The notes beneath the pieces were generated by a model. It worked only from the letters and a program-made list of their open reading frames with translations, was not told where the DNA came from and did not search any database. Below are positions 1-64,000 of a stretch of DNA of 64,000 bases, piece by piece; position 1 is the stretch's first letter, and every line of letters begins with the position of its first letter. Source of the DNA: Nocardioides sp. S-1144 (GTDB lineage Bacteria > Actinomycetota > Actinomycetes > Propionibacteriales > Nocardioidaceae); the NCBI RefSeq assembly GCF_005954645.2, contig NZ_CP040695.2, positions 496,001 to 560,000 of the forward strand, given 5' to 3'. The position numbers and the translations under genes are program-made.

Positions 1-579
1 GTGCTGACCTGGTGGGCCTACACGCTGGCCTCGGCGCCGACGTTCTGGGTGGGCCTGCTGCTCCTGTACGTCTTCTCGGTGTCGCTGGGGTGGACGCCGG
101 TGTGCTGCGCCGCGCCGATCGGCACGCTGCCGGGGGAGGCCGGCCTGCTCGAGCGGCTGCACCACCTGGTGCTGCCCGCGCTGACGCTCAGCGTCGTCGG
201 GGTCTCCCCGGTGCTGCTGCACACGCGCCAGGCGGCGATCGAGGCGATGGACAGCGACTACGTGACCTTCGCCCGGGCCCAGGGCGAGCGCCTGCCCGGG
301 CTGGTGCTGCACCGGGTGGCCCGCAACGCCGCCGCCCCGGCCCTGGTGCTCCAGCTCGCCTCGATCGGCGAGCTGTTCGGCGGGTCGCTGCTGGCCGAGC
401 AGGTCTTCACCTACCCGGGCCTCGGCGAGGCGACGACCCAGGCCGCGCTCCGGCAGGACGTCCCGCTGCTGATGGGCATCGCCCTGGCCACCGCGCTGAT
501 CGTCTTCGCCGGCAACGCCGCGGGCGTGCTCGCCCACCGGTGGGTCGACCCGCGCACCCGGACCGCGGTGGCGGCGTGA
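1..579 (+). CDS. ABC transporter permease, DppB/NikB type (5' end cut by window)
   Basis: Inner-membrane permease of a binding-protein-dependent importer for peptides, nickel or similar solutes. The visible 192 residues are the C-terminal part; full-length family members are about 310-340 residues, so roughly 130 are missing upstream of the window and the first GTG is not a real start. Hydrophobic segments lie near residues 10-30, 55-75 and 155-175. The EAA-type cytoplasmic loop is visible (RQAAIEAMDSDYVTFARAQG, residues 77-96). It overlaps the next gene by 4 bp (GTGA), so it is the first visible member of a four-gene importer operon. The substrate-binding protein is not in view and the substrate cannot be told. 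Confidence 0.9.
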   Translation: MLTWWAYTLASAPTFWVGLLLLYVFSVSLGWTPVCCAAPIGTLPGEAGLLERLHHLVLPALTLSVVGVSPVLLHTRQAAIEAMDSDYVTFARAQGERLPGLVLHRVARNAAAPALVLQLASIGELFGGSLLAEQVFTYPGLGEATTQAALRQDVPLLMGIALATALIVFAGNAAGVLAHRWVDPRTRTAVAA

Positions 580-1481
580 GCGCGACCGACCGGACGGCGG
601 CCGGCCCCGCCGGGCCCGGAGACCCCGTCGGCACCGACCGGTCCGACCCGCCGGGCTGGTCCTGGCGCGAACGCCGTCCGCGCACGCTGGCGGCCCTGGT
701 CGTGGCGGTGGCGGTGGTCGTCGCGATCGTCGTCGCCGGCACCCTCGCCGCCGGTCCCGCCTCGGTCACCGACCTCCCCGAGCGCCACCTCGCCCCGTCG
801 CGCGAGCACCTGCTCGGCACCGACCGCTACGGCCGCGACCTCCTGCTGCGGGTGCTGGTCGGGCTGCGCCTGAGCCTGCTCGTCGGCGCCCTCGCCGCCC
901 TCATCTCGGGCGCCGTCGCACTGGCGCTCGCGCTGGTCGCGGCGGTCGGGGGGCCGTGGGCCGAGGCGGTGGTGGCCTGGCTGGTCGACCTCTTCCTCGC
1001 CCTGCCCCACCTGGTGCTGCTGATCCTGGTGGCCTTCGCGCTCGGCGGCGGCACCGGGGCCGTCGTCGTCGCCGTGGGCATCACCCACTGGCCGCGGTTG
1101 ACGCTCGTGCTGCTGGCGACGGCGCGCCGGACGGTGCGCTCCGACTACGTCGCGCTCTCCCGCGGCCTCGGCCACGGCCGGGTCCACGTCGCCCGCCACC
1201 ACCTCGCCGGGCAGCTCGTGCCGCACCTGTCGGTCGGCGTCGTGTTGATGTTCCCGCACGCGATCCTCCACGAGGCGGCGCTGTCGTTCCTCGGGCTCGG
1301 CATCGACCCGGGGCAGCCGGCGATCGGCGTCCTGCTCGACGAGTCGATGCGCTCGCTGTCGGCCGGGTACTGGTGGCTGGCCGTGCTGCCGGGCGTCGCG
1401 CTGCTGCTCGTCGTCAAGCTCGTCGACCGGATCGGCGACGACACCCGCCTGCTGCTCGACCCGAGGAGCCACCACCTGTGA
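576..1481 (+). CDS. ABC transporter permease, DppC/NikC type
   Basis: Second permease of the peptide/nickel-type importer, 301 residues, close to the usual family length. The GTG start at 576 overlaps the previous stop. A hydrophilic, Pro/Gly-rich N-terminus of about 35 residues precedes the first membrane helix. The family motif HLLGTDRYGRDLL follows at about residues 70-83, and further helices run through the rest. The EAA loop includes SDYVALSRGLGHGRVHVARHH. A 4-bp overlap with the downstream ATPase gene indicates translational coupling. It would pair with the upstream DppB/NikB-like protein to form the membrane channel. The substrate is unknown. Confidence 0.92.
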   Translation: MSATDRTAAGPAGPGDPVGTDRSDPPGWSWRERRPRTLAALVVAVAVVVAIVVAGTLAAGPASVTDLPERHLAPSREHLLGTDRYGRDLLLRVLVGLRLSLLVGALAALISGAVALALALVAAVGGPWAEAVVAWLVDLFLALPHLVLLILVAFALGGGTGAVVVAVGITHWPRLTLVLLATARRTVRSDYVALSRGLGHGRVHVARHHLAGQLVPHLSVGVVLMFPHAILHEAALSFLGLGIDPGQPAIGVLLDESMRSLSAGYWWLAVLPGVALLLVVKLVDRIGDDTRLLLDPRSHHL

Positions 1482-2311
1482 GCGCCGGACCCCTCCTGTC
1501 GGTGCGCGACCTGCGCATCGCCTTCGCCCAGCACGACCGCGGGCTGCGCCGGCGCACCGTCGTGGCCGTCGACGGCATGGACGTCGACGTCGCGGCCGGC
1601 GAGCTGGTCGCCCTCGTCGGGGCCAGCGGCGCGGGCAAGAGCCTGCTGGCCCACGCCGTCCTCGGCCTGCTGCCCGGCAACGCCCGGGAGGGCGGCGTCG
1701 TGCGGTGGCGCGGCACGCCGGTCGACGCCGCCGCCCGCCGTCGTCTCGCCGGCACCGAGATCGCCCTGCTGCCGCAGTCGCTGACCCACCTCGACCCGAC
1801 CGCGACGGTCGGCGCCCAGGTGCGCCGCTCGGCGCGGCTGGCCGGGGTGGCCGAGCCGCGCGCGGCCGCCCGCCGGGCGCTGGGCGAGCGCGGGCTCGAC
1901 CCGGACGTGCTCGACCGGCACCCCCACGAGCTCTCCGGCGGGATGGGACGCCGGGTGCTCGCGGCGATGGCTTTGCTGGGCTCGCCGGCCCTGGTCGTGG
2001 CCGACGAGCCGACGCCCGGCCTGGCCGCGGACGGCGTCCGCGCCGAGCTCGACCGGCTCCGCGCCGTCGCCGACGAGGGACGCGGGGTGCTCCTCATCAC
2101 CCACGAGCTGACCGGCGCCCTCCTCGTGGCCGACCGGGTGGTGGTGGCCCGCGCGGGCCGGACGCTCGAGCGGGCGCCGGTCACGGCGTTCAGCGGCACC
2201 GGCGAGGAGCTCGCGCACCCCTACAGCCGCGCCCTGTGGCGGGCCCTGCCCGCCAACGGGTTCCACCTCCCGGCCGACGGGGGCGCCGGCCTCGAGGACC
2301 GGCCGTGCTGA
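1478..2311 (+). CDS. ABC transporter ATP-binding protein, DppD/NikD type
   Basis: ATPase subunit of the peptide/nickel importer, 277 residues, started at the GTG that overlaps the upstream stop. Walker A is GASGAGKS (residues 48-55), the signature loop is LSGGM at about 152, Walker B reads ALVVADEP, and the H-loop is LITHE. The signature continues GRR rather than the common QQQR, a small deviation. The C-terminal HPYSRAL segment is typical of the OppD/DppD family. It works with the partner ATPase encoded immediately downstream; such importers usually use two different nucleotide-binding subunits. Substrate is not identifiable. Confidence 0.9.
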   Translation: MSAGPLLSVRDLRIAFAQHDRGLRRRTVVAVDGMDVDVAAGELVALVGASGAGKSLLAHAVLGLLPGNAREGGVVRWRGTPVDAAARRRLAGTEIALLPQSLTHLDPTATVGAQVRRSARLAGVAEPRAAARRALGERGLDPDVLDRHPHELSGGMGRRVLAAMALLGSPALVVADEPTPGLAADGVRAELDRLRAVADEGRGVLLITHELTGALLVADRVVVARAGRTLERAPVTAFSGTGEELAHPYSRALWRALPANGFHLPADGGAGLEDRPC

Positions 2312-2919
2312 GCGCCCGCGACGTCTGGTTCCGCTACCACCGTCGCGGGCCCTGGGTGCTGTCCGGTGCCGGGATCGAGGTGGCGCCCGGCGAGGTCGTG
2401 GGGCTCCGGGGGCCCAGCGGCTGCGGGAAGACCACGCTCGGCGCGGTGCTCGGCGGCCTCGTGCGACCCGGCCGCGGGTCCGTCGAGGTCGCGGGTGTCC
2501 CGGTCGCCGCCGGGCGGGGCGCCCGCCCGGTCCAGGTGGTGCTCCAGCACCCGGAGCGCGCGATGAACCCGCGGTGGCGCGTCCGCGACGTGCTCGCCGA
2601 GGCCGGGCCGGCCCCGGCCCCCGAGGACGCCGGCCTCGTCGACCCCGGCTGGCTGGACCGGTTCCCGCACGAGATCAGCGGCGGCGAGCTGCAGCGGGTC
2701 AACCTGGCCCGGGCCCTGCGCACGCGCCCGGCGTTCCTGGTCGCCGACGAGATCTCCAGCAGCCTCGACGCCCTCACCCAGGCGCTGCTGTGGCGACGGG
2801 TCCTCGACGAGGTCGCGGAGCGCGCCACGGGGGTGGTCGTGGTCTCGCACGACCAGCCGCTGCTCGACCGGGTCGCCGACCGGGTCGTCGAGCTGGACCG
2901 GGCGGCCCCGGCCGGCTGA
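2305..2919 (+). CDS. ABC transporter ATP-binding protein, DppF/NikE type (short)
   Basis: Second ATPase of the importer, 204 residues from GTG 2305, overlapping the previous gene by 7 bp; CTG 2308 would be an alternative. Walker A is GPSGCGKT (about 36-43), the signature is ISGGELQR, Walker B is FLVADEI and the H-loop is VVSHD. It is shorter than typical OppF/DppF proteins (about 260-330 residues) because it lacks the C-terminal oligopeptide-transporter extension. It ends the operon; the next gene is on the opposite strand only 6 bp away, so the two transcripts converge. Confidence 0.88.
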   Translation: MLSARDVWFRYHRRGPWVLSGAGIEVAPGEVVGLRGPSGCGKTTLGAVLGGLVRPGRGSVEVAGVPVAAGRGARPVQVVLQHPERAMNPRWRVRDVLAEAGPAPAPEDAGLVDPGWLDRFPHEISGGELQRVNLARALRTRPAFLVADEISSSLDALTQALLWRRVLDEVAERATGVVVVSHDQPLLDRVADRVVELDRAAPAG

Positions 2920-2925
2920 ACGCCC

Positions 2926-3648
2926 TCAGGTGCGGACGGTCAGCGTGATCCAGTCGTGGTCGGACCCCGTGGTCGAGCGGGGGATGACGGCGAGGTCGCC
3001 CACCGCCTCGAAGACGGGGGCGTGGCAGACGCCGTCGAGCCGGTGCGGCACGTAGCGGACGCCGCAGTCGGGGAGGCTGCGGTGCGGGGCGAAGGCCCAG
3101 GCGTCCCCGACGCCGCGGACCCGGCCGCACGGGACGGCGTAGTTGAAGTCGCCGCCGCCCAGCACCGGCCAGCCCGCCGCGGCGTGGTGCTCGAGCAGGG
3201 CCGTCTCGGCCCGCACGTGGGCGCGGTACTCCCGGGTCCCGCGCCACACCGGGCGCACGCCGCCGTCGGGCCGCTGCACCCAGGCGTTGCGGTGGGTGGA
3301 GTAGGCCAGGGCCCGCTGCCCCCCGGGCAGGACGACGCGGGCCCACGCCCCCCACCGGTCGTGGGCCATCAGCGAGCGCGGCACGGCCGCGGACATCGGG
3401 GCGACGTCGGAGGCCACGACCTCGACGTCCTCGCGCACCAGCAGGGCGACCTCCCGGCTGCCGTGGGTGCCCTCGTCGCGGCCGAGGTAGCGGTAGCCGT
3501 CGACGCGGCGCACGACGTCCGGCCAGCGCCCCGCCACCTCGCACAGGGCCACGAGGTGCGGCGACCCCTCGACGAGCCGGACGACGTCGCGAGCCGGCTG
3601 GCGGTTGCGCACCGAGAGGTTGGCGACGCGGACGTCGTACGCCGTCAT
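2926..3648 (-). CDS. Endonuclease/exonuclease/phosphatase family protein
   Basis: A 240-residue predicted metal-dependent phosphodiesterase or nuclease of the EEP fold. Visible family marks are the acidic LCEV near residue 36, GGGDFNYA at about residues 166-173 and the C-terminal GSDHDWI, the usual catalytic Asp/His end motif. There is no signal peptide, so it is probably cytoplasmic. It converges with the ABC importer operon. The actual substrate (DNA, phosphoinositide-like or other phosphodiester) cannot be deduced. The ATG start at 3648 has no strong ribosome-binding site, so the exact start is less sure. Confidence 0.8.
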   Translation of the reverse strand: MTAYDVRVANLSVRNRQPARDVVRLVEGSPHLVALCEVAGRWPDVVRRVDGYRYLGRDEGTHGSREVALLVREDVEVVASDVAPMSAAVPRSLMAHDRWGAWARVVLPGGQRALAYSTHRNAWVQRPDGGVRPVWRGTREYRAHVRAETALLEHHAAAGWPVLGGGDFNYAVPCGRVRGVGDAWAFAPHRSLPDCGVRYVPHRLDGVCHAPVFEAVGDLAVIPRSTTGSDHDWITLTVRT

Positions 3649-3803
3649 GGTCGGACCGGGAGCGCGGGCACGCCGCCATCATCGCGCCGAGGTGCCCCGG
3701 GCTCCTCACCCCGGCGACGCCGGACGCGCGCGGCCCGGCCGTCGTCGCGTGTGTACCTTGCTGGGGCACGGCCGCGCCGGCGGCCGACCAGGGAGGTGGA
3801 GAC

Positions 3804-4517
3804 GTGCGTCGTCACGAGCCGCAGTCACGGGAACCCGTCCGCGCGCCCGCCTCCCGGGCCGGCCTGGCCCTCCTGGCCGGGATCGTGCTGCTCGTCTCGC
3901 TGGGCTGGCTCGCCGCCCCCGCCGCCTGGGCGCACGTCACCCTCGAGTCCTCGACGCCCGCCGAGGGGCAGCAGCTCGAGGAGGTCCCCCCGAGCGTCAC
4001 GCTGAAGTTCTCCGGCGACCTCGACTTCGACGCCGGGGCCGAGGTCACCGTCATGGGGCCCGACGGCGCGTCGCTCCAGGTCGGCACCACGATCGTGTCG
4101 GCCGACACCCTGATCCAGCGGCTCAACGACCAGCGCGACGCCGTCGGGCTCTACACCGTCGAGTACGCCGCGACCTCGGTCGACGGCCACGAGGTCGCGG
4201 GGCGTCTCGGGTTCTACGTCGGGGCCGCCGGGGGCGAGCAGCCGACCGAGGGAGCCGCCGAGGGCGGCTCCGCCACCCAGGCGCCCGGCCTCGTGGAGCG
4301 CTCCGACGACTCCTCCGACGACGGCTCCGGGGTCCCGGCGCTCGCGTGGGTGGCTCTGGCGGCGGTCGCGCTGCTCGCGGTCGGCGGCGTCCTGTGGGCC
4401 CGCACGCACCGCCGGCCCGCCGCGGCCGCGCCCGCACCGCCGGTGCCGCCCCGCGCCCGCCCGGTGGGGAAGTCGGCCGCCGCCCGGCCGCAGCCCCGCC
4501 AGCGCAGGCGCCGCTGA
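3804..4517 (+). CDS. CopC-domain copper-binding protein, membrane anchored
   Basis: Extracytoplasmic copper protein of 237 residues. A GGGAGGTGGAG ribosome-binding site precedes GTG 3804. Residues 1-43 form a signal peptide ending AWA, which after cleavage would expose His44 as the new N-terminus. CopC proteins use this residue with a later Asp-X-His to bind Cu(II), and here the matching VDGHEVAG lies near residue 131. The CopC beta-sandwich is followed by an acidic Ser/Asp linker, a single membrane helix (about 172-195) and a basic proline-rich tail. No CopD is adjacent. The function is copper handling at the cell surface, by family. Confidence 0.85.
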   Translation: MRRHEPQSREPVRAPASRAGLALLAGIVLLVSLGWLAAPAAWAHVTLESSTPAEGQQLEEVPPSVTLKFSGDLDFDAGAEVTVMGPDGASLQVGTTIVSADTLIQRLNDQRDAVGLYTVEYAATSVDGHEVAGRLGFYVGAAGGEQPTEGAAEGGSATQAPGLVERSDDSSDDGSGVPALAWVALAAVALLAVGGVLWARTHRRPAAAAPAPPVPPRARPVGKSAAARPQPRQRRRR

Positions 4518-4720
4518 CGGTCCGGCGTCAGGTCTGCGGTCCCGGCTCGCCCGGGCCGCACCGCCGGTGACCCGCCGGGTGACCCGTCGGATGACCGCCG
4601 GACGACCGGGGGCGAGGGGGGTGATCCCGGTTGCCGGGAGGGTGAGCCGCGTCACACCGGCCCCCTCCACGCTGGGTCCACCGAGCACGGACACAGCAGC
4701 ACCGACCAGGAACCGAGGCG

Positions 4721-4972
4721 ATGGGCATGAGCACGAGCAGCCAGTCATCCGAGACCGGCAGGGACAGCGAGGTGGTCGACTGGGCCGACCTCGGCAAGAG
4801 CATGTGGGACTTCCTGACCGGGCGTCAGGCGGCCATCCACTACCGCCTGGAGGACATGACCGTGGAGGTCCCGCGCGACACCGGCCCCCGGGCGCCCCGG
4901 GCGATCTGGAAGCTCGACGGCACCCTCACGATCACGACCGACGACCGGGCGGCCGCCGAGAGCGCCCGGTAG
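4721..4972 (+). CDS. Small hypothetical protein upstream of FHA-like gene
   Basis: An 83-residue protein that I do not recognise. It is soluble, with no signal or membrane segment. The first 18 residues are Ser/Thr/Glu rich, followed by DWADLGKSMWDFLTGRQAAI and a beta-rich half containing WKLDGTLTITTD. Either ATG 4721 or ATG 4727 could be the start, and both follow a GAGG-like site. It ends 9 bp before the FHA-like gene and probably shares its transcript, so the two may act together. The 203 bp upstream (4518-4720) contain GTGACCCG-like repeats and no gene. Confidence 0.6.
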   Translation: MGMSTSSQSSETGRDSEVVDWADLGKSMWDFLTGRQAAIHYRLEDMTVEVPRDTGPRAPRAIWKLDGTLTITTDDRAAAESAR

Positions 4973-4981
4973 GGCACCGCC

Positions 4982-5851
4982 GTGCCCACCAGCGTCGCCG
5001 CCGACCTCAGCTTCGAGCTCGACCGGCCGGGGCAGCCACCGGTGCGCGGTCGCCTCACGGGGAGCGCGAACCGGCTCACGCTCGACGTCGACGAGCCCGG
5101 CGCGTTCGCCGGGTCCGGTGACGCGGGCGTCGTCCGGGCCGCCGGGGCGGCGCTCGCCGCGCGGGGCCTGACCGTGCGGGTCGTCTCGGGCGACCTGCAC
5201 CTGATCACCCTCGGGGCGGTCCGCGTGCCGTGGTGGCAGCGTCGCGTCACCCGCTCGCGCCACATCCGGCTCGGGAGCGTGCGCGGCGCCTGGACGGCCG
5301 CGCGCTCGCGCGCCGGCGGCGCGGAGTCGGTGCTGCCGGACGCGGCCATGCTCCCGCCGACCACCCTGTGGCCGATCGTCCCGACGTTCGTGCGACCGGT
5401 GCGGCGGAGCCCGACGACCACCCACGACCCCGCCCGCGGCGGCAGTCCGCGGCTGGTCCTGGAGAAGGAGCGGCTCTGGGCCGGTGAGCGCCAGCCCGTG
5501 TACTGGCTCGAGGGCGACCGGACGACCATCGGCAGCGGCCCGGACTGCGACGTCCGGCTGCCGGGGCTGCTCGACCTGCACGCCGTGGTCCGCCACGACG
5601 ACGACGACGAGTTCGTCGTCCTGAGTCGCGGGGGGCTCACCCGGGTGCACGGTGCGGCGGTCACGGGTCGTCAGGTGCTCCGCACCGGCGCGCGGCTGGA
5701 GGTCGGCGAGCACGTGCTCGCGTTCTACCGCGAGGAGCACGCCGACCACGGTCGCCCGCACGGCGGACGCATCGGCGGCGAGCTCGGGCGTCAGCTGCCC
5801 CAGGAGCCGCGCCCCAGCCACCGCGGCCCCGAGGACCCTCCGGACCTCTGA
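4982..5851 (+). CDS. FHA-like domain protein
   Basis: A 289-residue cytoplasmic protein starting at GTG 4982. The C-terminal half, about residues 165-255, looks like a forkhead-associated domain: a TIGSGPDCDVRLPG strand-loop, then LHAVVRHD and a later GxxVTGRQVLRTGARLEVGE segment. FHA domains bind phosphothreonine peptides in Ser/Thr kinase signalling. The canonical GR..S..H residues are partly substituted (GS instead of GR; LHA instead of SRxH), so phospho-binding is uncertain. The N-terminal 150 residues are not recognised. It converges with the minus-strand sugar oxidoreductase, 16 bp apart. Confidence 0.68.
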   Translation: MPTSVAADLSFELDRPGQPPVRGRLTGSANRLTLDVDEPGAFAGSGDAGVVRAAGAALAARGLTVRVVSGDLHLITLGAVRVPWWQRRVTRSRHIRLGSVRGAWTAARSRAGGAESVLPDAAMLPPTTLWPIVPTFVRPVRRSPTTTHDPARGGSPRLVLEKERLWAGERQPVYWLEGDRTTIGSGPDCDVRLPGLLDLHAVVRHDDDDEFVVLSRGGLTRVHGAAVTGRQVLRTGARLEVGEHVLAFYREEHADHGRPHGGRIGGELGRQLPQEPRPSHRGPEDPPDL

Positions 5852-5867
5852 GCGGCCCGCCGGCGCC

Positions 5868-6937
5868 TCACGCGCTCGAGGCGACCAGCGGTGCCGCCGG
5901 CTGCCCGGCGACACCAAGTCGGCGGCGCGCCTCGTCGAGGGTCGCCAGCACCGAGACCGTCTCGTCGTGGGGGTGCAGCGGCGACTCGACCCGTCCCTCG
6001 GCCACGTAGTGCGCGAAGGCGATGGCCTGGAAGGCGTAGCCGTCGGTCGGACCGTCGGAGGGCCCGGGGGGTCGCGGGTGGGTCCAGGTCGCGGTGCGGG
6101 AGGAGTCCCACGAGCCGACCGTCACCGACAGGCTCGACGGGGCGAAGAACGGCGCCGCGACCCGGAGGTGACCGGCCGAGCCCGCGACCTCGGCGGTCGT
6201 CGGCAGCGAGGAGACCAGCGACGTCGACACCAGCGCGGTGGCGTCACCCGCGCTGAGCAGCAGGTGGGCCGAGGCGTCGACGCCGGACGGCGCCAGGGTG
6301 CCGGTGGCCGCGACCGTCGTGAGGCGACCCAGGACCATCGAGGCCAGGCTGACCGGGTAGATGCCCACGTCGAGCAGGGCCCCGCCGCCGAGCTCGGGGC
6401 TCCACAGCCGGTGGCCGGCGTCGTAGGGCACCGCGGAGCCGAGGTCGGCGCGCACCAGGTGGGGCTCGCCGATCAGCCCGTCGGCGAGCACCTGGCGCAG
6501 CACGTCGGTCTGGGGCAGGTAGCGCGTCCACATCGCCTCCATGGCCAGCACGCCCGCGGCCGCGGCGGCCCCGGTGACGGCGGCGGCGTCGGCCGCCGTC
6601 ATCGCCATCGGCTTCTCGACCAGCACGTGCTTGCCGGCCGCGATGGCCTGGAGGGCGTGCTCGCGGTGCAGCGGGTGGGGTGTCGCGACGTAGACCGCGT
6701 CGACGTCGGGATCCTCGAGCAGCGACCGGACGTCGCGGTGGCACCGCTCGACGCCGTGCTCGCGGGCCGTCGCCTGCGTCCGGGCGGCGTCCCGTGCGGC
6801 CCAGGCGACGACGCGGTGGTGGGAGTGCGCGTGCAGCGACGCCACGAACCGGGCGCCGATGCCGGTGCCGACCACGCCCCAGCGCACGGGCGGGACGGCG
6901 TACGGGTCGAGGCGGCGGGGGGCGGGCAGGAGGAGGC

Positions 6938-6941
<4 letters not shown>
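5868..6941 (-). CDS. Gfo/Idh/MocA family oxidoreductase
   Basis: NAD(P)-dependent sugar or polyol oxidoreductase, 357 residues. The N-terminal Rossmann fold shows WGVVGTGIGARF (about 20-31) and the family EKPMAM motif. The C-terminal half is the alpha/beta substrate domain with GGGALLDVGIYPVSLA, including the conserved Gly-Xaa-Tyr-Pro element. The GTG start at 6941 overlaps the stop of the upstream ATPase gene by 4 bp, which ties it to the cellobiose operon. It may oxidise or epimerise a sugar taken up by that system. The substrate is inferred only from context. Confidence 0.85.
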
Positions 6942-8020
<1,079 letters not shown>

Positions 8021-8036
8021 GTGCTTGAGCTCCCTT

Positions 8037-8056
8037 CGCCGGCGGGGCCGCCGGCG
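8037..8056 (-). other. Stem-loop just upstream of the MsiK-type gene
   Basis: A perfect inverted repeat with 8-bp arms CGCCGGCG and a 4-base spacer sits between the repressor gene and the ATPase gene, immediately 5' of the ATPase ribosome-binding site. It has no U-tract. It could stabilise the downstream message, attenuate read-through from the repressor gene or weaken translation. No experimental role is implied; GC-rich DNA forms such hairpins by chance fairly often. Confidence 0.4.
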
Positions 8057-8088
8057 ACGCGTGGTGGTGGAGGTGAGGGTGGGGTGGG

Positions 8089-9132
8089 TCAGGCGCTGGC
8101 GCGCCGGACCAGGGACGGCGGGAAGACGATGCGCATCGCGCGCGGACGGCTGCCGTCGTCGAGCTGCTCGAGCAGCAGGCGGGCCGCCTGGTCGGCCATG
8201 TCGCCGACCGGGGCGTGCACGGTCGTGAGTGGCGGTGACGTCCGCTCGGCGACGCCGAGGTCGTCGTAGCCGACGACGGCGACGTCGTCGGGGACGCGGC
8301 GCCCCGCCCGGGCCAGGGCCCGCAGGGCGCCCAGGGCCATCAGGTCGGAGGCCACCGCGAGCCCGTCGAGGTCGGGGTGCTCGCGGAGCAGCTGCTCGGC
8401 GGCCGCCTCGCCCCCGGCCTCGGTGAAGTCGCCGTGGACCACGGCGTCGTCGGACAGCCGCGCCTGGTTCATCGCCATCCGCCAGCCGAGGAGCCGGTCG
8501 ACACCGGCGGTCATGTCGGGCGGCCCGGCGATGGTGCCGATCCGGCGGCACCCCCGCTGGACCAGGGCCTCGGTCGCGGCGTTGCCGCCGGCGATGTTGT
8601 CGGTGTCGACGTAGGCGACCTTGTCGGCGCTGGTCCAGGGCCGGCCGACGAAGACGCACGGCAGGCCCATCGCGGCGAGGTGGTCGCTGAGGTGGTCCTC
8701 GCGGTGGTGGGAGACCACGATCGCGCCGTCGATGTGCCGGTTGCGCAGGTAGCGCAGCATCCGCTGCTCCTCCTTGCCGGGCCCGGTGAGCAGCAGCACC
8801 AGCTGGAGGTCGCGGGCGCCGAGGACCCGGCTGACGCCGCGCAGCGTGCGGGCGAAGAAGGGGTCGGAGAAGACCCGGTCGTCCGGCTCCGGCACGACCA
8901 GCGCCACCGAGTCGGTGCGCCGCGTCACCAGGCTGCGGGCCGCCGGGTTCGGGGCGTAGCCGAGCGCCAGGACGGCGGCCTCGACGGCGTCGCGGGACTT
9001 CTGGCTCACCTTGTCGCCGCCGTTGATCGCCCGGGACGCCGTCGCCCGGGAGACCCCGGCGACCCGGGCCACCTCGTCGAGGGTGGGCAGGGACTCCGAC
9101 CGCACGCTGTCGTCGTCCATCACGCGGGTCAC
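8089..9132 (-). CDS. cebR: LacI-family repressor of the cellobiose operon, CebR/CelR type
   Basis: A 347-residue transcriptional repressor. The N-terminal helix-turn-helix reads PTLDEVARVAGVSRATASRA (about 16-35), followed by the hinge region ending in GYAPNPAARSLV and a periplasmic-binding-protein-like effector domain. GTG 9132 lies 1 bp after the beta-glucosidase stop and is preceded by GAGGGG. Streptomyces CebR and Thermobifida CelR bind TGGGAGCGCTCCCA and release it with cellobiose. Two such sites lie upstream of the binding-protein gene at the head of this operon, so self-containing feedback control is likely. The effector is inferred, not shown. Confidence 0.88.
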   Translation of the reverse strand: MTRVMDDDSVRSESLPTLDEVARVAGVSRATASRAINGGDKVSQKSRDAVEAAVLALGYAPNPAARSLVTRRTDSVALVVPEPDDRVFSDPFFARTLRGVSRVLGARDLQLVLLLTGPGKEEQRMLRYLRNRHIDGAIVVSHHREDHLSDHLAAMGLPCVFVGRPWTSADKVAYVDTDNIAGGNAATEALVQRGCRRIGTIAGPPDMTAGVDRLLGWRMAMNQARLSDDAVVHGDFTEAGGEAAAEQLLREHPDLDGLAVASDLMALGALRALARAGRRVPDDVAVVGYDDLGVAERTSPPLTTVHAPVGDMADQAARLLLEQLDDGSRPRAMRIVFPPSLVRRASA

Positions 9133-9133
9133 G

Positions 9134-10582
9134 CTAGTGCCCCTCGATGCGACCGGACGCCGCGACGCGGGCGTACCAGTGGGCGCTGCTCTTGGGGGTG
9201 CGCACCTGGGTGTCGTAGTCGACGTGGACGATGCCGAAGCGCTGGCCGTAGCCGTAGGACCACTCGAAGTTGTCGAGCAGCGACCAGGCGAAGTAGCCGC
9301 GCACGTCGACGCCGGCCTCGATCGCGGCGTGCAGGGCGCGCAGGTGCGCCTCGACGTAGGCGCGGCGCTCGTGGTCCTCGACCCGGCCGTCGACGACCTC
9401 GTCGGGGTAGGCGGCGCCGTTCTCGGTGATCCAGATCGGCGGCAGGTCGTAGTCGGCGTCGAGCCGCACGAGCAGCCGGGTGAACCCCTCGGGCTGCACC
9501 TCCCAGCCGATGCCGGTGCGCGGCAGGCCGCGACCGGGCTCGGTGATGTCCTCCCCGCCGGGGAACGGCGTCCCGCTGAGCAGGTCGGGGTGCCGCACGC
9601 CGCCGTCGTCGGGGGCCGGGTGCGGGTGGCCGGAGTAGGCGGCGCCGTTGTAGTAGTTGACGCCCAGGACGTCGAGCTTGCTGCTGACGGCGGCCAGGTC
9701 GCCGTCGTGCACGACGTCGGACCAGGGGCGGCCGGCGAACTGCATCGCCGCGGTGTCGGCCAGCACGTCCTCGGGGTAGGCGCCGCGCAGCAGCGGGTCG
9801 AGGAAGACCCGGTTGAACAGGCCGTCGACGCGGCGGGCGGCGTCGTGGTCGACCGGGTCGGTGGGGTCGTGCGGGTCGGCGACGGTGAGGTTGAGGGTGA
9901 TCCCGAGGTCGGCGGTCGCCCCGTCGGCGCGCAGGGCCTGGACCGCGAGCCCGTGGGCCAGCATCAGGTGGTGCGCGGCGACCAGCCCGGCCGCGCCCTC
10001 CCGGCGTCCGGGGGCGTGCCGGCCCGAGGTGTGGCCCAGGAACGCCGAGCACCACGGCTCGTTCATCGTGGTGATCGTCGGCACCCGGTCACCCAGCGCG
10101 TCGTGCACGGTGCGGGCGTAGTCGACGAACCGGTGCGCGGTGTCGCGGTTGGTCCAGCCGCCGGCGTCCTCGAGCGTCTGCGGCAGGTCCCAGTGGTAGA
10201 GCGTCAGCCACGGCGTGATGCCGGCGCCGAGCAGCTCGTCGACCAGGCGGCGGTAGAAGTCGAGGCCCGCCTGGTTGACCGCGCCGCCGTCGGGGCGCAC
10301 CCGCGGCCAGGCCACCGAGAACCGGTAGGACCCGAGGCCGAGGTCACGCACGAGCGCGACGTCCTCGGGGTAGCGGTGGTAGTGGTCGCACGCGACGTCG
10401 CCGGTGTCGCCACCGATCACGGCGCCCGGCAGGCGGGAGTAGGTGTCCCAGATGGAGGGCGTGCGGCCGTCCTCGGCCGCGGCTCCCTCGATCTGGTACG
10501 CCGCGGTCGCGGCGCCCCACCCGAACCCGGGCGGGAACTCGACCGGGCGGAGGTGGGCGGGGGGTGTGTCGAGCTCGGTCAT
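9134..10582 (-). CDS. bglC: GH1 beta-glucosidase
   Basis: Cytoplasmic glycoside hydrolase family 1 enzyme of 482 residues, the usual length, that splits cellobiose or other beta-glucosides to glucose. The GH1 N-terminal signature ([14 protein letters not shown]) is at about 19-32. The acid/base Glu lies in TTMNEPW and the nucleophile Glu in WITENGAA. The late ENFEW-type element is present as [14 protein letters not shown]. There is no signal peptide, so the disaccharide must be imported first. ATG 10582 overlaps the stop of the permease gene by 4 bp. Position and partners match bglC of the Streptomyces cebEFG-bglC operon. Confidence 0.92.
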
Positions 10583-11403
10583 CCCTTGAGGGCTCCTTGC
10601 ATGATGCCGGTCACCAGCTGGCGACCGGTCAGGACGAACAGGACGAGGAGGGGCACGGTCGCCATCGCCGTGCCGGCCAGCAGCAGGGCGTAGTCGGTCG
10701 ACTGGCCCTGTCCGGTGAGCGCGAGGCGGTCGAGGGCGATCTGCAGGGTCTCGGTCTTCTGCAGGGCCACGAGGGGCCACATGTAGTCGGTCCAGACCTG
10801 CATGAAGGTGAAGAGGAACAAGATCGCCATGGCGGGCCGGGCGGCGGGGACGGCGACGGTCCAGAACGTGCGGAGCATCGAGCAGCCGTCCATCCGGGCG
10901 GCCTCGATGAGCTCGTCGGGCACGGCGTCGAAGAGGTACTGACGCATGAAGAACACGCCGAACGCGGTGACCAGGGTCGGCAGGGCGACCGCGGCGAGGG
11001 TGTCGAGCAGTCGGTAGTCGCGCATCAGGATGAACAGCGGCACGATCGCGAGCTGGGTCGGCACGGCCATCGTCATCACGACGAAGCCCATCAGCGGCCC
11101 GCTGCCGCGGAAGCGCAGCTTGGCGAAGCTGTACCCGGCGAGGGTGGAGAAGACGACCACCGACGTCGCGCACACCGTCGAGACGACCAGGCTGTTGAAC
11201 ATCGCCTGCCAGAAGTCGATGGTGTTGAGCACGCGGCCGGCGTTGTCGAGGAAGTGCCCGCCGGGCAGCAGCGGGGGCGGGGTGTCCAGGGCGCGCTCCC
11301 GGGTGTGGGAGCCGATCATGAACGACCAGTACAGGGGCAGGGCCGAGCCGACCACGAAGGCGGCCAGCAGCCCGTAGACGAGGGCTCCGGGGCGTCGGGT
11401 CAC
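10579..11403 (-). CDS. cebG: Carbohydrate ABC permease, CebG/MalG type
   Basis: Inner-membrane permease of 274 residues with six predicted helices. The EAA loop reads [20 protein letters not shown], typical of MalG-family sugar permeases. GTG 11403 is chosen because GGAGAG lies 5 bp before it and it overlaps the preceding stop by 4 bp, as elsewhere in this operon; GTG 11427 would add eight residues. It pairs with the CebF-like permease encoded just upstream and with the MsiK-type ATPase. Cellobiose or a related beta-glucoside is the probable substrate, by operon context. Confidence 0.88.
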
Positions 11404-12449
11404 AGCGCTCTCCGTCGGGTGAGCCACCGGGTCGCCGCGTAGTTGACGAGCACGATGGAGATGATGAACAGGAAGAGGAGCCAGGCGGCGGCCGAGGCCC
11501 GGCCGTAGAACTGGTCCTCGATGCCCTTGACGTAGACGTAGAGCGTCATGGTCATGTACTGGTGGTCCGCTCCACCCTCACGCTGCGCGGTGTCGTCGAA
11601 GAGCCTCGGCTCGGTGAAGATCTGCAGCCCGCCGATGGTGGTGGTGACGATGACGAAGATCATCGTCGGCCGGATCATCGGCAGCGTGATGTGGAGCAGC
11701 TGGCGCACCCGGCCGGCGCCGTCGAGCGAGGCCGACTCGTAGACCTCGCGCGGCACGGCCTGCATGGCGGCCAGGAAGATCAGCGCGTTGTAGCCGGTCC
11801 AGCGCCAGTTGACCATGCTGGAGATGGCCGCGTGGCTCCACCAGCGCTCGACGTGCCACCGGATCGGGTCCAGCCCGACGCTGCTGAGAAGCTCGTTGAC
11901 CAGCCCGGAACGGTCCGAGAAGAGGGTGCCGAAGATCAGCACCGCCGCGGTGGGCGCGACGACGAACGGGAGCAGCACGCTGATCCGCCAGAACGTGCTG
12001 CCCCGCAGCTGCTGGTCGAGCAGCGCGGCGACGGTCACGGCGATGACGACCTGCGGGATCGACGACATCGCGAAGATGCTGAGGGTGTTGACCAGCGACT
12101 TGGTGAAGAGCGGGTCGTCCAGCACCCAGCGGAAGTTGTCGAGGCCGATGAACCCGCCGCGGGTGTAGGCCAGCCGGTCCCAGTCGTGCAGCGAGAGGTA
12201 GCCGGTGTAGGCGAGGGGGAACATGCCGACCACGGCGAAGACGAGGAAGAACGGCGACACGAAGAGGTACGGCGCGAGCCTGACGTCCCAGCGGGCCCGT
12301 CGTTCGCGGCGCAGGAGCCGGCGTTCGCCGCGCCGGCCCCCGCGCCCCCCGTCGCCGGGGTCCTCACCGTCCCGCGACCCGGCGGCGCGCCGGGTCGCGG
12401 TGCGGTTGCCGGGCTGGGCCGCCGTGTCGGCCTCAGCCGGCGCGGTCAC
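11400..12449 (-). CDS. cebF: Carbohydrate ABC permease, CebF/MalF type
   Basis: Inner-membrane sugar permease of 349 residues. A long Arg/Gly-rich hydrophilic N-terminus of about 60 residues precedes the first helix ([17 protein letters not shown]), a feature common in actinobacterial MalF-type proteins. The EAA loop is [23 protein letters not shown] 12449 is chosen for its 4-bp overlap with the binding-protein stop; GTG/ATG codons further upstream would lie inside that gene. It forms the heterodimeric channel with the CebG-like protein. Substrate assignment rests on the adjacent beta-glucosidase and CebR-type repressor. Confidence 0.88.
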
Positions 12450-13750
12450 TGCAGGGAGTCGACGTCGGCGAGGAAGGTCTTCCACGACTCGTCGGGTGTC
12501 GCGGAGCCCTCGTCGACCCGGTCGACCGCGGCCTGGAACTTGCCGAGGATGTCGGAGTAGAGCGGTCCCTGGAACGGCTGGACGTCGATGGCCTCGGCGC
12601 GGTTGATGTAGATCTCACCGACCGGGGCGTCGTTGAAGTACTCGTCGGTGGTGCCCTGCAGCTCCGGGCTCTCCAGCGCCTCGACCTGCGAGGGGAAGTT
12701 GCCGAGCTCGGCGAAGACGCGCAGCTGCTGCTCCGGCGCGGTCAGCCACTCGAGGAACTCCTGGGCCGGGCCCTGGTGGGTCGAGGTCTTGGGCACCGCG
12801 AGGAACGACCCTCCCCAGTTGCCGCCGCCACCGGGGAAGACGTCGGCGATGTCCCACACCACGCCGTCCTGCAGCTTGCCCTGGTTGTCGCGGATGTTGC
12901 TGCGCATCCAGCCGGGGCAGGGGATGGTGGCGAACCCGTCCTTCTTGAACGCCGCCTCCCAGTCGGGGTTCCACTGCTTGTTGCGGGTCGAGAGGGTCTC
13001 GGCGTTGGCGGTGACCGTGGCCCACACCTCCTGCAGTCCCTCGTTCTCGACGTCGATGGTGCCGTCCTCCTTCTCGAAGGGGTTGGGCACCTGGTTGAGC
13101 ATGGCCTGGGCGATCGAGCCGGAGGAGTCGTACCACGCGGCGTCGGAGGCGCCGGTGAACTGCTCGCCGAGGGCGTAGTAGTCGTCCCAGGTGGTCATCA
13201 GCTTCGCGACCTCCTCGCGGTCGCTGGGCAGGCCGGCCTCCTCGAACAGGTCGGCGCGGTAGCAGAACGCCTCGGGGCCGGCGTCGGTCGGGTAGCCGAG
13301 CATCTGGCCGTCGGCGGCGGTCGCGGCCTCCTGCTTGAACTCCAGCCACCGTCCCTCGACGTCCTCGTCGGACAGGTCGACCCACCGGTCGGGCGCGGCG
13401 ATGATGGCCGGCATGAAGTCGCCCTCGATGGCGACGATGTCGGGCAGCCCGGCGTTGGCCTGGAGGTTGGTGTTGAGCTCGTTCTTCCAGTCGTCCCACA
13501 GCGAGACCTTGGTCTGCTCGACCTGCACGTCGGGGTGCTCGGCGTTCCACTCCTCGATGAGGGCGTCGTACCCGAACTCGCCGAAGGTCGTGATGGTGAG
13601 GGTCTCGCCGGCGGCCAGCGTGTCCTGCTCGGCCGACTCGCCCGGGTCTCCTCCGGAACCGCCGCAGGCGGTGAGGGTCAGGGCGAGCGCGAGCGTCGCC
13701 GTGACGCCCAGGCCGGGGCGGCTGATGCCGCGAGGGGTCTTCTTGATCAC
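12446..13750 (-). CDS. cebE: Sugar ABC transporter substrate-binding lipoprotein, CebE type
   Basis: Extracellular solute-binding lipoprotein of 434 residues. A basic N-terminus and hydrophobic core end in the lipobox LTAC with the lipidated Cys at residue 29, followed by a GGSGGD linker. The mature part is a family 1 binding protein (TITTFGEFGYDALIEEWNAE). GTG 13750 follows AGGAG by 7 bp and gives a good signal peptide. It is the first gene of the minus-strand cellobiose operon, with two CebR-like operators 37 and 158 bp upstream. It would capture cellobiose or cello-oligosaccharides at the cell surface. Confidence 0.9.
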   Translation of the reverse strand: MIKKTPRGISRPGLGVTATLALALTLTACGGSGGDPGESAEQDTLAAGETLTITTFGEFGYDALIEEWNAEHPDVQVEQTKVSLWDDWKNELNTNLQANAGLPDIVAIEGDFMPAIIAAPDRWVDLSDEDVEGRWLEFKQEAATAADGQMLGYPTDAGPEAFCYRADLFEEAGLPSDREEVAKLMTTWDDYYALGEQFTGASDAAWYDSSGSIAQAMLNQVPNPFEKEDGTIDVENEGLQEVWATVTANAETLSTRNKQWNPDWEAAFKKDGFATIPCPGWMRSNIRDNQGKLQDGVVWDIADVFPGGGGNWGGSFLAVPKTSTHQGPAQEFLEWLTAPEQQLRVFAELGNFPSQVEALESPELQGTTDEYFNDAPVGEIYINRAEAIDVQPFQGPLYSDILGKFQAAVDRVDEGSATPDESWKTFLADVDSLQ

Positions 13751-13786
13751 GTCTGGTCTCCTACGAGGTCCGGGTCTGAAGTGGTG

Positions 13787-13800
13787 TGAGAGCGCTTCCA
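13787..13800 (-). promoter_or_regulatory. CebR/CelR-like operator 1
   Basis: TGAGAGCGCTTCCA matches the LacI-family CebR/CelR consensus TGGGAGCGCTCCCA at 12 of 14 positions. It lies 37 bp upstream of the binding-protein start codon, a position where bound repressor would block the promoter or early elongation. The cognate repressor gene is in the same operon. Confidence 0.8.
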
Positions 13801-13907
13801 TTCGGGGTGGCAGAACTGTGACACGGGCCACGTCGGTGTGTCAACGGTCACACGGCAGGTTCGAGGGTGGGCCCCGCTGCGCTGCGGCTGGGCGGGCCGG
13901 GCATACG

Positions 13908-13921
13908 TGGAAGCGCTCCCA
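13908..13921 (-). promoter_or_regulatory. CebR/CelR-like operator 2
   Basis: TGGAAGCGCTCCCA matches the CebR/CelR consensus at 13 of 14 positions. It is 121 bp further upstream than operator 1, about 11-12 DNA turns, a spacing that could allow looping by a tetramer or two dimers. The 13751-14122 gap also holds two hairpins and no gene. Confidence 0.8.
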
Positions 13922-13996
13922 CCGGTAGGTGACTTCGCGGGGTCGGGGTGAGCGTTCCGGGCGCTCTGGCGACCCGCGACCAACGGTGCCGACGCC

Positions 13997-14063
13997 GACG
14001 CGCCCACCAGGCCGGTCGGTGGCCTGGTGGGCGCGTCGGGGTGGGGACGCCGCTCGGCGTCCC
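13997..14063 (-). terminator. Tandem hairpins after the alcohol dehydrogenase gene
   Basis: Two strong inverted repeats lie in the gap between the dehydrogenase and cellobiose operons. At 13997-14037 the arms are a perfect 17 bp (GACGCGCCCACCAGGCC and its complement) around a 7-base loop. At 14044-14063 the arms are 9 bp (GGGACGCCG) with a 2-base loop. They lie 60-126 bp after the dehydrogenase stop on the minus strand. No T-tract follows, so they are terminator-like by position and stability only. Confidence 0.6.
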
Positions 14064-14122
14064 AGTGGTGTGCGGGTGCCGTGCGGATGGTGTGCGGGTC
14101 GTGGGGCGGTGGTGGGCCGGGC

Positions 14123-15163
14123 TCAGCCCAGCGTCGAGGTGTCGATGACGAACCGGTAGCGCACGTCGGAGGCGAGGACGCGCTCGTAGGCCTCGTTGAC
14201 CTGGTCGGCGGCGATGACCTCGATCTCGGAGCCGATGCCGTGCTCGGCGCAGAAGTCGAGCATCTCCTGGGTCAGCGCGATGCCGCCGATCATCGAGCCG
14301 GCGAGCGAGCGGCGTCCGCCGATGAGCGACATCGCCTGCACGGCCAGCGGCTCCGGCGGGGCGCCGACGTTGACGAGGGTGCCGTCGACCGCGAGCAGCC
14401 CGAGGTGGGCGTTGACGTCGATGCTGGCGCTGACGGTGTTGAGGATCAGGTCGAAGCTGCCGGCGAGGGCGGTGAAGGTGTCGGGGTCCGACGTGGCGTG
14501 GTAGTGGTCGGCCCCGAGCCGCAGCCCGTCCTCCTGCTTCTTCAGCGACTGCGACAGCACCGTCACCTCGGCGCCGAGGGCGTGCGCGATCCTGACCGCC
14601 AGGTGCCCGAGGCCGCCGAGGCCGACGACCGCGACGCGGGTGCCGGGGCCGGCGTTCCACCGCCGGAGCGGCGCGTAGGTGGTGATGCCCGCGCACAGCA
14701 GCGGCGCGGCCGCCGCGGGGTCGAGGCCCTCGGGGATCGAGAGGACGAAGTCGGCGTCGACGACGACGTGCGTCGAGTACCCGCCCTGGGTGGTGGTGCC
14801 GTCGCGGTCGGTGGCGGCGTAGGTGCCGACCATGCCCGCGACGCAGTACTGCTCGTCGCCGCGGCGGCAGTTCACGCACTCGCCGCAGGAGTTGACCATG
14901 CAGCCGACGCCGACGCGGTCACCGACGCGGTGTCGGGTGACGTCGGCGCCGACCTCGGTGACGGTGCCGACGATCTCGTGGCCCGGGACGACGGGGAAGG
15001 GCTGCGGCCCCCAGTCGCCGTTGACGGTGTGGATGTCGGAGTGGCAGATGCCGGCGTACTCGATGGCGATGAGGACGTCGTCGGGTCCGACGTCGCGGCG
15101 CTCGATGGTGGTGGGGGCCAGCGGCTGGCCGGCGGCGGGGGCGGCGTAGGCGTGCACGCGCAT
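14123..15163 (-). CDS. Zinc-dependent NAD(P) alcohol/aldehyde reductase, YahK/CAD type
   Basis: Cytoplasmic medium-chain dehydrogenase of 346 residues that reduces aldehydes or oxidises alcohols. Catalytic zinc ligands are visible as Cys40 in GICHSD and the His of PGHE. The structural zinc Cys set lies in [16 protein letters not shown], and the cofactor site is GLGGLGHLA. The sequence style matches cinnamyl-alcohol/YahK-like enzymes, which usually prefer NADPH. The MerR gene 138 bp upstream is on the same strand and may control it in response to an electrophile or aldehyde. The physiological substrate is unknown. Confidence 0.88.
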
Positions 15164-15177
15164 GGTGGTTCTCCTTG

Positions 15178-15219
15178 GTTCGGGTTCGGGGTTCGGGTTC
15201 GGTTCGGTCGGTTCGGGGT
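15178..15219. repeat. Short GGTTCG tandem tract
   Basis: The spacer between the MerR gene and the dehydrogenase gene contains about seven imperfect copies of GGTTCG(G), with 6-8 bp spacing. It is a low-complexity tract; length variation by slippage is plausible. No promoter hexamers are evident in it. Confidence 0.6.
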
Positions 15220-15301
15220 GGGTGCGGGCGCGCTCGGACGCCGGACCGCGGCGTCCAGTGGGGTCGGCCCGGTCAGGCGCGGGCCGGGAGGGGTGGCGCG
15301 G

Positions 15302-15769
15302 TCAGGGGCGCCGGGTCTCCTTGAGCTGGTCGGCGAGGACGCGCGCCTCGCCCGCGAGCAGCGCGGCCCGGTCGGCGTCGCCGGCCTCGACCGCGTGCCA
15401 GTAGTCGATCTTCAGGCGCACGTAGCGCTGACGCAGGGCGATCGCCTCGGCCTCGGCGGCCAGGCGCCGCTCCTGGGCGGCGAGCAGCGCGGCCTGGTCG
15501 CCGGCCGCGGACGGGCCGACCTGGCCGTTGGCGACGTAGCGCCGCATGTCACCGACCGACATGCCGGTCGCGGCGAGGCAGGCGATCCACATCAGCTGGT
15601 CGAGGTCGGCCTCGTCGTAGACCCGGTGCCTGCTGCTGGCGCCCCGGGCGATGGGTGCGACCACGCCGATGGACTCGTAGTAGCGCAGCGTGCTCGCCGG
15701 CAGGCCGGTCAGCGTGGCCGCCTCCTTGATCGTGTACCCGCGCTGCGTGGTCCTGGCCTCCATGCTCAC
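15302..15769 (-). CDS. MerR-family transcriptional regulator
   Basis: A 155-residue activator/repressor. The N-terminal winged helix-turn-helix is YTIKEAATLTGLPASTLRYY (about 12-31) followed by the wing, then an Arg/Ala-rich dimerisation helix (about 85-125). The closest style is the SoxR-unlike, aldehyde- or electrophile-responding branch; no Cys cluster for iron-sulphur or metal binding is present, with one Cys (in the IACLAATGMS segment). GTG 15769 or ATG 15763 could be the start. It is upstream of and codirectional with the alcohol dehydrogenase gene, which it may regulate. A dyad lies in its own promoter. Confidence 0.85.
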   Translation of the reverse strand: MSMEARTTQRGYTIKEAATLTGLPASTLRYYESIGVVAPIARGASSRHRVYDEADLDQLMWIACLAATGMSVGDMRRYVANGQVGPSAAGDQAALLAAQERRLAAEAEAIALRQRYVRLKIDYWHAVEAGDADRAALLAGEARVLADQLKETRRP

Positions 15770-15779
15770 GACGGTAGGA

Positions 15780-15797
15780 ACTTCGAGTACTTGAAGT
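15780..15797 (-). promoter_or_regulatory. MerR-type operator and promoter
   Basis: ACTTCGAGTACTTGAAGT is an 18-bp dyad with one mismatched pair. Read on the minus strand it lies between TTGACT (-35 like) and TACCGT (-10 like) with an 18-base spacer. A dyad inside a longer-than-usual spacer is the hallmark of MerR-regulated promoters. The start codon follows within 10 bases, so the transcript would be nearly leaderless. Confidence 0.6.
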
Positions 15798-15861
15798 CAA
15801 AGGTCGACCAGGTCACACGGGCCCGGGGAACCAGCGGCCGCGCGCCGGCGTCGGAGCAGGT

Positions 15862-16296
15862 ATGACGACCACCACTCGCCACCTGCTCGTCGCCGTCGTC
15901 CTGGGCCCGCTCGCGCTGACCGGGTGCGGGGACGACGCCGGTGCCGGGGCGGCCGACGTCCCGGCGCAAATGCTCACGATCGAGGCCTCCGACTGGAACG
16001 GCTGGGACCCCGAGCACCAGGCGACGCCCGAGGTCACGACCCTCGAGGTCGAGGTCGGGGCCACCGCCACGGTCGAGAGCGTCGGCGAGGAGATCACCTT
16101 CGAGGTCACCGAGGTCGGCGACGGCGAGGTCGAGGTGTCCAGCGACCAGCGGCTGGCGCCGTCCGGCGAGTCGGGCGGGAGCAACCTCAACGACCTGGTC
16201 GAGGAGTTCACGGTCGTGACCGGCGAGGAAACCTCCCTCGCCACCCCGACCCTCGACGCCGGCTACTCCTACCTCCTCACGCTGACCCGTCGCTGA
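15862..16296 (+). CDS. Small surface lipoprotein of unknown function
   Basis: A 144-residue predicted lipoprotein. The signal peptide ends in the lipobox LTGC with Cys22. The mature part is acidic (many Glu/Asp) and beta-rich, with repeated Val-Glu-Val strands (TTLEVEVGATATVESVGEEI), and looks like a single immunoglobulin-like or cupredoxin-sized domain. I do not recognise a family. Its last codons and TGA stop lie inside the first copy of a palindromic tandem repeat that probably ends transcription. It converges with the light-sensor phosphatase gene. Confidence 0.75.
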   Translation: MTTTTRHLLVAVVLGPLALTGCGDDAGAGAADVPAQMLTIEASDWNGWDPEHQATPEVTTLEVEVGATATVESVGEEITFEVTEVGDGEVEVSSDQRLAPSGESGGSNLNDLVEEFTVVTGEETSLATPTLDAGYSYLLTLTRR

Positions 16297-16443
16297 TCAG
16301 CGACGGGTCAGCGCAGAAACCAGGTCGACCCGTCAGTGATCAGCGACGGGTCAGCGCAGAACCCAGGCTGACCCGTCAGTGATCAGCGACGGGTCAGCGT
16401 AGAAACCAGGCTGACCCGTCAGTGATCAGCGACGGGTCAGCGA
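16280..16443. repeat. Four tandem 43-bp palindromic repeats (convergent terminator array)
   Basis: Four copies at about 16280, 16325, 16368 and 16411 repeat with a 43-bp period. Each has arms GACCCGTC and GACGGGTC around a TGATCA centre, followed by a short AGAAACCAGG-like spacer. Copy 1 is a perfect 34-bp palindrome that contains the stop codon of the lipoprotein gene. The array fills the space between convergent genes, so it can act as a bidirectional terminator. Single copies of the same palindrome lie at 49350 and 56381. Regular palindromic units without unique spacers and without cas genes argue against CRISPR. Confidence 0.85.
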
Positions 16444-16576
16444 AGAGCCAGCGCCCCACGTCCGTCTGGGGGGGATTGCGGACGCGGGGCGCTGGTCGGC
16501 CGTGCCCGGAGGCGGGCCGGTCGAAGCGTAACGGGGCGGGCGCCGTCGTGCCCGAGGATCCCCGCGACCGGTCCGG

Positions 16577-18755
16577 CTAGTCCAGCCGGACGGCGACCAG
16601 GGCGATGTCGTCGTCGTGGTCGGAACCGCGCGTGAGGTGCTCCACCAGGTGCTCGACGAGGCCGGCAGGGTCGGCGGGGCCGACCCGCACGTGGTGCAGC
16701 AGCCGGTGCAGACCCAGGTCGAGGGACTCCGTGCGGCGCTCGACGAGCCCGTCGGTGTAGCCCAGCAGCAGGGTGCCGACGGGCAGGGTCGCGGACTCCT
16801 CGTGGCGGTCGGGGTGCCCGACGCCGATCAGGGGGTCGTTGCCGTCGGTCCGGCCGAGCAGCTCGACGCGGCCGTCGGGGTACCGGACGGCGAGCGGCGG
16901 GTGCCCGGCGCACGACCAGACGAGGTCCCAGCCGTCCGGCGTCCGGGTCAGGAACACCTGGAGCATGGAGGCGATCGTGCGCAGCTGGAGGTCGACGAGC
17001 AGCCGCTCGACCCGTGCGATCACGCTCGACGGGGTGGCGTCGGGGTCGTGCACGCAGGCGCGCAGGAGCCCGCGCAGCTGGCCCATCGCGGCCGCCGCGA
17101 GGATGTCGTGCCCGACGACGTCGCCGACCGCGAGGGCGATGGTGCCGTCGGCGAGGGTGGTGAGGGTCGTAGAAGTCGCCGCCGACCTGCGAGCCGACCG
17201 CCCCGGCGTGGTACTGCGCCGCCGAGCGGATCCCGCGGATGACGGGCAGGTCGGGCAGCAGGCTGCGCTGCAGCACCTCGGAGTTGCTGCGCTGGAGCTC
17301 GTGGAGCCGGGTGTTCTCGACCAGGACGCCGACGCGGCGGCCGAGGTCGGCGGCCACCTCGACGTCGTCGCGGGTGAACTGCGGGCGGTCGGGGGAGCGA
17401 CCCAGGACCAGCACCTCGGTCGCGGGGCCACGACCGGGCAGCGGCACCAGGACGGCGGAGCGCACCGGGAACGCCGCGCTGGCGGCGAGGTAGTGCTCGT
17501 CGGCGATGTAGTCGCGGCGGGTGTCGCTGCCCTCGGGGGTGTCGAGGTCGGTGAGCAGGCGCCCGCCGTCGGCGCCCACGAGGACGTCGACCGGGGGCCC
17601 GGCGACGAGCGCGGCGGCCAGGCCGTCGGCCACGTCGCGGAGGTCACCGACGAGCTTCTCGGTGCTGTGCTGGGCGGCGAGGACGCCGAGGTCGTCGGTG
17701 CCGCTCGGCCCGAGGACCAGGGCGAAGTCGGCGACCCGCGGGACGAGCAGGTCGATCAGCCGGCGGTGGGCGTCGGCGACGTCGGTGGCGCCGACCAGGC
17801 CGCTGCTGGCGTCGACGAGCAGCTGGAGCCGCTCCTCGGCGGCCTCGGACGCCGCCCGGGCCCGGCGCTCGGCGAGCAGCGCGGCGTCGCGGGCGCGGTC
17901 GGCCTCGATCCGCCCGGTCACGTCGGTCTGGATGCCGACGAAGTGGGTGAGCGCGCCCTCGGGGCCGTGGACCGGGCTGATGTGCACCTGGTTCCAGTAC
18001 GCCGTGCCGTCCTTGCGGTAGTTCAGCACGGTGCACGTGACGTCCTCGCCGGCACGGACGGCCCGGCGGATGCGGTCGACGTCGGCCGGGTCGGTGCCGG
18101 CGCCCTGGAGGAACCGGCAGTTGCGACCGACCGACTCCTCCAGCGTGTAGCCGGTGGTGGCGGTGAAGGCGGGGTTCACCCAGACCAGGGGCAGGTCGGG
18201 GTCGGTCGCGTCGGCGAGGGTGAAGGACAGCCCGGTGGCCACCACCGCGCGCGAGTGCAGGTCGAGGCTCGTCGCCGGCGGCACCTCCTTGCGCCGTCCG
18301 ATCGGCAGCATCACGACCAGCGCGTAGGACTTGAGCATCGGCGAGTCGAGCATCGGCAGCGCGACCACCCAGAGCGGCTGGCGCTGCTGACCCATGTCGC
18401 TGCCGCGGAGGGCCGAGACCGCCTGGCCGTTCACCGGCTCGGTGCGGGCCAGGCGCGACAGCGGGTGGGTAGTCTCGGAGAGCAGACCGCCCTCGAGGTC
18501 GCGCAGCCCGGCCGCGTCGGACCAGACGTCGAGCGGGCTCGGGAGCTGCAGCCCGGGTGCGAGCTGGCGGGCGACGGCGTTTGCGTGCACGACGTCGCGG
18601 GAGCTCAGGTCCACCAGGAGGACGGCGGACGGCTCGTTGCCCACGAGGTAGCCGAGCTCGTCGAAGGAGCTCTCCAGGTCGGCGGTGAACGCCTGGTCGG
18701 CGCGGCTGGTCGACGATGTGATGGTGGTTCCACTCCTCAGGCCGGATGACCCCAC
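16577..18755 (-). pseudogene. LOV-GAF-PP2C light-sensor phosphatase, frameshifted
   Basis: A blue-light-type regulator of the SpoIIE/RsbU phosphatase group, normally one protein of about 725 residues. N-terminal PAS-like region (about 25-150), then a LOV domain with the flavin-adduct motif GRNCRFLQ (Cys213) and TVLNYRKDGTAYWNQVHISP, a coiled segment, a GAF domain (about 320-490), and a PP2C phosphatase ending AVRLD. In the phosphatase motif GGDFYD the frame breaks: one extra base in the GGG run at 17164-17166 moves the rest (TLADGTIALAVGDVVGH onward) into another frame. Both halves otherwise look intact, so a recent mutation or a sequencing error are both possible. Start GTG 18755; a TACAAT -10-like site lies at 18842-18847. 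Confidence 0.82.
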
Positions 18756-18899
18756 GATGAGAGGAAACCGTCAGCGAGGTCGTGTGCCCGACGAACGGAG
18801 GTGCGGCAGCACGGGCAACGTTGCTGCGAGAACGCTCGACGATTGTACGTGGCCCCGCGCCACCCGCCGGGGTGGCCGGGGGCGCTCACGAGCAGTCGC

Positions 18900-19082
18900 T
18901 CACCAGCAGTCGATGCAGGGCGACTGCGGCACGTGGGGGCGCCCCTCGAGCACCTGCACGGCGGCGGCCGCCGCCTTGAGCACGGGGTCGGTGCCGGCGG
19001 CCGAGGCCGGTGCTGCCGAGCCCACCGCGACCCCGGTGCAGAGGACGACCCCGACGATTCCCGACATGATCCTGGTGCGCAT
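18900..19082 (-). CDS. 60-residue secreted peptide ending in CIDCW
   Basis: A small secreted protein. ATG 19082 follows AAGGGA by 8 bases. Residues 1-27 form a signal peptide (hydrophobic core IVGVVLCTGVAVGS, cleavage after PASA). The mature part is about 33 residues: an Ala-rich helix, then PHVPQSPCIDCW with two cysteines three apart at the very C-terminus. The Cys pair could form a disulphide or bind a metal. I know no family. It lies between the light-sensor phosphatase and the regulator of the RiPP cluster and faces away from the regulator, so the 212-bp gap 19083-19294 is a divergent promoter region. Confidence 0.6.
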   Translation of the reverse strand: MRTRIMSGIVGVVLCTGVAVGSAAPASAAGTDPVLKAAAAAVQVLEGRPHVPQSPCIDCW

Positions 19083-19235
19083 GGTTGGTGTCCCTTCGTC
19101 GTGATGTGCGGTCCCTGGCTTCGTTACCACCATGCTCCGCGGGGTATGCCTGGGTCACGGGTCGACCGGGGGGTAGAAGGTGTCAGGACACAAGTCACCC
19201 CCGGGCGGCACGGGTCACACCAGCCGGTCCGGGGC

Positions 19236-19249
19236 GACCCCAAGGGGTC
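19236..19249. promoter_or_regulatory. Palindrome upstream of the TrmB/LuxR-like regulator
   Basis: GACCCCAAGGGGTC is a perfect 14-bp palindrome 46 bp before the regulator start. A TACAGT -10-like hexamer follows at about 19262-19267, so the palindrome overlaps the expected -35 region and could be an operator, for example for autoregulation. Upstream at 19123-19147 GTTAC and GGGTAT are 14 bases apart, like a SigB/SigF-type promoter; both are tentative. Confidence 0.4.
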
Positions 19250-19294
19250 GTCGACGACTTGTACAGTGCGCTCAACTCGGGTGGAGGAGAAGAG

Positions 19295-20413
19295 ATGGTC
19301 GCGACCACCGATGCCGTGGGCACCGGTCCCTCCGACGAGCCCGTCGTCGCCAGGAGCGGTCCGTCCGCGTCCGGCGCCGAGCGCACGCCGCTCACCGAGC
19401 GCGACGTGGAGTCCTTCGCCGCCCTGGGTCTCGACCCGGTGGCGCTGCGGGTCTACCAGCAGACGCTGCTCGCCGACGAGTGGTCGCCCCAGCAGCTGCG
19501 CGAGCACCTGCAGGTCGGGGAGGACGCCGTCACCCCGGCCATCGCCTCCCTGGTCGCCAAGGGGCTGCTGGTCCCGTCGCAGGAGGTCGACGGCACGCTG
19601 CGGCCGGTAGGCCCCCGCGTGGGCCTGACCCGGCTGATCGAGGAGCGCGACCGCACCCTCCGGTTCGCGCAGGAACGACTCAGCCAGACCCGGCAGGCGA
19701 CCCAGCAGCTGATCGAGCTCGTCGACGACCACGACACCCGCCAGCGCAGCAGCCTCGAGCAGGTCGAGGGCCGTGACCACGTGGCCGACCGGATCTCCGA
19801 GCTCCTCGGGCAGGCCACGAGCGAGGTCCTCACCGTCCTGACGATGCTGCCGAGCCCCGAGGCGATGGAGACCGCGCGCCGGGGCGACACCGTGCTCCTC
19901 GAGCGGGGGGTCCAGACCAGGATGCTGGTGCTCACCGGGCACGTGCGCCGCTCCCGCGAGTACGCCGCCTACCTCGCCGAGCTCGTCGGGCTCGGCGCCG
20001 ACGTGCGGGTCGCGGCCACCCTCCCGACCCGGATGATCCTGGTCGACGACTCCGCGGCGATCATGCCCACCGACCCCGACGACCCGGGGGCCGGAGCCAC
20101 GATCGTCCGCCACCACAGCCTGATCCGGCTGATGCGCGAGACCTTCGAGTCGCTGTGGCGCGGAGGTCGCCCGCTCGGGGACGACGAGGACCGTCCCGAC
20201 CGCTGGGAGCCCAACGAGCTCGAGCTCGAGGTGATCCGGTTCCTCGGCCGCGGCAACAAGGACGAGGCGATCGCCAGGCGCGTGGGGATGTCGCTGCGCT
20301 CGGTGCGCCGGCTGGTGTCCCAGATCAGCCAGGAGCTCGGCTCCAACAGCCGTTTCGAGCTCGGCGTGATCTGCTGCGACCGGGGCTGGGTCGAGGCCAC
20401 CGAGCGCCGCTGA
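19295..20413 (+). CDS. TrmB-like/LuxR-type transcriptional regulator
   Basis: Predicted DNA-binding regulator of 372 residues. GGAGGAGA precedes ATG 19295. A TrmB-like winged helix occupies about residues 40-110 (LDPVALRVYQQTLL...LREHLQVGEDAVTPAIASLV), followed by a helical linker and a middle domain resembling the PLD-like/TrmB sensor region (about 150-275). A C-terminal LuxR/GerE-type helix-turn-helix (RFLGRGNKDEAIARRVGMS, about 315-335) ends the protein. This architecture is common next to actinobacterial RiPP clusters. It ends 110 bp before the SARP gene and is probably a pathway regulator, though its target is unproven. Confidence 0.75.
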   Translation: MVATTDAVGTGPSDEPVVARSGPSASGAERTPLTERDVESFAALGLDPVALRVYQQTLLADEWSPQQLREHLQVGEDAVTPAIASLVAKGLLVPSQEVDGTLRPVGPRVGLTRLIEERDRTLRFAQERLSQTRQATQQLIELVDDHDTRQRSSLEQVEGRDHVADRISELLGQATSEVLTVLTMLPSPEAMETARRGDTVLLERGVQTRMLVLTGHVRRSREYAAYLAELVGLGADVRVAATLPTRMILVDDSAAIMPTDPDDPGAGATIVRHHSLIRLMRETFESLWRGGRPLGDDEDRPDRWEPNELELEVIRFLGRGNKDEAIARRVGMSLRSVRRLVSQISQELGSNSRFELGVICCDRGWVEATERR

Positions 20414-20523
20414 GACCTCCCGGCGCGCGGCTCGCCCGCTCGCCGTGCAGAAGGTGCCACGTCCGGTTGTGCCCCCGCCGGCTCCCTTGTCGGGGGTGCT
20501 GACCCGGCCGCAGTGTCGAGGAC

Positions 20524-22533
20524 ATGAACCCCGACCACCTGCCGGCCCCCCACCCGACGTTCCGGGTGCTCGGACCCGTGAGCGTGTGGGACGGGGAGAG
20601 CTACCAGCCGCTACCGGCGTCGAAGCCGGTGAGCATGCTCGCCACCCTGCTCACCTCGCCCAACGAGGTCACCTCGAACGAGTTCCTGTTGCGGGCCGTG
20701 TGGGGCGACGAGGCCGACGTCGACGCCCGCTCGGCCCTGCGCACCTGCACCACCCGGCTGCGCAAGCTGCTCGTGCGCCACAACCTGGGCGACGACCTCA
20801 TCCAGACCGTGTCCGGCGGCTACCGGCTGCGGGCCGGCGTCGAAGAGCTCGACCTCCTCCTCTTCCGCGAGCACGTCGTCGGCTCGACCCGCCTCGAGGG
20901 CGTCGACCCGCAGGTGCGCGCCCTCCGCGGCGCGCTCGACCTCTGGCAGGGCTCGCTGCTGTGCAACGTCGGCTCCGACGTCCTGCACCGCGGCGTGGTC
21001 CCGCTGCTGGAGGAGGAGCGGCTGCAGGTGCTCGAGCGCATCGTCGACCTGCTCGTCCGCGACGGCCGCGACCAGGAGGCGCTGGCCGAGCTGCAGCTGC
21101 TCACCCGCAGCCACGAGGGCCACGAGCGCTTCGCCCTCCAGCTCGTCGGGGTGCTCTACCGCGCCGGTCGCCGCGAGGACGCCCTGGCCGAGTGCACCCG
21201 GATGAAGCAGTACCTCTCCGACGAGCTCGGGCTCGACCCGACGCCCGAGCTGACCGCGGCCGAGATGGCGATCCTCACCGGCCAGCCGATGGTCCCGGGC
21301 GCCACCGCGCCGCCCGCCCCGACGGCGACCTCGTTGTCGGTCGCGGCGCCCGCCGTCGACGACACCACCGGCCCGGCCGCGGCCGGCCCGGTCGCCTCGG
21401 GCGTGGGCGACGCCGGCGGCACCGGCGGCACCGTCCACCTCCTGCGCCCGGCCGCGGTCGTCGAGGAGCAGCCGCCCGCCCCGGCGCCCACCCTGCCCAC
21501 GTCCCGGTCGCTGCTCGGGAGCTCCGGCTTCGTCGGCCGCGAGGACGAGCTCGACCGGCTGGTGAACCAGCTGACCGGGCGCGACGGCGTCCGCTCGCTG
21601 TGCCTGCTCGTCGGCTCGCCCGGCGTCGGCAAGACCTCGCTCGCCCTGCACGCCGCGGCCCGCGTCGCCGAGCACGTGGCCGGGCACGGCGCCGGTGGCT
21701 CGGTGCAGGCCATGGTCCGGATGCGCGACCACGACGACCGGCCCCGCGACCGCGAGGACGTGGTGGCCGACCTCGCCGCCCAGCTCGGCCCCGGCGCCCA
21801 CGACACGTCGACGTCGCCCGGGCTGCTCCTCCTCGACGACGCCGTGCGCGAGCAGGACGTCGCCGCCATCGCCGACGCCTACCCGCACCGCTCGGTGCTG
21901 ATCACCACCGGGGCGCCGATGCTGCGGCTGGTGCGCACCCACGGGGCGCTGGTCCACCGCGTCGAGGAGCTGCAGATGGCCGACGCCCTGGCGCTGCTCG
22001 GCCGGCTGCTCGGCCCCGCCGGCGTCGCGGAGGACATGCTGGCCGCCTACGACATCGTCACCCACTGCTGGCGCAACCCGCTCGCGCTGCGCGTCTTCGC
22101 GGCGACCCTCCAGACCCGGCCGGCCTGGGGCCTGTCCGCGGCGGCGCAGTGGCTGCGGGAGGACCCGGTGGCCCGGCTCTCCGGCGGCGCGGGAGACCTG
22201 TCGCTCGCGGCCTACTTCGACCTGGCCATGCTGCGCCTGGAGCCCCCGCTGCCCGACGTCGTGACCCGTCTGTCCGCGCTCGACGACGACGGGTTCTCGC
22301 TGCGCGAGGCCGGGGACGCCCTCGACGGCGACCGGTTCGGGCCGCCCCACCAGCACCTCGACGACCTCGTCAACCGCGGCTGGCTCGACGAGCTCGCCCC
22401 GGGGACGTTCCGGGTCGACCCGCTCGTGCGGGCCTTCGCCCTCCGGAGCCCGGCCCCGGCGCGCGGCCCGAGCGCCGTCCCCGTCCTCCGCCCCTGTCCC
22501 GCCCTCGATCCGCCCCAGGAAGGTGCCCGATGA
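20524..22533 (+). CDS. SARP-family regulator with NTPase domain, RiPP cluster
   Basis: A 669-residue activator of the Streptomyces antibiotic regulatory protein type. The OmpR-like winged helix is at about 12-100 (FRVLGPVSVWDGE ... TCTTRLRKLL, SGGYRLR), the bacterial transcriptional activation domain at about 105-250, then an Ala/Pro linker and an NB-ARC-like ATPase with Walker A VGSPGVGKTS (about 363-372) and Walker B LLLLDDAV. Its stop overlaps the next ATG by 4 bp, so it is the first gene of the biosynthetic operon and probably drives its own transcript. The 110-bp leader 20414-20523 holds a GCCCCCG/CGGGGGT dyad that may be its control site. Confidence 0.88.
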   Translation: MNPDHLPAPHPTFRVLGPVSVWDGESYQPLPASKPVSMLATLLTSPNEVTSNEFLLRAVWGDEADVDARSALRTCTTRLRKLLVRHNLGDDLIQTVSGGYRLRAGVEELDLLLFREHVVGSTRLEGVDPQVRALRGALDLWQGSLLCNVGSDVLHRGVVPLLEEERLQVLERIVDLLVRDGRDQEALAELQLLTRSHEGHERFALQLVGVLYRAGRREDALAECTRMKQYLSDELGLDPTPELTAAEMAILTGQPMVPGATAPPAPTATSLSVAAPAVDDTTGPAAAGPVASGVGDAGGTGGTVHLLRPAAVVEEQPPAPAPTLPTSRSLLGSSGFVGREDELDRLVNQLTGRDGVRSLCLLVGSPGVGKTSLALHAAARVAEHVAGHGAGGSVQAMVRMRDHDDRPRDREDVVADLAAQLGPGAHDTSTSPGLLLLDDAVREQDVAAIADAYPHRSVLITTGAPMLRLVRTHGALVHRVEELQMADALALLGRLLGPAGVAEDMLAAYDIVTHCWRNPLALRVFAATLQTRPAWGLSAAAQWLREDPVARLSGGAGDLSLAAYFDLAMLRLEPPLPDVVTRLSALDDDGFSLREAGDALDGDRFGPPHQHLDDLVNRGWLDELAPGTFRVDPLVRAFALRSPAPARGPSAVPVLRPCPALDPPQEGAR

Positions 22534-24593
22534 CCACGTTCGACCAGATCGCCCCCACCCGCCCCCGACTCCAGCGCGACGTCCTCTTCACCGAGACCCC
22601 GCAGGGGGTGCTCTTCCACAACTCCAAGGGCGGCTTCCACCTCAACTCCGGGAGCGCCTACCGCTTCGCCTCGCTCGTGGTCCCGCACCTCGACGGTCGC
22701 GCCAGCGTCGCCGAGCTCGGCGGCGGGCTCGGCGAGGCCCAGCGCTCGATGATGGCGACCCTGGTCTCCTCGCTCCTCGAGCGCGGCTTCGCCCGCGACG
22801 TCGCCGCCACCGGCGGCGACCTCGAGCTCGACGACGCCGCGGTCACCGAGCGCTTCGGCGCCCAGCTCAACTACATCGACCACTACGTCGACGACGCCTC
22901 GCGCCGCTTCGAGCGCTTCCGCTCGGCCCGCGTGGCCGTGCTCGGCACCGGTGACGTCGCCACCTGGTGCGTCCGGGCCCTGGTCCGCAACGGCGCGAGC
23001 ACGCTGGTGGCGGACGTCGCCGGCGACCCCGAGGTGGGGGCGACCGTCGCCGAGCTCGCCGCCGCCGGCGTCACCACCGTCCTGCAGCCGCTCGACGCCG
23101 GCACGGGGCCGCGCGGCTGGGCCGACCTGGGCGACGTCGACGTCGTCGTGGTCGCCGGGACCGGCGCGGTCGCGCAGGCCCACCGCCTCGAGGCCGAGGC
23201 CGGGGCGGCGCCGTCCGGCGTCGTCGTGCTGCCGGCCTGGGTCATCGGCCGTCGCTCGGTGATCGGCCCGATCATCGAGCCCGGCAGCCAGACCACCTGG
23301 GCCGGCGCCGTCCGCGCCCTCGGGCGCGGCCGCCAGGCCGACGAGGCGGCGGTCTGGGAGCAGGTCGCGCAGCCCGCCCTCGGCTCGCCCGTCGGTCCGG
23401 AGGGCCCGATGGCCGCGATGATCGGCAACCACCTCGCCTACGAGGTCTTCCGGGCCGTCACCGGCTGCCTGCCCGCCGAGACCCGCGGCGGCGTCGTCAT
23501 CCAGGACCTCGACTCGCTCGACGTCGTCGCCGAGGGGCTGCTGCCCGACCCGGCGCTGCCGACGACGCGGCCGCTCGACCCCGACGACACCATCGACTGG
23601 ACCCTGCTCGACCCGCCCTACGACGCCCACGCCCACGAGGGCGCGGCCGACGAGGACCCGGTCGCGGTCGCCCTCAACCAGCGCTCCCGGCTCGTGCAGC
23701 AGCACACCGGGCTGGTCCCGGAGTTCACCGACGACGCGTGGACCCAGACCCCGCTCAAGCTGAGCAGCGCCACCCTCTCGACCGGCCGGGACCGCACCGA
23801 GACGCTCGTCGTGGCCGACATCGACCACGTGGCCGCCGCGCGGCTGCGGGTGCTCGACCGGGTCGCCGTGCGGCACGCGGCCACGGCCCGCACCCGGCCG
23901 ACCCGCGGTCGGTCGCTGGCCGACGCGGTCGAGGTGGAGGCGCCCGCGACCGGCGAGCACACCGGCCACGCCGCCGGCGGCACCCTCGGCGCGGCGACCG
24001 TGCGGGCCCTGGCCCGGGCGGTGGCCCACCGGGGCGTCGTCGACGCCCTGCGCGGCGCGCCGGTGCACCGCGTCGACCTCGACGCCTGCCTGACCCAGGA
24101 CGCCGTCCCGGGCACCCGCCGCGGCGCCGAGGTCACCTTCCTGCTGCGCTCGGCCGAGCTGCTCGGCGTCGAGCTCGAGGTGCTCGAGGTCGCCGCGCCC
24201 GCCGGCGCCGCCCGGGTCGCCCTGGTCCGCTCGCCCAGCCACCGCGACGTCCACGCCGTCGCCGCCGCGCTCGACCTGCCCACCGCCGTCCGCGACGCCG
24301 TGGTGGACGTCGTCGGCACCGTCCAGGCCCGCACCGACGCCGCCGGCACCGCCGCGGAGCCCGCGTCGTGCAGCGTGGTCGAGCCCGTCGTGCCGGCCCT
24401 GGACCCGTGGACCCTCCAGGTGCGCGACGACGCCGGGACCCGGCCGACCGCGCCCACCTGGGAGGAGTCGGTCACCCGGCTGGCGGTCTCCGGGCTGTCA
24501 CCCGTCGCGGTCCGCACGACCACCGCGGCGCTCGCCCCGGCCGGGGTCGAGACCGTCGCGGTCACCCTCGTCGAGGACGGCTCGGCCCGATGA
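22530..24593 (+). CDS. RRE/ocin-ThiF-like leader-binding protein of the RiPP cluster
   Basis: A 687-residue protein that delivers the precursor to the cyclodehydratase. Residues 12-100 look like a PqqD-type RiPP recognition element (VLFTETPQGVLFHNSKGGFH, HLDGRASVAELGGGL). Residues about 130-330 are ThiF/E1-like with a degenerate nucleotide loop (VAVLGTGDVATW). A C-terminal region of about 350 residues is less clear. In azole-forming clusters this F- or C-protein-like partner activates YcaO. It is the only such protein here although two YcaO proteins are present, so it may serve both. ATG 22530 overlaps the SARP stop by 4 bp. Confidence 0.8.
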   Translation: MTTFDQIAPTRPRLQRDVLFTETPQGVLFHNSKGGFHLNSGSAYRFASLVVPHLDGRASVAELGGGLGEAQRSMMATLVSSLLERGFARDVAATGGDLELDDAAVTERFGAQLNYIDHYVDDASRRFERFRSARVAVLGTGDVATWCVRALVRNGASTLVADVAGDPEVGATVAELAAAGVTTVLQPLDAGTGPRGWADLGDVDVVVVAGTGAVAQAHRLEAEAGAAPSGVVVLPAWVIGRRSVIGPIIEPGSQTTWAGAVRALGRGRQADEAAVWEQVAQPALGSPVGPEGPMAAMIGNHLAYEVFRAVTGCLPAETRGGVVIQDLDSLDVVAEGLLPDPALPTTRPLDPDDTIDWTLLDPPYDAHAHEGAADEDPVAVALNQRSRLVQQHTGLVPEFTDDAWTQTPLKLSSATLSTGRDRTETLVVADIDHVAAARLRVLDRVAVRHAATARTRPTRGRSLADAVEVEAPATGEHTGHAAGGTLGAATVRALARAVAHRGVVDALRGAPVHRVDLDACLTQDAVPGTRRGAEVTFLLRSAELLGVELEVLEVAAPAGAARVALVRSPSHRDVHAVAAALDLPTAVRDAVVDVVGTVQARTDAAGTAAEPASCSVVEPVVPALDPWTLQVRDDAGTRPTAPTWEESVTRLAVSGLSPVAVRTTTAALAPAGVETVAVTLVEDGSAR

Positions 24594-26548
24594 CCATCAC
24601 CCCGGCCCGACCGGGCGTGGCGCCGCCCGACACCCAGCGCCGGGCGCGGCCGCTGCCCGGCCTCGCCGCCGCCGTCGCCGCCGTGGGTGCCGGGGGTCGG
24701 CCGAGGACCGCGTGGCTCGGTCTCGACGACGCCTTCCGGGTCGCCCCGGACCTCGACGACACCGCGGGCCCCGACGGCACCGACGGCACCGACGGCACCG
24801 ACGGCCCGCCGGTCCTGGTGCACGACCGCCAGGCGCTGGTCGGCCCGGTCGCCCCCGTGCCCGGCGAGGCCTGCCCCACCTGCCTGGCCCGCCGCTGGCA
24901 GGCGGTGCGCCCCGAGACGCTGCGCACCGCGCTCGAGCTCGGCCACGGCGCCCGCCACGGTGTCGACGAGCCGTGGGCGAACCCCTTCGCGGACCTCACC
25001 GTGGCCTCGCTCTCGGCCCTGGTCGGGCCGCGGCCCGGCACACTGCACGCCGAGGTGCACGACGTCGACCTGGAGCGGCTGCACGTCACCCGGCACGCCG
25101 TCGTCGCCGACCCCGAGTGCCAGTCCTGCGGCGCGCTGCCCGAGGACGCCCCGTGGCAGCCGCACCTCGCGGCCTCGCCGAAGCCGGCCCCCGACAGCTA
25201 CCGCGGCCGCTCGATCTTCGACTACGACCTCGACCTCGACGCCTACGCCAACCCGGTGTGCGGCGCCCTGGGTCCCGGCATCGTCCGCGACGTCACCTCG
25301 ACGACGACGTCGGCCACGGTCGGCTGCCTGATGGTCCGGTCCGCCGAGTACCTGCGCGAGACGTTCTGGGGCGGGCACGACGACCGGTTCGACGTCAGCG
25401 CCCGGATCGGCGTCCTGGAAGGCCTCGAGCGGGCCGCCGGGATGCGCCCGCGCGGCGTCACGACCGCGGTCACGGCCAGCTACCACGAGGTCGCCGCGGA
25501 CGCCGGCGGCGCCGGGGTGCTCGACCCGCGCACGTGCGGGCTCTACGACGACGCCTTCCACGCCGAGCACCCCTGGATCCACCCCTTCGACCCCGACCGC
25601 CCGATCCGCTGGGTCTGGGCGCACTCGCTGCGCGACGACCGCCCGGTCCTGGTGCCCGAGGTGCAGGCCTACTACCACATCCCCGGCCAGGAGAACCGGT
25701 TCGTGCAGGAAAGCTCCAGCGGCTGCGCGACGGGGGCCAGCGAGGTCGAGGCGACCTGGTTCGGGCTCCTCGAGGTCCTCGAGCGCGACGCCTTCCTGCT
25801 CGGCTGGTACGGCGGACGCCCGCTCCCGGAGATCGACGTCGCGAGCAGCGCCAACCTCTCCACCCGGGCCACCGTCGAGCGGCTCGCGCTGCACGGCTAC
25901 CGCGCCCGCTTCTTCGACGCCCGGGTCACCTTCCCGGTGCCCGTCGTCATCGGCGTCGCCGAGCGCGTCGACGGCGGCATGGGCCGCCTGTGCTTCGGCG
26001 CCGGCGCCTCGCTCGACCCGGAGGTCGCCATCGAGGGCGCGCTCTGCGAGATCGCCACCGACGCCCCCAACAGCCGGCTGCGCTGCACCAACCACGAGCC
26101 GCGCCTGCGGGCCATGGTCGACGACTTCGCCCACGTCCAGTCGCTGCACGACCACCCGCTGCTGCACGGCATCCCGGAGATGCGGGGCTACTCCGACTTC
26201 CTGCTCGCCGAGCAGCCGACGAGCACCGTGCACCAGCGCTTCGAGGTCGACCGGCCGCGCCCGCGCCCCTCGCTCGACCTGCGGACGGACCTCGACACGG
26301 TGCTGGGCCTGGTCACCGACGCCGGCTTCGACGTGCTGGTGGTCGACCAGACGATGCCCGAGCAGCGGGCCCTCGGCCTGCACACGGTCAGCGTGCTGGT
26401 GCCCGGCCTGCTGCCGCTCGACTTCGGCTGGTCGCGCCAGCGGGCGCGCTCGCAGCCCCGGATGCTCACCGCGCGCCGCGAGGCCGGCCTCGACGACCGC
26501 GACCTCACGGCCGAGGAGCTCACCCCGGCCCCGCACCCCCTGCCCTGA
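24590..26548 (+). CDS. YcaO-domain azoline cyclodehydratase 1
   Basis: ATP-dependent enzyme, 652 residues, that turns Cys, Ser or Thr of the precursor into thiazolines or oxazolines. An N-terminal region carries two CxxC pairs (about residues 94/97 and 177/180) that probably bind structural zinc. The YcaO core follows with ATP/Mg elements VLEGLERAAG and GCATGASEVEATWFGLLEVLERDAF. The C-terminus is PHPLP, the proline-rich end needed by azole-type YcaO enzymes. A DGT repeat (three copies of GACGGCACC) forms an acidic linker near residue 65. ATG 24590 overlaps the previous stop by 4 bp. Confidence 0.9.
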   Translation: MTITPARPGVAPPDTQRRARPLPGLAAAVAAVGAGGRPRTAWLGLDDAFRVAPDLDDTAGPDGTDGTDGTDGPPVLVHDRQALVGPVAPVPGEACPTCLARRWQAVRPETLRTALELGHGARHGVDEPWANPFADLTVASLSALVGPRPGTLHAEVHDVDLERLHVTRHAVVADPECQSCGALPEDAPWQPHLAASPKPAPDSYRGRSIFDYDLDLDAYANPVCGALGPGIVRDVTSTTTSATVGCLMVRSAEYLRETFWGGHDDRFDVSARIGVLEGLERAAGMRPRGVTTAVTASYHEVAADAGGAGVLDPRTCGLYDDAFHAEHPWIHPFDPDRPIRWVWAHSLRDDRPVLVPEVQAYYHIPGQENRFVQESSSGCATGASEVEATWFGLLEVLERDAFLLGWYGGRPLPEIDVASSANLSTRATVERLALHGYRARFFDARVTFPVPVVIGVAERVDGGMGRLCFGAGASLDPEVAIEGALCEIATDAPNSRLRCTNHEPRLRAMVDDFAHVQSLHDHPLLHGIPEMRGYSDFLLAEQPTSTVHQRFEVDRPRPRPSLDLRTDLDTVLGLVTDAGFDVLVVDQTMPEQRALGLHTVSVLVPGLLPLDFGWSRQRARSQPRMLTARREAGLDDRDLTAEELTPAPHPLP

Positions 26549-26584
26549 CCCCCGCACCACCTGCCGACACCCCAGGAGAACGCG

Positions 26585-28201
26585 ATGACGACCTTCGCGC
26601 ACGACTACACCGAGCAGATCCTGCACCGCGGACGGGTCTACATGGATCCCGTCGACTTCGTCCCGAACTGGAGCGACAAGCCGCGCAAGCAGAAGTTCTA
26701 CCCCGACGCCGACCGGCTCCCGCTGGGCACAGCGCCCTACCCGGGCGACGCGAGCGTCGACGCCGGCCTGCACGGCGCGGAGACCCACCGCCTCGGTCAC
26801 GACCTCGACACCCTCGGCGCGCTGCTCCAGGACTCCTACGGGCTCTCGGGTCGCCGGCTCGGCATCCAGGCCAACACCGACCTCGGCGGGCTGCCCTGGT
26901 ACGTCGACGCCAACTGGTCGCGCGGCACGGCCTCGGGCGGCGGTCTCTACCCCGTCGCCGTCTACCTGGTGGCCGGTCCCTCCTCGGACCTGGTGCCCGG
27001 CGTCTACCACTACTCACCCTCGCACCACGCCCTGCAGCGGCTGCTCGTCGGCGACGTCAGCGGCGACGTCCGGGCCGCGCTGGGCGGGCGCTGCGACGAC
27101 ACCGACACCTTTCTCGTGCTCGGCATCAAGTACTGGCAGAACGCGTTCAAGTACAACAGCTTCAGCTTCCACGCCGTGACCATGGACGTCGGCACCGTGC
27201 TGGGCACCTGGCGGCTGTGGAGCCGGGCCCGCGGGGCGGCCGTCGAGCCGCACCTGTGGTTCGACGAGCCCGCGCTGGCCCACCTGCTCGGCGTCGAGCC
27301 GAGCCTCGAGGGCATCCACGCCGTGGTGCCGCTCGGCGGTCCCGGGGCCGTCACCACCGCCGCCCCCACCGGTGCCCGGGTCGCGCTGCGCGACCACGAG
27401 AAGTCGCGGGTCAGCTTCGGGTTCGAGGCGGTCGAGACGATGCAGGCCGAGACCCAGGCCGGGTGCCTCGACGTGCCGACGCCGGCGTCGCTGGACGCGG
27501 CGCGGCCCACCTTCCCCGCCCCCGACGACGGGTCGCTGGTCGCGCTGCCGCCGGCGCGGCCGATGCCGGTCGACGTCCGCGCGGCCCTGCGCCGGCGCCG
27601 CAGCAGCTTCGGTCGCTTCCAGGGCGACCCGATGCCGGCCGAGGAGCTCGGCGCGCTGCTGGCCGCCGGCCAGGCCGGCGCGGTCGCCAGCGAGGCGACG
27701 CCGTCAGGCGCGGACGCCCGGGGGATCACCACGCTCTACGCCTTCGTCAACCACGTCGAGGGCGTCGCCCCCGGCGCCTACCGCTACCACCCGGCCGAGC
27801 ACGCGCTCGAGCCGGTCGTGGCCGGCGGGCAGGGGCGCTTCCTCCAGGACAACTACTTCCTCTCGAACTACAACATGGAGCAGGCCGGCGCCGTGATCGT
27901 GCCGACCGTGCGCACCCACGCCGTGCTCGACGCCGTCGGCTCCCGGGGCTACCGCCTCGTCAACGCCACCATCGGCGCGGTCTCGCAGGCCACCTACACC
28001 GCGGCCGCTGCGCTCGACACCGGCTGCGGCGTGGCCCTCGGCTTCGACAACATCTCCTTCATCGAGCTCCTGGGGCTGGAGGAGTCGGGCGAGAAGCCAC
28101 TGCTCGTGATGGCCGTGGGCCGCGAGCGGGGCTCCGAGGGCGACTTCGGGTCGTCGCTCGTCCCGGCCGAGGTCCCGGCGCACGTCGAGGCGGGTGCGTG
28201 A
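26585..28201 (+). CDS. Tandem-domain SagB-type azoline dehydrogenase
   Basis: FMN-dependent oxidase, 538 residues, about double a single nitroreductase fold, that would oxidise azolines to azoles. Domain 1 (about 60-270) keeps the SagB FMN-site motif as GTASGGGLYPVAVY and a KYWQNAFKYN segment in the place of the catalytic Lys-Tyr region. Domain 2 (about 330-525) has SEATPSGADARGITTLYAF and a divergent NYFLSNYNMEQAGAV. Both halves may bind FMN; the first looks more canonical. AGGAGA precedes ATG 26585. The TGA and the next ATG share a base. Confidence 0.87.
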   Translation: MTTFAHDYTEQILHRGRVYMDPVDFVPNWSDKPRKQKFYPDADRLPLGTAPYPGDASVDAGLHGAETHRLGHDLDTLGALLQDSYGLSGRRLGIQANTDLGGLPWYVDANWSRGTASGGGLYPVAVYLVAGPSSDLVPGVYHYSPSHHALQRLLVGDVSGDVRAALGGRCDDTDTFLVLGIKYWQNAFKYNSFSFHAVTMDVGTVLGTWRLWSRARGAAVEPHLWFDEPALAHLLGVEPSLEGIHAVVPLGGPGAVTTAAPTGARVALRDHEKSRVSFGFEAVETMQAETQAGCLDVPTPASLDAARPTFPAPDDGSLVALPPARPMPVDVRAALRRRRSSFGRFQGDPMPAEELGALLAAGQAGAVASEATPSGADARGITTLYAFVNHVEGVAPGAYRYHPAEHALEPVVAGGQGRFLQDNYFLSNYNMEQAGAVIVPTVRTHAVLDAVGSRGYRLVNATIGAVSQATYTAAAALDTGCGVALGFDNISFIELLGLEESGEKPLLVMAVGRERGSEGDFGSSLVPAEVPAHVEAGA

Positions 28202-31041
28202 TGACCGCGACCTACGACGCCGACCTCGCCACCCGCGCGCTGCTGCGCCGCACCCTGCGCCCCGGCCTGGCGCCGATGGCCCTGGCCCGCATCGGCGGCC
28301 TGCCCGTCGACGTCCTCGACGCCCTGCGCGACGAGGTCGCCACGGCCTGGGCGACGTCGGTGCTGGCCCTCGAGGTGTCGGTCTCCGCCCTGGCCACCGG
28401 CCTCAGCGACGCCCTGCACCCGCTCGTCGGCGACAACGCCGACCAGGAGCAGCGTCGCTTCCTGGTCAACCTGCGCCGCCGGGTCTTCCGCGGCCAGCCG
28501 CTCGCCGACCCGGTCGCCGACATCGCCCTCGTCGCCGGGCTGCACGCCGGCACCGGCCGGCTCCTCGAGCAGTGGCACCTGGCCGAGCGCGCCCTCGTCG
28601 CTCGGGTCGCCGCCGGCCCGGGCATCGTCGACGCCGACGTCGCCGCCAGCCGGGTCGCGCTGCAGCGGCTCGCCGACCGGCCCGAGCTCCGTGCCGGCGT
28701 CCTCGTCGCGTCGCCGCCGCTGTCGAACCAGCTCGGCGGGTTCCTGCGGATGCCGCCGGAGAAGGTCGACAAGAAGCGCCGCAAGCTCGAGCGCTCGGTG
28801 CTGTCCTACGTCGGGCGCACGGTGGTCAAGCCGAGCCCGTTCGGCACCTTCACCCCCGTGCAGGTGGCCACCTTCGGCCCCGACGGCGCCGGCACCGACG
28901 GCTACCCGGTCGACGCCGCGACCCGCTCGCACGTGCGGCTCAACGTCGCCGTCCTGAACCGGATCTGCCGCCTCGTCCTCGACGACGCCGACAAGCGTGG
29001 CGACCTCCCGGTCGCCGCCACGGCCGGCTGGGTCCACGACGACGACCGGATCCGCTACGTGCGGCGCTGGATCGAGGGCGGCGAGGAGCAGCAGGCCGTC
29101 ACCTTCGACGCCGTCACCGACAAGCTGTTCTTCCTGCGCAACGGCGAGGCGCTCGACGAGCTGCTCGACCTGCTCGGCGGCGCCGGCCCGGCCCCCACGT
29201 TCGCCACGGTGGCCGCCTGGCTCGCCGTCCGGCACGACGCCGACCTGGAGGCCAGCGAGTCCTACCTCGCCGCGCTGCTGCGCCTCGGCCTCGTCGAGGT
29301 GCCCGGCCTCCAGGTGCCGGTGCACGCCGCCGACCCGGTCGCCGCGCTCGCCGAGGTGCTCCGCACCCTGGTGACCCTCGGTCCCGGCGGCACCGCGAAC
29401 CCGGTCGCCTGGGCCGTCGCCATCGGCGACCGCCTCGACGACGTGCGGGCCCGGCTCGCCGACCACGCCGAGGCCGACGTCGCCGGCCGCGCCGTCGTGC
29501 TGGCCGAGGTGCGCGCGATGGTCGCCGAGGTCTTCGCCACCCTCGGCGACGACTCGCCGGACGCCGTGCCGCAGACCCTCGTCTACGAGGACTGCGTCGC
29601 CGGCGCCGACCCGATCGTCCTCGACGAGCAGGGCTGGGACCGCGACGTCCTCGAGCCGCTGCGCGCCGTCGACCCGCTGCTGCGCGCCTGGGACGTCACC
29701 CTCGCCCAGCGGCTGACCTTCCAGGCCTACTTCGTGGCCCGCTTCGGGACCGGCGGCCGGGCCGAGGACCTCCTGGAGCTGCTGCACGACTTCTCCGAGG
29801 ACTTCTTCGAGCAGTACCAGACCATGTCCGGGCAGCGGAAGGCCTACGGCGACGACGGCAGCTACCAGCCGGAGATCAACTGGCTGCGCTCCGAGGACGT
29901 CGACCGCCTCGACACCGCACGCGTCACCCTCACCGACGCGCTCCGCGACGCCTATGCCGGTCAGGAGCTGGCCGAGGAGCTGGTGATCGCCCCCGAGGTG
30001 GTCGCCGACGTGGCCGCGCACACCGCCCGGCTGCCCTTCGGGGACGAGCCCCGCAGCCACCTCGTGCAGCTCGTGCCCCAGCCGGGCGGGGCGCCGCGCG
30101 TGGTGCTCAACCAGGGCTACGGCGGGCTGCACTTCCCGTTCAGCCGCTTCGCCTACGCCTTCGACGGCACCGACGGCACCGACGGCTCGGGTGACACCGG
30201 CGGCGCCCTCGACCTGACCGCCCGGCTGCGCGAGCGGGCCCGCGACGCCGCCGCCGACGGCGTGGTGCACGCCGAGGTCACCGGGGGACCGGTCACCAGC
30301 AACCTGAACCTGCACGACCGGCTCACCGACCACGAGATCGTGTGCCCCGGCGAGCAGAGCTCGGTCCCGGACGAGCAGCAGATCCACCTCGACGACCTCT
30401 ACGCGGTGCACCTGCCCGACGAGGGCCGGGTGGCGCTGCGCTCGCGGCGCCTCGACGTCGAGGTGGTGCCGACCTACCTCGGCTACCTGATCCCGCTGGC
30501 GCTGCCCGAGATCCCGCGCTCGATGCTGCTGTTCGCCCAGACGTCGATGAGCCAGTTCGACCCGTGGGGCGGGCTGCCCGCCGCTCCCGTCGAGGACGGC
30601 GTCGGCTACCGGCCCCGGGTCAGCTGCGGCAACGTCGTCCTGCGGCGGCGCTGCTGGGCCGTCGGCGCCGCCGACCTCCCGGTCGGCGCGCACGTCGCGG
30701 CCCCGGCCGACGACGCCAGCCGGCTGCTCACCTGGCAGCGCTGGCGCGCACGGCACCGGATGCCGCGCCAGGTCTTCGTCAAGACCCAGGTGGCCTCCGG
30801 CTTCCGCGGGGCCGGCAGCTCCAAGCCGATGTACGTCGACTTCGGCAGCGTCCTGTCGCTGCAGGCGCTCGAGGGCGTCCTGGAGCAGGAGGCCCTGGTG
30901 CTGTTCACCGAGATGCTGCCCGACCTCGACGCGGCACCGGGCCGGTCCGCCGAGGGACGCCACGTCGTCGAGCTCGCCATCGAGCACCAGCCCCGCCCCA
31001 CGTCCGACACGCACGTCCAGCCCGAGAGGACCACGTCATGA
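28201..31041 (+). CDS. LanB-like dehydratase, tRNA-Glu glutamylation component
   Basis: A 946-residue homologue of the N-terminal part of class I lantibiotic dehydratases. These enzymes glutamylate Ser and Thr of the precursor with Glu-tRNA before elimination to dehydroalanine/dehydrobutyrine. Visible family marks include PPEKVDKKRRKLERSVLSYV and TVVKPSPFGTFTP (about residues 190-222), YQTMSGQ and HDRLTDHEIV. The elimination domain is missing here and is encoded by the next gene, the split arrangement of thiopeptide and goadsporin clusters. A DGTDGTDG linker lies at about residue 657. No LanC cyclase is nearby, so lanthionines are unlikely. Confidence 0.88.
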   Translation: MTATYDADLATRALLRRTLRPGLAPMALARIGGLPVDVLDALRDEVATAWATSVLALEVSVSALATGLSDALHPLVGDNADQEQRRFLVNLRRRVFRGQPLADPVADIALVAGLHAGTGRLLEQWHLAERALVARVAAGPGIVDADVAASRVALQRLADRPELRAGVLVASPPLSNQLGGFLRMPPEKVDKKRRKLERSVLSYVGRTVVKPSPFGTFTPVQVATFGPDGAGTDGYPVDAATRSHVRLNVAVLNRICRLVLDDADKRGDLPVAATAGWVHDDDRIRYVRRWIEGGEEQQAVTFDAVTDKLFFLRNGEALDELLDLLGGAGPAPTFATVAAWLAVRHDADLEASESYLAALLRLGLVEVPGLQVPVHAADPVAALAEVLRTLVTLGPGGTANPVAWAVAIGDRLDDVRARLADHAEADVAGRAVVLAEVRAMVAEVFATLGDDSPDAVPQTLVYEDCVAGADPIVLDEQGWDRDVLEPLRAVDPLLRAWDVTLAQRLTFQAYFVARFGTGGRAEDLLELLHDFSEDFFEQYQTMSGQRKAYGDDGSYQPEINWLRSEDVDRLDTARVTLTDALRDAYAGQELAEELVIAPEVVADVAAHTARLPFGDEPRSHLVQLVPQPGGAPRVVLNQGYGGLHFPFSRFAYAFDGTDGTDGSGDTGGALDLTARLRERARDAAADGVVHAEVTGGPVTSNLNLHDRLTDHEIVCPGEQSSVPDEQQIHLDDLYAVHLPDEGRVALRSRRLDVEVVPTYLGYLIPLALPEIPRSMLLFAQTSMSQFDPWGGLPAAPVEDGVGYRPRVSCGNVVLRRRCWAVGAADLPVGAHVAAPADDASRLLTWQRWRARHRMPRQVFVKTQVASGFRGAGSSKPMYVDFGSVLSLQALEGVLEQEALVLFTEMLPDLDAAPGRSAEGRHVVELAIEHQPRPTSDTHVQPERTTS

Positions 31042-32099
31042 CCACCCTCACCGCCGAGCCGACCCGGGACACCGACGACCAGCCGGGGGAGTGGCTGGCC
31101 ATGCACGTCTACTACGCCGCCAACCCGCAGCCGCTGCTCACCCGGTGCATCCGCGACGTCTTCGCCGAGCTCACCGAGCGCGACCTGCTCGACGGCTACT
31201 TCTTCATCAATTACTGGCTCGAGGGGCCGCACGTGCGGATGCGGCTCAAGCCGCGGCGCGCCGCGGACACCGAGCTGGTCAAGGAGCTCGCCGAGAAGCG
31301 CGTGCGGGAGTACCTGGCCCGCCGCCCGGCCCTCTACGACGTCGACACCGGCTTCCTGGGCGACCTGTACCAGCAGCTGTTCTCGATGGAGTTCAGCGAG
31401 GACGAGAAGCAGGAGTACCTGGCCGAGGACGGGACGATGAACCTGCGTCCCAACAACGACCTCGCCTACCTGCCCTACGAGCCGGAGAACGGCAAGTACG
31501 GCGGCCCGGCCGGCGTCGAGCTCGCCGAGTGGCACTTCCAGCACTCCTCGGACCTGACGATCGAGATGCTGCGCACCAACAACCTGCACCTGCGCTCGGT
31601 CCTGCTGGGCACCTCCGCCCAGCTGATGATGGTGATGGCGGCGTCCTTCCTCGACGACCGCGACGAGCTGGCCACCTTCCTGCGGCGCTACCACGACTTC
31701 TGGCAGTCGCACTTCGCCGGCACCGACTTCATCGCCGACGAGGAGTACGCCACCGGTTTCGCCGACAACGTCGAGCGGATGGGCGGGCTGTTCGACCGGG
31801 TGCGCTCGGCGGTGCGGCGCGACGCCCTCGACGAGCTGCCGCCGCACCTGGCCGGCTGGGCCGCCCACTGCCGCGAGCTGCGCGGCCGGGTCGCCGAGCT
31901 GGCCCGCGCGGGCCGGCTGACCTTCGGGTCCTGGGACCGCACCCGCACGACGGTCGTCACCGAGCCCGGCGAGGCGCTGGTCATCCTGCTCTCGCCGTAC
32001 CTGCACATGACCAACAACCGCCTGCACGTGACGATTCGCGACGAGGCCTACCTCGCCTACCTGCTGGGTCGGGTGCTCACCGACGGCGCGCCGACATGA
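31038..32099 (+). CDS. SpaB_C/thiopeptide-type glutamate elimination protein
   Basis: A 353-residue stand-alone homologue of the C-terminal LanB domain. The start region reads WLAMHVYYAANPQPLLTRCI and then GYFFINYWLEGPHVRMRLKP, the typical YWEGGPHxRxR-like motif of this family. Together with the upstream protein it would eliminate glutamate to leave dehydroamino acids. Thiopeptide clusters carry a second paralogue that performs the [4+2] ring closure; only one is present here. Either this one has a single elimination role or it combines roles. ATG 31038 overlaps the previous stop by 4 bp. Confidence 0.86.
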   Translation: MTTLTAEPTRDTDDQPGEWLAMHVYYAANPQPLLTRCIRDVFAELTERDLLDGYFFINYWLEGPHVRMRLKPRRAADTELVKELAEKRVREYLARRPALYDVDTGFLGDLYQQLFSMEFSEDEKQEYLAEDGTMNLRPNNDLAYLPYEPENGKYGGPAGVELAEWHFQHSSDLTIEMLRTNNLHLRSVLLGTSAQLMMVMAASFLDDRDELATFLRRYHDFWQSHFAGTDFIADEEYATGFADNVERMGGLFDRVRSAVRRDALDELPPHLAGWAAHCRELRGRVAELARAGRLTFGSWDRTRTTVVTEPGEALVILLSPYLHMTNNRLHVTIRDEAYLAYLLGRVLTDGAPT

Positions 32100-33382
32100 C
32101 CAGCCTGGCCGACCGTCGCGCCGACGTCGACGGCGCCGCCCCGGCGTTCCTCGACGCCCGGCCGGTGCTCCGCGCCGACCTCCAGGTCAGCGACCGGGTG
32201 TGGCACGGACCGCGCGCGGTGCGGCTGGTGCGCGACCCGGTGACCGACCGGACCCACGAGATCGGCCTGCGCGAGCACTTCCTGCTGACCCGGCTCGACG
32301 GGACCAGCACCCTGGCCCGGATCGGCCGCGACTACGAGAGCGAGCTCGGCCAGACGATCGACGCGACCGGCTGGCAGCAGCTGCTCGGGCTCGCCCACGC
32401 CCGGGGGATGCTCGTCGTCCCCGGCGCGGAGCCGGTCCCCGCGGCCGTCGCCGCCGGCCCGGCCGGGTCGGGACGCCGGTGGAGCGGGTCGGTGCTCAAG
32501 GGCGAGGTCGCCGTCGTCCGCGACGGCCAGGCGCTCACCGCTCGGCTGCTCGGCCTCCTGTCCCCGCTGCGCCACCTGCCCACCGGGCCCTGCGTGCTCG
32601 CGGTCCTGGCCGGCCTGGCCACGATGCTCGGCGTGCTCGCCGCGGACCTGCCGGCCCTGCTCGACGGGCTCGGGGACGCCGTCGCCCGGCCCGGCGTGGT
32701 CGTCGCCACGGTCGCCGTGCTCTGGGTGAGCGGCGCGCTCCACGAGCTCGGGCACGGCCTCGTGGCCCGGGCCCACGGCGGCAGCGTCCGCGAGCTCGGC
32801 ATCAGCTGGTGCCTGCCGCTGTTGATCCCGTTCTGCCGCGTCGAGGACTACCGCTACCTGCCGGGACGACGGGCCCGCCTGGCCACGGCCGGCGTCGGCT
32901 GCGTGGTCAACCTCGCGGTCCTCGTGCCGTTCGCGACCGCCTGGTGGGCCACGTCCCCGGACGCCGCCGTCCGGCCGTTCCTCGCCGCGGTGCTGGTGCT
33001 GGGCACGGTCTTGGGCCTGGTGAACCTGGTGCCGCTCGCCCCGCTGGACGGCTACGTGCTGCTCACCCACGCCACCGGCACCCTCGGCCTGACCGCCGCC
33101 AGCCAGGGGTACGCGACGCTCGCCGTCGGTGCCCGCCTCGGCGGCCGCCGCGCCACCGACCAGCGACTCGCGGTGGCCCGCTACCCGCGTGGCCTGCGCC
33201 GGCTCTACGCCGCCTACGCGCTGGCCTCGCCGCTGATCGTCCTGGCCTGCGCCGCGTTCGCGGTGTGGGTGGCGGCCTCGGTGATCCCCGACGCCGCCGG
33301 TCCCTGGCGGTGGGCCGGCCCGCTCGCCGTCGCCGTCCTCGTCGTGGCCGGCCTGGCCACCACCCAGCGGAGCCGGACGTGA
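32096..33382 (+). CDS. M50-family membrane metalloprotease with RRE-like N-terminus
   Basis: A polytopic membrane protein of 428 residues. The zinc motif HELGH is at about 216-220 inside a helix, and the partner NLVPLAPLDGY (Asp ligand) is at about 311-321. About six further helices follow. The first 115 residues resemble a PqqD/RRE winged helix (LREHFLLTRLDGTSTLARIG), suggesting it holds the leader peptide. It could remove the leader during export or act in self-protection; no other protease is encoded in this operon. ATG 32096 overlaps the previous stop by 4 bp. Confidence 0.8.
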   Translation: MTSLADRRADVDGAAPAFLDARPVLRADLQVSDRVWHGPRAVRLVRDPVTDRTHEIGLREHFLLTRLDGTSTLARIGRDYESELGQTIDATGWQQLLGLAHARGMLVVPGAEPVPAAVAAGPAGSGRRWSGSVLKGEVAVVRDGQALTARLLGLLSPLRHLPTGPCVLAVLAGLATMLGVLAADLPALLDGLGDAVARPGVVVATVAVLWVSGALHELGHGLVARAHGGSVRELGISWCLPLLIPFCRVEDYRYLPGRRARLATAGVGCVVNLAVLVPFATAWWATSPDAAVRPFLAAVLVLGTVLGLVNLVPLAPLDGYVLLTHATGTLGLTAASQGYATLAVGARLGGRRATDQRLAVARYPRGLRRLYAAYALASPLIVLACAAFAVWVAASVIPDAAGPWRWAGPLAVAVLVVAGLATTQRSRT

Positions 33383-33465
33383 GGCCGGCCGCACCCACCC
33401 CCCAGCCGGCCCCCCAGCCCGTCCCCCAGCCCGCCCGACAGTCCGCCCGACAGAAGGAGCCCACG

Positions 33466-34446
33466 ATGAGCACCACCAGCATCGACCGACGAGCGGCCGA
33501 CCCCGCGGCCCCGGCGCAGGACGTCGCGATCCAGGTCCGCGGCGTGCGCAAGTCCTACGGCGCCCGGGAGGTGCTGCGCGGCATCGACCTCGCGGTCCGA
33601 CCCGGCGAGTTCTTCGGCATCCTCGGCCCCAACGGCGCCGGGAAGACCACCCTGGTCGAGATCATCGAGGGTCTGCGCCGCCCCGACGGCGGCGACGTCG
33701 AGGTGCTCGGCGCCTCACCGCACCGGCGCCGCTCCGGCCTGCTGCGCCGCGTCGGCGTGCAGACCCAGAAGGGCGCCTTCTTCACCCGGCTCACCGCCCG
33801 CGAGCACCTGCTCACGATGGCCTCGCTGTACCGGGTCTCGCCGGTCCAGGCCGACCGCACCCTCGCGCTGGTCGGACTGACCGGTCAGGGCGACGTCCGG
33901 GTCGAGAAGCTCTCCGGCGGGCAGAAGCAGCGCCTGGCCATCGCCGGCGCCCTGGTGCACGAGCCGGACGTGATCTTCCTCGACGAGCCGACCGCCGCCC
34001 TCGACCCCCAGGCGCGGCGCGACCTGTGGACGGTGCTGCGCGACCTGCGCGCCCAGGGCCGCACGATCATCTACACCACCCACCACCTCGACGAGGCCGA
34101 GGCGCTGTGCGACCGGGTCGCGATCCTGGTCGCCGGCGAGATCCGGGCCCTCGACACCCCCCACCTGCTCAAGGCGGCGAGCCACGGCCTGGGCCAGGTG
34201 CGCGTGCCGGTCGGCCGGCTCGACGCCGCCCGCGGCGCCGACCTGGTCGGCGTCGTCGGGATCCGCACCGAGGGCGGCGCGCTGGTGCTCGAGACCGAGC
34301 GGCCCAGCGACGTCCTGCTGCAGGTCAGCGAGATCTGCGCCCTCGACGGCGTCGAGACCCGCACCCCTAACCTCGAGGACGTCTACCTCGAGCTCACCGC
34401 AGACCAGCCCGAGCACGCACCCCAGCACGAGGAGGCCGTCCGATGA
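33466..34446 (+). CDS. ABC exporter ATP-binding protein, RiPP cluster
   Basis: A 326-residue ATPase of the drug/antibiotic exporter type. Walker A GPNGAGKT is at about 60-67, the signature is LSGGQKQR, Walker B is VIFLDEPT and the H-loop is YTTHH. The C-terminal 90 residues match the DUF4162-like tail common in ABC-2 exporters. GAAGGAG lies 8 bases before ATG 33466. An in-frame GTG at 33379, overlapping the protease stop, would add a 29-residue Pro/Gln-rich extension, so the start is not certain. It likely energises export of the mature peptide and immunity. Confidence 0.87.
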   Translation: MSTTSIDRRAADPAAPAQDVAIQVRGVRKSYGAREVLRGIDLAVRPGEFFGILGPNGAGKTTLVEIIEGLRRPDGGDVEVLGASPHRRRSGLLRRVGVQTQKGAFFTRLTAREHLLTMASLYRVSPVQADRTLALVGLTGQGDVRVEKLSGGQKQRLAIAGALVHEPDVIFLDEPTAALDPQARRDLWTVLRDLRAQGRTIIYTTHHLDEAEALCDRVAILVAGEIRALDTPHLLKAASHGLGQVRVPVGRLDAARGADLVGVVGIRTEGGALVLETERPSDVLLQVSEICALDGVETRTPNLEDVYLELTADQPEHAPQHEEAVR

Positions 34447-35252
34447 GCACCGCCACCCTGGATCCCGGCACCACGACCGGCACGTCCGGCGAGAGCCCGA
34501 CCCGGGTCTTCCCGACCCTGGTCTCCGCGCACCGTCGCGCGGCCGCCCGCGACGTCACCACGATCTTCTTCACCTTCGCGTTCCCGCTGATCTTCCTGCT
34601 GCTCTTCGGCTCGATCTTCAGCGGCCAGGACGTCGAGCAGTCCGGCAAGAGCTACATCCAGTACATCGCGCCGGGGGTGCTCACCTGGGGCGTCGCCAAC
34701 GCCGCGGTGTTCTCGATCGCCTTCGCGCTCATGCAGTGGCGCGAGAGCGACCTGCTGCGCATCATCCGGATGACGCCGACCCGGGTCGGCACGCTGCTCT
34801 CCTCCAAGCTCGCGATCGCCCTCGTCATCGCCCTGGTGCAGACCGCGCTGTTCGTCGGCGTCGCGATGGTCCCGTTCTTCGGGCTGCGCCCCGCGGGCTC
34901 CTCGTGGGAGGCCCTGCCGCTGCTGGCGCTGGGTGTCGTGACGTTCTTCGCCCTCGGCGCCGTGATCGGGTCGGTGACCAACACCGCCGAGTCGGTGGCC
35001 GCCGTCAGCAACGTCATCATGCTGCCGATGGCCTTCCTGTCGGGCTCGTTCTTCCCGCTCGACATGATGCCGGACTGGCTGCAGAAGGTGGCGCAGGTCT
35101 TCCCGCTGTACTACCTCAACGACGGGGTCGGCCACGCGCTCAACGGCACCGGCTCGACGTCCGACGTGCTGCTCTCGCTGGGCGTGCTGGCCGGCTTCGC
35201 GCTCGTCTTCGCCGCGGTCGCCGTCAAGGTCTTCAGGTGGAGCAATGACTGA
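34443..35252 (+). CDS. ABC-2 type exporter permease, RiPP cluster
   Basis: A 269-residue membrane protein with six predicted helices, partner of the upstream ATPase. The FTFAFPLIFLLLFGSIFSG helix comes early (about 40-58) and the ABC-2 signature region (LPMAFLSGSFFPLDMMPDWL) lies near residues 196-215. It probably exports the finished peptide, which would also protect the producer. ATG 34443 overlaps the ATPase stop by 4 bp, and its own stop overlaps the YcaO-2 start by 8 bp, so all three are translationally coupled. Confidence 0.88.
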   Translation: MSTATLDPGTTTGTSGESPTRVFPTLVSAHRRAAARDVTTIFFTFAFPLIFLLLFGSIFSGQDVEQSGKSYIQYIAPGVLTWGVANAAVFSIAFALMQWRESDLLRIIRMTPTRVGTLLSSKLAIALVIALVQTALFVGVAMVPFFGLRPAGSSWEALPLLALGVVTFFALGAVIGSVTNTAESVAAVSNVIMLPMAFLSGSFFPLDMMPDWLQKVAQVFPLYYLNDGVGHALNGTGSTSDVLLSLGVLAGFALVFAAVAVKVFRWSND

Positions 35253-37182
35253 GCTGCTGGAGCCGACGGCCGCCGGGGTCGCCGGGCTGCCCGTCGACGA
35301 GGTCGTCGCCGCCCTCCGCTCCCGGCTCGTCTCGCACGACGGCGGTCCCGTCGGCGTGGTCGCCCTCGGTGCCCGCGGGGTGCAGGACGACCCCGCGGAC
35401 GCCGTCCGCGCGCAGGCGTCGGTGCACGTCACCGGGGAGGCCGTGCTGGTCGGTCCCTGGGGCGGTGCGGACGGCGCCTGCGGCCAGTGCCTCGGCATCC
35501 GCTGGCAGCGCCTGCGCACCCGGTCCGAGCGCGAGGCGCTCGAGCACGGCAAGGTGCCCGAGCCGCTCGGCAGCTGGCCGGTGCTCACCGACTTCCTCGT
35601 CGCCGCCGTCCAGGCCCAGGTCTGGCTCGCGCAGGCCCGGCAGCCCGAGCCGTCGCCCTGGGGGTCGGGCTGGCAGCGGCCGGCCGACCTGCGCCAGCGC
35701 CAGGTGACCCGCATCGACCTCGAGACGCTGGGCCTGCTGACGGTGCCGGTGCTGCGGGAGCCGACCTGTCCGTCGTGCGGTCCCGACGGCGTCGACGACC
35801 CGCTCGCCGCCGGCGACCTCGCCGAGCAGCCCAAGCCGCGCCCCGACGTCTACCGAACCCGTGGCATCGACGACCTCGACCTGCCCTCGGCGGCCCTGGC
35901 CAACCCGGTCGCCGGGGTGATCGGCACCAAGACGTGGCTCAACCACCTCTCGCCGACCACCGCCCCGGTGGCCGGCGGCGGGTTCGTCCGCGGGTACGCC
36001 GGCCTGGTCGACGTCACGTGGAGCGGCCAGGGCGCGTCGTACGACCGCAGCCGCACCCTGGCCTTCGTCGAGGGTCTCGAGCGCTACGCCGGCACCCACC
36101 GGCGGCACGGCCGCGAGGTCGTGGTGGCGTCCTACGACGACGTCCGCGACCACGCCGTGCACCCGCTGTCGTGCGGCGACTACGACCCGGCGACCTACGC
36201 CGAGGAGTCGCTGCTCGACCCGTTCGACCCCTCCCGCCCGATCCCGTGGGTCTGGGGCCGGTCGCTGACCCACGACCGGGCGGTCCTGGTGCCGTCGCGG
36301 CTGGTCTACTACAGCGCCGGCGTCGCGGCCGACAACTTCGTCTTCGAGTGCTCCAACGGCTGCGCCACCGGCAGCAGCCGCGAGGAGGCGACCCTCTTCG
36401 GGCTGCTCGAGCTGCTCGAGCGCGACGCGTTCCTGCTCGCCTGGTACGGCGGGCTCGACCTGCCGCGGATCGACCTCGACGACCTCGACGACCCGCGGAT
36501 CAGCGCGATGCGCGCCCGTGCCGGGCTGCTCGGCTACGACCTGCACGTGCTCGACAACCGGATCGACATCGACGTCCCGGTGATCACCAGCGTCGCCGTG
36601 CGGCCGGACGGGTCGATGGGCACGCTGTCGCTGGCGGCCGGGGCCAGCCTCGACCCGCGCGAGGCGGTCGAGGCGGCTCTGTCGGAGACCCTGACCTACC
36701 TGCCGCACCTGCCGAACCAGGCGCGCGAGGGGGAGGCCGAGCTGCGCGCGATGATGGCCGACTACGGGCTGGTGCGCCACCTCACCGACCACGCCCGGAT
36801 GTACGGGATGCCCGAGATGGGCGTGCACACCCGGCGCTACGTCGCGCCCCGGTCGAGCACCACGTTCGGCGCGGCCTTCGGCGCCCACCTCGACCGGCCC
36901 GGACGCACCGACCTGCGCGAGGACGTCGCCGACGTCGTCGACCGGATCGCCGCAGCCGGCCACGAGGTGGTGGTGGTCGACCAGACCTCGCCCGAGCAGG
37001 CGGCGGCCGGGCTGCACACCGTCGCCACGCTCGCCCCCGGACTGCTACCGATCGACTTCGGCTGGAACCGGCAGCGCGCCCTGCGCATGCCGCGGCTGCG
37101 CACGGCCCCGGCCCGCGCCGGTCTCGTCGACCACGTCCTGACCGACGAGGAGCTGGTCCGCGTCCCGCACCCCTTCCCCTGA
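35245..37182 (+). CDS. YcaO-domain azoline cyclodehydratase 2
   Basis: A second complete azole-type YcaO protein of 645 residues. It has the same plan as cyclodehydratase 1: two CxxC pairs (about 79/82 and 175/178), the ATP-site segments FVEGLERYAG and GCATGSSREEATLFGLLELLERDAF, and a PHPFP C-terminus. The two are clearly paralogous along their whole length but diverged. Two active copies may split the work, for example Cys versus Ser/Thr or different core positions. There is no TfuA partner, which argues against thioamide formation. It ends the operon just before a terminator. Confidence 0.9.
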   Translation: MTELLEPTAAGVAGLPVDEVVAALRSRLVSHDGGPVGVVALGARGVQDDPADAVRAQASVHVTGEAVLVGPWGGADGACGQCLGIRWQRLRTRSEREALEHGKVPEPLGSWPVLTDFLVAAVQAQVWLAQARQPEPSPWGSGWQRPADLRQRQVTRIDLETLGLLTVPVLREPTCPSCGPDGVDDPLAAGDLAEQPKPRPDVYRTRGIDDLDLPSAALANPVAGVIGTKTWLNHLSPTTAPVAGGGFVRGYAGLVDVTWSGQGASYDRSRTLAFVEGLERYAGTHRRHGREVVVASYDDVRDHAVHPLSCGDYDPATYAEESLLDPFDPSRPIPWVWGRSLTHDRAVLVPSRLVYYSAGVAADNFVFECSNGCATGSSREEATLFGLLELLERDAFLLAWYGGLDLPRIDLDDLDDPRISAMRARAGLLGYDLHVLDNRIDIDVPVITSVAVRPDGSMGTLSLAAGASLDPREAVEAALSETLTYLPHLPNQAREGEAELRAMMADYGLVRHLTDHARMYGMPEMGVHTRRYVAPRSSTTFGAAFGAHLDRPGRTDLREDVADVVDRIAAAGHEVVVVDQTSPEQAAAGLHTVATLAPGLLPIDFGWNRQRALRMPRLRTAPARAGLVDHVLTDEELVRVPHPFP

Positions 37183-37201
37183 CCTTCCGCACCAACCCCG
37201 C

Positions 37202-37229
37202 ACGGCCCCCGGCTCACGCCGGGGGCCGT
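37202..37229 (+). terminator. Terminator of the RiPP biosynthetic operon
   Basis: A 12-bp perfect stem (ACGGCCCCCGGC and its complement) with a 4-base loop lies 19 bp after the stop of YcaO 2, followed by TTCG. It is strong and GC-rich with a poor T-tract, typical of actinobacterial terminators. Confidence 0.85.
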
Positions 37230-37293
37230 TCGCGTGCGCCGGGCGGCGGCGTCGTCCGGTCGGCCGGCCGCCGCCGTCAGACCGCCCCCAGCT

Positions 37294-37563
37294 GTGCAAT
37301 TGCCGCGGATCGCTCAGCTCGGCGCCGCGGAACTGGCCAGGTCGCGGCAATTGCGCGCCAGCGTCACCGCCCCGCCCCCGACGTTGCCCTCACCCGTGCA
37401 ATTGCCGCGGATTGCTCAGGTCGGCGCCGTGGAAGTGGCCAGGTCGCGGCAATTGCGCGCCAGCGCCACGGTCCCGCCCTGACACCGCCCCCAGCCGTGC
37501 AATCGCCGCGGATCGCTCAGCTCGGCGCCGCGGAACTGGCCAGGACGCGGCAATTGCGCGCCA
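37294..37563. repeat. Array of three stem-loop repeats (about 102-bp period)
   Basis: Three units begin at 37294, 37396 and 37497, each about 67-70 bp. Every unit has arms GCAATTGCCGCG and CGCGGCAATTGC around a 35-base centre (with TCAGCTCGGCGCCG). Unit 3 has GCAATCGCCGCG in the left arm, which still pairs by G-U in RNA. The spacers (CACCGCCC-like) are also related. The array fills most of the 469-bp gap between the RiPP operon terminator and the precursor terminator, and no gene is seen in it. It resembles REP/BIME-type extragenic palindromes. Confidence 0.88.
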
Positions 37564-37594
37564 CCGGCCACCACCACGTCGTCGTCAGGGCGCG

Positions 37595-37637
37595 AAAAAG
37601 CCACGAAGGGCCTGTCCCGGAGGACAGGCCCTTCGTG
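37595..37637 (-). terminator. Rho-independent terminator of the precursor gene
   Basis: A perfect 16-bp stem (CACGAAGGGCCTGTCC and complement, 37602-37637) with a CGGA loop is followed on the minus strand by GGCTTTTT. It lies 15 bp after the precursor stop. A textbook T-tract terminator is rare in this window and marks the precursor as its own transcript. Confidence 0.92.
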
Positions 37638-37651
37638 CGCGGAGACTCGGG

Positions 37652-37816
37652 TCAGGCCGAGCAGCTCGTGGTCGAGGTCGTCGACGAGCAGGTGGAGGTC
37701 GAGGAGGAGCTGGTGCAGCCCGCGAGGACCATCTCGGCGTCGTCGGCGTAGTCAGCGATCTCGAAGGTGTCGGCCTCGAGGGCGACGAGCTCACGGTTCA
37801 GGGAGTTGTTGATCAT
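37652..37816 (-). CDS. RiPP precursor peptide, thiazolylpeptide type
   Basis: A 54-residue precursor, short enough to be missed by gene finders. AGGAG lies 7 bases before ATG 37816. The leader (1-33) begins MINNSLNRELVALEADTFEI and continues with an acidic ADYADDAE stretch to VLAG. The core (34-54) is CTSSSSTST, CSSTTSTTS, CSA: 3 Cys, 10 Ser, 7 Thr and a final Ala. Cys are at 34, 43 and 52, exactly nine apart. Such leaders and cores match the thiazolylpeptide-type bacteriocin precursor family as I remember it. It is convergent with the biosynthetic operon. Upstream, TTGTC/GACAA arms around 37857-37871 may be a control site. Substrates for every enzyme of the operon are present in this core. 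Confidence 0.92.
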   Translation of the reverse strand: MINNSLNRELVALEADTFEIADYADDAEMVLAGCTSSSSTSTCSSTTSTTSCSA

Positions 37817-37960
37817 GTCGATTCTCCTTCAGGTGATGTTCCCGGGAGTTCCGGGTTGTCGTTCTGACAAGGAGTACGTTGCCGGGCCGGGCGAGCAGGG
37901 CCGGTGCACCTGCGGGGCACCCCGCGGGCAGCGCGGACGCACGCCGGTGACCGGCCTGTG

Positions 37961-39184
37961 TCACGTCGGTGTCACCGGCGCGAGCCCGCGGACGGCGGCG
38001 GTGAGGGCCTCGGTGCCGGTCCGGAGTGCCACCTCGGCGTCCGGGGCGAAGCGTGGCGAGTGGTTGGGCACCTGGGCGGCGAGCCGGGTGCCGGCGTCGC
38101 CCTCGACCGCGGCCCAGTCGGCGGTCGCGACGCTGCCGAGCATCCAGTAGACGAGGCGGACGTCGGGGCAGCCGTGCAGGTCGGCCCCGCCGGCGCCGAG
38201 GACGCCGACGTCCTCGGTCGCCATCGACGGCACCCAGCCGATCACGGCGCCCGCGCCGAGCGCCTCGCGCTGCGCGGCGGCGACGGCCCGGGCGGTGGCC
38301 GGGTCGCTCGCGGTGACGTCCGAGGCTGCGGTGCGGACGACGTCCGGTGCGGTCGGGTACCCGGAGGCCTCGGCCTCGGCCCGCACGATCCGCCGGACGG
38401 CGGCCTCGAGCCGGTCGAGCGCGGCGGTCGTCATCGCGCGCACCGAGACCTCGAGGCCGAGACTCTCGGGCACGACGTTCGCCGGCGCGGGCGCGTCGAA
38501 GCCGCCGACCGACACGACCGCCGGCTCGGCCGGCCCCGTCTCGCCGGCCACGAGGGCCTGGAGCCGCAGCACGATCGCGGACGCCGTCACCACCGGGCTG
38601 AGGGTCCCGGTGCCGCCGGCCGCGTGGCCGCCGGTGCCGTGCAGGGTCACGTGGAGGGTGCGGCTGCCGGCCAGGAGCGGTCCGGCCCCGTGGGCGACGT
38701 ACCCCGCCGGGAACGGCGCGAGGTGCTGGGCGAGCAGGACGTCGGGCCGCCACCGGTCGTAGACGCCGTCGGCCGCCATCGCCCGCGCGCCCGACAGGGT
38801 CTCCTCGGCGGGCTGGAGGAGCACCAGCACGGTGCCGGACCACGAGCCCGGGTCGGCGGCCAGCTCGCCGGCCGCCGCGACGACGCACGCGAGGTGGAGG
38901 TCGTGGCCGCACGCGTGCATCACGCCCGGTCGCTCGCTCGCCCAGGGGAGCCCGGTCTCCTCGGTCACCGGCAGCGCGTCGAGCTCGGCGCGCAGCGCGA
39001 CCACCGGTCCCGGACCGTTCACGAGCGCGGCCACCACGCCGTGACCGCCGACGCCGGTGCGGACGTCGAGGCCGGCGTCCCGGAGCAGCGCGGCCAGGGT
39101 CGCGGCCGTGCGCTCCTCCTGTCCGGACGGCTCCGGGTGGCGGTGCAGCAGCTGGTACAGCTCGAGCGGCTTCGGCGACGGCAT
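37961..39184 (-). CDS. M20-family amidohydrolase (N-acyl amino acid/IAA-amide type)
   Basis: Metal-dependent amidohydrolase of 407 residues. Two-metal ligands are visible in HACGHD (about 95-100), QPAEET, QHLAPFPAG and the C-terminal PNHSP. This matches the IAA-amino acid/hippurate hydrolase branch, which cleaves N-acyl amino acids in the cytoplasm. It is on the same strand as the precursor and ends 144 bp before it. A role in RiPP maturation is possible but not supported by known pathways, and it may simply be a neighbour. The start ATG 39184 follows AGGA. Confidence 0.87.
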   Translation of the reverse strand: MPSPKPLELYQLLHRHPEPSGQEERTAATLAALLRDAGLDVRTGVGGHGVVAALVNGPGPVVALRAELDALPVTEETGLPWASERPGVMHACGHDLHLACVVAAAGELAADPGSWSGTVLVLLQPAEETLSGARAMAADGVYDRWRPDVLLAQHLAPFPAGYVAHGAGPLLAGSRTLHVTLHGTGGHAAGGTGTLSPVVTASAIVLRLQALVAGETGPAEPAVVSVGGFDAPAPANVVPESLGLEVSVRAMTTAALDRLEAAVRRIVRAEAEASGYPTAPDVVRTAASDVTASDPATARAVAAAQREALGAGAVIGWVPSMATEDVGVLGAGGADLHGCPDVRLVYWMLGSVATADWAAVEGDAGTRLAAQVPNHSPRFAPDAEVALRTGTEALTAAVRGLAPVTPT

Positions 39185-39245
39185 GGCGTGATCCTGCCCG
39201 ACCCGGTGCTCGGGGCGCCGGGGCGCGTCTGGGAGCGTGACGGGC

Positions 39246-39809
39246 GTGGTTGACCTCGAGCGCACCCGGGACCTGTTCATGGTGGCCGCCATCTTCGGCA
39301 CCTTCGGCTTCGCCTGGGCCGGGTGGGCGCAGGAGGCGCCCCCGCCGCGGCTGCGACCGCTGCTGGGCGCGCTCGGCGCGGCCTCGCTGCTGGTCGGCGT
39401 CGCCGGCGGGCTGCTCGCCTGGCAGGGCTGGGACGAGCCCTCCTCGTTCTCCGGCGCCGACGACGGCGTCCGGTTCGGGATCGTCGTGGGGATCGAGGTC
39501 GTGCTGTGCCTGGTGGGCTCCGCGGTGCTCGCCGCCCGCAGGCGCGCCGGGCTCATCGCCGCGTGGGTGTCGCTGGTCGTCGGCGTCCACTTCGTGCCGC
39601 TGGTGTTCCTCTTCGACAACCTGACCCTGCTCGCCCCGGCCGCGGCCATGGTGGTCTCGGCCGTGGTGGCCTGGCGCCGCTCCCCGGCGGCGGGGTCGCC
39701 CGACGGCGGTGGAGCGATGGCCGCGAGCGCCGTCACGGGCCTGGTGAACGCGCCCGTGCTGCTGCTCACCGCCGCGCTCAACCTGGTGCTCGGCCTCACC
39801 TCGTCGTGA
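39246..39809 (+). CDS. Small polytopic membrane protein
   Basis: A 187-residue membrane protein with about five to six predicted helices (FMVAAIFGTFGFAWAGWA; LLVGVAGGLLAW; IVVGIEVVLCLVGSAVL; the VGVHFVPLVFLF segment; AMVVSAVVAW; the last near residues 165-185). I do not recognise a characterised family; it resembles small hypothetical membrane proteins common in actinobacteria. GTG 39246 is chosen because GGGAG lies 10 bases upstream; GTG 39237 would add three residues. It is divergent from the amidohydrolase, 61 bp away. Confidence 0.65.
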   Translation: MVDLERTRDLFMVAAIFGTFGFAWAGWAQEAPPPRLRPLLGALGAASLLVGVAGGLLAWQGWDEPSSFSGADDGVRFGIVVGIEVVLCLVGSAVLAARRRAGLIAAWVSLVVGVHFVPLVFLFDNLTLLAPAAAMVVSAVVAWRRSPAAGSPDGGGAMAASAVTGLVNAPVLLLTAALNLVLGLTSS

Positions 39810-39885
39810 GCCGCCCGTGCGCCGCCCGCGATCACCACCTGATCGGGTGGGCGCCCGGGTGGTCGCCGCGACGTAACGTGGCGCC

Positions 39886-40128
39886 ATGACCGAATCGAAC
39901 ACGCATTCGACCGACGACGTCCTCGGCGGCGACCAGCCCGGCACCACCGAGAAGGACCCCCAGGACTGGGCCACCGGCGACGAGCCGATGACCGGGGCCC
40001 AGCGCAGCTACCTCGACACCCTGGCGCGGGAGGCCGGCGAGACGATCTCGGCCGACCTCACCAAGGCCGAGGCCTCCGAGCACATCGACCGCCTGCAGGC
40101 CGCGACGGGTCGCGGCACCGACTCCTGA
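39886..40128 (+). CDS. DUF3072 domain protein
   Basis: An 80-residue soluble acidic protein. The C-terminal part (DEPMTGAQRSYLDTLAREAGE and ADLTKAEASEHIDRL, about 33-72) matches DUF3072, a short helical domain found alone in many actinobacteria and proteobacteria. The N-terminus is Ser/Thr/Asp rich. Its function is unknown; the name describes only the domain. It stands alone, with a terminator about 70 bp downstream. Confidence 0.85.
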   Translation: MTESNTHSTDDVLGGDQPGTTEKDPQDWATGDEPMTGAQRSYLDTLAREAGETISADLTKAEASEHIDRLQAATGRGTDS

Positions 40129-40198
40129 TCGTCCGATTCCGAGAAAGTTCGGCGATTCTGCTGCACGCACCGCACGGCATGTCGTACTGTTCACCTCA

Positions 40199-40242
40199 GA
40201 AGCCCGCTGGAGACCCGAGACTCCGGCGGGCTTCTTCTATTT
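40199..40242 (+). terminator. Rho-independent terminator with T-rich tail
   Basis: A 14-bp stem (GAAGCCCGCTGGAG with its complement, one wobble pair) and an 8-base loop are followed by TTCTATTT. It lies 70 bp after the DUF3072 gene. The stretch between gene and hairpin carries TACTGT at 40185-40190, so a short independent transcript ending here is also possible. Confidence 0.8.
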
Positions 40243-40500
40243 CCCGGCACCGCCCGGCCCGCCCCGCTGGTGCGGGTGGCCGGGGGGCACGGCCCGCACG
40301 ATGGCGGCGGCCGGCACCCACGCCTGCCGGACGTAGGGTCCGTCCTGTCGCGCGGGGGTCCCGACCGAGGCGGTGACGACCCACCCCTCCCACCTCCCGT
40401 CGCGGGCCCGGCGCCAGCCGAGCAGCAGGCCGGGCGAGCGGCGGTCGCCCCACACCTCGACGCCGGTCACCCAGACGTGCTCGGCGCGGGGGTGCAGCAT
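40237..40500 (-). CDS. Small SOS-regulated hypothetical protein
   Basis: An 87-residue basic protein, rich in Trp and Arg (VWVTGVEVWGDRRSPGLLLGW, RWEGWVVTAS), with no signal or membrane segment. I recall similar short proteins near SOS genes in actinobacteria, but no function is known. The strongest evidence is upstream: a LexA-type box 10 bp before the start codon and a TACTGT -10-like hexamer, giving a nearly leaderless DNA-damage-inducible transcript. The role in DNA repair is therefore inferred from regulation only. Confidence 0.7.
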   Translation of the reverse strand: MLHPRAEHVWVTGVEVWGDRRSPGLLLGWRRARDGRWEGWVVTASVGTPARQDGPYVRQAWVPAAAIVRAVPPGHPHQRGGPGGAGK

Positions 40501-40510
40501 GGACCAACAG

Positions 40511-40526
40511 TAGAACGTGTGTTCGA
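40511..40526 (-). promoter_or_regulatory. LexA/SOS box
   Basis: TAGAACGTGTGTTCGA matches the actinobacterial LexA consensus TCGAACNNNNGTTCGA at all positions but one. It overlaps the expected promoter of the downstream minus-strand 87-residue gene. Confidence 0.85.
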
Positions 40527-40669
40527 CTGGAGCGAGCGGCAGGCGCCCAGCGCGGCGGGCCCGGCGGCAGCCACCTGTGCGGGTGGGTGCGCCCGGGCCC
40601 GGCGCGCGGGAGCGTGGGACTCGACGCCGGCGCCCGCGCCGGCGCGAACCCACCAGGAGCTGCGTGAGC

Positions 40670-40858
40670 ATGGGCGACACCTCAGACCTCGCCGGGTCGG
40701 ACCGGCGTCCGCCGTTCCTGGCCAGCGTCGGCGGCTTCCTCCGCCCCGGGCACGACACCGCCCGTGAGGGCGCGGCCGGCAGCACGCTCCTGGCCGTCGT
40801 CGGCGGGGTCGTGGCGCTGGCGGTCGTCGTCGTCGCCGCGCGCCGCCGCTCCCGCTAG
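40670..40858 (+). CDS. Small single-pass membrane protein
   Basis: A 62-residue protein: a polar N-terminus (SDRRPPFLASVGGF), then one C-terminal helix (STLLAVVGGVVALAVVVVAA, about 38-57) and a basic RRRSR end, the layout of a short tail-anchored protein. AGGAG is 10 bases before ATG 40670; GTG 40664 would add two residues. Its function is unknown. Its stop codon overlaps the stop codon of the convergent MFS gene. Confidence 0.55.
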   Translation: MGDTSDLAGSDRRPPFLASVGGFLRPGHDTAREGAAGSTLLAVVGGVVALAVVVVAARRRSR

Positions 40859-42324
40859 GGCCGGACGGCGCTCGCGACCGCCGCCGCCTCGGCCTCCGCG
40901 TCGGCCTCCGCGTCGGCCTGCGGGCCGGCGACGACGTGCGTGCGCGCCTTGACGACGGGCACGAAGACGGCGACCAGTGCCGCGAGCGCCGAGGTGACGA
41001 CGAGGACCGTGAAGCCGTTGGTGTAGCCGGCCTCGACCGGCAGGCCGTCGGGGCGGGCGTTGGCGGTCACGACGCTGGCCAGCACGGCGCTGCCGAGCGC
41101 GCCGCCCACCGTGCGGATGTTGGCGTTCATCCCGCTGGCGACCCCGGTCTGCGACTGCGGCACGGCGTCGACGATGAGGTTCGACAGGGCGGCGAAGGCG
41201 AGTCCGAAGGCGAGGCCGAGCAGGGTCGTCTCGGCCACGACCAGCCACAGCGCGTCGTGGGCGACGACGAGCCCGAGCGTGCCGATCGACGTGAGCCCCG
41301 CGCCGGCCACCAGCACCGCCTTCGAGCCGAAGCGCACCGCGAGCCGGCCCGAGAAGACGCCGGCCAGGAAGGTCGCGACGGTCTGCGGCAGGAGCAGCAG
41401 GCCCGACTGGGTCACCGTGGCGCCGAAGCCGTAGCCGGTGAGCTCGGGGGTCTGCAGGAACTGCGGGAGGAAGGCGAACATCGAGTACATGCCCATGCCG
41501 AAGAGCAGGGCGACGAGGTTGACGGTCCACACCGTGGGGATCCGCATCATCCGCATGTCGATGAGCGGGCTGTCGCTGCGCGCCTCGGCCCACACCCACA
41601 CCGGCAGCGCGACGGCGGTCGCGGCGAAGAGCCCGACGGTCACCGGGGAGGCCCAGCCCCAGCTGTGCCCCTGGCTCACGGCGAGCAGCAGGGTGACCAG
41701 CCACGTCGACATGAGCAGCGCGCTCGTGACGTTGATCCGGCCGGGGGTGCGCTCGGGGGACTCCGGCACGTAGCGGTGGGCGGCCAGCGCGGCAAGCACG
41801 GTCATGATCATCGGCAGCCAGAACAGCCAGTGGTAGCTGAGCGCGTCGACGATCGGGCCGGCCAGCACCAGGCCGAAGCCACCGCCGACGGCCAGCAGCG
41901 CCGCCGACGTCCCGACGGCCCCGGCGACCTTGTCGCGGGGGAACTCGTCGCGGATGATCCCGAAGGTCAGCGGCAGGACGCCGCCGCCGATGCCCTGGAT
42001 CGCCCGCGCCACGATGAGCACCCCGATGGAGGGGGCCAGGGCGGCCAGCAGCGAGCCGACGGCGAGCGCCGACAGGGCGAAGACGAGCATCCGCTCCTTG
42101 CCGACCTTGTCGCCGATCCGCCCGATGATCGGCGTGCAGACCGACGCCGAGAGCAGGTAGGCGGTCAGCACCCACGTGACCGTGGCCTGGTCGGTGTCGA
42201 GCGCGGCCTCGATGGTCGGGAGGACCGGGTTGACCATCGACTGCAGCAGCGAGAAGGCCGCCACGCCGGCGCAGAGGACCACGAAGGTCACCCGGTAGTC
42301 GGTGCGCTGGTGCGTGCCTGCCAT
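40855..42324 (-). CDS. MFS drug exporter, 14-TM DHA2 type
   Basis: A 489-residue membrane transporter of the multidrug:H+ antiporter DHA2 family with 14 predicted helices. The MFS motif after helix 2 is GRIGDKVGKERML, motif C-like GGGFGLVLAGPIVD follows helix 5, and PVLPTIEAALD is typical of the family start. AGGAA precedes ATG 42324. The C-terminus is an Ala/Glu/Asp-rich tail. It probably exports hydrophobic compounds. It lies 3 kb from the RiPP cluster beyond unrelated genes, so a link to it is not supported. Confidence 0.88.
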   Translation of the reverse strand: MAGTHQRTDYRVTFVVLCAGVAAFSLLQSMVNPVLPTIEAALDTDQATVTWVLTAYLLSASVCTPIIGRIGDKVGKERMLVFALSALAVGSLLAALAPSIGVLIVARAIQGIGGGVLPLTFGIIRDEFPRDKVAGAVGTSAALLAVGGGFGLVLAGPIVDALSYHWLFWLPMIMTVLAALAAHRYVPESPERTPGRINVTSALLMSTWLVTLLLAVSQGHSWGWASPVTVGLFAATAVALPVWVWAEARSDSPLIDMRMMRIPTVWTVNLVALLFGMGMYSMFAFLPQFLQTPELTGYGFGATVTQSGLLLLPQTVATFLAGVFSGRLAVRFGSKAVLVAGAGLTSIGTLGLVVAHDALWLVVAETTLLGLAFGLAFAALSNLIVDAVPQSQTGVASGMNANIRTVGGALGSAVLASVVTANARPDGLPVEAGYTNGFTVLVVTSALAALVAVFVPVVKARTHVVAGPQADAEADAEAEAAAVASAVRP

Positions 42325-42555
42325 GAGAAGTTCCTGTCGGTGGTCGGGCGAGGGGTGACGACCCGTCGACACGGCGAGCGCACAACCCCTCTTAGCAGCG
42401 CGGGGCGCCGTCTTGTTCCGAGGCGCGGGTCACACGTCGTCGTGGCCGGCCGCGCTTCCTCACCCGGGCGGGCAGGTGCGTCGGGGTGAGCCGGGGCCGC
42501 GCCGCTCGTCGTTAGCGTCGGGACGACAGGTCCCACGACGCGCGAGGAGCGACAG

Positions 42556-43035
42556 ATGAGCACCGACGAGACGACCCGGCTGGCCGACATGGTGAAGGAC
42601 ATCCCGATCGCGATGCTCACCACGCACGACGCGAACGGTCAGCTCGTGGCCCGGCCGATGAGCCACCAGCGCGTCGAGGACGACGTCGACCTGTGGTTCC
42701 TCACCCGCCGCGACGCGCACCTGGTGGCCGAGATCGCCGCCGACCCGCGCGTCGGCGTCACCCTGACCGACAGCAGCACGTGGGTCTCCCTGCGCGGCCA
42801 GGCCTTCGTGGTCGACGACCACGCCAAGGTCGAGGAGCTGTGGTCGAAGGAGGCCGAGGCCTGGCTCCCCGAGGGGCCGGACAGCCCCGAGGTGGCGCTG
42901 GTGCGCGTCCGGGCCGACGGCGGCGAGTACTGGGACGCCCCCGGCGGCCGGGTGCTGACCGCGATCAGCTTCGCGAAGTCGAAGCTGACCGGCTCGACCA
43001 CCGACCTGGGCGACAACGCCACCGTCGACCTCTAG
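42556..43035 (+). CDS. Pyridoxamine 5'-phosphate oxidase-like general stress protein
   Basis: A 159-residue split-barrel flavin-binding-type protein. The core reads TRLADMVKDIPIAMLTTHD and RPMSHQRVEDDVDLWFLTRR, with the family WFLT strand, then VGVTLTDSSTWVSLRGQA and the ELWSKEAEAWLPEG helix. This is the general stress protein 26-like branch, which binds FMN or F420 by family; a substrate is not known. GAGGAG is 7 bases before ATG 42556. It is a stand-alone gene divergent from the MFS exporter. Confidence 0.87.
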   Translation: MSTDETTRLADMVKDIPIAMLTTHDANGQLVARPMSHQRVEDDVDLWFLTRRDAHLVAEIAADPRVGVTLTDSSTWVSLRGQAFVVDDHAKVEELWSKEAEAWLPEGPDSPEVALVRVRADGGEYWDAPGGRVLTAISFAKSKLTGSTTDLGDNATVDL

Positions 43036-43119
43036 GTCGAGGCACGCGTCGACCTCGGGTCGGCGACCGCGGGTGCGAACCGGGAGTCCCGGGGCGCACC
43101 CCGCGCACGTGCGGAGGGG

Positions 43120-43767
43120 TCAGCCGCCGGTGACGACCCGGGCGACGTCCTGGTCGCCGTCGTTGAACGTGATGACGCGGCCGGTGGCGGCGGCCCGCTC
43201 GGCGACGACCGTCGCGACGACCCGGGCGACGGTGGCCCGGCTGACCTCGCGCCCCTCGGCGTCGTCGGCGGCGATGCCGCCCTCCGGTCCGTCGGTGAGG
43301 GTGCTGGGCCGCAGGATCGTCCACCCGACCGGGGCTGCCTCGAGGTGGGCGTCGGCCGCCGTCTTGGCCTCGGCGTAGGCGAAGAAGCTGTTGTCGGACG
43401 GGACGCCGTGGTCGGGGCCCGCGCCGAAGTACGACACCATGACGACGTGCTGGACGCCGGCCGCGGCTGCCGCGTCGACGGTCCGGATCGCGGCGTCGCG
43501 GTCGACGGCGTAGGTCCGCTCGGGGCTGCCGCCCCCGGCGCCGGCCGACCACACGACGGTGTCGAAGCCCGAGACGAGCTCGGTCAGGGCGGCGGTGTCG
43601 AGGTGCTCGACGTCGGCCACGGCGACGGCGGCCCCGGTGGCCCGCACGTCGTCGGCGTGGTCGGGGTTGCGGACGACGCCGGTGACGGCCTGGCCCTCCT
43701 CGACCAGCAGCCGCTCCGCGAGCAGGGCGATCTTTCCGTGCGCTCCGATGACGAGTACCTGGGTCAC
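43120..43767 (-). CDS. NAD(P)-binding atypical SDR protein
   Basis: A 215-residue Rossmann-fold protein of the NmrA/HSCARG-like or complex I subunit-like atypical short-chain dehydrogenase group. The nucleotide loop is VIGAHGKIA (about 6-14), and the PVGWTILRPSTLTDGP segment and a YAEAK motif are present. Such proteins act as reductases or redox sensors. The active-site Tyr-Lys is present in shifted form (YAEAK), so catalysis is possible. It is followed downstream on the opposite strand by a convergent gene, and a weak hairpin at 43034-43055 separates them. Confidence 0.82.
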   Translation of the reverse strand: MTQVLVIGAHGKIALLAERLLVEEGQAVTGVVRNPDHADDVRATGAAVAVADVEHLDTAALTELVSGFDTVVWSAGAGGGSPERTYAVDRDAAIRTVDAAAAAGVQHVVMVSYFGAGPDHGVPSDNSFFAYAEAKTAADAHLEAAPVGWTILRPSTLTDGPEGGIAADDAEGREVSRATVARVVATVVAERAAATGRVITFNDGDQDVARVVTGG

Positions 43768-43906
43768 GTGGGCTCCTCCGGTTCGGTGGTTCGTGCTGTC
43801 ACCCGCCCCAACGACGAGTCGCGCGCTCCTGTTCCGGGCCGAGCCCCGGGGGAGGGGATGGCGGGGGAGAGGACGCCCGGGTCGGGGCCGGCGCGTCCTC
43901 CCCGGG

Positions 43907-44734
43907 TCACCGCCGGAGGAAGTTCAGCAGCGCCGCGTTGAACTCCTCGGCGTGGCTGACGTTGCAGCCGTGCGGGGCGCCGGCGAGGACGACCAGCTCG
44001 CTGTCGGCGATCGCGTCGTGGGTGCGCTGCCCCGAGCCCTCGAACGGCACCGTCGCGTCGCTGTCCCCGTGGATCACGAGGGTCGGGACGTCGACGGCGG
44101 GCAGGTCGTCGCGGAAGTCGGTGCCACCGAAGGCGTCCATGCAGCCCAGCGCCGCCTCCTGGTCGGACTGCCGCGCCAGGACCAGGGCCTCCTGGCGCTG
44201 CTCCTCGCTGACCGCGAGCTCGCCGTCGACGGAGAAGAAGTCGGTGACGAAGCCGTCGAGGAAGCCGTCGCGGTCCTCCTCGAGCTGCGAGCGCATGCCG
44301 GCGGCAGCCTCCGCGGGGAGCGGCCCGTCGGGGTTGTCGTCGGACCTCAGCAGGTACGGCGGCACGGCCGCGGCGAACACCACGCTGTGGAGCCGGTCGG
44401 TGCCGTACCTGCTGGCGAAGCGCGCGACCTCGCCCCCGCCCATCGAGAACCCGACGATCGTGACGTCGGTGAGGTCGAGGTCGGTCAGCACGTTGTCGAG
44501 GTCGCCGGCCAGGGCGTCGTAGTCGTAGGAGTCGCCGGGGTCGGACCTGCCGAAGCCGCGCCGGTCGTAGACGACGACGCGGTAGCCGGCGTCGGTCAGG
44601 GCCGGCACCTGCTCGCTCCAGGACTCGCTCGAGAGCGGCCACCCGTGGATGAGCACCACGGGCCGGCCGTCGCCGCCGCTGTCCTTCACGTAGAGCCCGT
44701 GGTCGTCGGTGGGTGAGGCGGTGTCGGAGGTCAT
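43907..44734 (-). CDS. Alpha/beta hydrolase, chloroperoxidase/esterase type
   Basis: A 275-residue hydrolase of the non-haem chloroperoxidase/arylesterase branch. The nucleophile Ser is in GFSMGG, the acid Asp in HGDSDATVPF, and the catalytic His in APHGCNVSH. The HGWPLSSESW oxyanion segment is near residue 30. There is no signal peptide. The enzyme hydrolyses esters or can form peracids; the natural substrate is unknown. Upstream, GGAACC and GGTTCC form a dyad at 44758-44779 in the divergent promoter region. Confidence 0.87.
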   Translation of the reverse strand: MTSDTASPTDDHGLYVKDSGGDGRPVVLIHGWPLSSESWSEQVPALTDAGYRVVVYDRRGFGRSDPGDSYDYDALAGDLDNVLTDLDLTDVTIVGFSMGGGEVARFASRYGTDRLHSVVFAAAVPPYLLRSDDNPDGPLPAEAAAGMRSQLEEDRDGFLDGFVTDFFSVDGELAVSEEQRQEALVLARQSDQEAALGCMDAFGGTDFRDDLPAVDVPTLVIHGDSDATVPFEGSGQRTHDAIADSELVVLAGAPHGCNVSHAEEFNAALLNFLRR

Positions 44735-44900
44735 GGGAGTCCTTCGAGGTCGGGTGCGGAACCGATTGGTCCGGGTTCCTTGCTACCGGTGCGGCGCTCG
44801 CTGCCGGACACCCCGGCGGGTGTCCCCGGCCCGCCACCGACCGTGGGGGAGACTGGGCGCCGCCGCACCTCACCCGGAGGGCGGGGAGAGGCAGCAGCCC

Positions 44901-45899
44901 GTGCAGACGGAACCGACCCACGACCAGGCCTCCGTCGACGCGCCTCCCGCCGACCGGGTCACCGAGCGCGAGACCCGCAAGCCGGCGCGGGTCGCGGCCA
45001 TGGTGGTGTGGAGCCTGCTCGTCGTGGCGTGGTCCGCGACGATCGGCATCCCGAACGACGCGATCACGGTGCTCATCACGCTCTGGCTCGGCACCATCGC
45101 GTGGAACGTCGAGGCGCCCTGGCGGCGCCACCTCGGCTTCCTGCGCGACTGGTCGATCCCGGCGCTGCTGCTCACCGTCTACTTCTTCAGCCGGGGCTGG
45201 ATCGACGAGTTCGACATCACCGTGCACTGGACCATGCCGATCGACGTCGACCGGTGGATGTTCGGCGGCACGACCCCGACCGAGACCCTGCAGCACGCCT
45301 GGTGCGGCGACCCGTGCGAGCTGGACCAGCCGACGCAGTGGTTCGAGGTCCTCTTCACCACCGTCTACGCCACCCACTTCCTCGTCGGGCTGGTCCTGGC
45401 CGTGCTGCTCTGGGCGTGGAACCGGTCGGAGTGGCTGGTCTGGATGCGTCGCTACATCGGCCTCAACTTCGGTGGCCTGCTGATCTACATGGCCTACCCG
45501 ATGGCGCCGCCGTGGATGGCGTCGGAGGAGGGCTACATGGGTGCGGTCACCCGGCTGACCTCCCGCGGCTGGGGCGACCTCGGCGTCCAGCGGGCCAACG
45601 TCGTCCTCAACGGCGTCGGCAACCCGGTCGCCGCGATGCCCTCGCTGCACGCCGGCACCGCGATCCTCGTCGCCTGTTACGGCATCTGGCGGCTCCGCTC
45701 GCCGCTGCGGTGGCTGCTGCTGGTCTACCCCGCGCTGATGTGCGTCGCGCTCGTCTACTACGCCGAGCACTACGTCATCGACCTCATCGCCGGTGGCGCG
45801 CTCGCGGTGCTGGTGATGGTCCTGGCCTCGGCCTGGGAGCGCCGCCAGGCCCGCCGCGAGGCGGCGTCCCCCGAGCCCGTGGACGTCGCGGTCGGGTAG
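44901..45899 (+). CDS. PAP2-superfamily membrane phosphatase
   Basis: A 332-residue membrane protein with about six helices. The PAP2 active-site motifs are present as AMPSLHAGT (motif 2, about residues 248-256) and YYAEHYVIDLIAGG (motif 3). Motif 1 is less clear. This matches the inositol phosphorylceramide synthase/Aur1-like branch that transfers or removes phosphate head groups from lipids. GTG 44901 follows GGGGAGAGG. It may act in phospholipid or glycolipid metabolism. It stands alone; the 203 bp to the next gene hold no ORF of note. Confidence 0.82.
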   Translation: MQTEPTHDQASVDAPPADRVTERETRKPARVAAMVVWSLLVVAWSATIGIPNDAITVLITLWLGTIAWNVEAPWRRHLGFLRDWSIPALLLTVYFFSRGWIDEFDITVHWTMPIDVDRWMFGGTTPTETLQHAWCGDPCELDQPTQWFEVLFTTVYATHFLVGLVLAVLLWAWNRSEWLVWMRRYIGLNFGGLLIYMAYPMAPPWMASEEGYMGAVTRLTSRGWGDLGVQRANVVLNGVGNPVAAMPSLHAGTAILVACYGIWRLRSPLRWLLLVYPALMCVALVYYAEHYVIDLIAGGALAVLVMVLASAWERRQARREAASPEPVDVAVG

Positions 45900-46102
45900 C
45901 TCGCGAGCTCCTGCCGACGCCGCGCTGCCTGATCGGTGTTCTGCTCACTGCGAGAGCCCACTGTGCCAACGGCCCGATGGGGGTCAGGATGACCACGGAG
46001 GTCGTGTGGAGCCGACTGGGGGTCGCGACCTCCTGGCCGGCGCGGCCTTCCGCGAACGTCGCGCGCCGGCGTTCGAGGACCGATGACCACCCGAGGAGAC
46101 CA

Positions 46103-47317
46103 GTGACCAGCACGACGAGCACTCCGACGACCGGCAGCCCGGCGGCCCGGCGGGCCCGCGCCATCGAGGCCGCCCGCGGCGTCGTCGAGTCCCACCCACC
46201 CACCACCACGCCGCGCCGCGAGTTCCTCGAGGCGTGCTTCGACGCCGGCCTCGCGTGGGTCCACTTCCCCGAGGGTCTCGGGGGCCTGGGGGCCGAGCCC
46301 GGCGTCCAGGCCGCGGTCGACGAGATCCTCCAGGGTGCCGGCGGCCCGATCCCGTTCTGGCTCAACCCGATGGGCTACGGCATGGCCGCGCCGACCGTGC
46401 TCCACCACGGCAGCGCCGAGCTGTCGGAGCGGCTGCTGCGTCCGCTGTACGTCTGCGACGAGCTCTGGTGCCAGCTCTTCAGCGAGCCCGGTGCCGGCTC
46501 CGACCTCGCCGGGCTCGCGACCCGCGCCGAGAAGGTCGGCGACGAGTGGGTGGTGAGCGGGCAGAAGGTGTGGACCAGCAGCGCGCACCTGGCCCGGTGG
46601 GCGCTGCTCCTGGCCCGCACCGACCCCGACCAGCCCAAGCACCGCGGGCTGACCTACTTCGTCCTCGACATGCACGCCCCCGGCGTGGAGGTGCGCCCGC
46701 TGCGCCAGATGACCGGGGAGGCCGAGTTCAACGAGGTGCACCTCACCGAGGCGCGGATCCCCGACAGCCACCGGCTCGGCGAGGTCGGCGAGGGCTGGCG
46801 GGTCGCCATGACGACGCTGATGAACGAGCGCAGCGCGATCGGCGGGGGCTCGAGCGTGCGCGGCAGCGGGTCGATCGGCTCGGCCCTGCGGCTGTGGCGC
46901 GCCCGGCCCGACCTGCACACCCCCGAGCTGCGGGCCCGCCTGGTCGAGCTGTTCGCCCGCGCGGACGCCGCCCGCCTCACCGGCGACCGGTTCCGCGTCG
47001 AGCAGGGCGACAGGCCCGCCGGCGCCGAGGGCTCGATCGGCAAGCTCACCGGCGCCGAGCTGAACCAGGAGGTCTACGAGTTCTGCCTCGACCTCCTCGG
47101 CCCGGACGCCGCCCTCTACAGCGGGTACGGCCCGGACGGCCCCGACGCCGAGGCGGCGGAGGACTACGGCCGGCTCTTCCTCCGCTCGCGCGCCAACACC
47201 ATCGAGGGCGGCACCTCGGAGGTGCTCCGCAACATCCTCGGCGAGCGGCTGCTCGGGCTGCCCGGCGACGTCCGCGTCGACACCGGCAAGCCGTGGCGGG
47301 ACGTGCCCCGTGGCTGA
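46103..47317 (+). CDS. Acyl-CoA dehydrogenase 1
   Basis: FAD-dependent acyl-CoA dehydrogenase of 404 residues. GAGGAG precedes GTG 46103. The FAD/substrate motif is LFSEPGAGSDLAGL (about 128-141), then VVSGQKVWTSSAH. The C-terminus has NTIEGGTSEVLRNILGERLLGL. It belongs to the large actinobacterial group used for fatty acid, steroid side chain or unusual acyl chains. The second dehydrogenase gene follows, and such pairs often make heteromeric enzymes; the smaller partner here lacks the SEPGAGSD motif, fitting that model. Confidence 0.88.
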   Translation: MTSTTSTPTTGSPAARRARAIEAARGVVESHPPTTTPRREFLEACFDAGLAWVHFPEGLGGLGAEPGVQAAVDEILQGAGGPIPFWLNPMGYGMAAPTVLHHGSAELSERLLRPLYVCDELWCQLFSEPGAGSDLAGLATRAEKVGDEWVVSGQKVWTSSAHLARWALLLARTDPDQPKHRGLTYFVLDMHAPGVEVRPLRQMTGEAEFNEVHLTEARIPDSHRLGEVGEGWRVAMTTLMNERSAIGGGSSVRGSGSIGSALRLWRARPDLHTPELRARLVELFARADAARLTGDRFRVEQGDRPAGAEGSIGKLTGAELNQEVYEFCLDLLGPDAALYSGYGPDGPDAEAAEDYGRLFLRSRANTIEGGTSEVLRNILGERLLGLPGDVRVDTGKPWRDVPRG

Positions 47318-47348
47318 CACCGACCCCCGACACCCCGCAGGAGCCCCG

Positions 47349-48521
47349 ATGGAGTTCGACCTCACCGCCGAGCAGCGCTCGCTGCGCGACCTGGCGCGCT
47401 CGTTCGCGACCCGCTCCTTCGACGAGACCGCGGTGCGGGCCGAGCTCGACACCGAGCACGGCTTCGACCGTGAGGTCTGGCGCGCCCTCGGCACCGACCT
47501 CGGCGTCCTGGGGCTCACCCTCCCCGTCGCGCTCGGCGGCGACAGCGAGCCGGGCGCCCCCGGCCACGTCGAGCTCGCCCTGCTCGCCGAGGAGCTCGGC
47601 CGCACCCTGGCCGGCGTCCCCCTCCTGGGCACCGTCGCGCTCGCCGGCACCGCGCTGTCCCACGTCGGCGACCACCCGGACGGCCCGGACGGTCTGGCCG
47701 CCGAGCTCGTCGGCGGCGTCGTGGACGGCGGCGCGGTGCTCGCGCTGGTCGCCACCGACGCCCGCGGCCGCTGGTCGCCGGGGGCCACCGACGTCACCGT
47801 CGACGCCGACGTCACCGCCGGCGGGGGGAGCGACGTCCGGCTCACCGGCACCGCCTCCCACGTGCTCGACGCCGCGGCGGCCGACACCCTCCTCGTCGTC
47901 GCCCAGACCCCCGACGGCCCGCGCCTGCACGTCGTCCGGGCCGACGCCGAGGGCGTGCGGACGACGCCGCAGACGACCCTCGACCAGACCCGGCGGCTCG
48001 CCGTCGTCCGGTTCGACGCCACCCCCGCCACCCCGCTCGCCGCCGCCGGGGCGGCCACCCTCGACGCCGTCGCCGCGGCCCGCGACGTGGGCGCGCTGGT
48101 GCTGGCCGCCGGCGCGGTCGGTGCCGGGGCCCGGCTGCTCGAGACCTCCGTCGAGCACGCCAAGGGGCGGCTGCAGTTCGGTCGGCCGATCGGGTCCTTC
48201 CAGGGCGTCAAGCACCGCTGCGCCGACATGCTGGTGGCGGTCGAGCAGTCCCGCTCGGTGACCTACCACGCGGCGTGGACCCTCGACGGCGCCACCGACG
48301 ACGAGCCCCGCACCGCCGTGGACCTCGCCACCGTCGTGACCGCCGCCGCCTTCCCGGCCCTGGCCAAGAACACCGTGCAGGTGCACGGCGGCATCGGCTT
48401 CACCTGGGAGCACCCCACCCACCTCTACTACAAGCGCGCCGTCGGCGACGCGGCCCTGCTCGGGGGCCGCGCCGCCGCCGCCGAGCGACTCGCCGCGTCG
48501 GTCCTCGACGCCGCGTCCTGA
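47349..48521 (+). CDS. Acyl-CoA dehydrogenase 2 (partner-type)
   Basis: A 390-residue protein of the acyl-CoA dehydrogenase family. CAGGAG precedes ATG 47349 (GTG 47310 would add 13 residues). The N-terminus (FDLTAEQRSLRDLARSFATR) and the helical C-terminal domain (LQFGRPIGSFQGVKHRCADM and VQVHGGIGFTWEHPTHLYYK) are typical. The middle FAD motif is degenerate. The adjacent dehydrogenase 1 carries the canonical motif, so the two probably form an alpha2-beta2 enzyme as in actinobacterial FadE pairs. The substrate is unknown. Confidence 0.85.
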   Translation: MEFDLTAEQRSLRDLARSFATRSFDETAVRAELDTEHGFDREVWRALGTDLGVLGLTLPVALGGDSEPGAPGHVELALLAEELGRTLAGVPLLGTVALAGTALSHVGDHPDGPDGLAAELVGGVVDGGAVLALVATDARGRWSPGATDVTVDADVTAGGGSDVRLTGTASHVLDAAAADTLLVVAQTPDGPRLHVVRADAEGVRTTPQTTLDQTRRLAVVRFDATPATPLAAAGAATLDAVAAARDVGALVLAAGAVGAGARLLETSVEHAKGRLQFGRPIGSFQGVKHRCADMLVAVEQSRSVTYHAAWTLDGATDDEPRTAVDLATVVTAAAFPALAKNTVQVHGGIGFTWEHPTHLYYKRAVGDAALLGGRAAAAERLAASVLDAAS

Positions 48522-48535
48522 TCGGGAGGTCAGCC

Positions 48536-49336
48536 ATGCCCAGCGAACCCACGACCCCGACCGAAGACCAGGCCGCCGAGGAGGTGCACGTCGAGGCGGT
48601 CGACGGCGTCCTCGTCGTCACCCTCGACCGCCCCCGCGCCCGCAACGCCGTCAACGAGAGCGTCGCCCGCTCGATCGCCGCGGCGATGACCCGCCTCGAC
48701 GACGACCCGGCGCTCCAGGTCGGCGTCATCACCGGCGCCGGCGGCCACTTCTGCGCCGGCATGGACCTCAAGGCGTTCGTGCGCGGGGAGAACCCCGTCG
48801 TCGAGGGCCGTGGCTTCGCGGGCCTGGTGCAGCGGCCGCCGCGCAAGCCGCTGATCGCCGCGGTCGAGGGCTACGCGCTGGCCGGCGGCTTCGAGATCGT
48901 GCTGGCCTGCGACCTCGTGGTCGCGGCCCGCGGCGCGGCGTTCGGCATCCCCGAGGCCAAGCGCAGCCTGGTCGCCGCCGGTGGCGGGCTGCTCCGGCTG
49001 CCCGAGCGCGTCCCGTACCACGTCGCGATGGAGCTCGCCCTGCTCGGCAACCACGTCGGCGCCGAACGGATGGCCTCCCTGGGCCTGGTCAACCGCCTCG
49101 TCGACGACGGTGCCGCGCTCGACGCCGCGCTGGAGCTGGCCCGCGAGATCGCCGCGAACGGCCCCCTCGCCGTCGCGGCGAGCAAGCGGATCATCGTGGA
49201 GTCGGCCGACTGGACCGAGGAGCAGCGCTGGGCCGAGCAGGACCGGATCGCGCGCCCGGTGGGGCAGTCCGACGACGCCCGCGAGGGTGCGATCGCCTTC
49301 GCCGAGAAGCGCCCGCCCGTCTGGACCGGCCGGTGA
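48536..49336 (+). CDS. Enoyl-CoA hydratase/isomerase family protein
   Basis: A 266-residue crotonase-fold protein. The oxyanion-hole segment is GAGGHFCAGMDLKAFVRG (about 65-82), and the second is ALAGGFEIVLACDLVVAA. A Glu near the second loop (IPEAKRSLVAAGGG) fits a hydratase. GGGAGG precedes ATG 48536. It is the third gene of a run with the two acyl-CoA dehydrogenases, consistent with beta-oxidation of one acyl-CoA class. It ends before a palindromic terminator. Confidence 0.88.
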   Translation: MPSEPTTPTEDQAAEEVHVEAVDGVLVVTLDRPRARNAVNESVARSIAAAMTRLDDDPALQVGVITGAGGHFCAGMDLKAFVRGENPVVEGRGFAGLVQRPPRKPLIAAVEGYALAGGFEIVLACDLVVAARGAAFGIPEAKRSLVAAGGGLLRLPERVPYHVAMELALLGNHVGAERMASLGLVNRLVDDGAALDAALELAREIAANGPLAVAASKRIIVESADWTEEQRWAEQDRIARPVGQSDDAREGAIAFAEKRPPVWTGR

Positions 49337-49349
49337 GCGCCGTGCTGCT

Positions 49350-49383
49350 CGCCGACCCGTCAGTGATCACTGACGGGTCGGCG
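49350..49383. terminator. Bidirectional palindromic terminator (dispersed family)
   Basis: A perfect 34-bp palindrome with GACCCGTC/GACGGGTC arms and a TGATCA centre lies between the convergent crotonase and histidine kinase genes, 13 bp from either stop. The same element is at 16280-16443 and 56381-56414. Confidence 0.85.
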
Positions 49384-49396
49384 GGGGCGCACGCGG

Positions 49397-52747
<3,351 letters not shown>

Positions 52748-52877
52748 GTCCGGCCCCTTTCCGTGCAGCCAACCGGTGGAGGACCCCGACTCTCACCCTT
52801 GAGCCCCCACGATAGTGGTGCCGGTGGGGTCGTCGTGGCCGAGTCCGGCAGATCCGCCGACCGATCCGCCGCCCGGT

Positions 52878-52910
52878 CAGCCCGGCCGATCAGCCCGGCC
52901 GATCAGCCCG
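52878..52910. repeat. Short 13-bp direct repeat at the methyltransferase 3' end
   Basis: CAGCCCGGCCGAT is repeated about 2.5 times. The final copy contains the methyltransferase stop codon, and the repeats supply extra TGATC elements just after it. Slippage is a likely origin. Confidence 0.7.
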
Positions 52911-53769
52911 GGGTCGCGGTGACGAGCCAGGCGGCGCCGGGGATCCGCAGCCCGCCGCGGTCGTCGAGGTGCGAGAGCAGGTCGGCACGGACCTCCTCGA
53001 CGAGGGCGGCCCAGCCGTCGGGTCCGAGCTCCGGCTCGAGGACGGCGCGGGCCCGGGCGCCGGTGGAGGTCGCCAGCACGACGGCCAGGCGCTCCTCGAC
53101 GCCGTCGCCGTGCCCGGTGGGGTCGGCGCCGGCGTAGTCGCACACGAAGTCGAGCGGCGCGACCGTGGGCGCCCAGCCGGCCGCGGACAGCACGGTGCGC
53201 AGCCGCGTCGGGTCGGCGAACGTCGTGGGGCCGGGGGCGTCGACCGGCTCGGGCCCGGCCGGTGGCAACCGCCGGGTGAGGACGTCGGTGCCGAGGGTGA
53301 AGATCGGGTTCTCCTCGCGGGTGCGCCAGCACACGAGGACCAGGCGGGCGTCGTCGGCGGCGGCGCCCCGGATCCGCGAGAACGCGGCGACCGGGTCGGC
53401 GAAGAACATCACGCCGAAGCGGGAAACGACCCGGTCGAAGGGCCGCCCCGGGGCGACCTCCAGCAGGTCGCTGTCCTGGGCGTCGGCGAGCACGACCGTC
53501 GCCCCCGGCACCCGGCGGCGGGCCGCCTCGACCATGGTCGGGGAGATGTCGACGCCGACCGCCTCGGCACCGGCCGCCGTCGCGGCGGCGAGCAGCGTGC
53601 CCGAGCCGCAGCCGACGTCCAGGACGCGGTTGCCCGCCGTGAGGCCGGCGGCCGTCAGGATGGCCTCGGTCACGGGCGCGAAGGCGGCGTCGAAGACGGC
53701 CTCCTGCGCGACCCAGCCGCGCCCGACGTCGGTCCAGTCGGAGCGCTGGCCCTCGTTGTCGCCGCTCAC
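52903..53769 (-). CDS. Class I SAM-dependent methyltransferase
   Basis: A 288-residue methyltransferase. Motif I is VLDVGCGSGTLLAAA (about residues 44-58), the acidic loop end is GVDISP, and motif post-I carries VLADAQDSDL. It is the UbiE/COQ5-like branch (family methyltransferase 11/25). No signal peptide. It methylates a small molecule or quinone-like compound; the substrate is not known. It lies between the kinase and polyphosphate glucokinase genes, 7 bp from the latter on the same strand, so the two may share a transcript. Confidence 0.85.
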   Translation of the reverse strand: MSGDNEGQRSDWTDVGRGWVAQEAVFDAAFAPVTEAILTAAGLTAGNRVLDVGCGSGTLLAAATAAGAEAVGVDISPTMVEAARRRVPGATVVLADAQDSDLLEVAPGRPFDRVVSRFGVMFFADPVAAFSRIRGAAADDARLVLVCWRTREENPIFTLGTDVLTRRLPPAGPEPVDAPGPTTFADPTRLRTVLSAAGWAPTVAPLDFVCDYAGADPTGHGDGVEERLAVVLATSTGARARAVLEPELGPDGWAALVEEVRADLLSHLDDRGGLRIPGAAWLVTATPG

Positions 53770-53776
53770 CGGTGCC

Positions 53777-54532
53777 TCAGGCCCGGCTCGCGTGCAGCGC
53801 GGCGCCGATGATCCCGGCCTTGTTGCGCAGCACCGCCGGGATGATCGGGGTCTCGATGCGGACCATCGGCAGGAACTGGTCGGCGTGCTTGCTGACCCCG
53901 CCGCCGACGACGAACAGGTCGGGCGAGAGCAGCCGCTCGACCGTCCGGTAGTAGGTCGTGAGCCGCTCGGACCACTCCTCCCACGAGAGGTCCTCCTTCT
54001 CGCGGGCGCTGTTGGCGGCGTGGGACTCGGCGTTGCGGCCCTCGACCTCGAGGTGCCCGAGCTCGGAGTTCGGCACCAGGACGCCGTCCTGCAGGAGGGC
54101 CGAGCCGATCCCGGTGCCGAGGGTGGTGACGATGACCAGGCCGCGCTGGCCGCGCGCGGCGCCGTACGTCGCCTCGGCCAGGCCGGCCGCGTCGGCGTCG
54201 TTGAGCGCGAGCACCCGTCGTCCGGTGACGGTGCCGAAGACGGCGGAGGCGTCGGTGCCGATCCAGGACCCGTCGATGTTCGCGGCGCTGCGCACGACCC
54301 CCTCGCGCACCACCCCGGGCACGGTCACCCCCACGGGGCCGTCGCCGCCGAGCTTCTCGAGCACCTCGACGAGCACCGCGGCGACCGCGTCCGGCGTCGA
54401 CGGGTCCGGCGTCGGGATCCGGGTGCGCTCGCCCTCGAAGTCGCCCCGCTCGAGGTCGACCAGGGCCCCCTTGATCCCGGAGCCGCCGAAGTCGATGCCG
54501 ACGGGGCTGTGGCTGCTGCTCGTGCTCGTCAT
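53777..54532 (-). CDS. ppgK: Polyphosphate glucokinase
   Basis: A 251-residue ROK-family kinase that phosphorylates glucose with polyphosphate or ATP. The phosphate-1 site is GIDFGGSGIKGALVDL (about 12-27), followed by the catalytic-region ALNDADAAGLAE and TTLGTGIGSAL, and the polyphosphate-glucokinase-type RNKAGIIGAAL end. Length (about 250-270) and the FGGSGIKGA start match PPGK of mycobacteria and Nocardioides-like genera. It would trap glucose released by the beta-glucosidase of the cellobiose operon, although the two loci are far apart. Confidence 0.9.
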   Translation of the reverse strand: MTSTSSSHSPVGIDFGGSGIKGALVDLERGDFEGERTRIPTPDPSTPDAVAAVLVEVLEKLGGDGPVGVTVPGVVREGVVRSAANIDGSWIGTDASAVFGTVTGRRVLALNDADAAGLAEATYGAARGQRGLVIVTTLGTGIGSALLQDGVLVPNSELGHLEVEGRNAESHAANSAREKEDLSWEEWSERLTTYYRTVERLLSPDLFVVGGGVSKHADQFLPMVRIETPIIPAVLRNKAGIIGAALHASRA

Positions 54533-54598
54533 GCGTGCATCCCACCACGTCGTCGACCCCGCCAACCACCACCCTCCCCGACGACGCCGCCACGGGAT

Positions 54599-54627
54599 TT
54601 ACCTAATGCTTGTAGGTGATCTACGAT
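54599..54627 (+). promoter_or_regulatory. TetR promoter with ACCTA-N7-TAGGT operator
   Basis: TTACCT at 54599-54604 and TACGAT at 54622-54627 form a -35/-10 pair with 17-base spacing. The inverted repeat ACCTA..TAGGT (54601-54617) overlaps the -35 and spacer. The ATG at 54634 follows the -10 by six bases, so the message would be leaderless. This fits autoregulation by the TetR protein. Confidence 0.65.
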
Positions 54628-54633
54628 GGGGGT

Positions 54634-55218
54634 ATGGCACGAGCCGGACTGAACGCGCAGCGGGTCACCACCGCCGCGGCGGACCTCGCCGACGAGGTGG
54701 GCTTCGCGGAGGTGTCGCTGTCGGCCCTGGCCGAGCGCCTCGGCGTGAGGGTGGCCAGCCTCTACTCCCACGTCGCAGGCCTGGGCGACCTCCAGACCCG
54801 GGTCGCGCTCCTCGCGCTGGCCGAGCTCGCGGACCGGGCCGCCGAGGAGCTCGCCGGCCGGGCCGGGCGCGACGCGCTCGCCGCGCTGGGCGGGGTGTTC
54901 CGCGACTACGCCCGTGAGCACCCCGGGCGGTACGCCGCCGCGCAGCACCCGCTCGACCACGAGACCGCGCTGGCCAGCGCCGGACCCCGGCACGCGGCGA
55001 TGACCCGCGCGGTGCTGCGCGACTACCACCTCGCCGAGCCCGACCGGACCCACGCCGTCCGGCTGCTCGGCAGCGTGTTCCACGGCTACGTGAGCCTCGA
55101 GCTCCGCGGCGCCTTCAGCCACAGCGCCCCCGGCTCCGACGAGTCGTGGGTGCGCGTGATCGACAGCCTCGACGCGCTGCTGCGCTCGTGGCCCACCACC
55201 GACGAGCCGAGGAGCTGA
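54634..55218 (+). CDS. TetR-family transcriptional regulator (WHG type)
   Basis: A 194-residue repressor. The N-terminal helix-turn-helix is ALAERLGVRVASLYSHVAGL (about 28-47), and the C-terminal ligand domain contains the helical stretch DALAALGGVFRDYAREHPGRY and LLGSVFHGYVSLEL typical of the TetR WHG subgroup. The start ATG 54634 has no separate ribosome-binding site because it is likely leaderless. It is followed 1 bp later by the SGNH hydrolase gene, so it may regulate that gene together with itself. Confidence 0.87.
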   Translation: MARAGLNAQRVTTAAADLADEVGFAEVSLSALAERLGVRVASLYSHVAGLGDLQTRVALLALAELADRAAEELAGRAGRDALAALGGVFRDYAREHPGRYAAAQHPLDHETALASAGPRHAAMTRAVLRDYHLAEPDRTHAVRLLGSVFHGYVSLELRGAFSHSAPGSDESWVRVIDSLDALLRSWPTTDEPRS

Positions 55219-55219
55219 C

Positions 55220-56404
55220 GTGCCCACCCTGACCGAGACCCCCCTCGAGGACCTGGTGCGCGGGGCGGTCGAGCTCGAGCGCACCGAGCGCGGCCTCGTG
55301 CCGCACCGGCTCCCCGCGCGGGCCCGCGCACAGAACACCGACCCGCAGCTGGCGATGGCCGAGTCGCAGCCCGCCGGCGTCCGGCTGGCGTTCCGCACCG
55401 CCGCGACGGTGCTCGAGCTCGACACGATCCCGACCAAGCGGGTCTACGTCGGGGCCCCGCCCCGGCCCGACGGCGTCTACGACCTCGTGGTCGACGGCGA
55501 GCCCGTCGCCCGCGGGAGCGCGGCCGGCGGCGACGTCCTGACCATCGACATGACCACCGGCGCGTTCGGGCACGAGGCCGGCGCGCCGGCGACGGTGCGC
55601 TTCGACGGCCTCGCCGCCGGCACCAAGGACGTCGAGGTCTGGCTCCCGCACGACGAGACGACCGTGCTGGTCGCCCTGCGCGCCGACGCCCCGGTCGCGC
55701 CGCCGGACCACACCGGACGACGTACCTGGCTCCACCACGGCAGCTCGATCAGCCACGGCTCGAACGCCGCCACCCCGACCGGCACCTGGCCGGTGGTCGC
55801 GGCCCGGCTCGGCGGCGTGGAGCTGGTCAACCTCGGGTTCGGCGGCGGTGCGCTCCTCGACCCGTTCACCGCCCGCGCCCTGCGCGACACCCCCGCCGAC
55901 CTGGTCAGCGTGAAGATCGGCATCAACGTCGTCAACACCGACCTGATGCGGCGCCGCGCGCTCGGCCCGGCGGTGCACGGGTTCCTCGACACCATCCGCG
56001 AGGGACACCCCGAGGTGCCCCTGCTCGTCGTCACGCCGCTGCGCTGCCCCCTGCACGAGGACACGCCCGGCCCGCTCGCCCCCGACCTCGCGGCGCTGGC
56101 CGAGGGCCGGATGGGCTTCGTCGCCACCGGCGACCCCGCCGACGCGGCGGCCGGCCGGCTCACGCTCCGGGTGGTCCGCGAGGAGCTCGCGCGGGTCGTC
56201 GCCGAGCGGACGGCGTCCGACCCGCACCTGCACCTGCTCGAGGGTCCCGAGCTGTACGGCGAGCCCGACGAGGCCGAGCACCCGCTCCCGGACGGGCTGC
56301 ACCCCGACGCCGCGACCCACCTGCTGGTGGGGGAGCGGTTCGCCGGGCGCGCCTTCGGCCCCGGCGCCCCCTTCGCCCCACGCCGACCCGTCGCTGATCA
56401 CTGA
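55220..56404 (+). CDS. SGNH/GDSL-like hydrolase
   Basis: A 394-residue predicted esterase. The N-terminal beta-sandwich-like region of about 165 residues precedes the SGNH domain. The nucleophile Ser is in HHGSSISHG, the oxyanion block includes NLGFGGGALL, and the block III-like KIGINVVN follows. The catalytic His is in PDGLHPD. This layout resembles lipases of the SGNH/GDSL_2 group that deacylate polysaccharides or lipids. No signal peptide is seen. GTG 55220 follows the TetR stop directly. The stop lies inside the palindromic terminator. Confidence 0.82.
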   Translation: MPTLTETPLEDLVRGAVELERTERGLVPHRLPARARAQNTDPQLAMAESQPAGVRLAFRTAATVLELDTIPTKRVYVGAPPRPDGVYDLVVDGEPVARGSAAGGDVLTIDMTTGAFGHEAGAPATVRFDGLAAGTKDVEVWLPHDETTVLVALRADAPVAPPDHTGRRTWLHHGSSISHGSNAATPTGTWPVVAARLGGVELVNLGFGGGALLDPFTARALRDTPADLVSVKIGINVVNTDLMRRRALGPAVHGFLDTIREGHPEVPLLVVTPLRCPLHEDTPGPLAPDLAALAEGRMGFVATGDPADAAAGRLTLRVVREELARVVAERTASDPHLHLLEGPELYGEPDEAEHPLPDGLHPDAATHLLVGERFAGRAFGPGAPFAPRRPVADH

Positions 56405-56414
56405 CGGGTCAGCG
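56381..56414. terminator. Bidirectional palindromic terminator (dispersed family)
   Basis: A 34-bp near-perfect palindrome with GACCCGTC/GACGGGTC arms and a TGATCA centre lies between the convergent SGNH hydrolase and dehydrogenase genes. As at 16280, it contains the stop codon of the plus-strand gene. Confidence 0.85.
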
Positions 56415-56427
56415 GTGCGGGTGGTGC

Positions 56428-57474
56428 CTACGGCTCGACGGTGACCTTGATCGCCTCGCCCTTGGCGACGATGTCGAAGACCGACATGACGTCGTCGAGC
56501 GGCACGTGGCGGGTGATGAGGTCCTTGACCGGGACCTGCCCGGTCGAGATGTACTCGAGCGCCCGCTTGTTGTGCTCGGGCGAGGAGCCGTTGGCGCCGT
56601 GCACGTGCAGCTGGCGGTAGTGGATCAGGTTCGAGTCGGCCTTGATGAACGGGTCGTTCTTGGGCAGGCCGCCGAAGAAGGAGATCCGGCCCTGGCGCGC
56701 GGCCATCGAGATGGCCTGCTCCTGGGTCACGTTCGCCGGGGTCGCGGTGATCACGACGTCCGCGCCGCGGCCGCCGGTGAGCTCCATGACCTTCGCGACG
56801 ACGTCGACGTCGGCGGCGTTGACGACGTGGTCGGGCCGGACGGCGTCGGCCGACATCTTCAGCCGCTCGTCGTTGATGTCGACCAGGACGACGGTGCCGA
56901 CCTTGTGGACGCCGCGGGCGATGCGGATGTGCATGCAGCCGATCGGGCCGGCGCCGAAGACGACGACGAAGTCGCCCTCCTCGATGCCGAGCTGCTCCTG
57001 GGCGTTGATCGCGCACGCGAACGGCTCGGCGGCGGAGGCCTCGTCGTAGCCGACGTTGTCGGGGATCCGGTTGAGGCCGTCGACCTTGAGGACCTGCTTC
57101 GGGACGATCATGTACTCGGCGAAGCCGCCGTCGTACTGGTAGCCGACCGAGGTCTGGTTCTGGCAGACCTCCATCCAGCCCTTCCGGCACTCGTGGCACT
57201 CACCACAGGGGACCGCGGCGATGCACTGCACCCGCTCGCCGACCTGGAACCCGCCGAGCGCGTCCGCGCCGACCTCGACGACCTCGCCGGCGACCTCGTG
57301 GCCCAGCGTGGTCTCGCCGGTGATGTTGACGTGGCCGTTCTTCTTGATCTTCACGTCGGTGCCGCAGGTCGAGCAGTTCTTGACCTTGATCTTCACCTCG
57401 TCCGGACCGCACTCCGGCTCGGGCACGTCGACCAGGCGGACGTCCTCGGGGGCGTAGAACCTCAGGGCCTTCAT
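56428..57474 (-). CDS. Zinc-dependent polyol/threonine dehydrogenase-like protein
   Basis: A 348-residue medium-chain dehydrogenase. Zinc ligands are visible as CSTCGTD (about 34-40), GHE, and CGECHECRKGWMEVC; the NAD loop is GAGPIGC. It resembles sorbitol/galactitol-type dehydrogenases that oxidise polyols or polyol phosphates. It is divergent from the mannitol PTS gene, so it may oxidise the mannitol-1-phosphate produced by it, replacing a classic MtlD. GAGGAGAGA precedes ATG 57474. The role is inferred from neighbourhood. Confidence 0.85.
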   Translation of the reverse strand: MKALRFYAPEDVRLVDVPEPECGPDEVKIKVKNCSTCGTDVKIKKNGHVNITGETTLGHEVAGEVVEVGADALGGFQVGERVQCIAAVPCGECHECRKGWMEVCQNQTSVGYQYDGGFAEYMIVPKQVLKVDGLNRIPDNVGYDEASAAEPFACAINAQEQLGIEEGDFVVVFGAGPIGCMHIRIARGVHKVGTVVLVDINDERLKMSADAVRPDHVVNAADVDVVAKVMELTGGRGADVVITATPANVTQEQAISMAARQGRISFFGGLPKNDPFIKADSNLIHYRQLHVHGANGSSPEHNKRALEYISTGQVPVKDLITRHVPLDDVMSVFDIVAKGEAIKVTVEP

Positions 57475-57562
57475 GGTGTCTCTCCTCACGTCGTGGTCCG
57501 GGATGTCTGGGACCCTAACGCACAAATGTGGGATTGGACCCGAACATGTTGGTTCGTTTTGC

Positions 57563-57591
57563 TTGACGCGGGTTCGGGCCGAAGATATAAA
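57563..57591 (+). promoter_or_regulatory. Strong promoter of the mannitol PTS gene
   Basis: TTGACG (57563-57568) and TATAAA (57586-57591) are 17 bases apart, the best sigma-A promoter in the window. AACATGTT (57543-57550) and a GTTCG-rich stretch lie just upstream and could bind a DeoR- or GntR-type regulator of the divergent pair. Confidence 0.82.
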
Positions 57592-57696
57592 GGCATTCAC
57601 AGATTCGCGTGATTGCCGTCACAGCCGCCCCCGGCGGGTGCGACGGCGGTCCGTGCCCAGGTCCGGGGCCGAGAGGCCCGTAGGGAGAAGGCGCTC

Positions 57697-59700
57697 ATGG
57701 CGACCAGCACCACGCACACGGCGAGCTCAGCCGGGCTCCGCGTCCGCGTCCAGAAGTTCGGCACCGCGATGTCGAACATGATCATGCCCAACATCCCGGC
57801 GCTCATCGCCTGGGGTTTCCTCACCGCACTCTTCATCCCGGACGGCTGGCTGCCGAACGCCGACCTGGCCACCATCGTCGGGCCGGCGATCCACTACCTG
57901 CTCCCGGTCATCATCGCCGCCACCGGCGGCCGGATGGTCTACGGCGACCGGGGCGCCGTCGTCGGCGCCTTCGCCGTGATGGGCGCGATCGCGGGCTCCG
58001 ACCTGCTGATCGCCGAGATCAACGCCGACGACCTGGCCGCGTGGCTCGCCGACGGCAAGGCCGAGGCCGACTTCTCCCCGCTCGGCCAGATCCACATGTT
58101 CCTCGGCGCGATGATCCTCGGCCCGCTGTCGGCCTGGGTCATGAAGCAGCTCGACGCGCTGTGGGACGGCAAGGTCAAGGCGGGCTTCGAGATGCTCGTC
58201 AACCAGTTCTCGGCCGGCATCACCGCGTTCGTCATGGCGATCGTCGGCTTCTTCGCCGTCGCCCGCGTCGTCAACGCGATCACCGACGTCGCCAGCAACA
58301 TCGTCGAGACGCTGGTCAACAACAACCTGCTGCCGCTCACCTCGGTGTTCATCGAGCCGGCCAAGGTCTTCTTCCTCAACAACGCGATCAACCACGGCGC
58401 GCTCACCCCGCTCGGCATCCAGGAGGTCAGCGAGAACGGCAAGTCGGTGCTGTTCCTCCTCGAGGCCAACCCCGGTCCGGGCCTCGGCATCCTGCTGGCG
58501 TTCACGTTCTTCGGCAAGGGCCTCGCGCGGGCCTCGGCCCCCGGCGCGGCGCTGATCCACTTCTTCGGCGGCATCCACGAGATCTACTTCCCCTACGTGC
58601 TGATGAAGCCCAAGCTGATCCTGGCCGTCGTCGCCGGCGGCGCCACCGGCGTCGCGGTCAACGTCGCCTTCGACACCGGCCTGCGGGCCCCGGCCTCGCC
58701 GGGCTCGATCATCGCGGTGTTCGCGCAGACCGCGAAGGGCTCCTACTTCGGTGTCGCGCTCTCGGTGCTCGCCTCGGCCGCGGTGACCTTCGCGATCGCC
58801 TCGCTGCTGCTCAAGACCGACCGCGCCGAGGACGACGGCGACCTCGCCGCCGCCACCGCCCGGATGGAGGCCACCAAGGGCAGGAAGTCCTCGGTCGCCT
58901 CGATGCTGACCGGCTCGGGCACCGGCCCGATCAACAGCATCGTCTTCGCCTGCGACGCGGGCATGGGCTCCTCGGCGATGGGCGCCTCGGTGCTCCGCAA
59001 GAAGATCCGTGCCGCGGGCTTCGCCGACGTCTCGGTCGTCAACAAGGCGATCTCGAACCTCACCGACGACATCGACCTCGTCGTGACCCACCAGGACCTG
59101 ACGGCGCGCGCCGAGCAGCGCACGCCCTCGGCCCAGCACGTGTCGGTGGAGAACTTCATGAACAGCCCGCGCTACGACGAGATCGTCGAGCTGGTCAAGC
59201 AGCGCAACGACGCCGCGACCCCGGCCGCCGCCGCGCCGGCCGAGGCGGACGCCCCGGTCTCGGCCGACTCCCTGCTCCCCGAGGGCTCGCTGGTGCTGGA
59301 CGCGCCCTCGGAGTCACGCGACGAGGCGATCACCCGCGCCGGTGCCCTGCTCGTCGCCTCGGGGGCGGCCGACCAGGCCTACGCCGACGCGATGCACACC
59401 CGTGAGGCCTCGGTGTCGACCTACATGGGCAACCTGCTGGCGATCCCGCACGGCACCAACGACGCCAAGAGCGGCGTCAGCCGGACCGCGATCACCTTCG
59501 TCCGCTACGCCGAGCCCGTCGACTGGAAGGGCAAGGAGGTCACGTTCGTCATCGGCATCGCCTCCGCCGGCAACGAGCACCTCAAGCTGCTCGCGAAGAT
59601 CGCCGAGATCTTCGTCGACCCCGACCAGGTCGCCCGCCTCGAGGCGGCCGGCACCGAGTCCGAGGTCCGCGCGATCCTCGGCGCCCTGCAGCCGGCCTGA
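57697..59700 (+). CDS. mtlA: Mannitol PTS permease EIICBA
   Basis: A 667-residue mannitol transporter/phosphotransferase. EIIC membrane domain (about 15-400; MSNMIMPNIPALIAWGF, GPGLGILLAF, FFGGIHEIYFPYV), EIIB with active Cys in FACDAGMGSSAMG (about 431-443), and a C-terminal EIIA domain with the active His in IPHG (about 580). All three are fused, so it needs only EI and HPr. Mannitol-1-phosphate is released inside. AGGGAGAAGG precedes ATG 57697. It is divergent from the polyol dehydrogenase; no separate mtlD is in view. Confidence 0.92.
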   Translation: MATSTTHTASSAGLRVRVQKFGTAMSNMIMPNIPALIAWGFLTALFIPDGWLPNADLATIVGPAIHYLLPVIIAATGGRMVYGDRGAVVGAFAVMGAIAGSDLLIAEINADDLAAWLADGKAEADFSPLGQIHMFLGAMILGPLSAWVMKQLDALWDGKVKAGFEMLVNQFSAGITAFVMAIVGFFAVARVVNAITDVASNIVETLVNNNLLPLTSVFIEPAKVFFLNNAINHGALTPLGIQEVSENGKSVLFLLEANPGPGLGILLAFTFFGKGLARASAPGAALIHFFGGIHEIYFPYVLMKPKLILAVVAGGATGVAVNVAFDTGLRAPASPGSIIAVFAQTAKGSYFGVALSVLASAAVTFAIASLLLKTDRAEDDGDLAAATARMEATKGRKSSVASMLTGSGTGPINSIVFACDAGMGSSAMGASVLRKKIRAAGFADVSVVNKAISNLTDDIDLVVTHQDLTARAEQRTPSAQHVSVENFMNSPRYDEIVELVKQRNDAATPAAAAPAEADAPVSADSLLPEGSLVLDAPSESRDEAITRAGALLVASGAADQAYADAMHTREASVSTYMGNLLAIPHGTNDAKSGVSRTAITFVRYAEPVDWKGKEVTFVIGIASAGNEHLKLLAKIAEIFVDPDQVARLEAAGTESEVRAILGALQPA

Positions 59701-59722
59701 GCCGGGCCGCTGCTCCACCGGC

Positions 59723-59759
59723 ACGCCCCCCGCACCGTCGACCACGGTGCGGGGGGCGT
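59723..59759 (+). terminator. Terminator after mtlA
   Basis: A 15-bp perfect stem (ACGCCCCCCGCACCG and complement) with a 7-base loop lies 22 bp after the mtlA stop. It has no long T-tract. The calcium-binding repeat gene on the minus strand ends 54 bp further on, so the hairpin may serve both. Confidence 0.8.
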
Positions 59760-59813
59760 CACTCGTCCCGGGGGACGGGCCGGGTGCGGGGGAGTGCCGG
59801 TCGCGGTGCCGGC

Positions 59814-60671
59814 TCAGCGCACCGACTCGACCTCGCGGAACCGGTCGTTCCCCTCGCGGTAGCCGATGTCGTTGCCCGGGCCGCCGACGACGATGTCGTC
59901 GGCACCCTCGCCCCACAGGACGTCGTACCCGCCGTGCCCGCCGAGCCGGTCGACGCCGGGGCCACCGCGGATCAGGTCCCGGTCGTCACCGCCCATGAGG
60001 CGGTCCCGGCCGGGACCGCCGTCGACGACGTTCGAGCCGGTCCCGACCCGGATCCAGTCGTTGCCGCGACCGCCGGTGACGGTGTCGTCGTCGAACGCGC
60101 CGTTGGCGAAGTCGGCGCCGGCGCCGAGGTGGATCGTGTCGTCACCCTCGTCGACCAGCACCCACATGCGGTACTTCGCCGAGAGGGTCGAGCCGTCGAC
60201 GGTGTCGTCGCCCAGGCGCGGCCACACCTCGAGGAACATCCGGCTGTTGCTGAAGTTCTTCGGGATCCGGCACGACGCGGCGATGCCGACGGCGGCCGGG
60301 CGGCGCTGGCAGGTCTTCGGCAGGTGCGCCCAGCGGCGCGCGGCGGCGTCGGCGAAGCGGAGCCGGCGGCCGACCTCGGTGATCGTGACCTGGTTGTCGG
60401 CCATGCCGGCCTGGAACCGGTAGCCCCACTTCGACAGGCTGAGGTGGGCCTCGGTCTCCTGCAGCTTGGGCAGCGGGAACTGGCCGACGAGCTCGGTGAT
60501 CGGGTGGCCGGGCGGCGGTCCGGACGTCGCCCGGGCGGTGGGGCCGTCCGCGCCGGCCGCGGGTGCCGACGCCGTGCCGGTGGGCACCGGTCCGGCGACG
60601 ACGAGCGCCGTCGCCGCCGCGGCGGCCGCGAGCCCGGTGAGTCGGGCGTGGATCTTCTGGGGAACAGGCAT
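59814..60671 (-). CDS. Secreted protein with hemolysin-type calcium-binding repeats
   Basis: A 285-residue secreted protein. The signal peptide (about 1-40; AAAATALVVAGPVPTGTAS) is followed by a domain of about 100 residues with two Cys (TCQRRPA and ASCRIP), then RTX-type glycine/aspartate repeats (GGRGNDWIRVG, GGPGRDRLMGGDDRD, GGPGVDRLGGHGG, GGPGND), which bind calcium and fold outside the cell. GGAGG precedes ATG 60671. The N-terminal domain is unknown; a structural or adhesive role is possible. Confidence 0.82.
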   Translation of the reverse strand: MPVPQKIHARLTGLAAAAAATALVVAGPVPTGTASAPAAGADGPTARATSGPPPGHPITELVGQFPLPKLQETEAHLSLSKWGYRFQAGMADNQVTITEVGRRLRFADAAARRWAHLPKTCQRRPAAVGIAASCRIPKNFSNSRMFLEVWPRLGDDTVDGSTLSAKYRMWVLVDEGDDTIHLGAGADFANGAFDDDTVTGGRGNDWIRVGTGSNVVDGGPGRDRLMGGDDRDLIRGGPGVDRLGGHGGYDVLWGEGADDIVVGGPGNDIGYREGNDRFREVESVR

Positions 60672-60836
60672 GGGGGTGCCTCCAATGGTGCGTGTCGGGT
60701 TGGGGGGATGGACGTCGACCGGCCGGGGGAGCCGGTACGCACGCGACGCCGATCTCCACCGTGCCACGGACCCGGGCGTGAGTACCACCTCCCGCGGCCG
60801 TCGCGTCGGTGCGTGACCTCGGCTACGGTTCCCGAA

Positions 60837-60853
60837 CCGAACGAACGTTCAGG
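60837..60853 (+). promoter_or_regulatory. TetR-like operator upstream of the crotonase gene
   Basis: CCGAACGAACGTTCAGG shares the pattern CCGAACG-NN-CGTTC with the site at 62343-62359. It lies 17 bp before the start codon, and a TACGGT -10-like hexamer is just upstream (60824-60829), so a bound repressor would block early transcription. Confidence 0.65.
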
Positions 60854-60870
60854 AGAGGACGTGGAGCGCC

Positions 60871-61800
60871 GTGCAGCAGATCGCCCTCGAGGTGGCCGAC
60901 GGGATCGCCACCGTCCGGTTCGACCGCCCGGACCGGCTCAACGCCTTCACCGACGTCATGGAGGCCGAGCTGATGGAGGTCTGGGACGCCGTCGACGCCG
61001 ACCCCGACGTCCGGGTCGTCGTCCTCACCGGAACCGGTCGGGCCTTCTGTGCCGGCATGGACCTCTCGGAGTCCTCCGAGGCGTTCGCGCGCTGGCGCAC
61101 CTCCGACACCGCGCCGCCCGGGACCACCCACGACGTGGCGGGCCAGGACCTGCCGGTGCGCCGCGACGGCGGCGGCCGCGTGGTGCTGCGGATGTTCGAC
61201 CTCGACAAGCCGATCATCGCCGCCGTCAACGGTGCCGCGGTCGGCGTCGGCGCGACGATCACGCTGCCGTGCGACGTCCGGATGGCCTCGGAGGCGGCCC
61301 GGTTCGGCTTCGTCTTCAACCGGCGCGGGTTCGTGCCGGAGTCCTGCTCGACCTGGTTCCTGCCGCGGGTGGTCCCGATGCAGACCGCCCTCGAGTGGGT
61401 CTACACCGGCCGCGCCGTCGGGGCCGCCGAGGCGCTCGAGCGCGGGCTGGTGCGCAGCCTGCACGCCCCGGAGGACCTGCTGCCCGCGGCGTACGCGCTG
61501 GCCCGCGAGATCGCCGAGGGCACCGCCGCCGTCTCGACCGCGCTCACCCGGCGGATGATGTGGCGGATGCTCGGCGCCGAGCACCCGGTGGTCGCCCACA
61601 CCGCGGAGACCGCCGCCATCAACCTGCGCGGCGTGAGCGCCGACGCGCACGACGGCATCGCGGCGTTCCTGGAGAAGCGGGCCCCGGTCTTCGTCGACCG
61701 CGTGCCCGACGACGTCCCCGACGTCCTGGCCGCCTTCCCCGCCCCCGTCTTCGACCCGGGCGACCTCGGCCCGGCCACCGCCGCCCGCGGCGCCCGCTGA
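60871..61800 (+). CDS. Enoyl-CoA hydratase-related protein (longer form)
   Basis: A 309-residue crotonase-fold protein. The oxyanion-hole segment is GTGRAFCAGMDLSESSEAF (about 51-69), and the second reads GAAVGVGATITLPCDVRMA. It has an insertion of about 20 residues after the first motif and a longer C-terminus than the 48.5 kb paralogue. The FNRRGFVPESCSTWFLPRVV part matches actinobacterial EchA-type proteins. GTG 60871 is the only start that keeps the motif spacing. The gene is probably controlled by a TetR-type fatty-acid regulator. Confidence 0.86.
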   Translation: MQQIALEVADGIATVRFDRPDRLNAFTDVMEAELMEVWDAVDADPDVRVVVLTGTGRAFCAGMDLSESSEAFARWRTSDTAPPGTTHDVAGQDLPVRRDGGGRVVLRMFDLDKPIIAAVNGAAVGVGATITLPCDVRMASEAARFGFVFNRRGFVPESCSTWFLPRVVPMQTALEWVYTGRAVGAAEALERGLVRSLHAPEDLLPAAYALAREIAEGTAAVSTALTRRMMWRMLGAEHPVVAHTAETAAINLRGVSADAHDGIAAFLEKRAPVFVDRVPDDVPDVLAAFPAPVFDPGDLGPATAARGAR

Positions 61801-61828
61801 GCCGACCACCAACGACGCCGGGGCGGCC

Positions 61829-62329
61829 TCAGCGGACCGCCAGGCAGCCCGTCACCGGCCAGTCGAGGACGGCGTGCGCGGCGACCGCGCGGTCGAGCCC
61901 GGCGGCGACGTCGCCGGGCCAGGGGCGGGTGCGCCGGGTGGTCAGGTCGACGTGGAGGGTCAGCAGCTCCATCACGTAGGCGAGCGTGCGGTGGGTGTCG
62001 TCGAGCAGGTACCCGACGACGTGCAGCCCCCGTGCGGACCGGGCCACGCAGCGCACGCGCACCGACACCTCGGCGCCCACGTGCACCTCGCCGAGGTAGG
62101 TGAGGTGGTGCTCGACGCTGAACGTGCCGACCCGCGCCTCGCCCATCCAGCTCTCCGGGACGCCCCAGGAGTGGAAGGCGTGCTGGACGCCCCACGACGT
62201 CGTGGTCAGGTAGTGCGCGATGTTCATGTGGCCGTTGTGGTCCTCGAACTCGGGCGGCACCACGAGCCGCTGGTGGGCCGGCAGGAGGTCGGTCCGGGCG
62301 GTGAGGTCGGCGTAGGTCGGCTGCGGCAT
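61829..62329 (-). CDS. Hot-dog fold acyl-CoA thioesterase
   Basis: A 166-residue 4HBT-type thioesterase. The hot-dog active-site region is FEDHNGHMNIAHYLTTTSWG (about 29-48), where Asp of the DHNGH element is catalytic. It frees acyl groups from CoA, likely in fatty-acid metabolism. It is divergent from the phosphotransferase-like gene with a shared operator between them. ATG 62329 is the first Met in the right frame with adequate length. Confidence 0.85.
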   Translation of the reverse strand: MPQPTYADLTARTDLLPAHQRLVVPPEFEDHNGHMNIAHYLTTTSWGVQHAFHSWGVPESWMGEARVGTFSVEHHLTYLGEVHVGAEVSVRVRCVARSARGLHVVGYLLDDTHRTLAYVMELLTLHVDLTTRRTRPWPGDVAAGLDRAVAAHAVLDWPVTGCLAVR

Positions 62330-62342
62330 GGGCCATTCATAC

Positions 62343-62359
62343 CCGAACGCTCGTTCGGA
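62343..62359. promoter_or_regulatory. TetR-like operator in the thioesterase/APH divergent promoter
   Basis: CCGAACGCTCGTTCGGA is a near-perfect palindrome (CGAACG-CT-CGTTCG) 14 bp from the thioesterase start and 22 bp from the phosphotransferase start. It matches the site at 60837. One TetR-type protein may thus control the three genes; no such gene is adjacent. Confidence 0.7.
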
Positions 62360-62380
62360 TTCCACGGTAGCGTGGCCGCC

Positions 62381-63418
62381 ATGTCGCCGCCCGCCGCTGC
62401 CCTCGACGCACCCCGGATGGCCGGGCTGCTCGCCCCCTGGGCCCGCGAGCGCCACGGCGCGACGGCGGTGGTGCGCGACGTCGCGCCGATGCCCGGCAAC
62501 GCGGGGCTGAGCTTCGGCTTCACGGTGGGCCACGACGGCGGCGCCGAGCGTCTCGTCGTCCGGCTCGCACCGCCGGGCGTGCGACGCAGTGGCAACACCG
62601 ACGTGCTGCGCCAGGTGCCGCTGATCGGGGCGCTCGAGCGGCACGGGGTCGCGGTCGCCCCGGTGCTCTGGTCGACCGACGACCCCGCCTGGTTCGGCAC
62701 CGACGCCGTCGTCCAGCCCTACCTCGAGGCCCGGCCGCTGCCCATGCACGGGCCGGCCGGCGCCGCGCCGCTCGACCCGGACGTCGTCGCGCACCACCTG
62801 CGGCAGGCGGTGGCGGCGCTGGTGCCGCTGCACGCCGTCGACGCCGCGGCCGCCCTGCCCGGCTGGGACGAGCCGCGGACGGCGGCGTCCGAGGTGGCCT
62901 TCTGGGGCCGGCTGCTCGAGCGCTCGCCCGAGCCGGACTGGGTCGGGGCCGGACGCCGGCTCGGGGCGGCCCTCGTCGCCCACGACCCCGGGCGGCACCG
63001 CGTCGGGGTGTTCCACGGCGACTTCCAGACCCACAACGTGCTCTACGACGCCAGTGGCGCCCTCGCGGCCGTCATCGACTGGGAGATCGCCGGCGTCGGC
63101 CCGGTCGGGCTGGACCTCGGCTGGCTGTCGATGATGACCGACCCCGCCTGCTGGCACGCCGAGCGCCGCGCCGTCCTGGCGACCGAGGCCGACCCCGCCG
63201 ACCTGCTCCGCTGGTACGAGGACGCCGGCGGCGCGCCGCTGCCCGACCACGACTGGTACCGGGCCCTGGCCTGCTTCCGCTACGGCGCGATCGCGGCGTT
63301 CAACCTGCACCTGCACCGCACCGGCCGGCGCGTCGACGAGGTCAGCGCCCTGATGGGCGGTGGGGTGCCGGTGCTGTTCGAGCGGGGCCGCGCCCTCCTC
63401 GATAATGCAAGTGCATGA
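62381..63418 (+). CDS. Aminoglycoside phosphotransferase-like kinase (APH family)
   Basis: A 345-residue protein kinase-like enzyme. The Brenner motif HGDFQTHNVLYD (about 212-223) and the metal loop IDWEIAGVGPVGLDLG are complete. In actinobacteria such proteins adjacent to acyl-CoA dehydrogenase genes resemble the human ACAD10/11 N-terminal kinase domain that phosphorylates hydroxyacyl groups, rather than antibiotic resistance. The acyl-CoA dehydrogenase that follows supports this reading. The ATG 62381 lies just after the operator. Confidence 0.86.
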   Translation: MSPPAAALDAPRMAGLLAPWARERHGATAVVRDVAPMPGNAGLSFGFTVGHDGGAERLVVRLAPPGVRRSGNTDVLRQVPLIGALERHGVAVAPVLWSTDDPAWFGTDAVVQPYLEARPLPMHGPAGAAPLDPDVVAHHLRQAVAALVPLHAVDAAAALPGWDEPRTAASEVAFWGRLLERSPEPDWVGAGRRLGAALVAHDPGRHRVGVFHGDFQTHNVLYDASGALAAVIDWEIAGVGPVGLDLGWLSMMTDPACWHAERRAVLATEADPADLLRWYEDAGGAPLPDHDWYRALACFRYGAIAAFNLHLHRTGRRVDEVSALMGGGVPVLFERGRALLDNASA

Positions 63419-63517
63419 CTTAATGAGTAGGACGCATTGACTTCGGCTATGTCCGTGTTGCAGGGTGACAACGCCGCGGGAACGACCCGGCGGGCGCGAG
63501 AGGACGGTCGGACCGCC

Positions 63518-64000
63518 ATGTGGAGCTTCGAGAACGACCCCGAGTTCCAGCCCGAGCTGGACTGGATCGACACCTTCGTCCGCGAGAAGGTGCAGCCCCT
63601 CGACTACCTCCTCGGCAGCCAGTGGAACATCCACGACCCCGAGTTCGTCCGGCTCGTGCGGCCGCTCCAGGCCGAGGTCAAGGAGCGCGGCCTGTGGGCC
63701 TGCCACCTCGGCCCCGAGCTCGGCGGCCCCGGCTACGGCCAGCTCAAGCTCGCGCTGATGAACGAGAAGTTCGGGATGTCGCGCTTCGGCCCGATCGTCT
63801 TCGGCGCCCAGGCGCCCGACACCGGCAACTCCGAGATCCTCGCCCACTTCGGCACGCCGGAGCAGAAGAAGAGGTACCTCGAGCCGCTGCTGGCCAACGA
63901 GGTCGTCTCCTGCTTCTCGATGACCGAGCCCCAGGGCGGCGCCGACCCGCTGCTGTTCCAGACCGCCGCCGTCCGCGACGGCGACGAGTGGGTCGTCAAC
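63518..64000 (+). CDS. Acyl-CoA dehydrogenase, ACAD10/11-like (3' end beyond window)
   Basis: The first 161 residues of an acyl-CoA dehydrogenase, cut by the window edge. The start ATG 63518 gives FENDPEFQPELDWIDTFVRE, and the GTPEQKKRYLEPLLANE and SMTEPQGGADPLLFQT motifs are present; GGADP is the FAD/substrate loop in a variant form. With the APH-like kinase upstream it resembles the ACAD10/11 pathway for 4-hydroxy acids. TTGACT at 63437-63442 is the most likely -35. Confidence 0.86.
   Translation, partial: MWSFENDPEFQPELDWIDTFVREKVQPLDYLLGSQWNIHDPEFVRLVRPLQAEVKERGLWACHLGPELGGPGYGQLKLALMNEKFGMSRFGPIVFGAQAPDTGNSEILAHFGTPEQKKRYLEPLLANEVVSCFSMTEPQGGADPLLFQTAAVRDGDEWVVN

What the first reader, a model, noticed from the sequence alone, without database searches (positions are those of the whole stretch)
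20524..37816. A RiPP cluster with azole and dehydroamino-acid enzymes and a convergent 54-residue precursor
Nine overlapping genes encode a SARP regulator, RRE/ThiF-like protein, two YcaO enzymes, tandem SagB dehydrogenase, split LanB, M50 protease and ABC exporter. The precursor at 37652-37816 is short, on the opposite strand and has its own ribosome-binding site and T-tract terminator. Its core is 20 of 21 residues Cys, Ser or Thr. I know of no characterised product with this enzyme set and core. I cannot rule out that related clusters have been listed in genome surveys.
Basis: partly seen in the sequence, partly recalled or inferred. Interest (0 to 1): 0.93.

Follow-up and report, generated by a model that had tools for sequence, protein, structure and literature searches.

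The report
Widespread ring-studded peptide gene cluster
A run of ten genes in a soil actinobacterium faces a tiny gene for a peptide whose predicted tail is 20 of 21 residues cysteine, serine or threonine, and its two ring-forming enzymes and split dehydratase are predicted to turn that tail into a linear peptide full of rings and double bonds; the same set recurs in many Streptomyces with almost the same tail, so it is likely one widespread natural product, whose chemistry no paper I could search describes.

Summary
The window, from a Nocardioides-genus genome, has a ten-gene operon (20524-37182) and a convergent 54-aa precursor (37652-37816, minus strand) ending in CTSSSSTSTCSSTTSTTSCSA, which passes NCBIfam TIGR03892 and NF033400. 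It is not rare: a scan confirmed 328 relatives of the LanB-C protein. Of the best 80, 62 have full flanks and 58 of those carry all ten genes; 68 of 70 testable loci have a convergent precursor, none a same-strand one. Of 73 precursors, 72 end TTSTTSC[SCT]A. New here: three YcaO-fold proteins. Two form separate old clades and look active. The third, the predicted leader-binding F protein, ends in a YcaO fold that has lost key catalytic residues in all 66 sequences aligned. The single LanB-C protein mostly classes with glutamate-elimination enzymes, and the pyridine-synthase model finds nothing else in the genome, so the product is probably linear, not a thiopeptide; fold similarity points the other way. 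Closest in logic: goadsporin. The spongiicolazolicin strain carries this cluster too, but another locus there fits that compound's size. No product was found in the papers searched. Verdict: real, widespread, uncharacterised; a new variant of dehydrated linear azole peptides.

The parts
20524..22533 (+). AfsR/SARP-type regulator (Trans_reg_C, BTAD, NB-ARC), 669 aa
   Evidence: Pfam BTAD 4.5e-26, Trans_reg_C 6.6e-10; a SARP homologue in 65 of 80 related loci, some of them cut by contig ends
22530..24593 (+). F protein, 687 aa: predicted leader-binding RRE (about 10-90), E1/ThiF-like domain (about 100-348), degenerate YcaO fold (about 363-682)
24590..26548 (+). Cyclodehydratase D1 (C-D fusion YcaO), 652 aa
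   Evidence: PF02624 4.3e-73; TIGR03604 and TIGR03882 over cut-off; EGLER, EVLER, terminal PHPLP; D1 clade 100/98
26585..28201 (+). Tandem SagB-type azoline dehydrogenase, 538 aa
   Evidence: TIGR03605, 2 stretches, 146.4 bits; Nitroreductase 9e-18; residues conserved in both halves over 71 sequences
28201..31041 (+). LanB N part, predicted glutamyl-tRNA-dependent Ser/Thr glutamylation, 946 aa
   Evidence: PF04738 2.8e-42; PDB match 6ec7/6ec8, 3e-29, the only dehydratase found at E 1 or less
31038..32099 (+). LanB C part, predicted glutamate elimination, 353 aa
   Evidence: PF14028 2.5e-40; TIGR03891 80.9 bits, over cut-off as in 5 of 5 elimination-type and 0 of 4 cyclase-type controls; motifs GPHVRMR, PENGKYGG, HMTNNR; counter-evidence
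32096..33382 (+). M50 intramembrane metalloprotease, predicted leader protease, 428 aa
   Evidence: PF02163 1.5e-10; HELGH at 216; HExxH in 72 of 73 homologues
33466..34446 (+). ABC exporter ATPase, 326 aa
   Evidence: ABC_tran 9.4e-31
34443..35252 (+). ABC-2 exporter permease, 269 aa
   Evidence: ABC2_membrane 6.2e-26
35245..37182 (+). Cyclodehydratase D2 (C-D fusion YcaO), 645 aa
   Evidence: PF02624 8.6e-83; TIGR03604 344.6 bits; EGLER, ELLER, terminal PHPFP; D2 clade 100/99
37602..37637 (-). Intrinsic terminator of the precursor (16-pair stem, then GCTTTTTCGC)
37652..37816 (-). Precursor peptide, 54 aa, leader with LEADTF (Lx4F) and 21-residue core
   Evidence: TIGR03892 1.8e-12 and NF033400 2.5e-9, both over cut-off
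37655..37717 (-). Predicted core CTSSSSTSTCSSTTSTTSCSA
   Evidence: 20 of 21 residues C/S/T; 72 of 73 related precursors end TTSTTSC[SCT]A; the boundary after LAG is inferred
37823..37829 (-). Ribosome-binding site AAGGAGA of the precursor
   Evidence: read

Best explanation
The ten-gene operon at 20524-37182 and the convergent precursor gene at 37652-37816 are predicted to make a linear peptide in which the Cys, Ser and Thr residues of a 21-residue core would be turned into azoles and dehydroamino acids. Proposed order. (1) The F protein's RRE binds the leader at LEADTF, an Lx4F motif (motif shown; binding inferred). (2) F, whose own YcaO domain has lost key catalytic residues (shown by alignment), presents the peptide to two ATP-using cyclodehydratases, D1 and D2, which form azolines at different residues (both keep their motifs; activity and the split of sites are inferred). 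(3) The tandem SagB oxidises azolines to azoles (inferred from family). (4) LanB-N glutamylates remaining Ser/Thr and LanB-C eliminates glutamate to give Dha/Dhb; by analogy with goadsporin this follows azole formation (inferred). (5) The M50 protease removes the leader near LAG and the ABC pair exports the product (inferred). (6) No separate pyridine synthase is found, so the product stays linear (inferred). The SARP-type gene would switch on the operon. The near-invariant core suggests one conserved target or signalling role, unlike variable antibiotics (weak inference).
For: Enzyme assignments. Synteny: 58 of 62 full-flank loci hold all ten genes; 68 of 70 testable loci hold a convergent precursor, 0 a same-strand one. 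Precursor family, and the identical core in 4 of 9 database relatives. Both YcaOs kept: two clades of 17 rows (window plus 16 loci that I chose), each 100% ultrafast bootstrap, in Nocardioidaceae, Streptomycetaceae and Micromonosporaceae; the terminal PHPxP motif is intact in 69 of 70 D1 and 70 of 71 D2. F. LanB-C as elimination enzyme. One PF14028 protein in the whole genome and no second pyridine-synthase match. Lx4F is a recognition sequence of actinobacterial thiopeptide RREs (PMC12710340, passages); glutamylation by GodF was not seen without the azoles (PMC5303826, passages).
Confidence: 0.72

Rival explanations
1. It is a true thiopeptide (pyritide) pathway: the single LanB-C protein, or an unrecognised protein, also performs the [4+2] aza-cycloaddition and the product is macrocyclic.
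For: Precursor family is named thiazolylpeptide-type bacteriocin. The fold model of LanB-C is nearest to TbtD/PbtD, and its NF045556 score exceeds those of the five elimination-type controls and of two of four cyclase-type ones. An F-like protein and split LanB occur in thiopeptide clusters.
Against: TIGR03891 is passed by 5 of 5 elimination-type and 0 of 4 cyclase-type controls, and by the window protein; BLASTP hits the five elimination-type controls at 2e-9 or better, the cyclase-type at best 0.001. The pyridine-synthase model recovers TclM and LclM at 60.6 and 39.5 bits, yet in the genome finds only this protein. No free-standing elimination enzyme is among the PDB matches shown, so the fold ranking does not decide.
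Confidence: 0.15
2. It is a plain linear azole peptide of the goadsporin or spongiicolazolicin kind, with the second YcaO redundant.
For: Same enzyme logic: cyclodehydratase, dehydrogenase, split LanB (PMC4603692 and PMC5303826, passages). Strain CWH03, from which spongiicolazolicins came (PMC8838263), also carries this cluster (L131).
Against: D1 and D2 are two separately conserved clades with intact motifs. Spongiicolazolicins are 29 and 28 residues long; CWH03 has a third YcaO locus on another contig, about 8 kb from a 54-aa precursor-like frame with a 28-29-residue end holding unmodifiable residues.
Confidence: 0.08
3. The second YcaO does another reaction, such as thioamide or amidine formation.
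For: Some YcaO proteins do so (thioamidated thiopeptides in PMC8120280, passages; amidines recalled).
Against: D2 passes TIGR03604 and TIGR03882 and ends in PHPFP as D1 homologues do. No TfuA-like match among the ten genes.
Confidence: 0.05
4. The cluster is silent or decayed in this strain and makes nothing.
For: Only 4 of 196 Nocardioides genomes carry a TIGR03892 match; a dispersed repeat lies between D2 and the precursor.
Against: All ten frames are open, motifs are intact, and Nocardioides sp. 1609 holds the same cluster at 86-99% protein identity with an identical precursor.
Confidence: 0.05

Closest known systems
Goadsporin (LAP with dehydroalanines)
   Same: Fused cyclodehydratase, flavin dehydrogenase, split LanB, no [4+2] enzyme (PMC4603692 and PMC5303826, passages)
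   Different: One cyclodehydratase GodD; 19-residue core with unmodified residues; GNAT acetyltransferase; leader removal ascribed to a peptidase-ABC protein. Here: two cyclodehydratases plus an F protein with degenerate YcaO, M50 protease, core of C/S/T plus Ala
TIGR03892 / NF033400 thiazolylpeptide-type bacteriocin precursors
   Same: The window precursor passes both curated cut-offs
   Different: The family name implies a thiopeptide product; no separate pyridine synthase was found here
Coryneazolisins (Cox et al. 2015)
   Same: Two D proteins, LanB-like dehydratases, no [4+2] enzyme, C/S/T-rich core (PMC4603692 section 26)
   Different: There one D protein is discrete and one fused, and the core is interrupted by Ile; here both are fused and there is an F protein
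Thiopeptides with an F protein (thiomuracin, thiocillin/micrococcin)
   Same: F protein, fused cyclodehydratase, split LanB (partly recalled), Lx4F leader motif
   Different: The micrococcin-type plasmid pBac115 has two C-type genes, an elimination-type one and one matching the pyridine-synthase model; here one
Spongiicolazolicins A and B
   Same: Azoles and dehydroamino acids (PMC11583998, passages); the producer strain also carries this cluster
   Different: 29 and 28 residues; a separate YcaO locus in that genome fits them by size
Dehydrazoles (carnazolamide)
   Same: Azoles plus dehydroamino acids
   Different: Dehydration by a DUF4135-cyclase fusion (PMC10676384, first part of the text); here split LanB
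Telomestatin
   Same: Core CTTSSSSS made only of Cys, Thr and Ser (PMC5469769, passages)
   Different: Macrocycle of eight azole-type rings; no LanB is named in the passages read

Membership tests
[quoted passage not shown]
   D1 and D2 over TIGR03604 and TIGR03882 cut-offs; motifs intact
[quoted passage not shown]
   TIGR03605 146.4 bits against cut-off 78.4
[quoted passage not shown]
   needs mass spectrometry or NMR
Thiopeptide (pyritide) | [4+2] pyridine synthase besides the elimination enzyme | tested here: not met
   One PF14028 and one sub-cut-off NF045556 match in the genome, the same protein, which passes TIGR03891 like the elimination-type controls. Caveat: fold and NF045556 score lean the other way, and a divergent cyclase would be missed
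Thiopeptide (pyritide) | Precursor of the thiazolylpeptide family | tested here: met
   TIGR03892 and NF033400 over cut-off
Thiopeptide (pyritide) | F protein (TIGR03693) | tested here: inconclusive
   72.2 bits, E 2.7e-20, but curated cut-off 561.9
Goadsporin type | Split LanB with fused cyclodehydratase and dehydrogenase | tested here: met
Goadsporin type | GNAT N-acetyltransferase in the cluster | tested here: not met
   no acetyltransferase over its cut-off among the ten operon genes; of genes further out only three were scanned
Goadsporin type | Single cyclodehydratase | tested here: not met
   two, in separate clades
Coryneazolisin | One discrete and one fused D protein | tested here: not met
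   both D1 and D2 carry TIGR03882 fused to YcaO
Dehydrazole | DUF4135-cyclase fusion dehydratase | tested here: not met
   no such domain among the ten operon genes
Spongiicolazolicin | 28-29 residue core | tested here: not met
   predicted core is 21 residues; a separate locus in CWH03 fits; the link to that locus is by size only

The most novel reading that the evidence does not exclude
This is an unrecognised class of RiPP: a peptide whose modified part is nothing but Cys, Ser, Thr and one Ala, processed by a three-YcaO assembly in which a dead YcaO carrying the leader-binding domain feeds two live ones with divided labour, ending in an almost fully azole/dehydroamino-acid linear peptide that has stayed nearly the same molecule across actinobacterial families, as a conserved signal or target binder would and not as an arms-race antibiotic.
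Probability: 0.3. Interest if true: 0.8.

Novelty: new variant of a known kind. Interest (0 to 1): 0.56.

Why it matters
It gives a clean natural test of two open questions in RiPP chemistry: how enzymes that compete for the same Ser and Thr divide a core made of almost nothing else, and why a pathway keeps two cyclodehydratases plus a dead one. The near-invariant core in many Streptomyces suggests a common, overlooked metabolite with a conserved role. It also warns that the database label thiazolylpeptide-type bacteriocin covers clusters without a detectable separate pyridine synthase.

Tried and rejected
Spongiicolazolicin: a relative lies in the producer strain CWH03, but that genome has another YcaO locus with a precursor-like frame of fitting length; the assignment is by size only.

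Pyridine synthase: tested by genome search, family models with nine controls, BLASTP and fold. TIGR03891, BLASTP and motifs say elimination; fold and the NF045556 score lean to the cyclase side. Elimination-type and cyclase-type labels of the controls rest on gene order, sequence motifs and recalled knowledge of TclL/TclM, so the motif argument is partly circular.

Core selection measured as synonymous against non-synonymous change was dropped: its input was pre-filtered by a core pattern (64 of 73 precursors plus the window's), and Ser AGC/TCN switches count as two amino-acid changes, so pN is inflated. Replaced by the count over all 73 (66 DNA strings, 14 peptide ends); even there the precursor finder required a C/S/T-rich end and a leader motif, so the 73 of 73 Lx4F count is not independent.

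The 102-bp tandem repeat between D2 and the precursor was considered as a regulatory part: 23 matches lie over the genome, three of them this array, so it is a dispersed repeat, not part of the system.

Papers: no paper was read whole; sections, passages or the first part of the text were seen. Schwalen et al. 2018 on thiopeptide mining is not held, so it may list these clusters. Searches seen as listings: 13, 22, 23, 35, 54, 55, 60, 73, 78, 87; the search for the core letters found 0 papers.

Full report
What is there. The window lies in a 4.43-Mb genome of one contig whose genus-mate G142 is Nocardioides sp. 1609 (contig of the same length, 362,984 bases, with the same match), so the genus is Nocardioides by inference. 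Ten genes run on the plus strand: SARP 20524-22533, F 22530-24593, D1 24590-26548, tandem SagB 26585-28201, LanB-N 28201-31041, LanB-C 31038-32099, M50 32096-33382, ABC 33466-34446 and 34443-35252, D2 35245-37182. Seven junctions overlap and two are gaps. The precursor is convergent at 37652-37816, 469 bases from the D2 stop, with an AAGGAGA ribosome site and a terminator hairpin on its own strand. Its predicted 21-residue core has 20 C/S/T residues, the only such end among 746 frames.

How common it is. A protein search with the precursor gave nine relatives. Four of the nine have the identical 21-residue core: one unnamed, and records named Yimella, Streptomyces and Actinokineospora; the other five differ. 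A scan of genome contigs with a LanB-C alignment matched 504 stretches, confirmed 328 and kept the best 80: mostly Streptomyces, with Micromonospora, Catellatospora, Plantactinospora, Actinacidiphila, Streptantibioticus and Nocardioides among the rest. Of the 80, 62 have full flanks and 58 of those hold all ten genes; the other four are L097, L119 and L131 without a SARP hit and L110 without permease and D2 hits (L110 has a run of 100 N). Of 70 loci with D2 and more than 1 kb beyond it, 68 have a precursor, always convergent; L096 and L135 have none found. These 80 are the nearest relatives, so the figures do not describe all 328. By TIGR03892, 4 of 196 Nocardioides (three of them with this operon: the window's genome, G142 and G309), 61 of 295 Streptomyces and 7 of 396 phylum-wide genomes match, 4 of the 7 over the cut-off; these counts mix subfamilies.

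The core. In 73 precursors from 68 loci, 72 end TTSTTSC[SCT]A; the last 63 bases come in 66 versions but the last 21 residues in 14. Variation is mostly among C, S and T at the first four core places and the last but one. The most divergent cores are two of N. insulae and three of Catellatospora.

The dehydratase. LanB-N matches 6ec7/6ec8 in the PDB (titled lantibiotic dehydratase domain protein, TbtB being recalled). LanB-C is the key question. It is the only PF14028 protein in the genome. It shares GPHxRxR, PExxKY and HxxxNR features with the protein that follows LanB-N in the micrococcin-type plasmid pBac115 and in a Lactobacillus thiopeptide plasmid, not with the next gene, the cyclase type. 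TIGR03891 is passed by 5 of 5 elimination-type and 0 of 4 cyclase-type controls and by the window protein; BLASTP agrees. Against this, its fold model (pLDDT 87.4) is nearest to TbtD/PbtD, its NF045556 score of 82.6 is higher than in all five elimination-type controls and in two of four cyclase-type ones, and the small tree does not part the two types cleanly. I still read it as an elimination enzyme, because a split LanB-N needs one and this is the only candidate.

Mechanism. Leader binding through Lx4F (LEADTF here; a motif of actinobacterial thiopeptide RREs, PMC12710340), azoline formation by D1 and D2, oxidation by SagB, then glutamylation and elimination, cleavage by M50 and export. That glutamylation needs prior azoles is reported for GodF (PMC5303826) and TbtB (as cited in PMC10676384). 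Site choice, number of rings and activity are unknown.

Known or new. Closest in logic are goadsporin and the uncharacterised coryneazolisins (PMC4603692). The strain that makes spongiicolazolicins (29 and 28 residues, PMC8838263) carries this cluster, but another YcaO locus there lies about 8 kb from a precursor-like frame with a fitting 28-29-residue end. No paper found by the listed searches reports a product. Filed as a new variant of dehydrated linear azole peptides; not filed as a thiopeptide, because a separate pyridine synthase was tested and not met.

Noticed in passing
window 37281-37572: 2.9 copies of a 102-bp tandem repeat between D2 and the precursor; mostly its first 58 bases or so recur over the genome (23 matches in all), a dispersed REP-like element.
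   Followed up: partly
L044-L048 (unnamed genus of the same order, genomes of 7.6-8.9 Mb), L049, and L080 (Streptomyces sp. NBC_00316 plasmid): Sister clusters with a single YcaO; L044-L049 hold three or four precursor genes in a row with longer cores made mostly of C, S and T with some Gly or Ala; L080 holds at least one.
   Followed up: partly
L050 and L051: Other thiopeptide-like loci in the genus and family: L050 has both an elimination-type and a cyclase-type LanB-C protein; in L051 only an elimination-type one was seen.
   Followed up: partly
L169 19635 (Streptomyces pacificus CWH03, handle G785): A 54-aa precursor-like frame about 8 kb from a third YcaO gene, with a 28-29-residue end NCAGSASTAGSFSCPGGTIGSAGSASST, the size of spongiicolazolicin.
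   Followed up: partly
L109 17116-17635 (Nocardioides insulae): Two precursors side by side, one with a shortened core SACSTSSTSSTTSSTCA.
   Followed up: no
window 19085-20413 (+): Regulator-like ORF just upstream of the operon with weak TrmB and LuxR-type HTH matches, all below cut-off.
   Followed up: no
precursor cores: Ser codons of the core switch between AGC and TCN across species although single-base routes pass through Thr or Cys, both of which the pathway might also accept.
   Followed up: no
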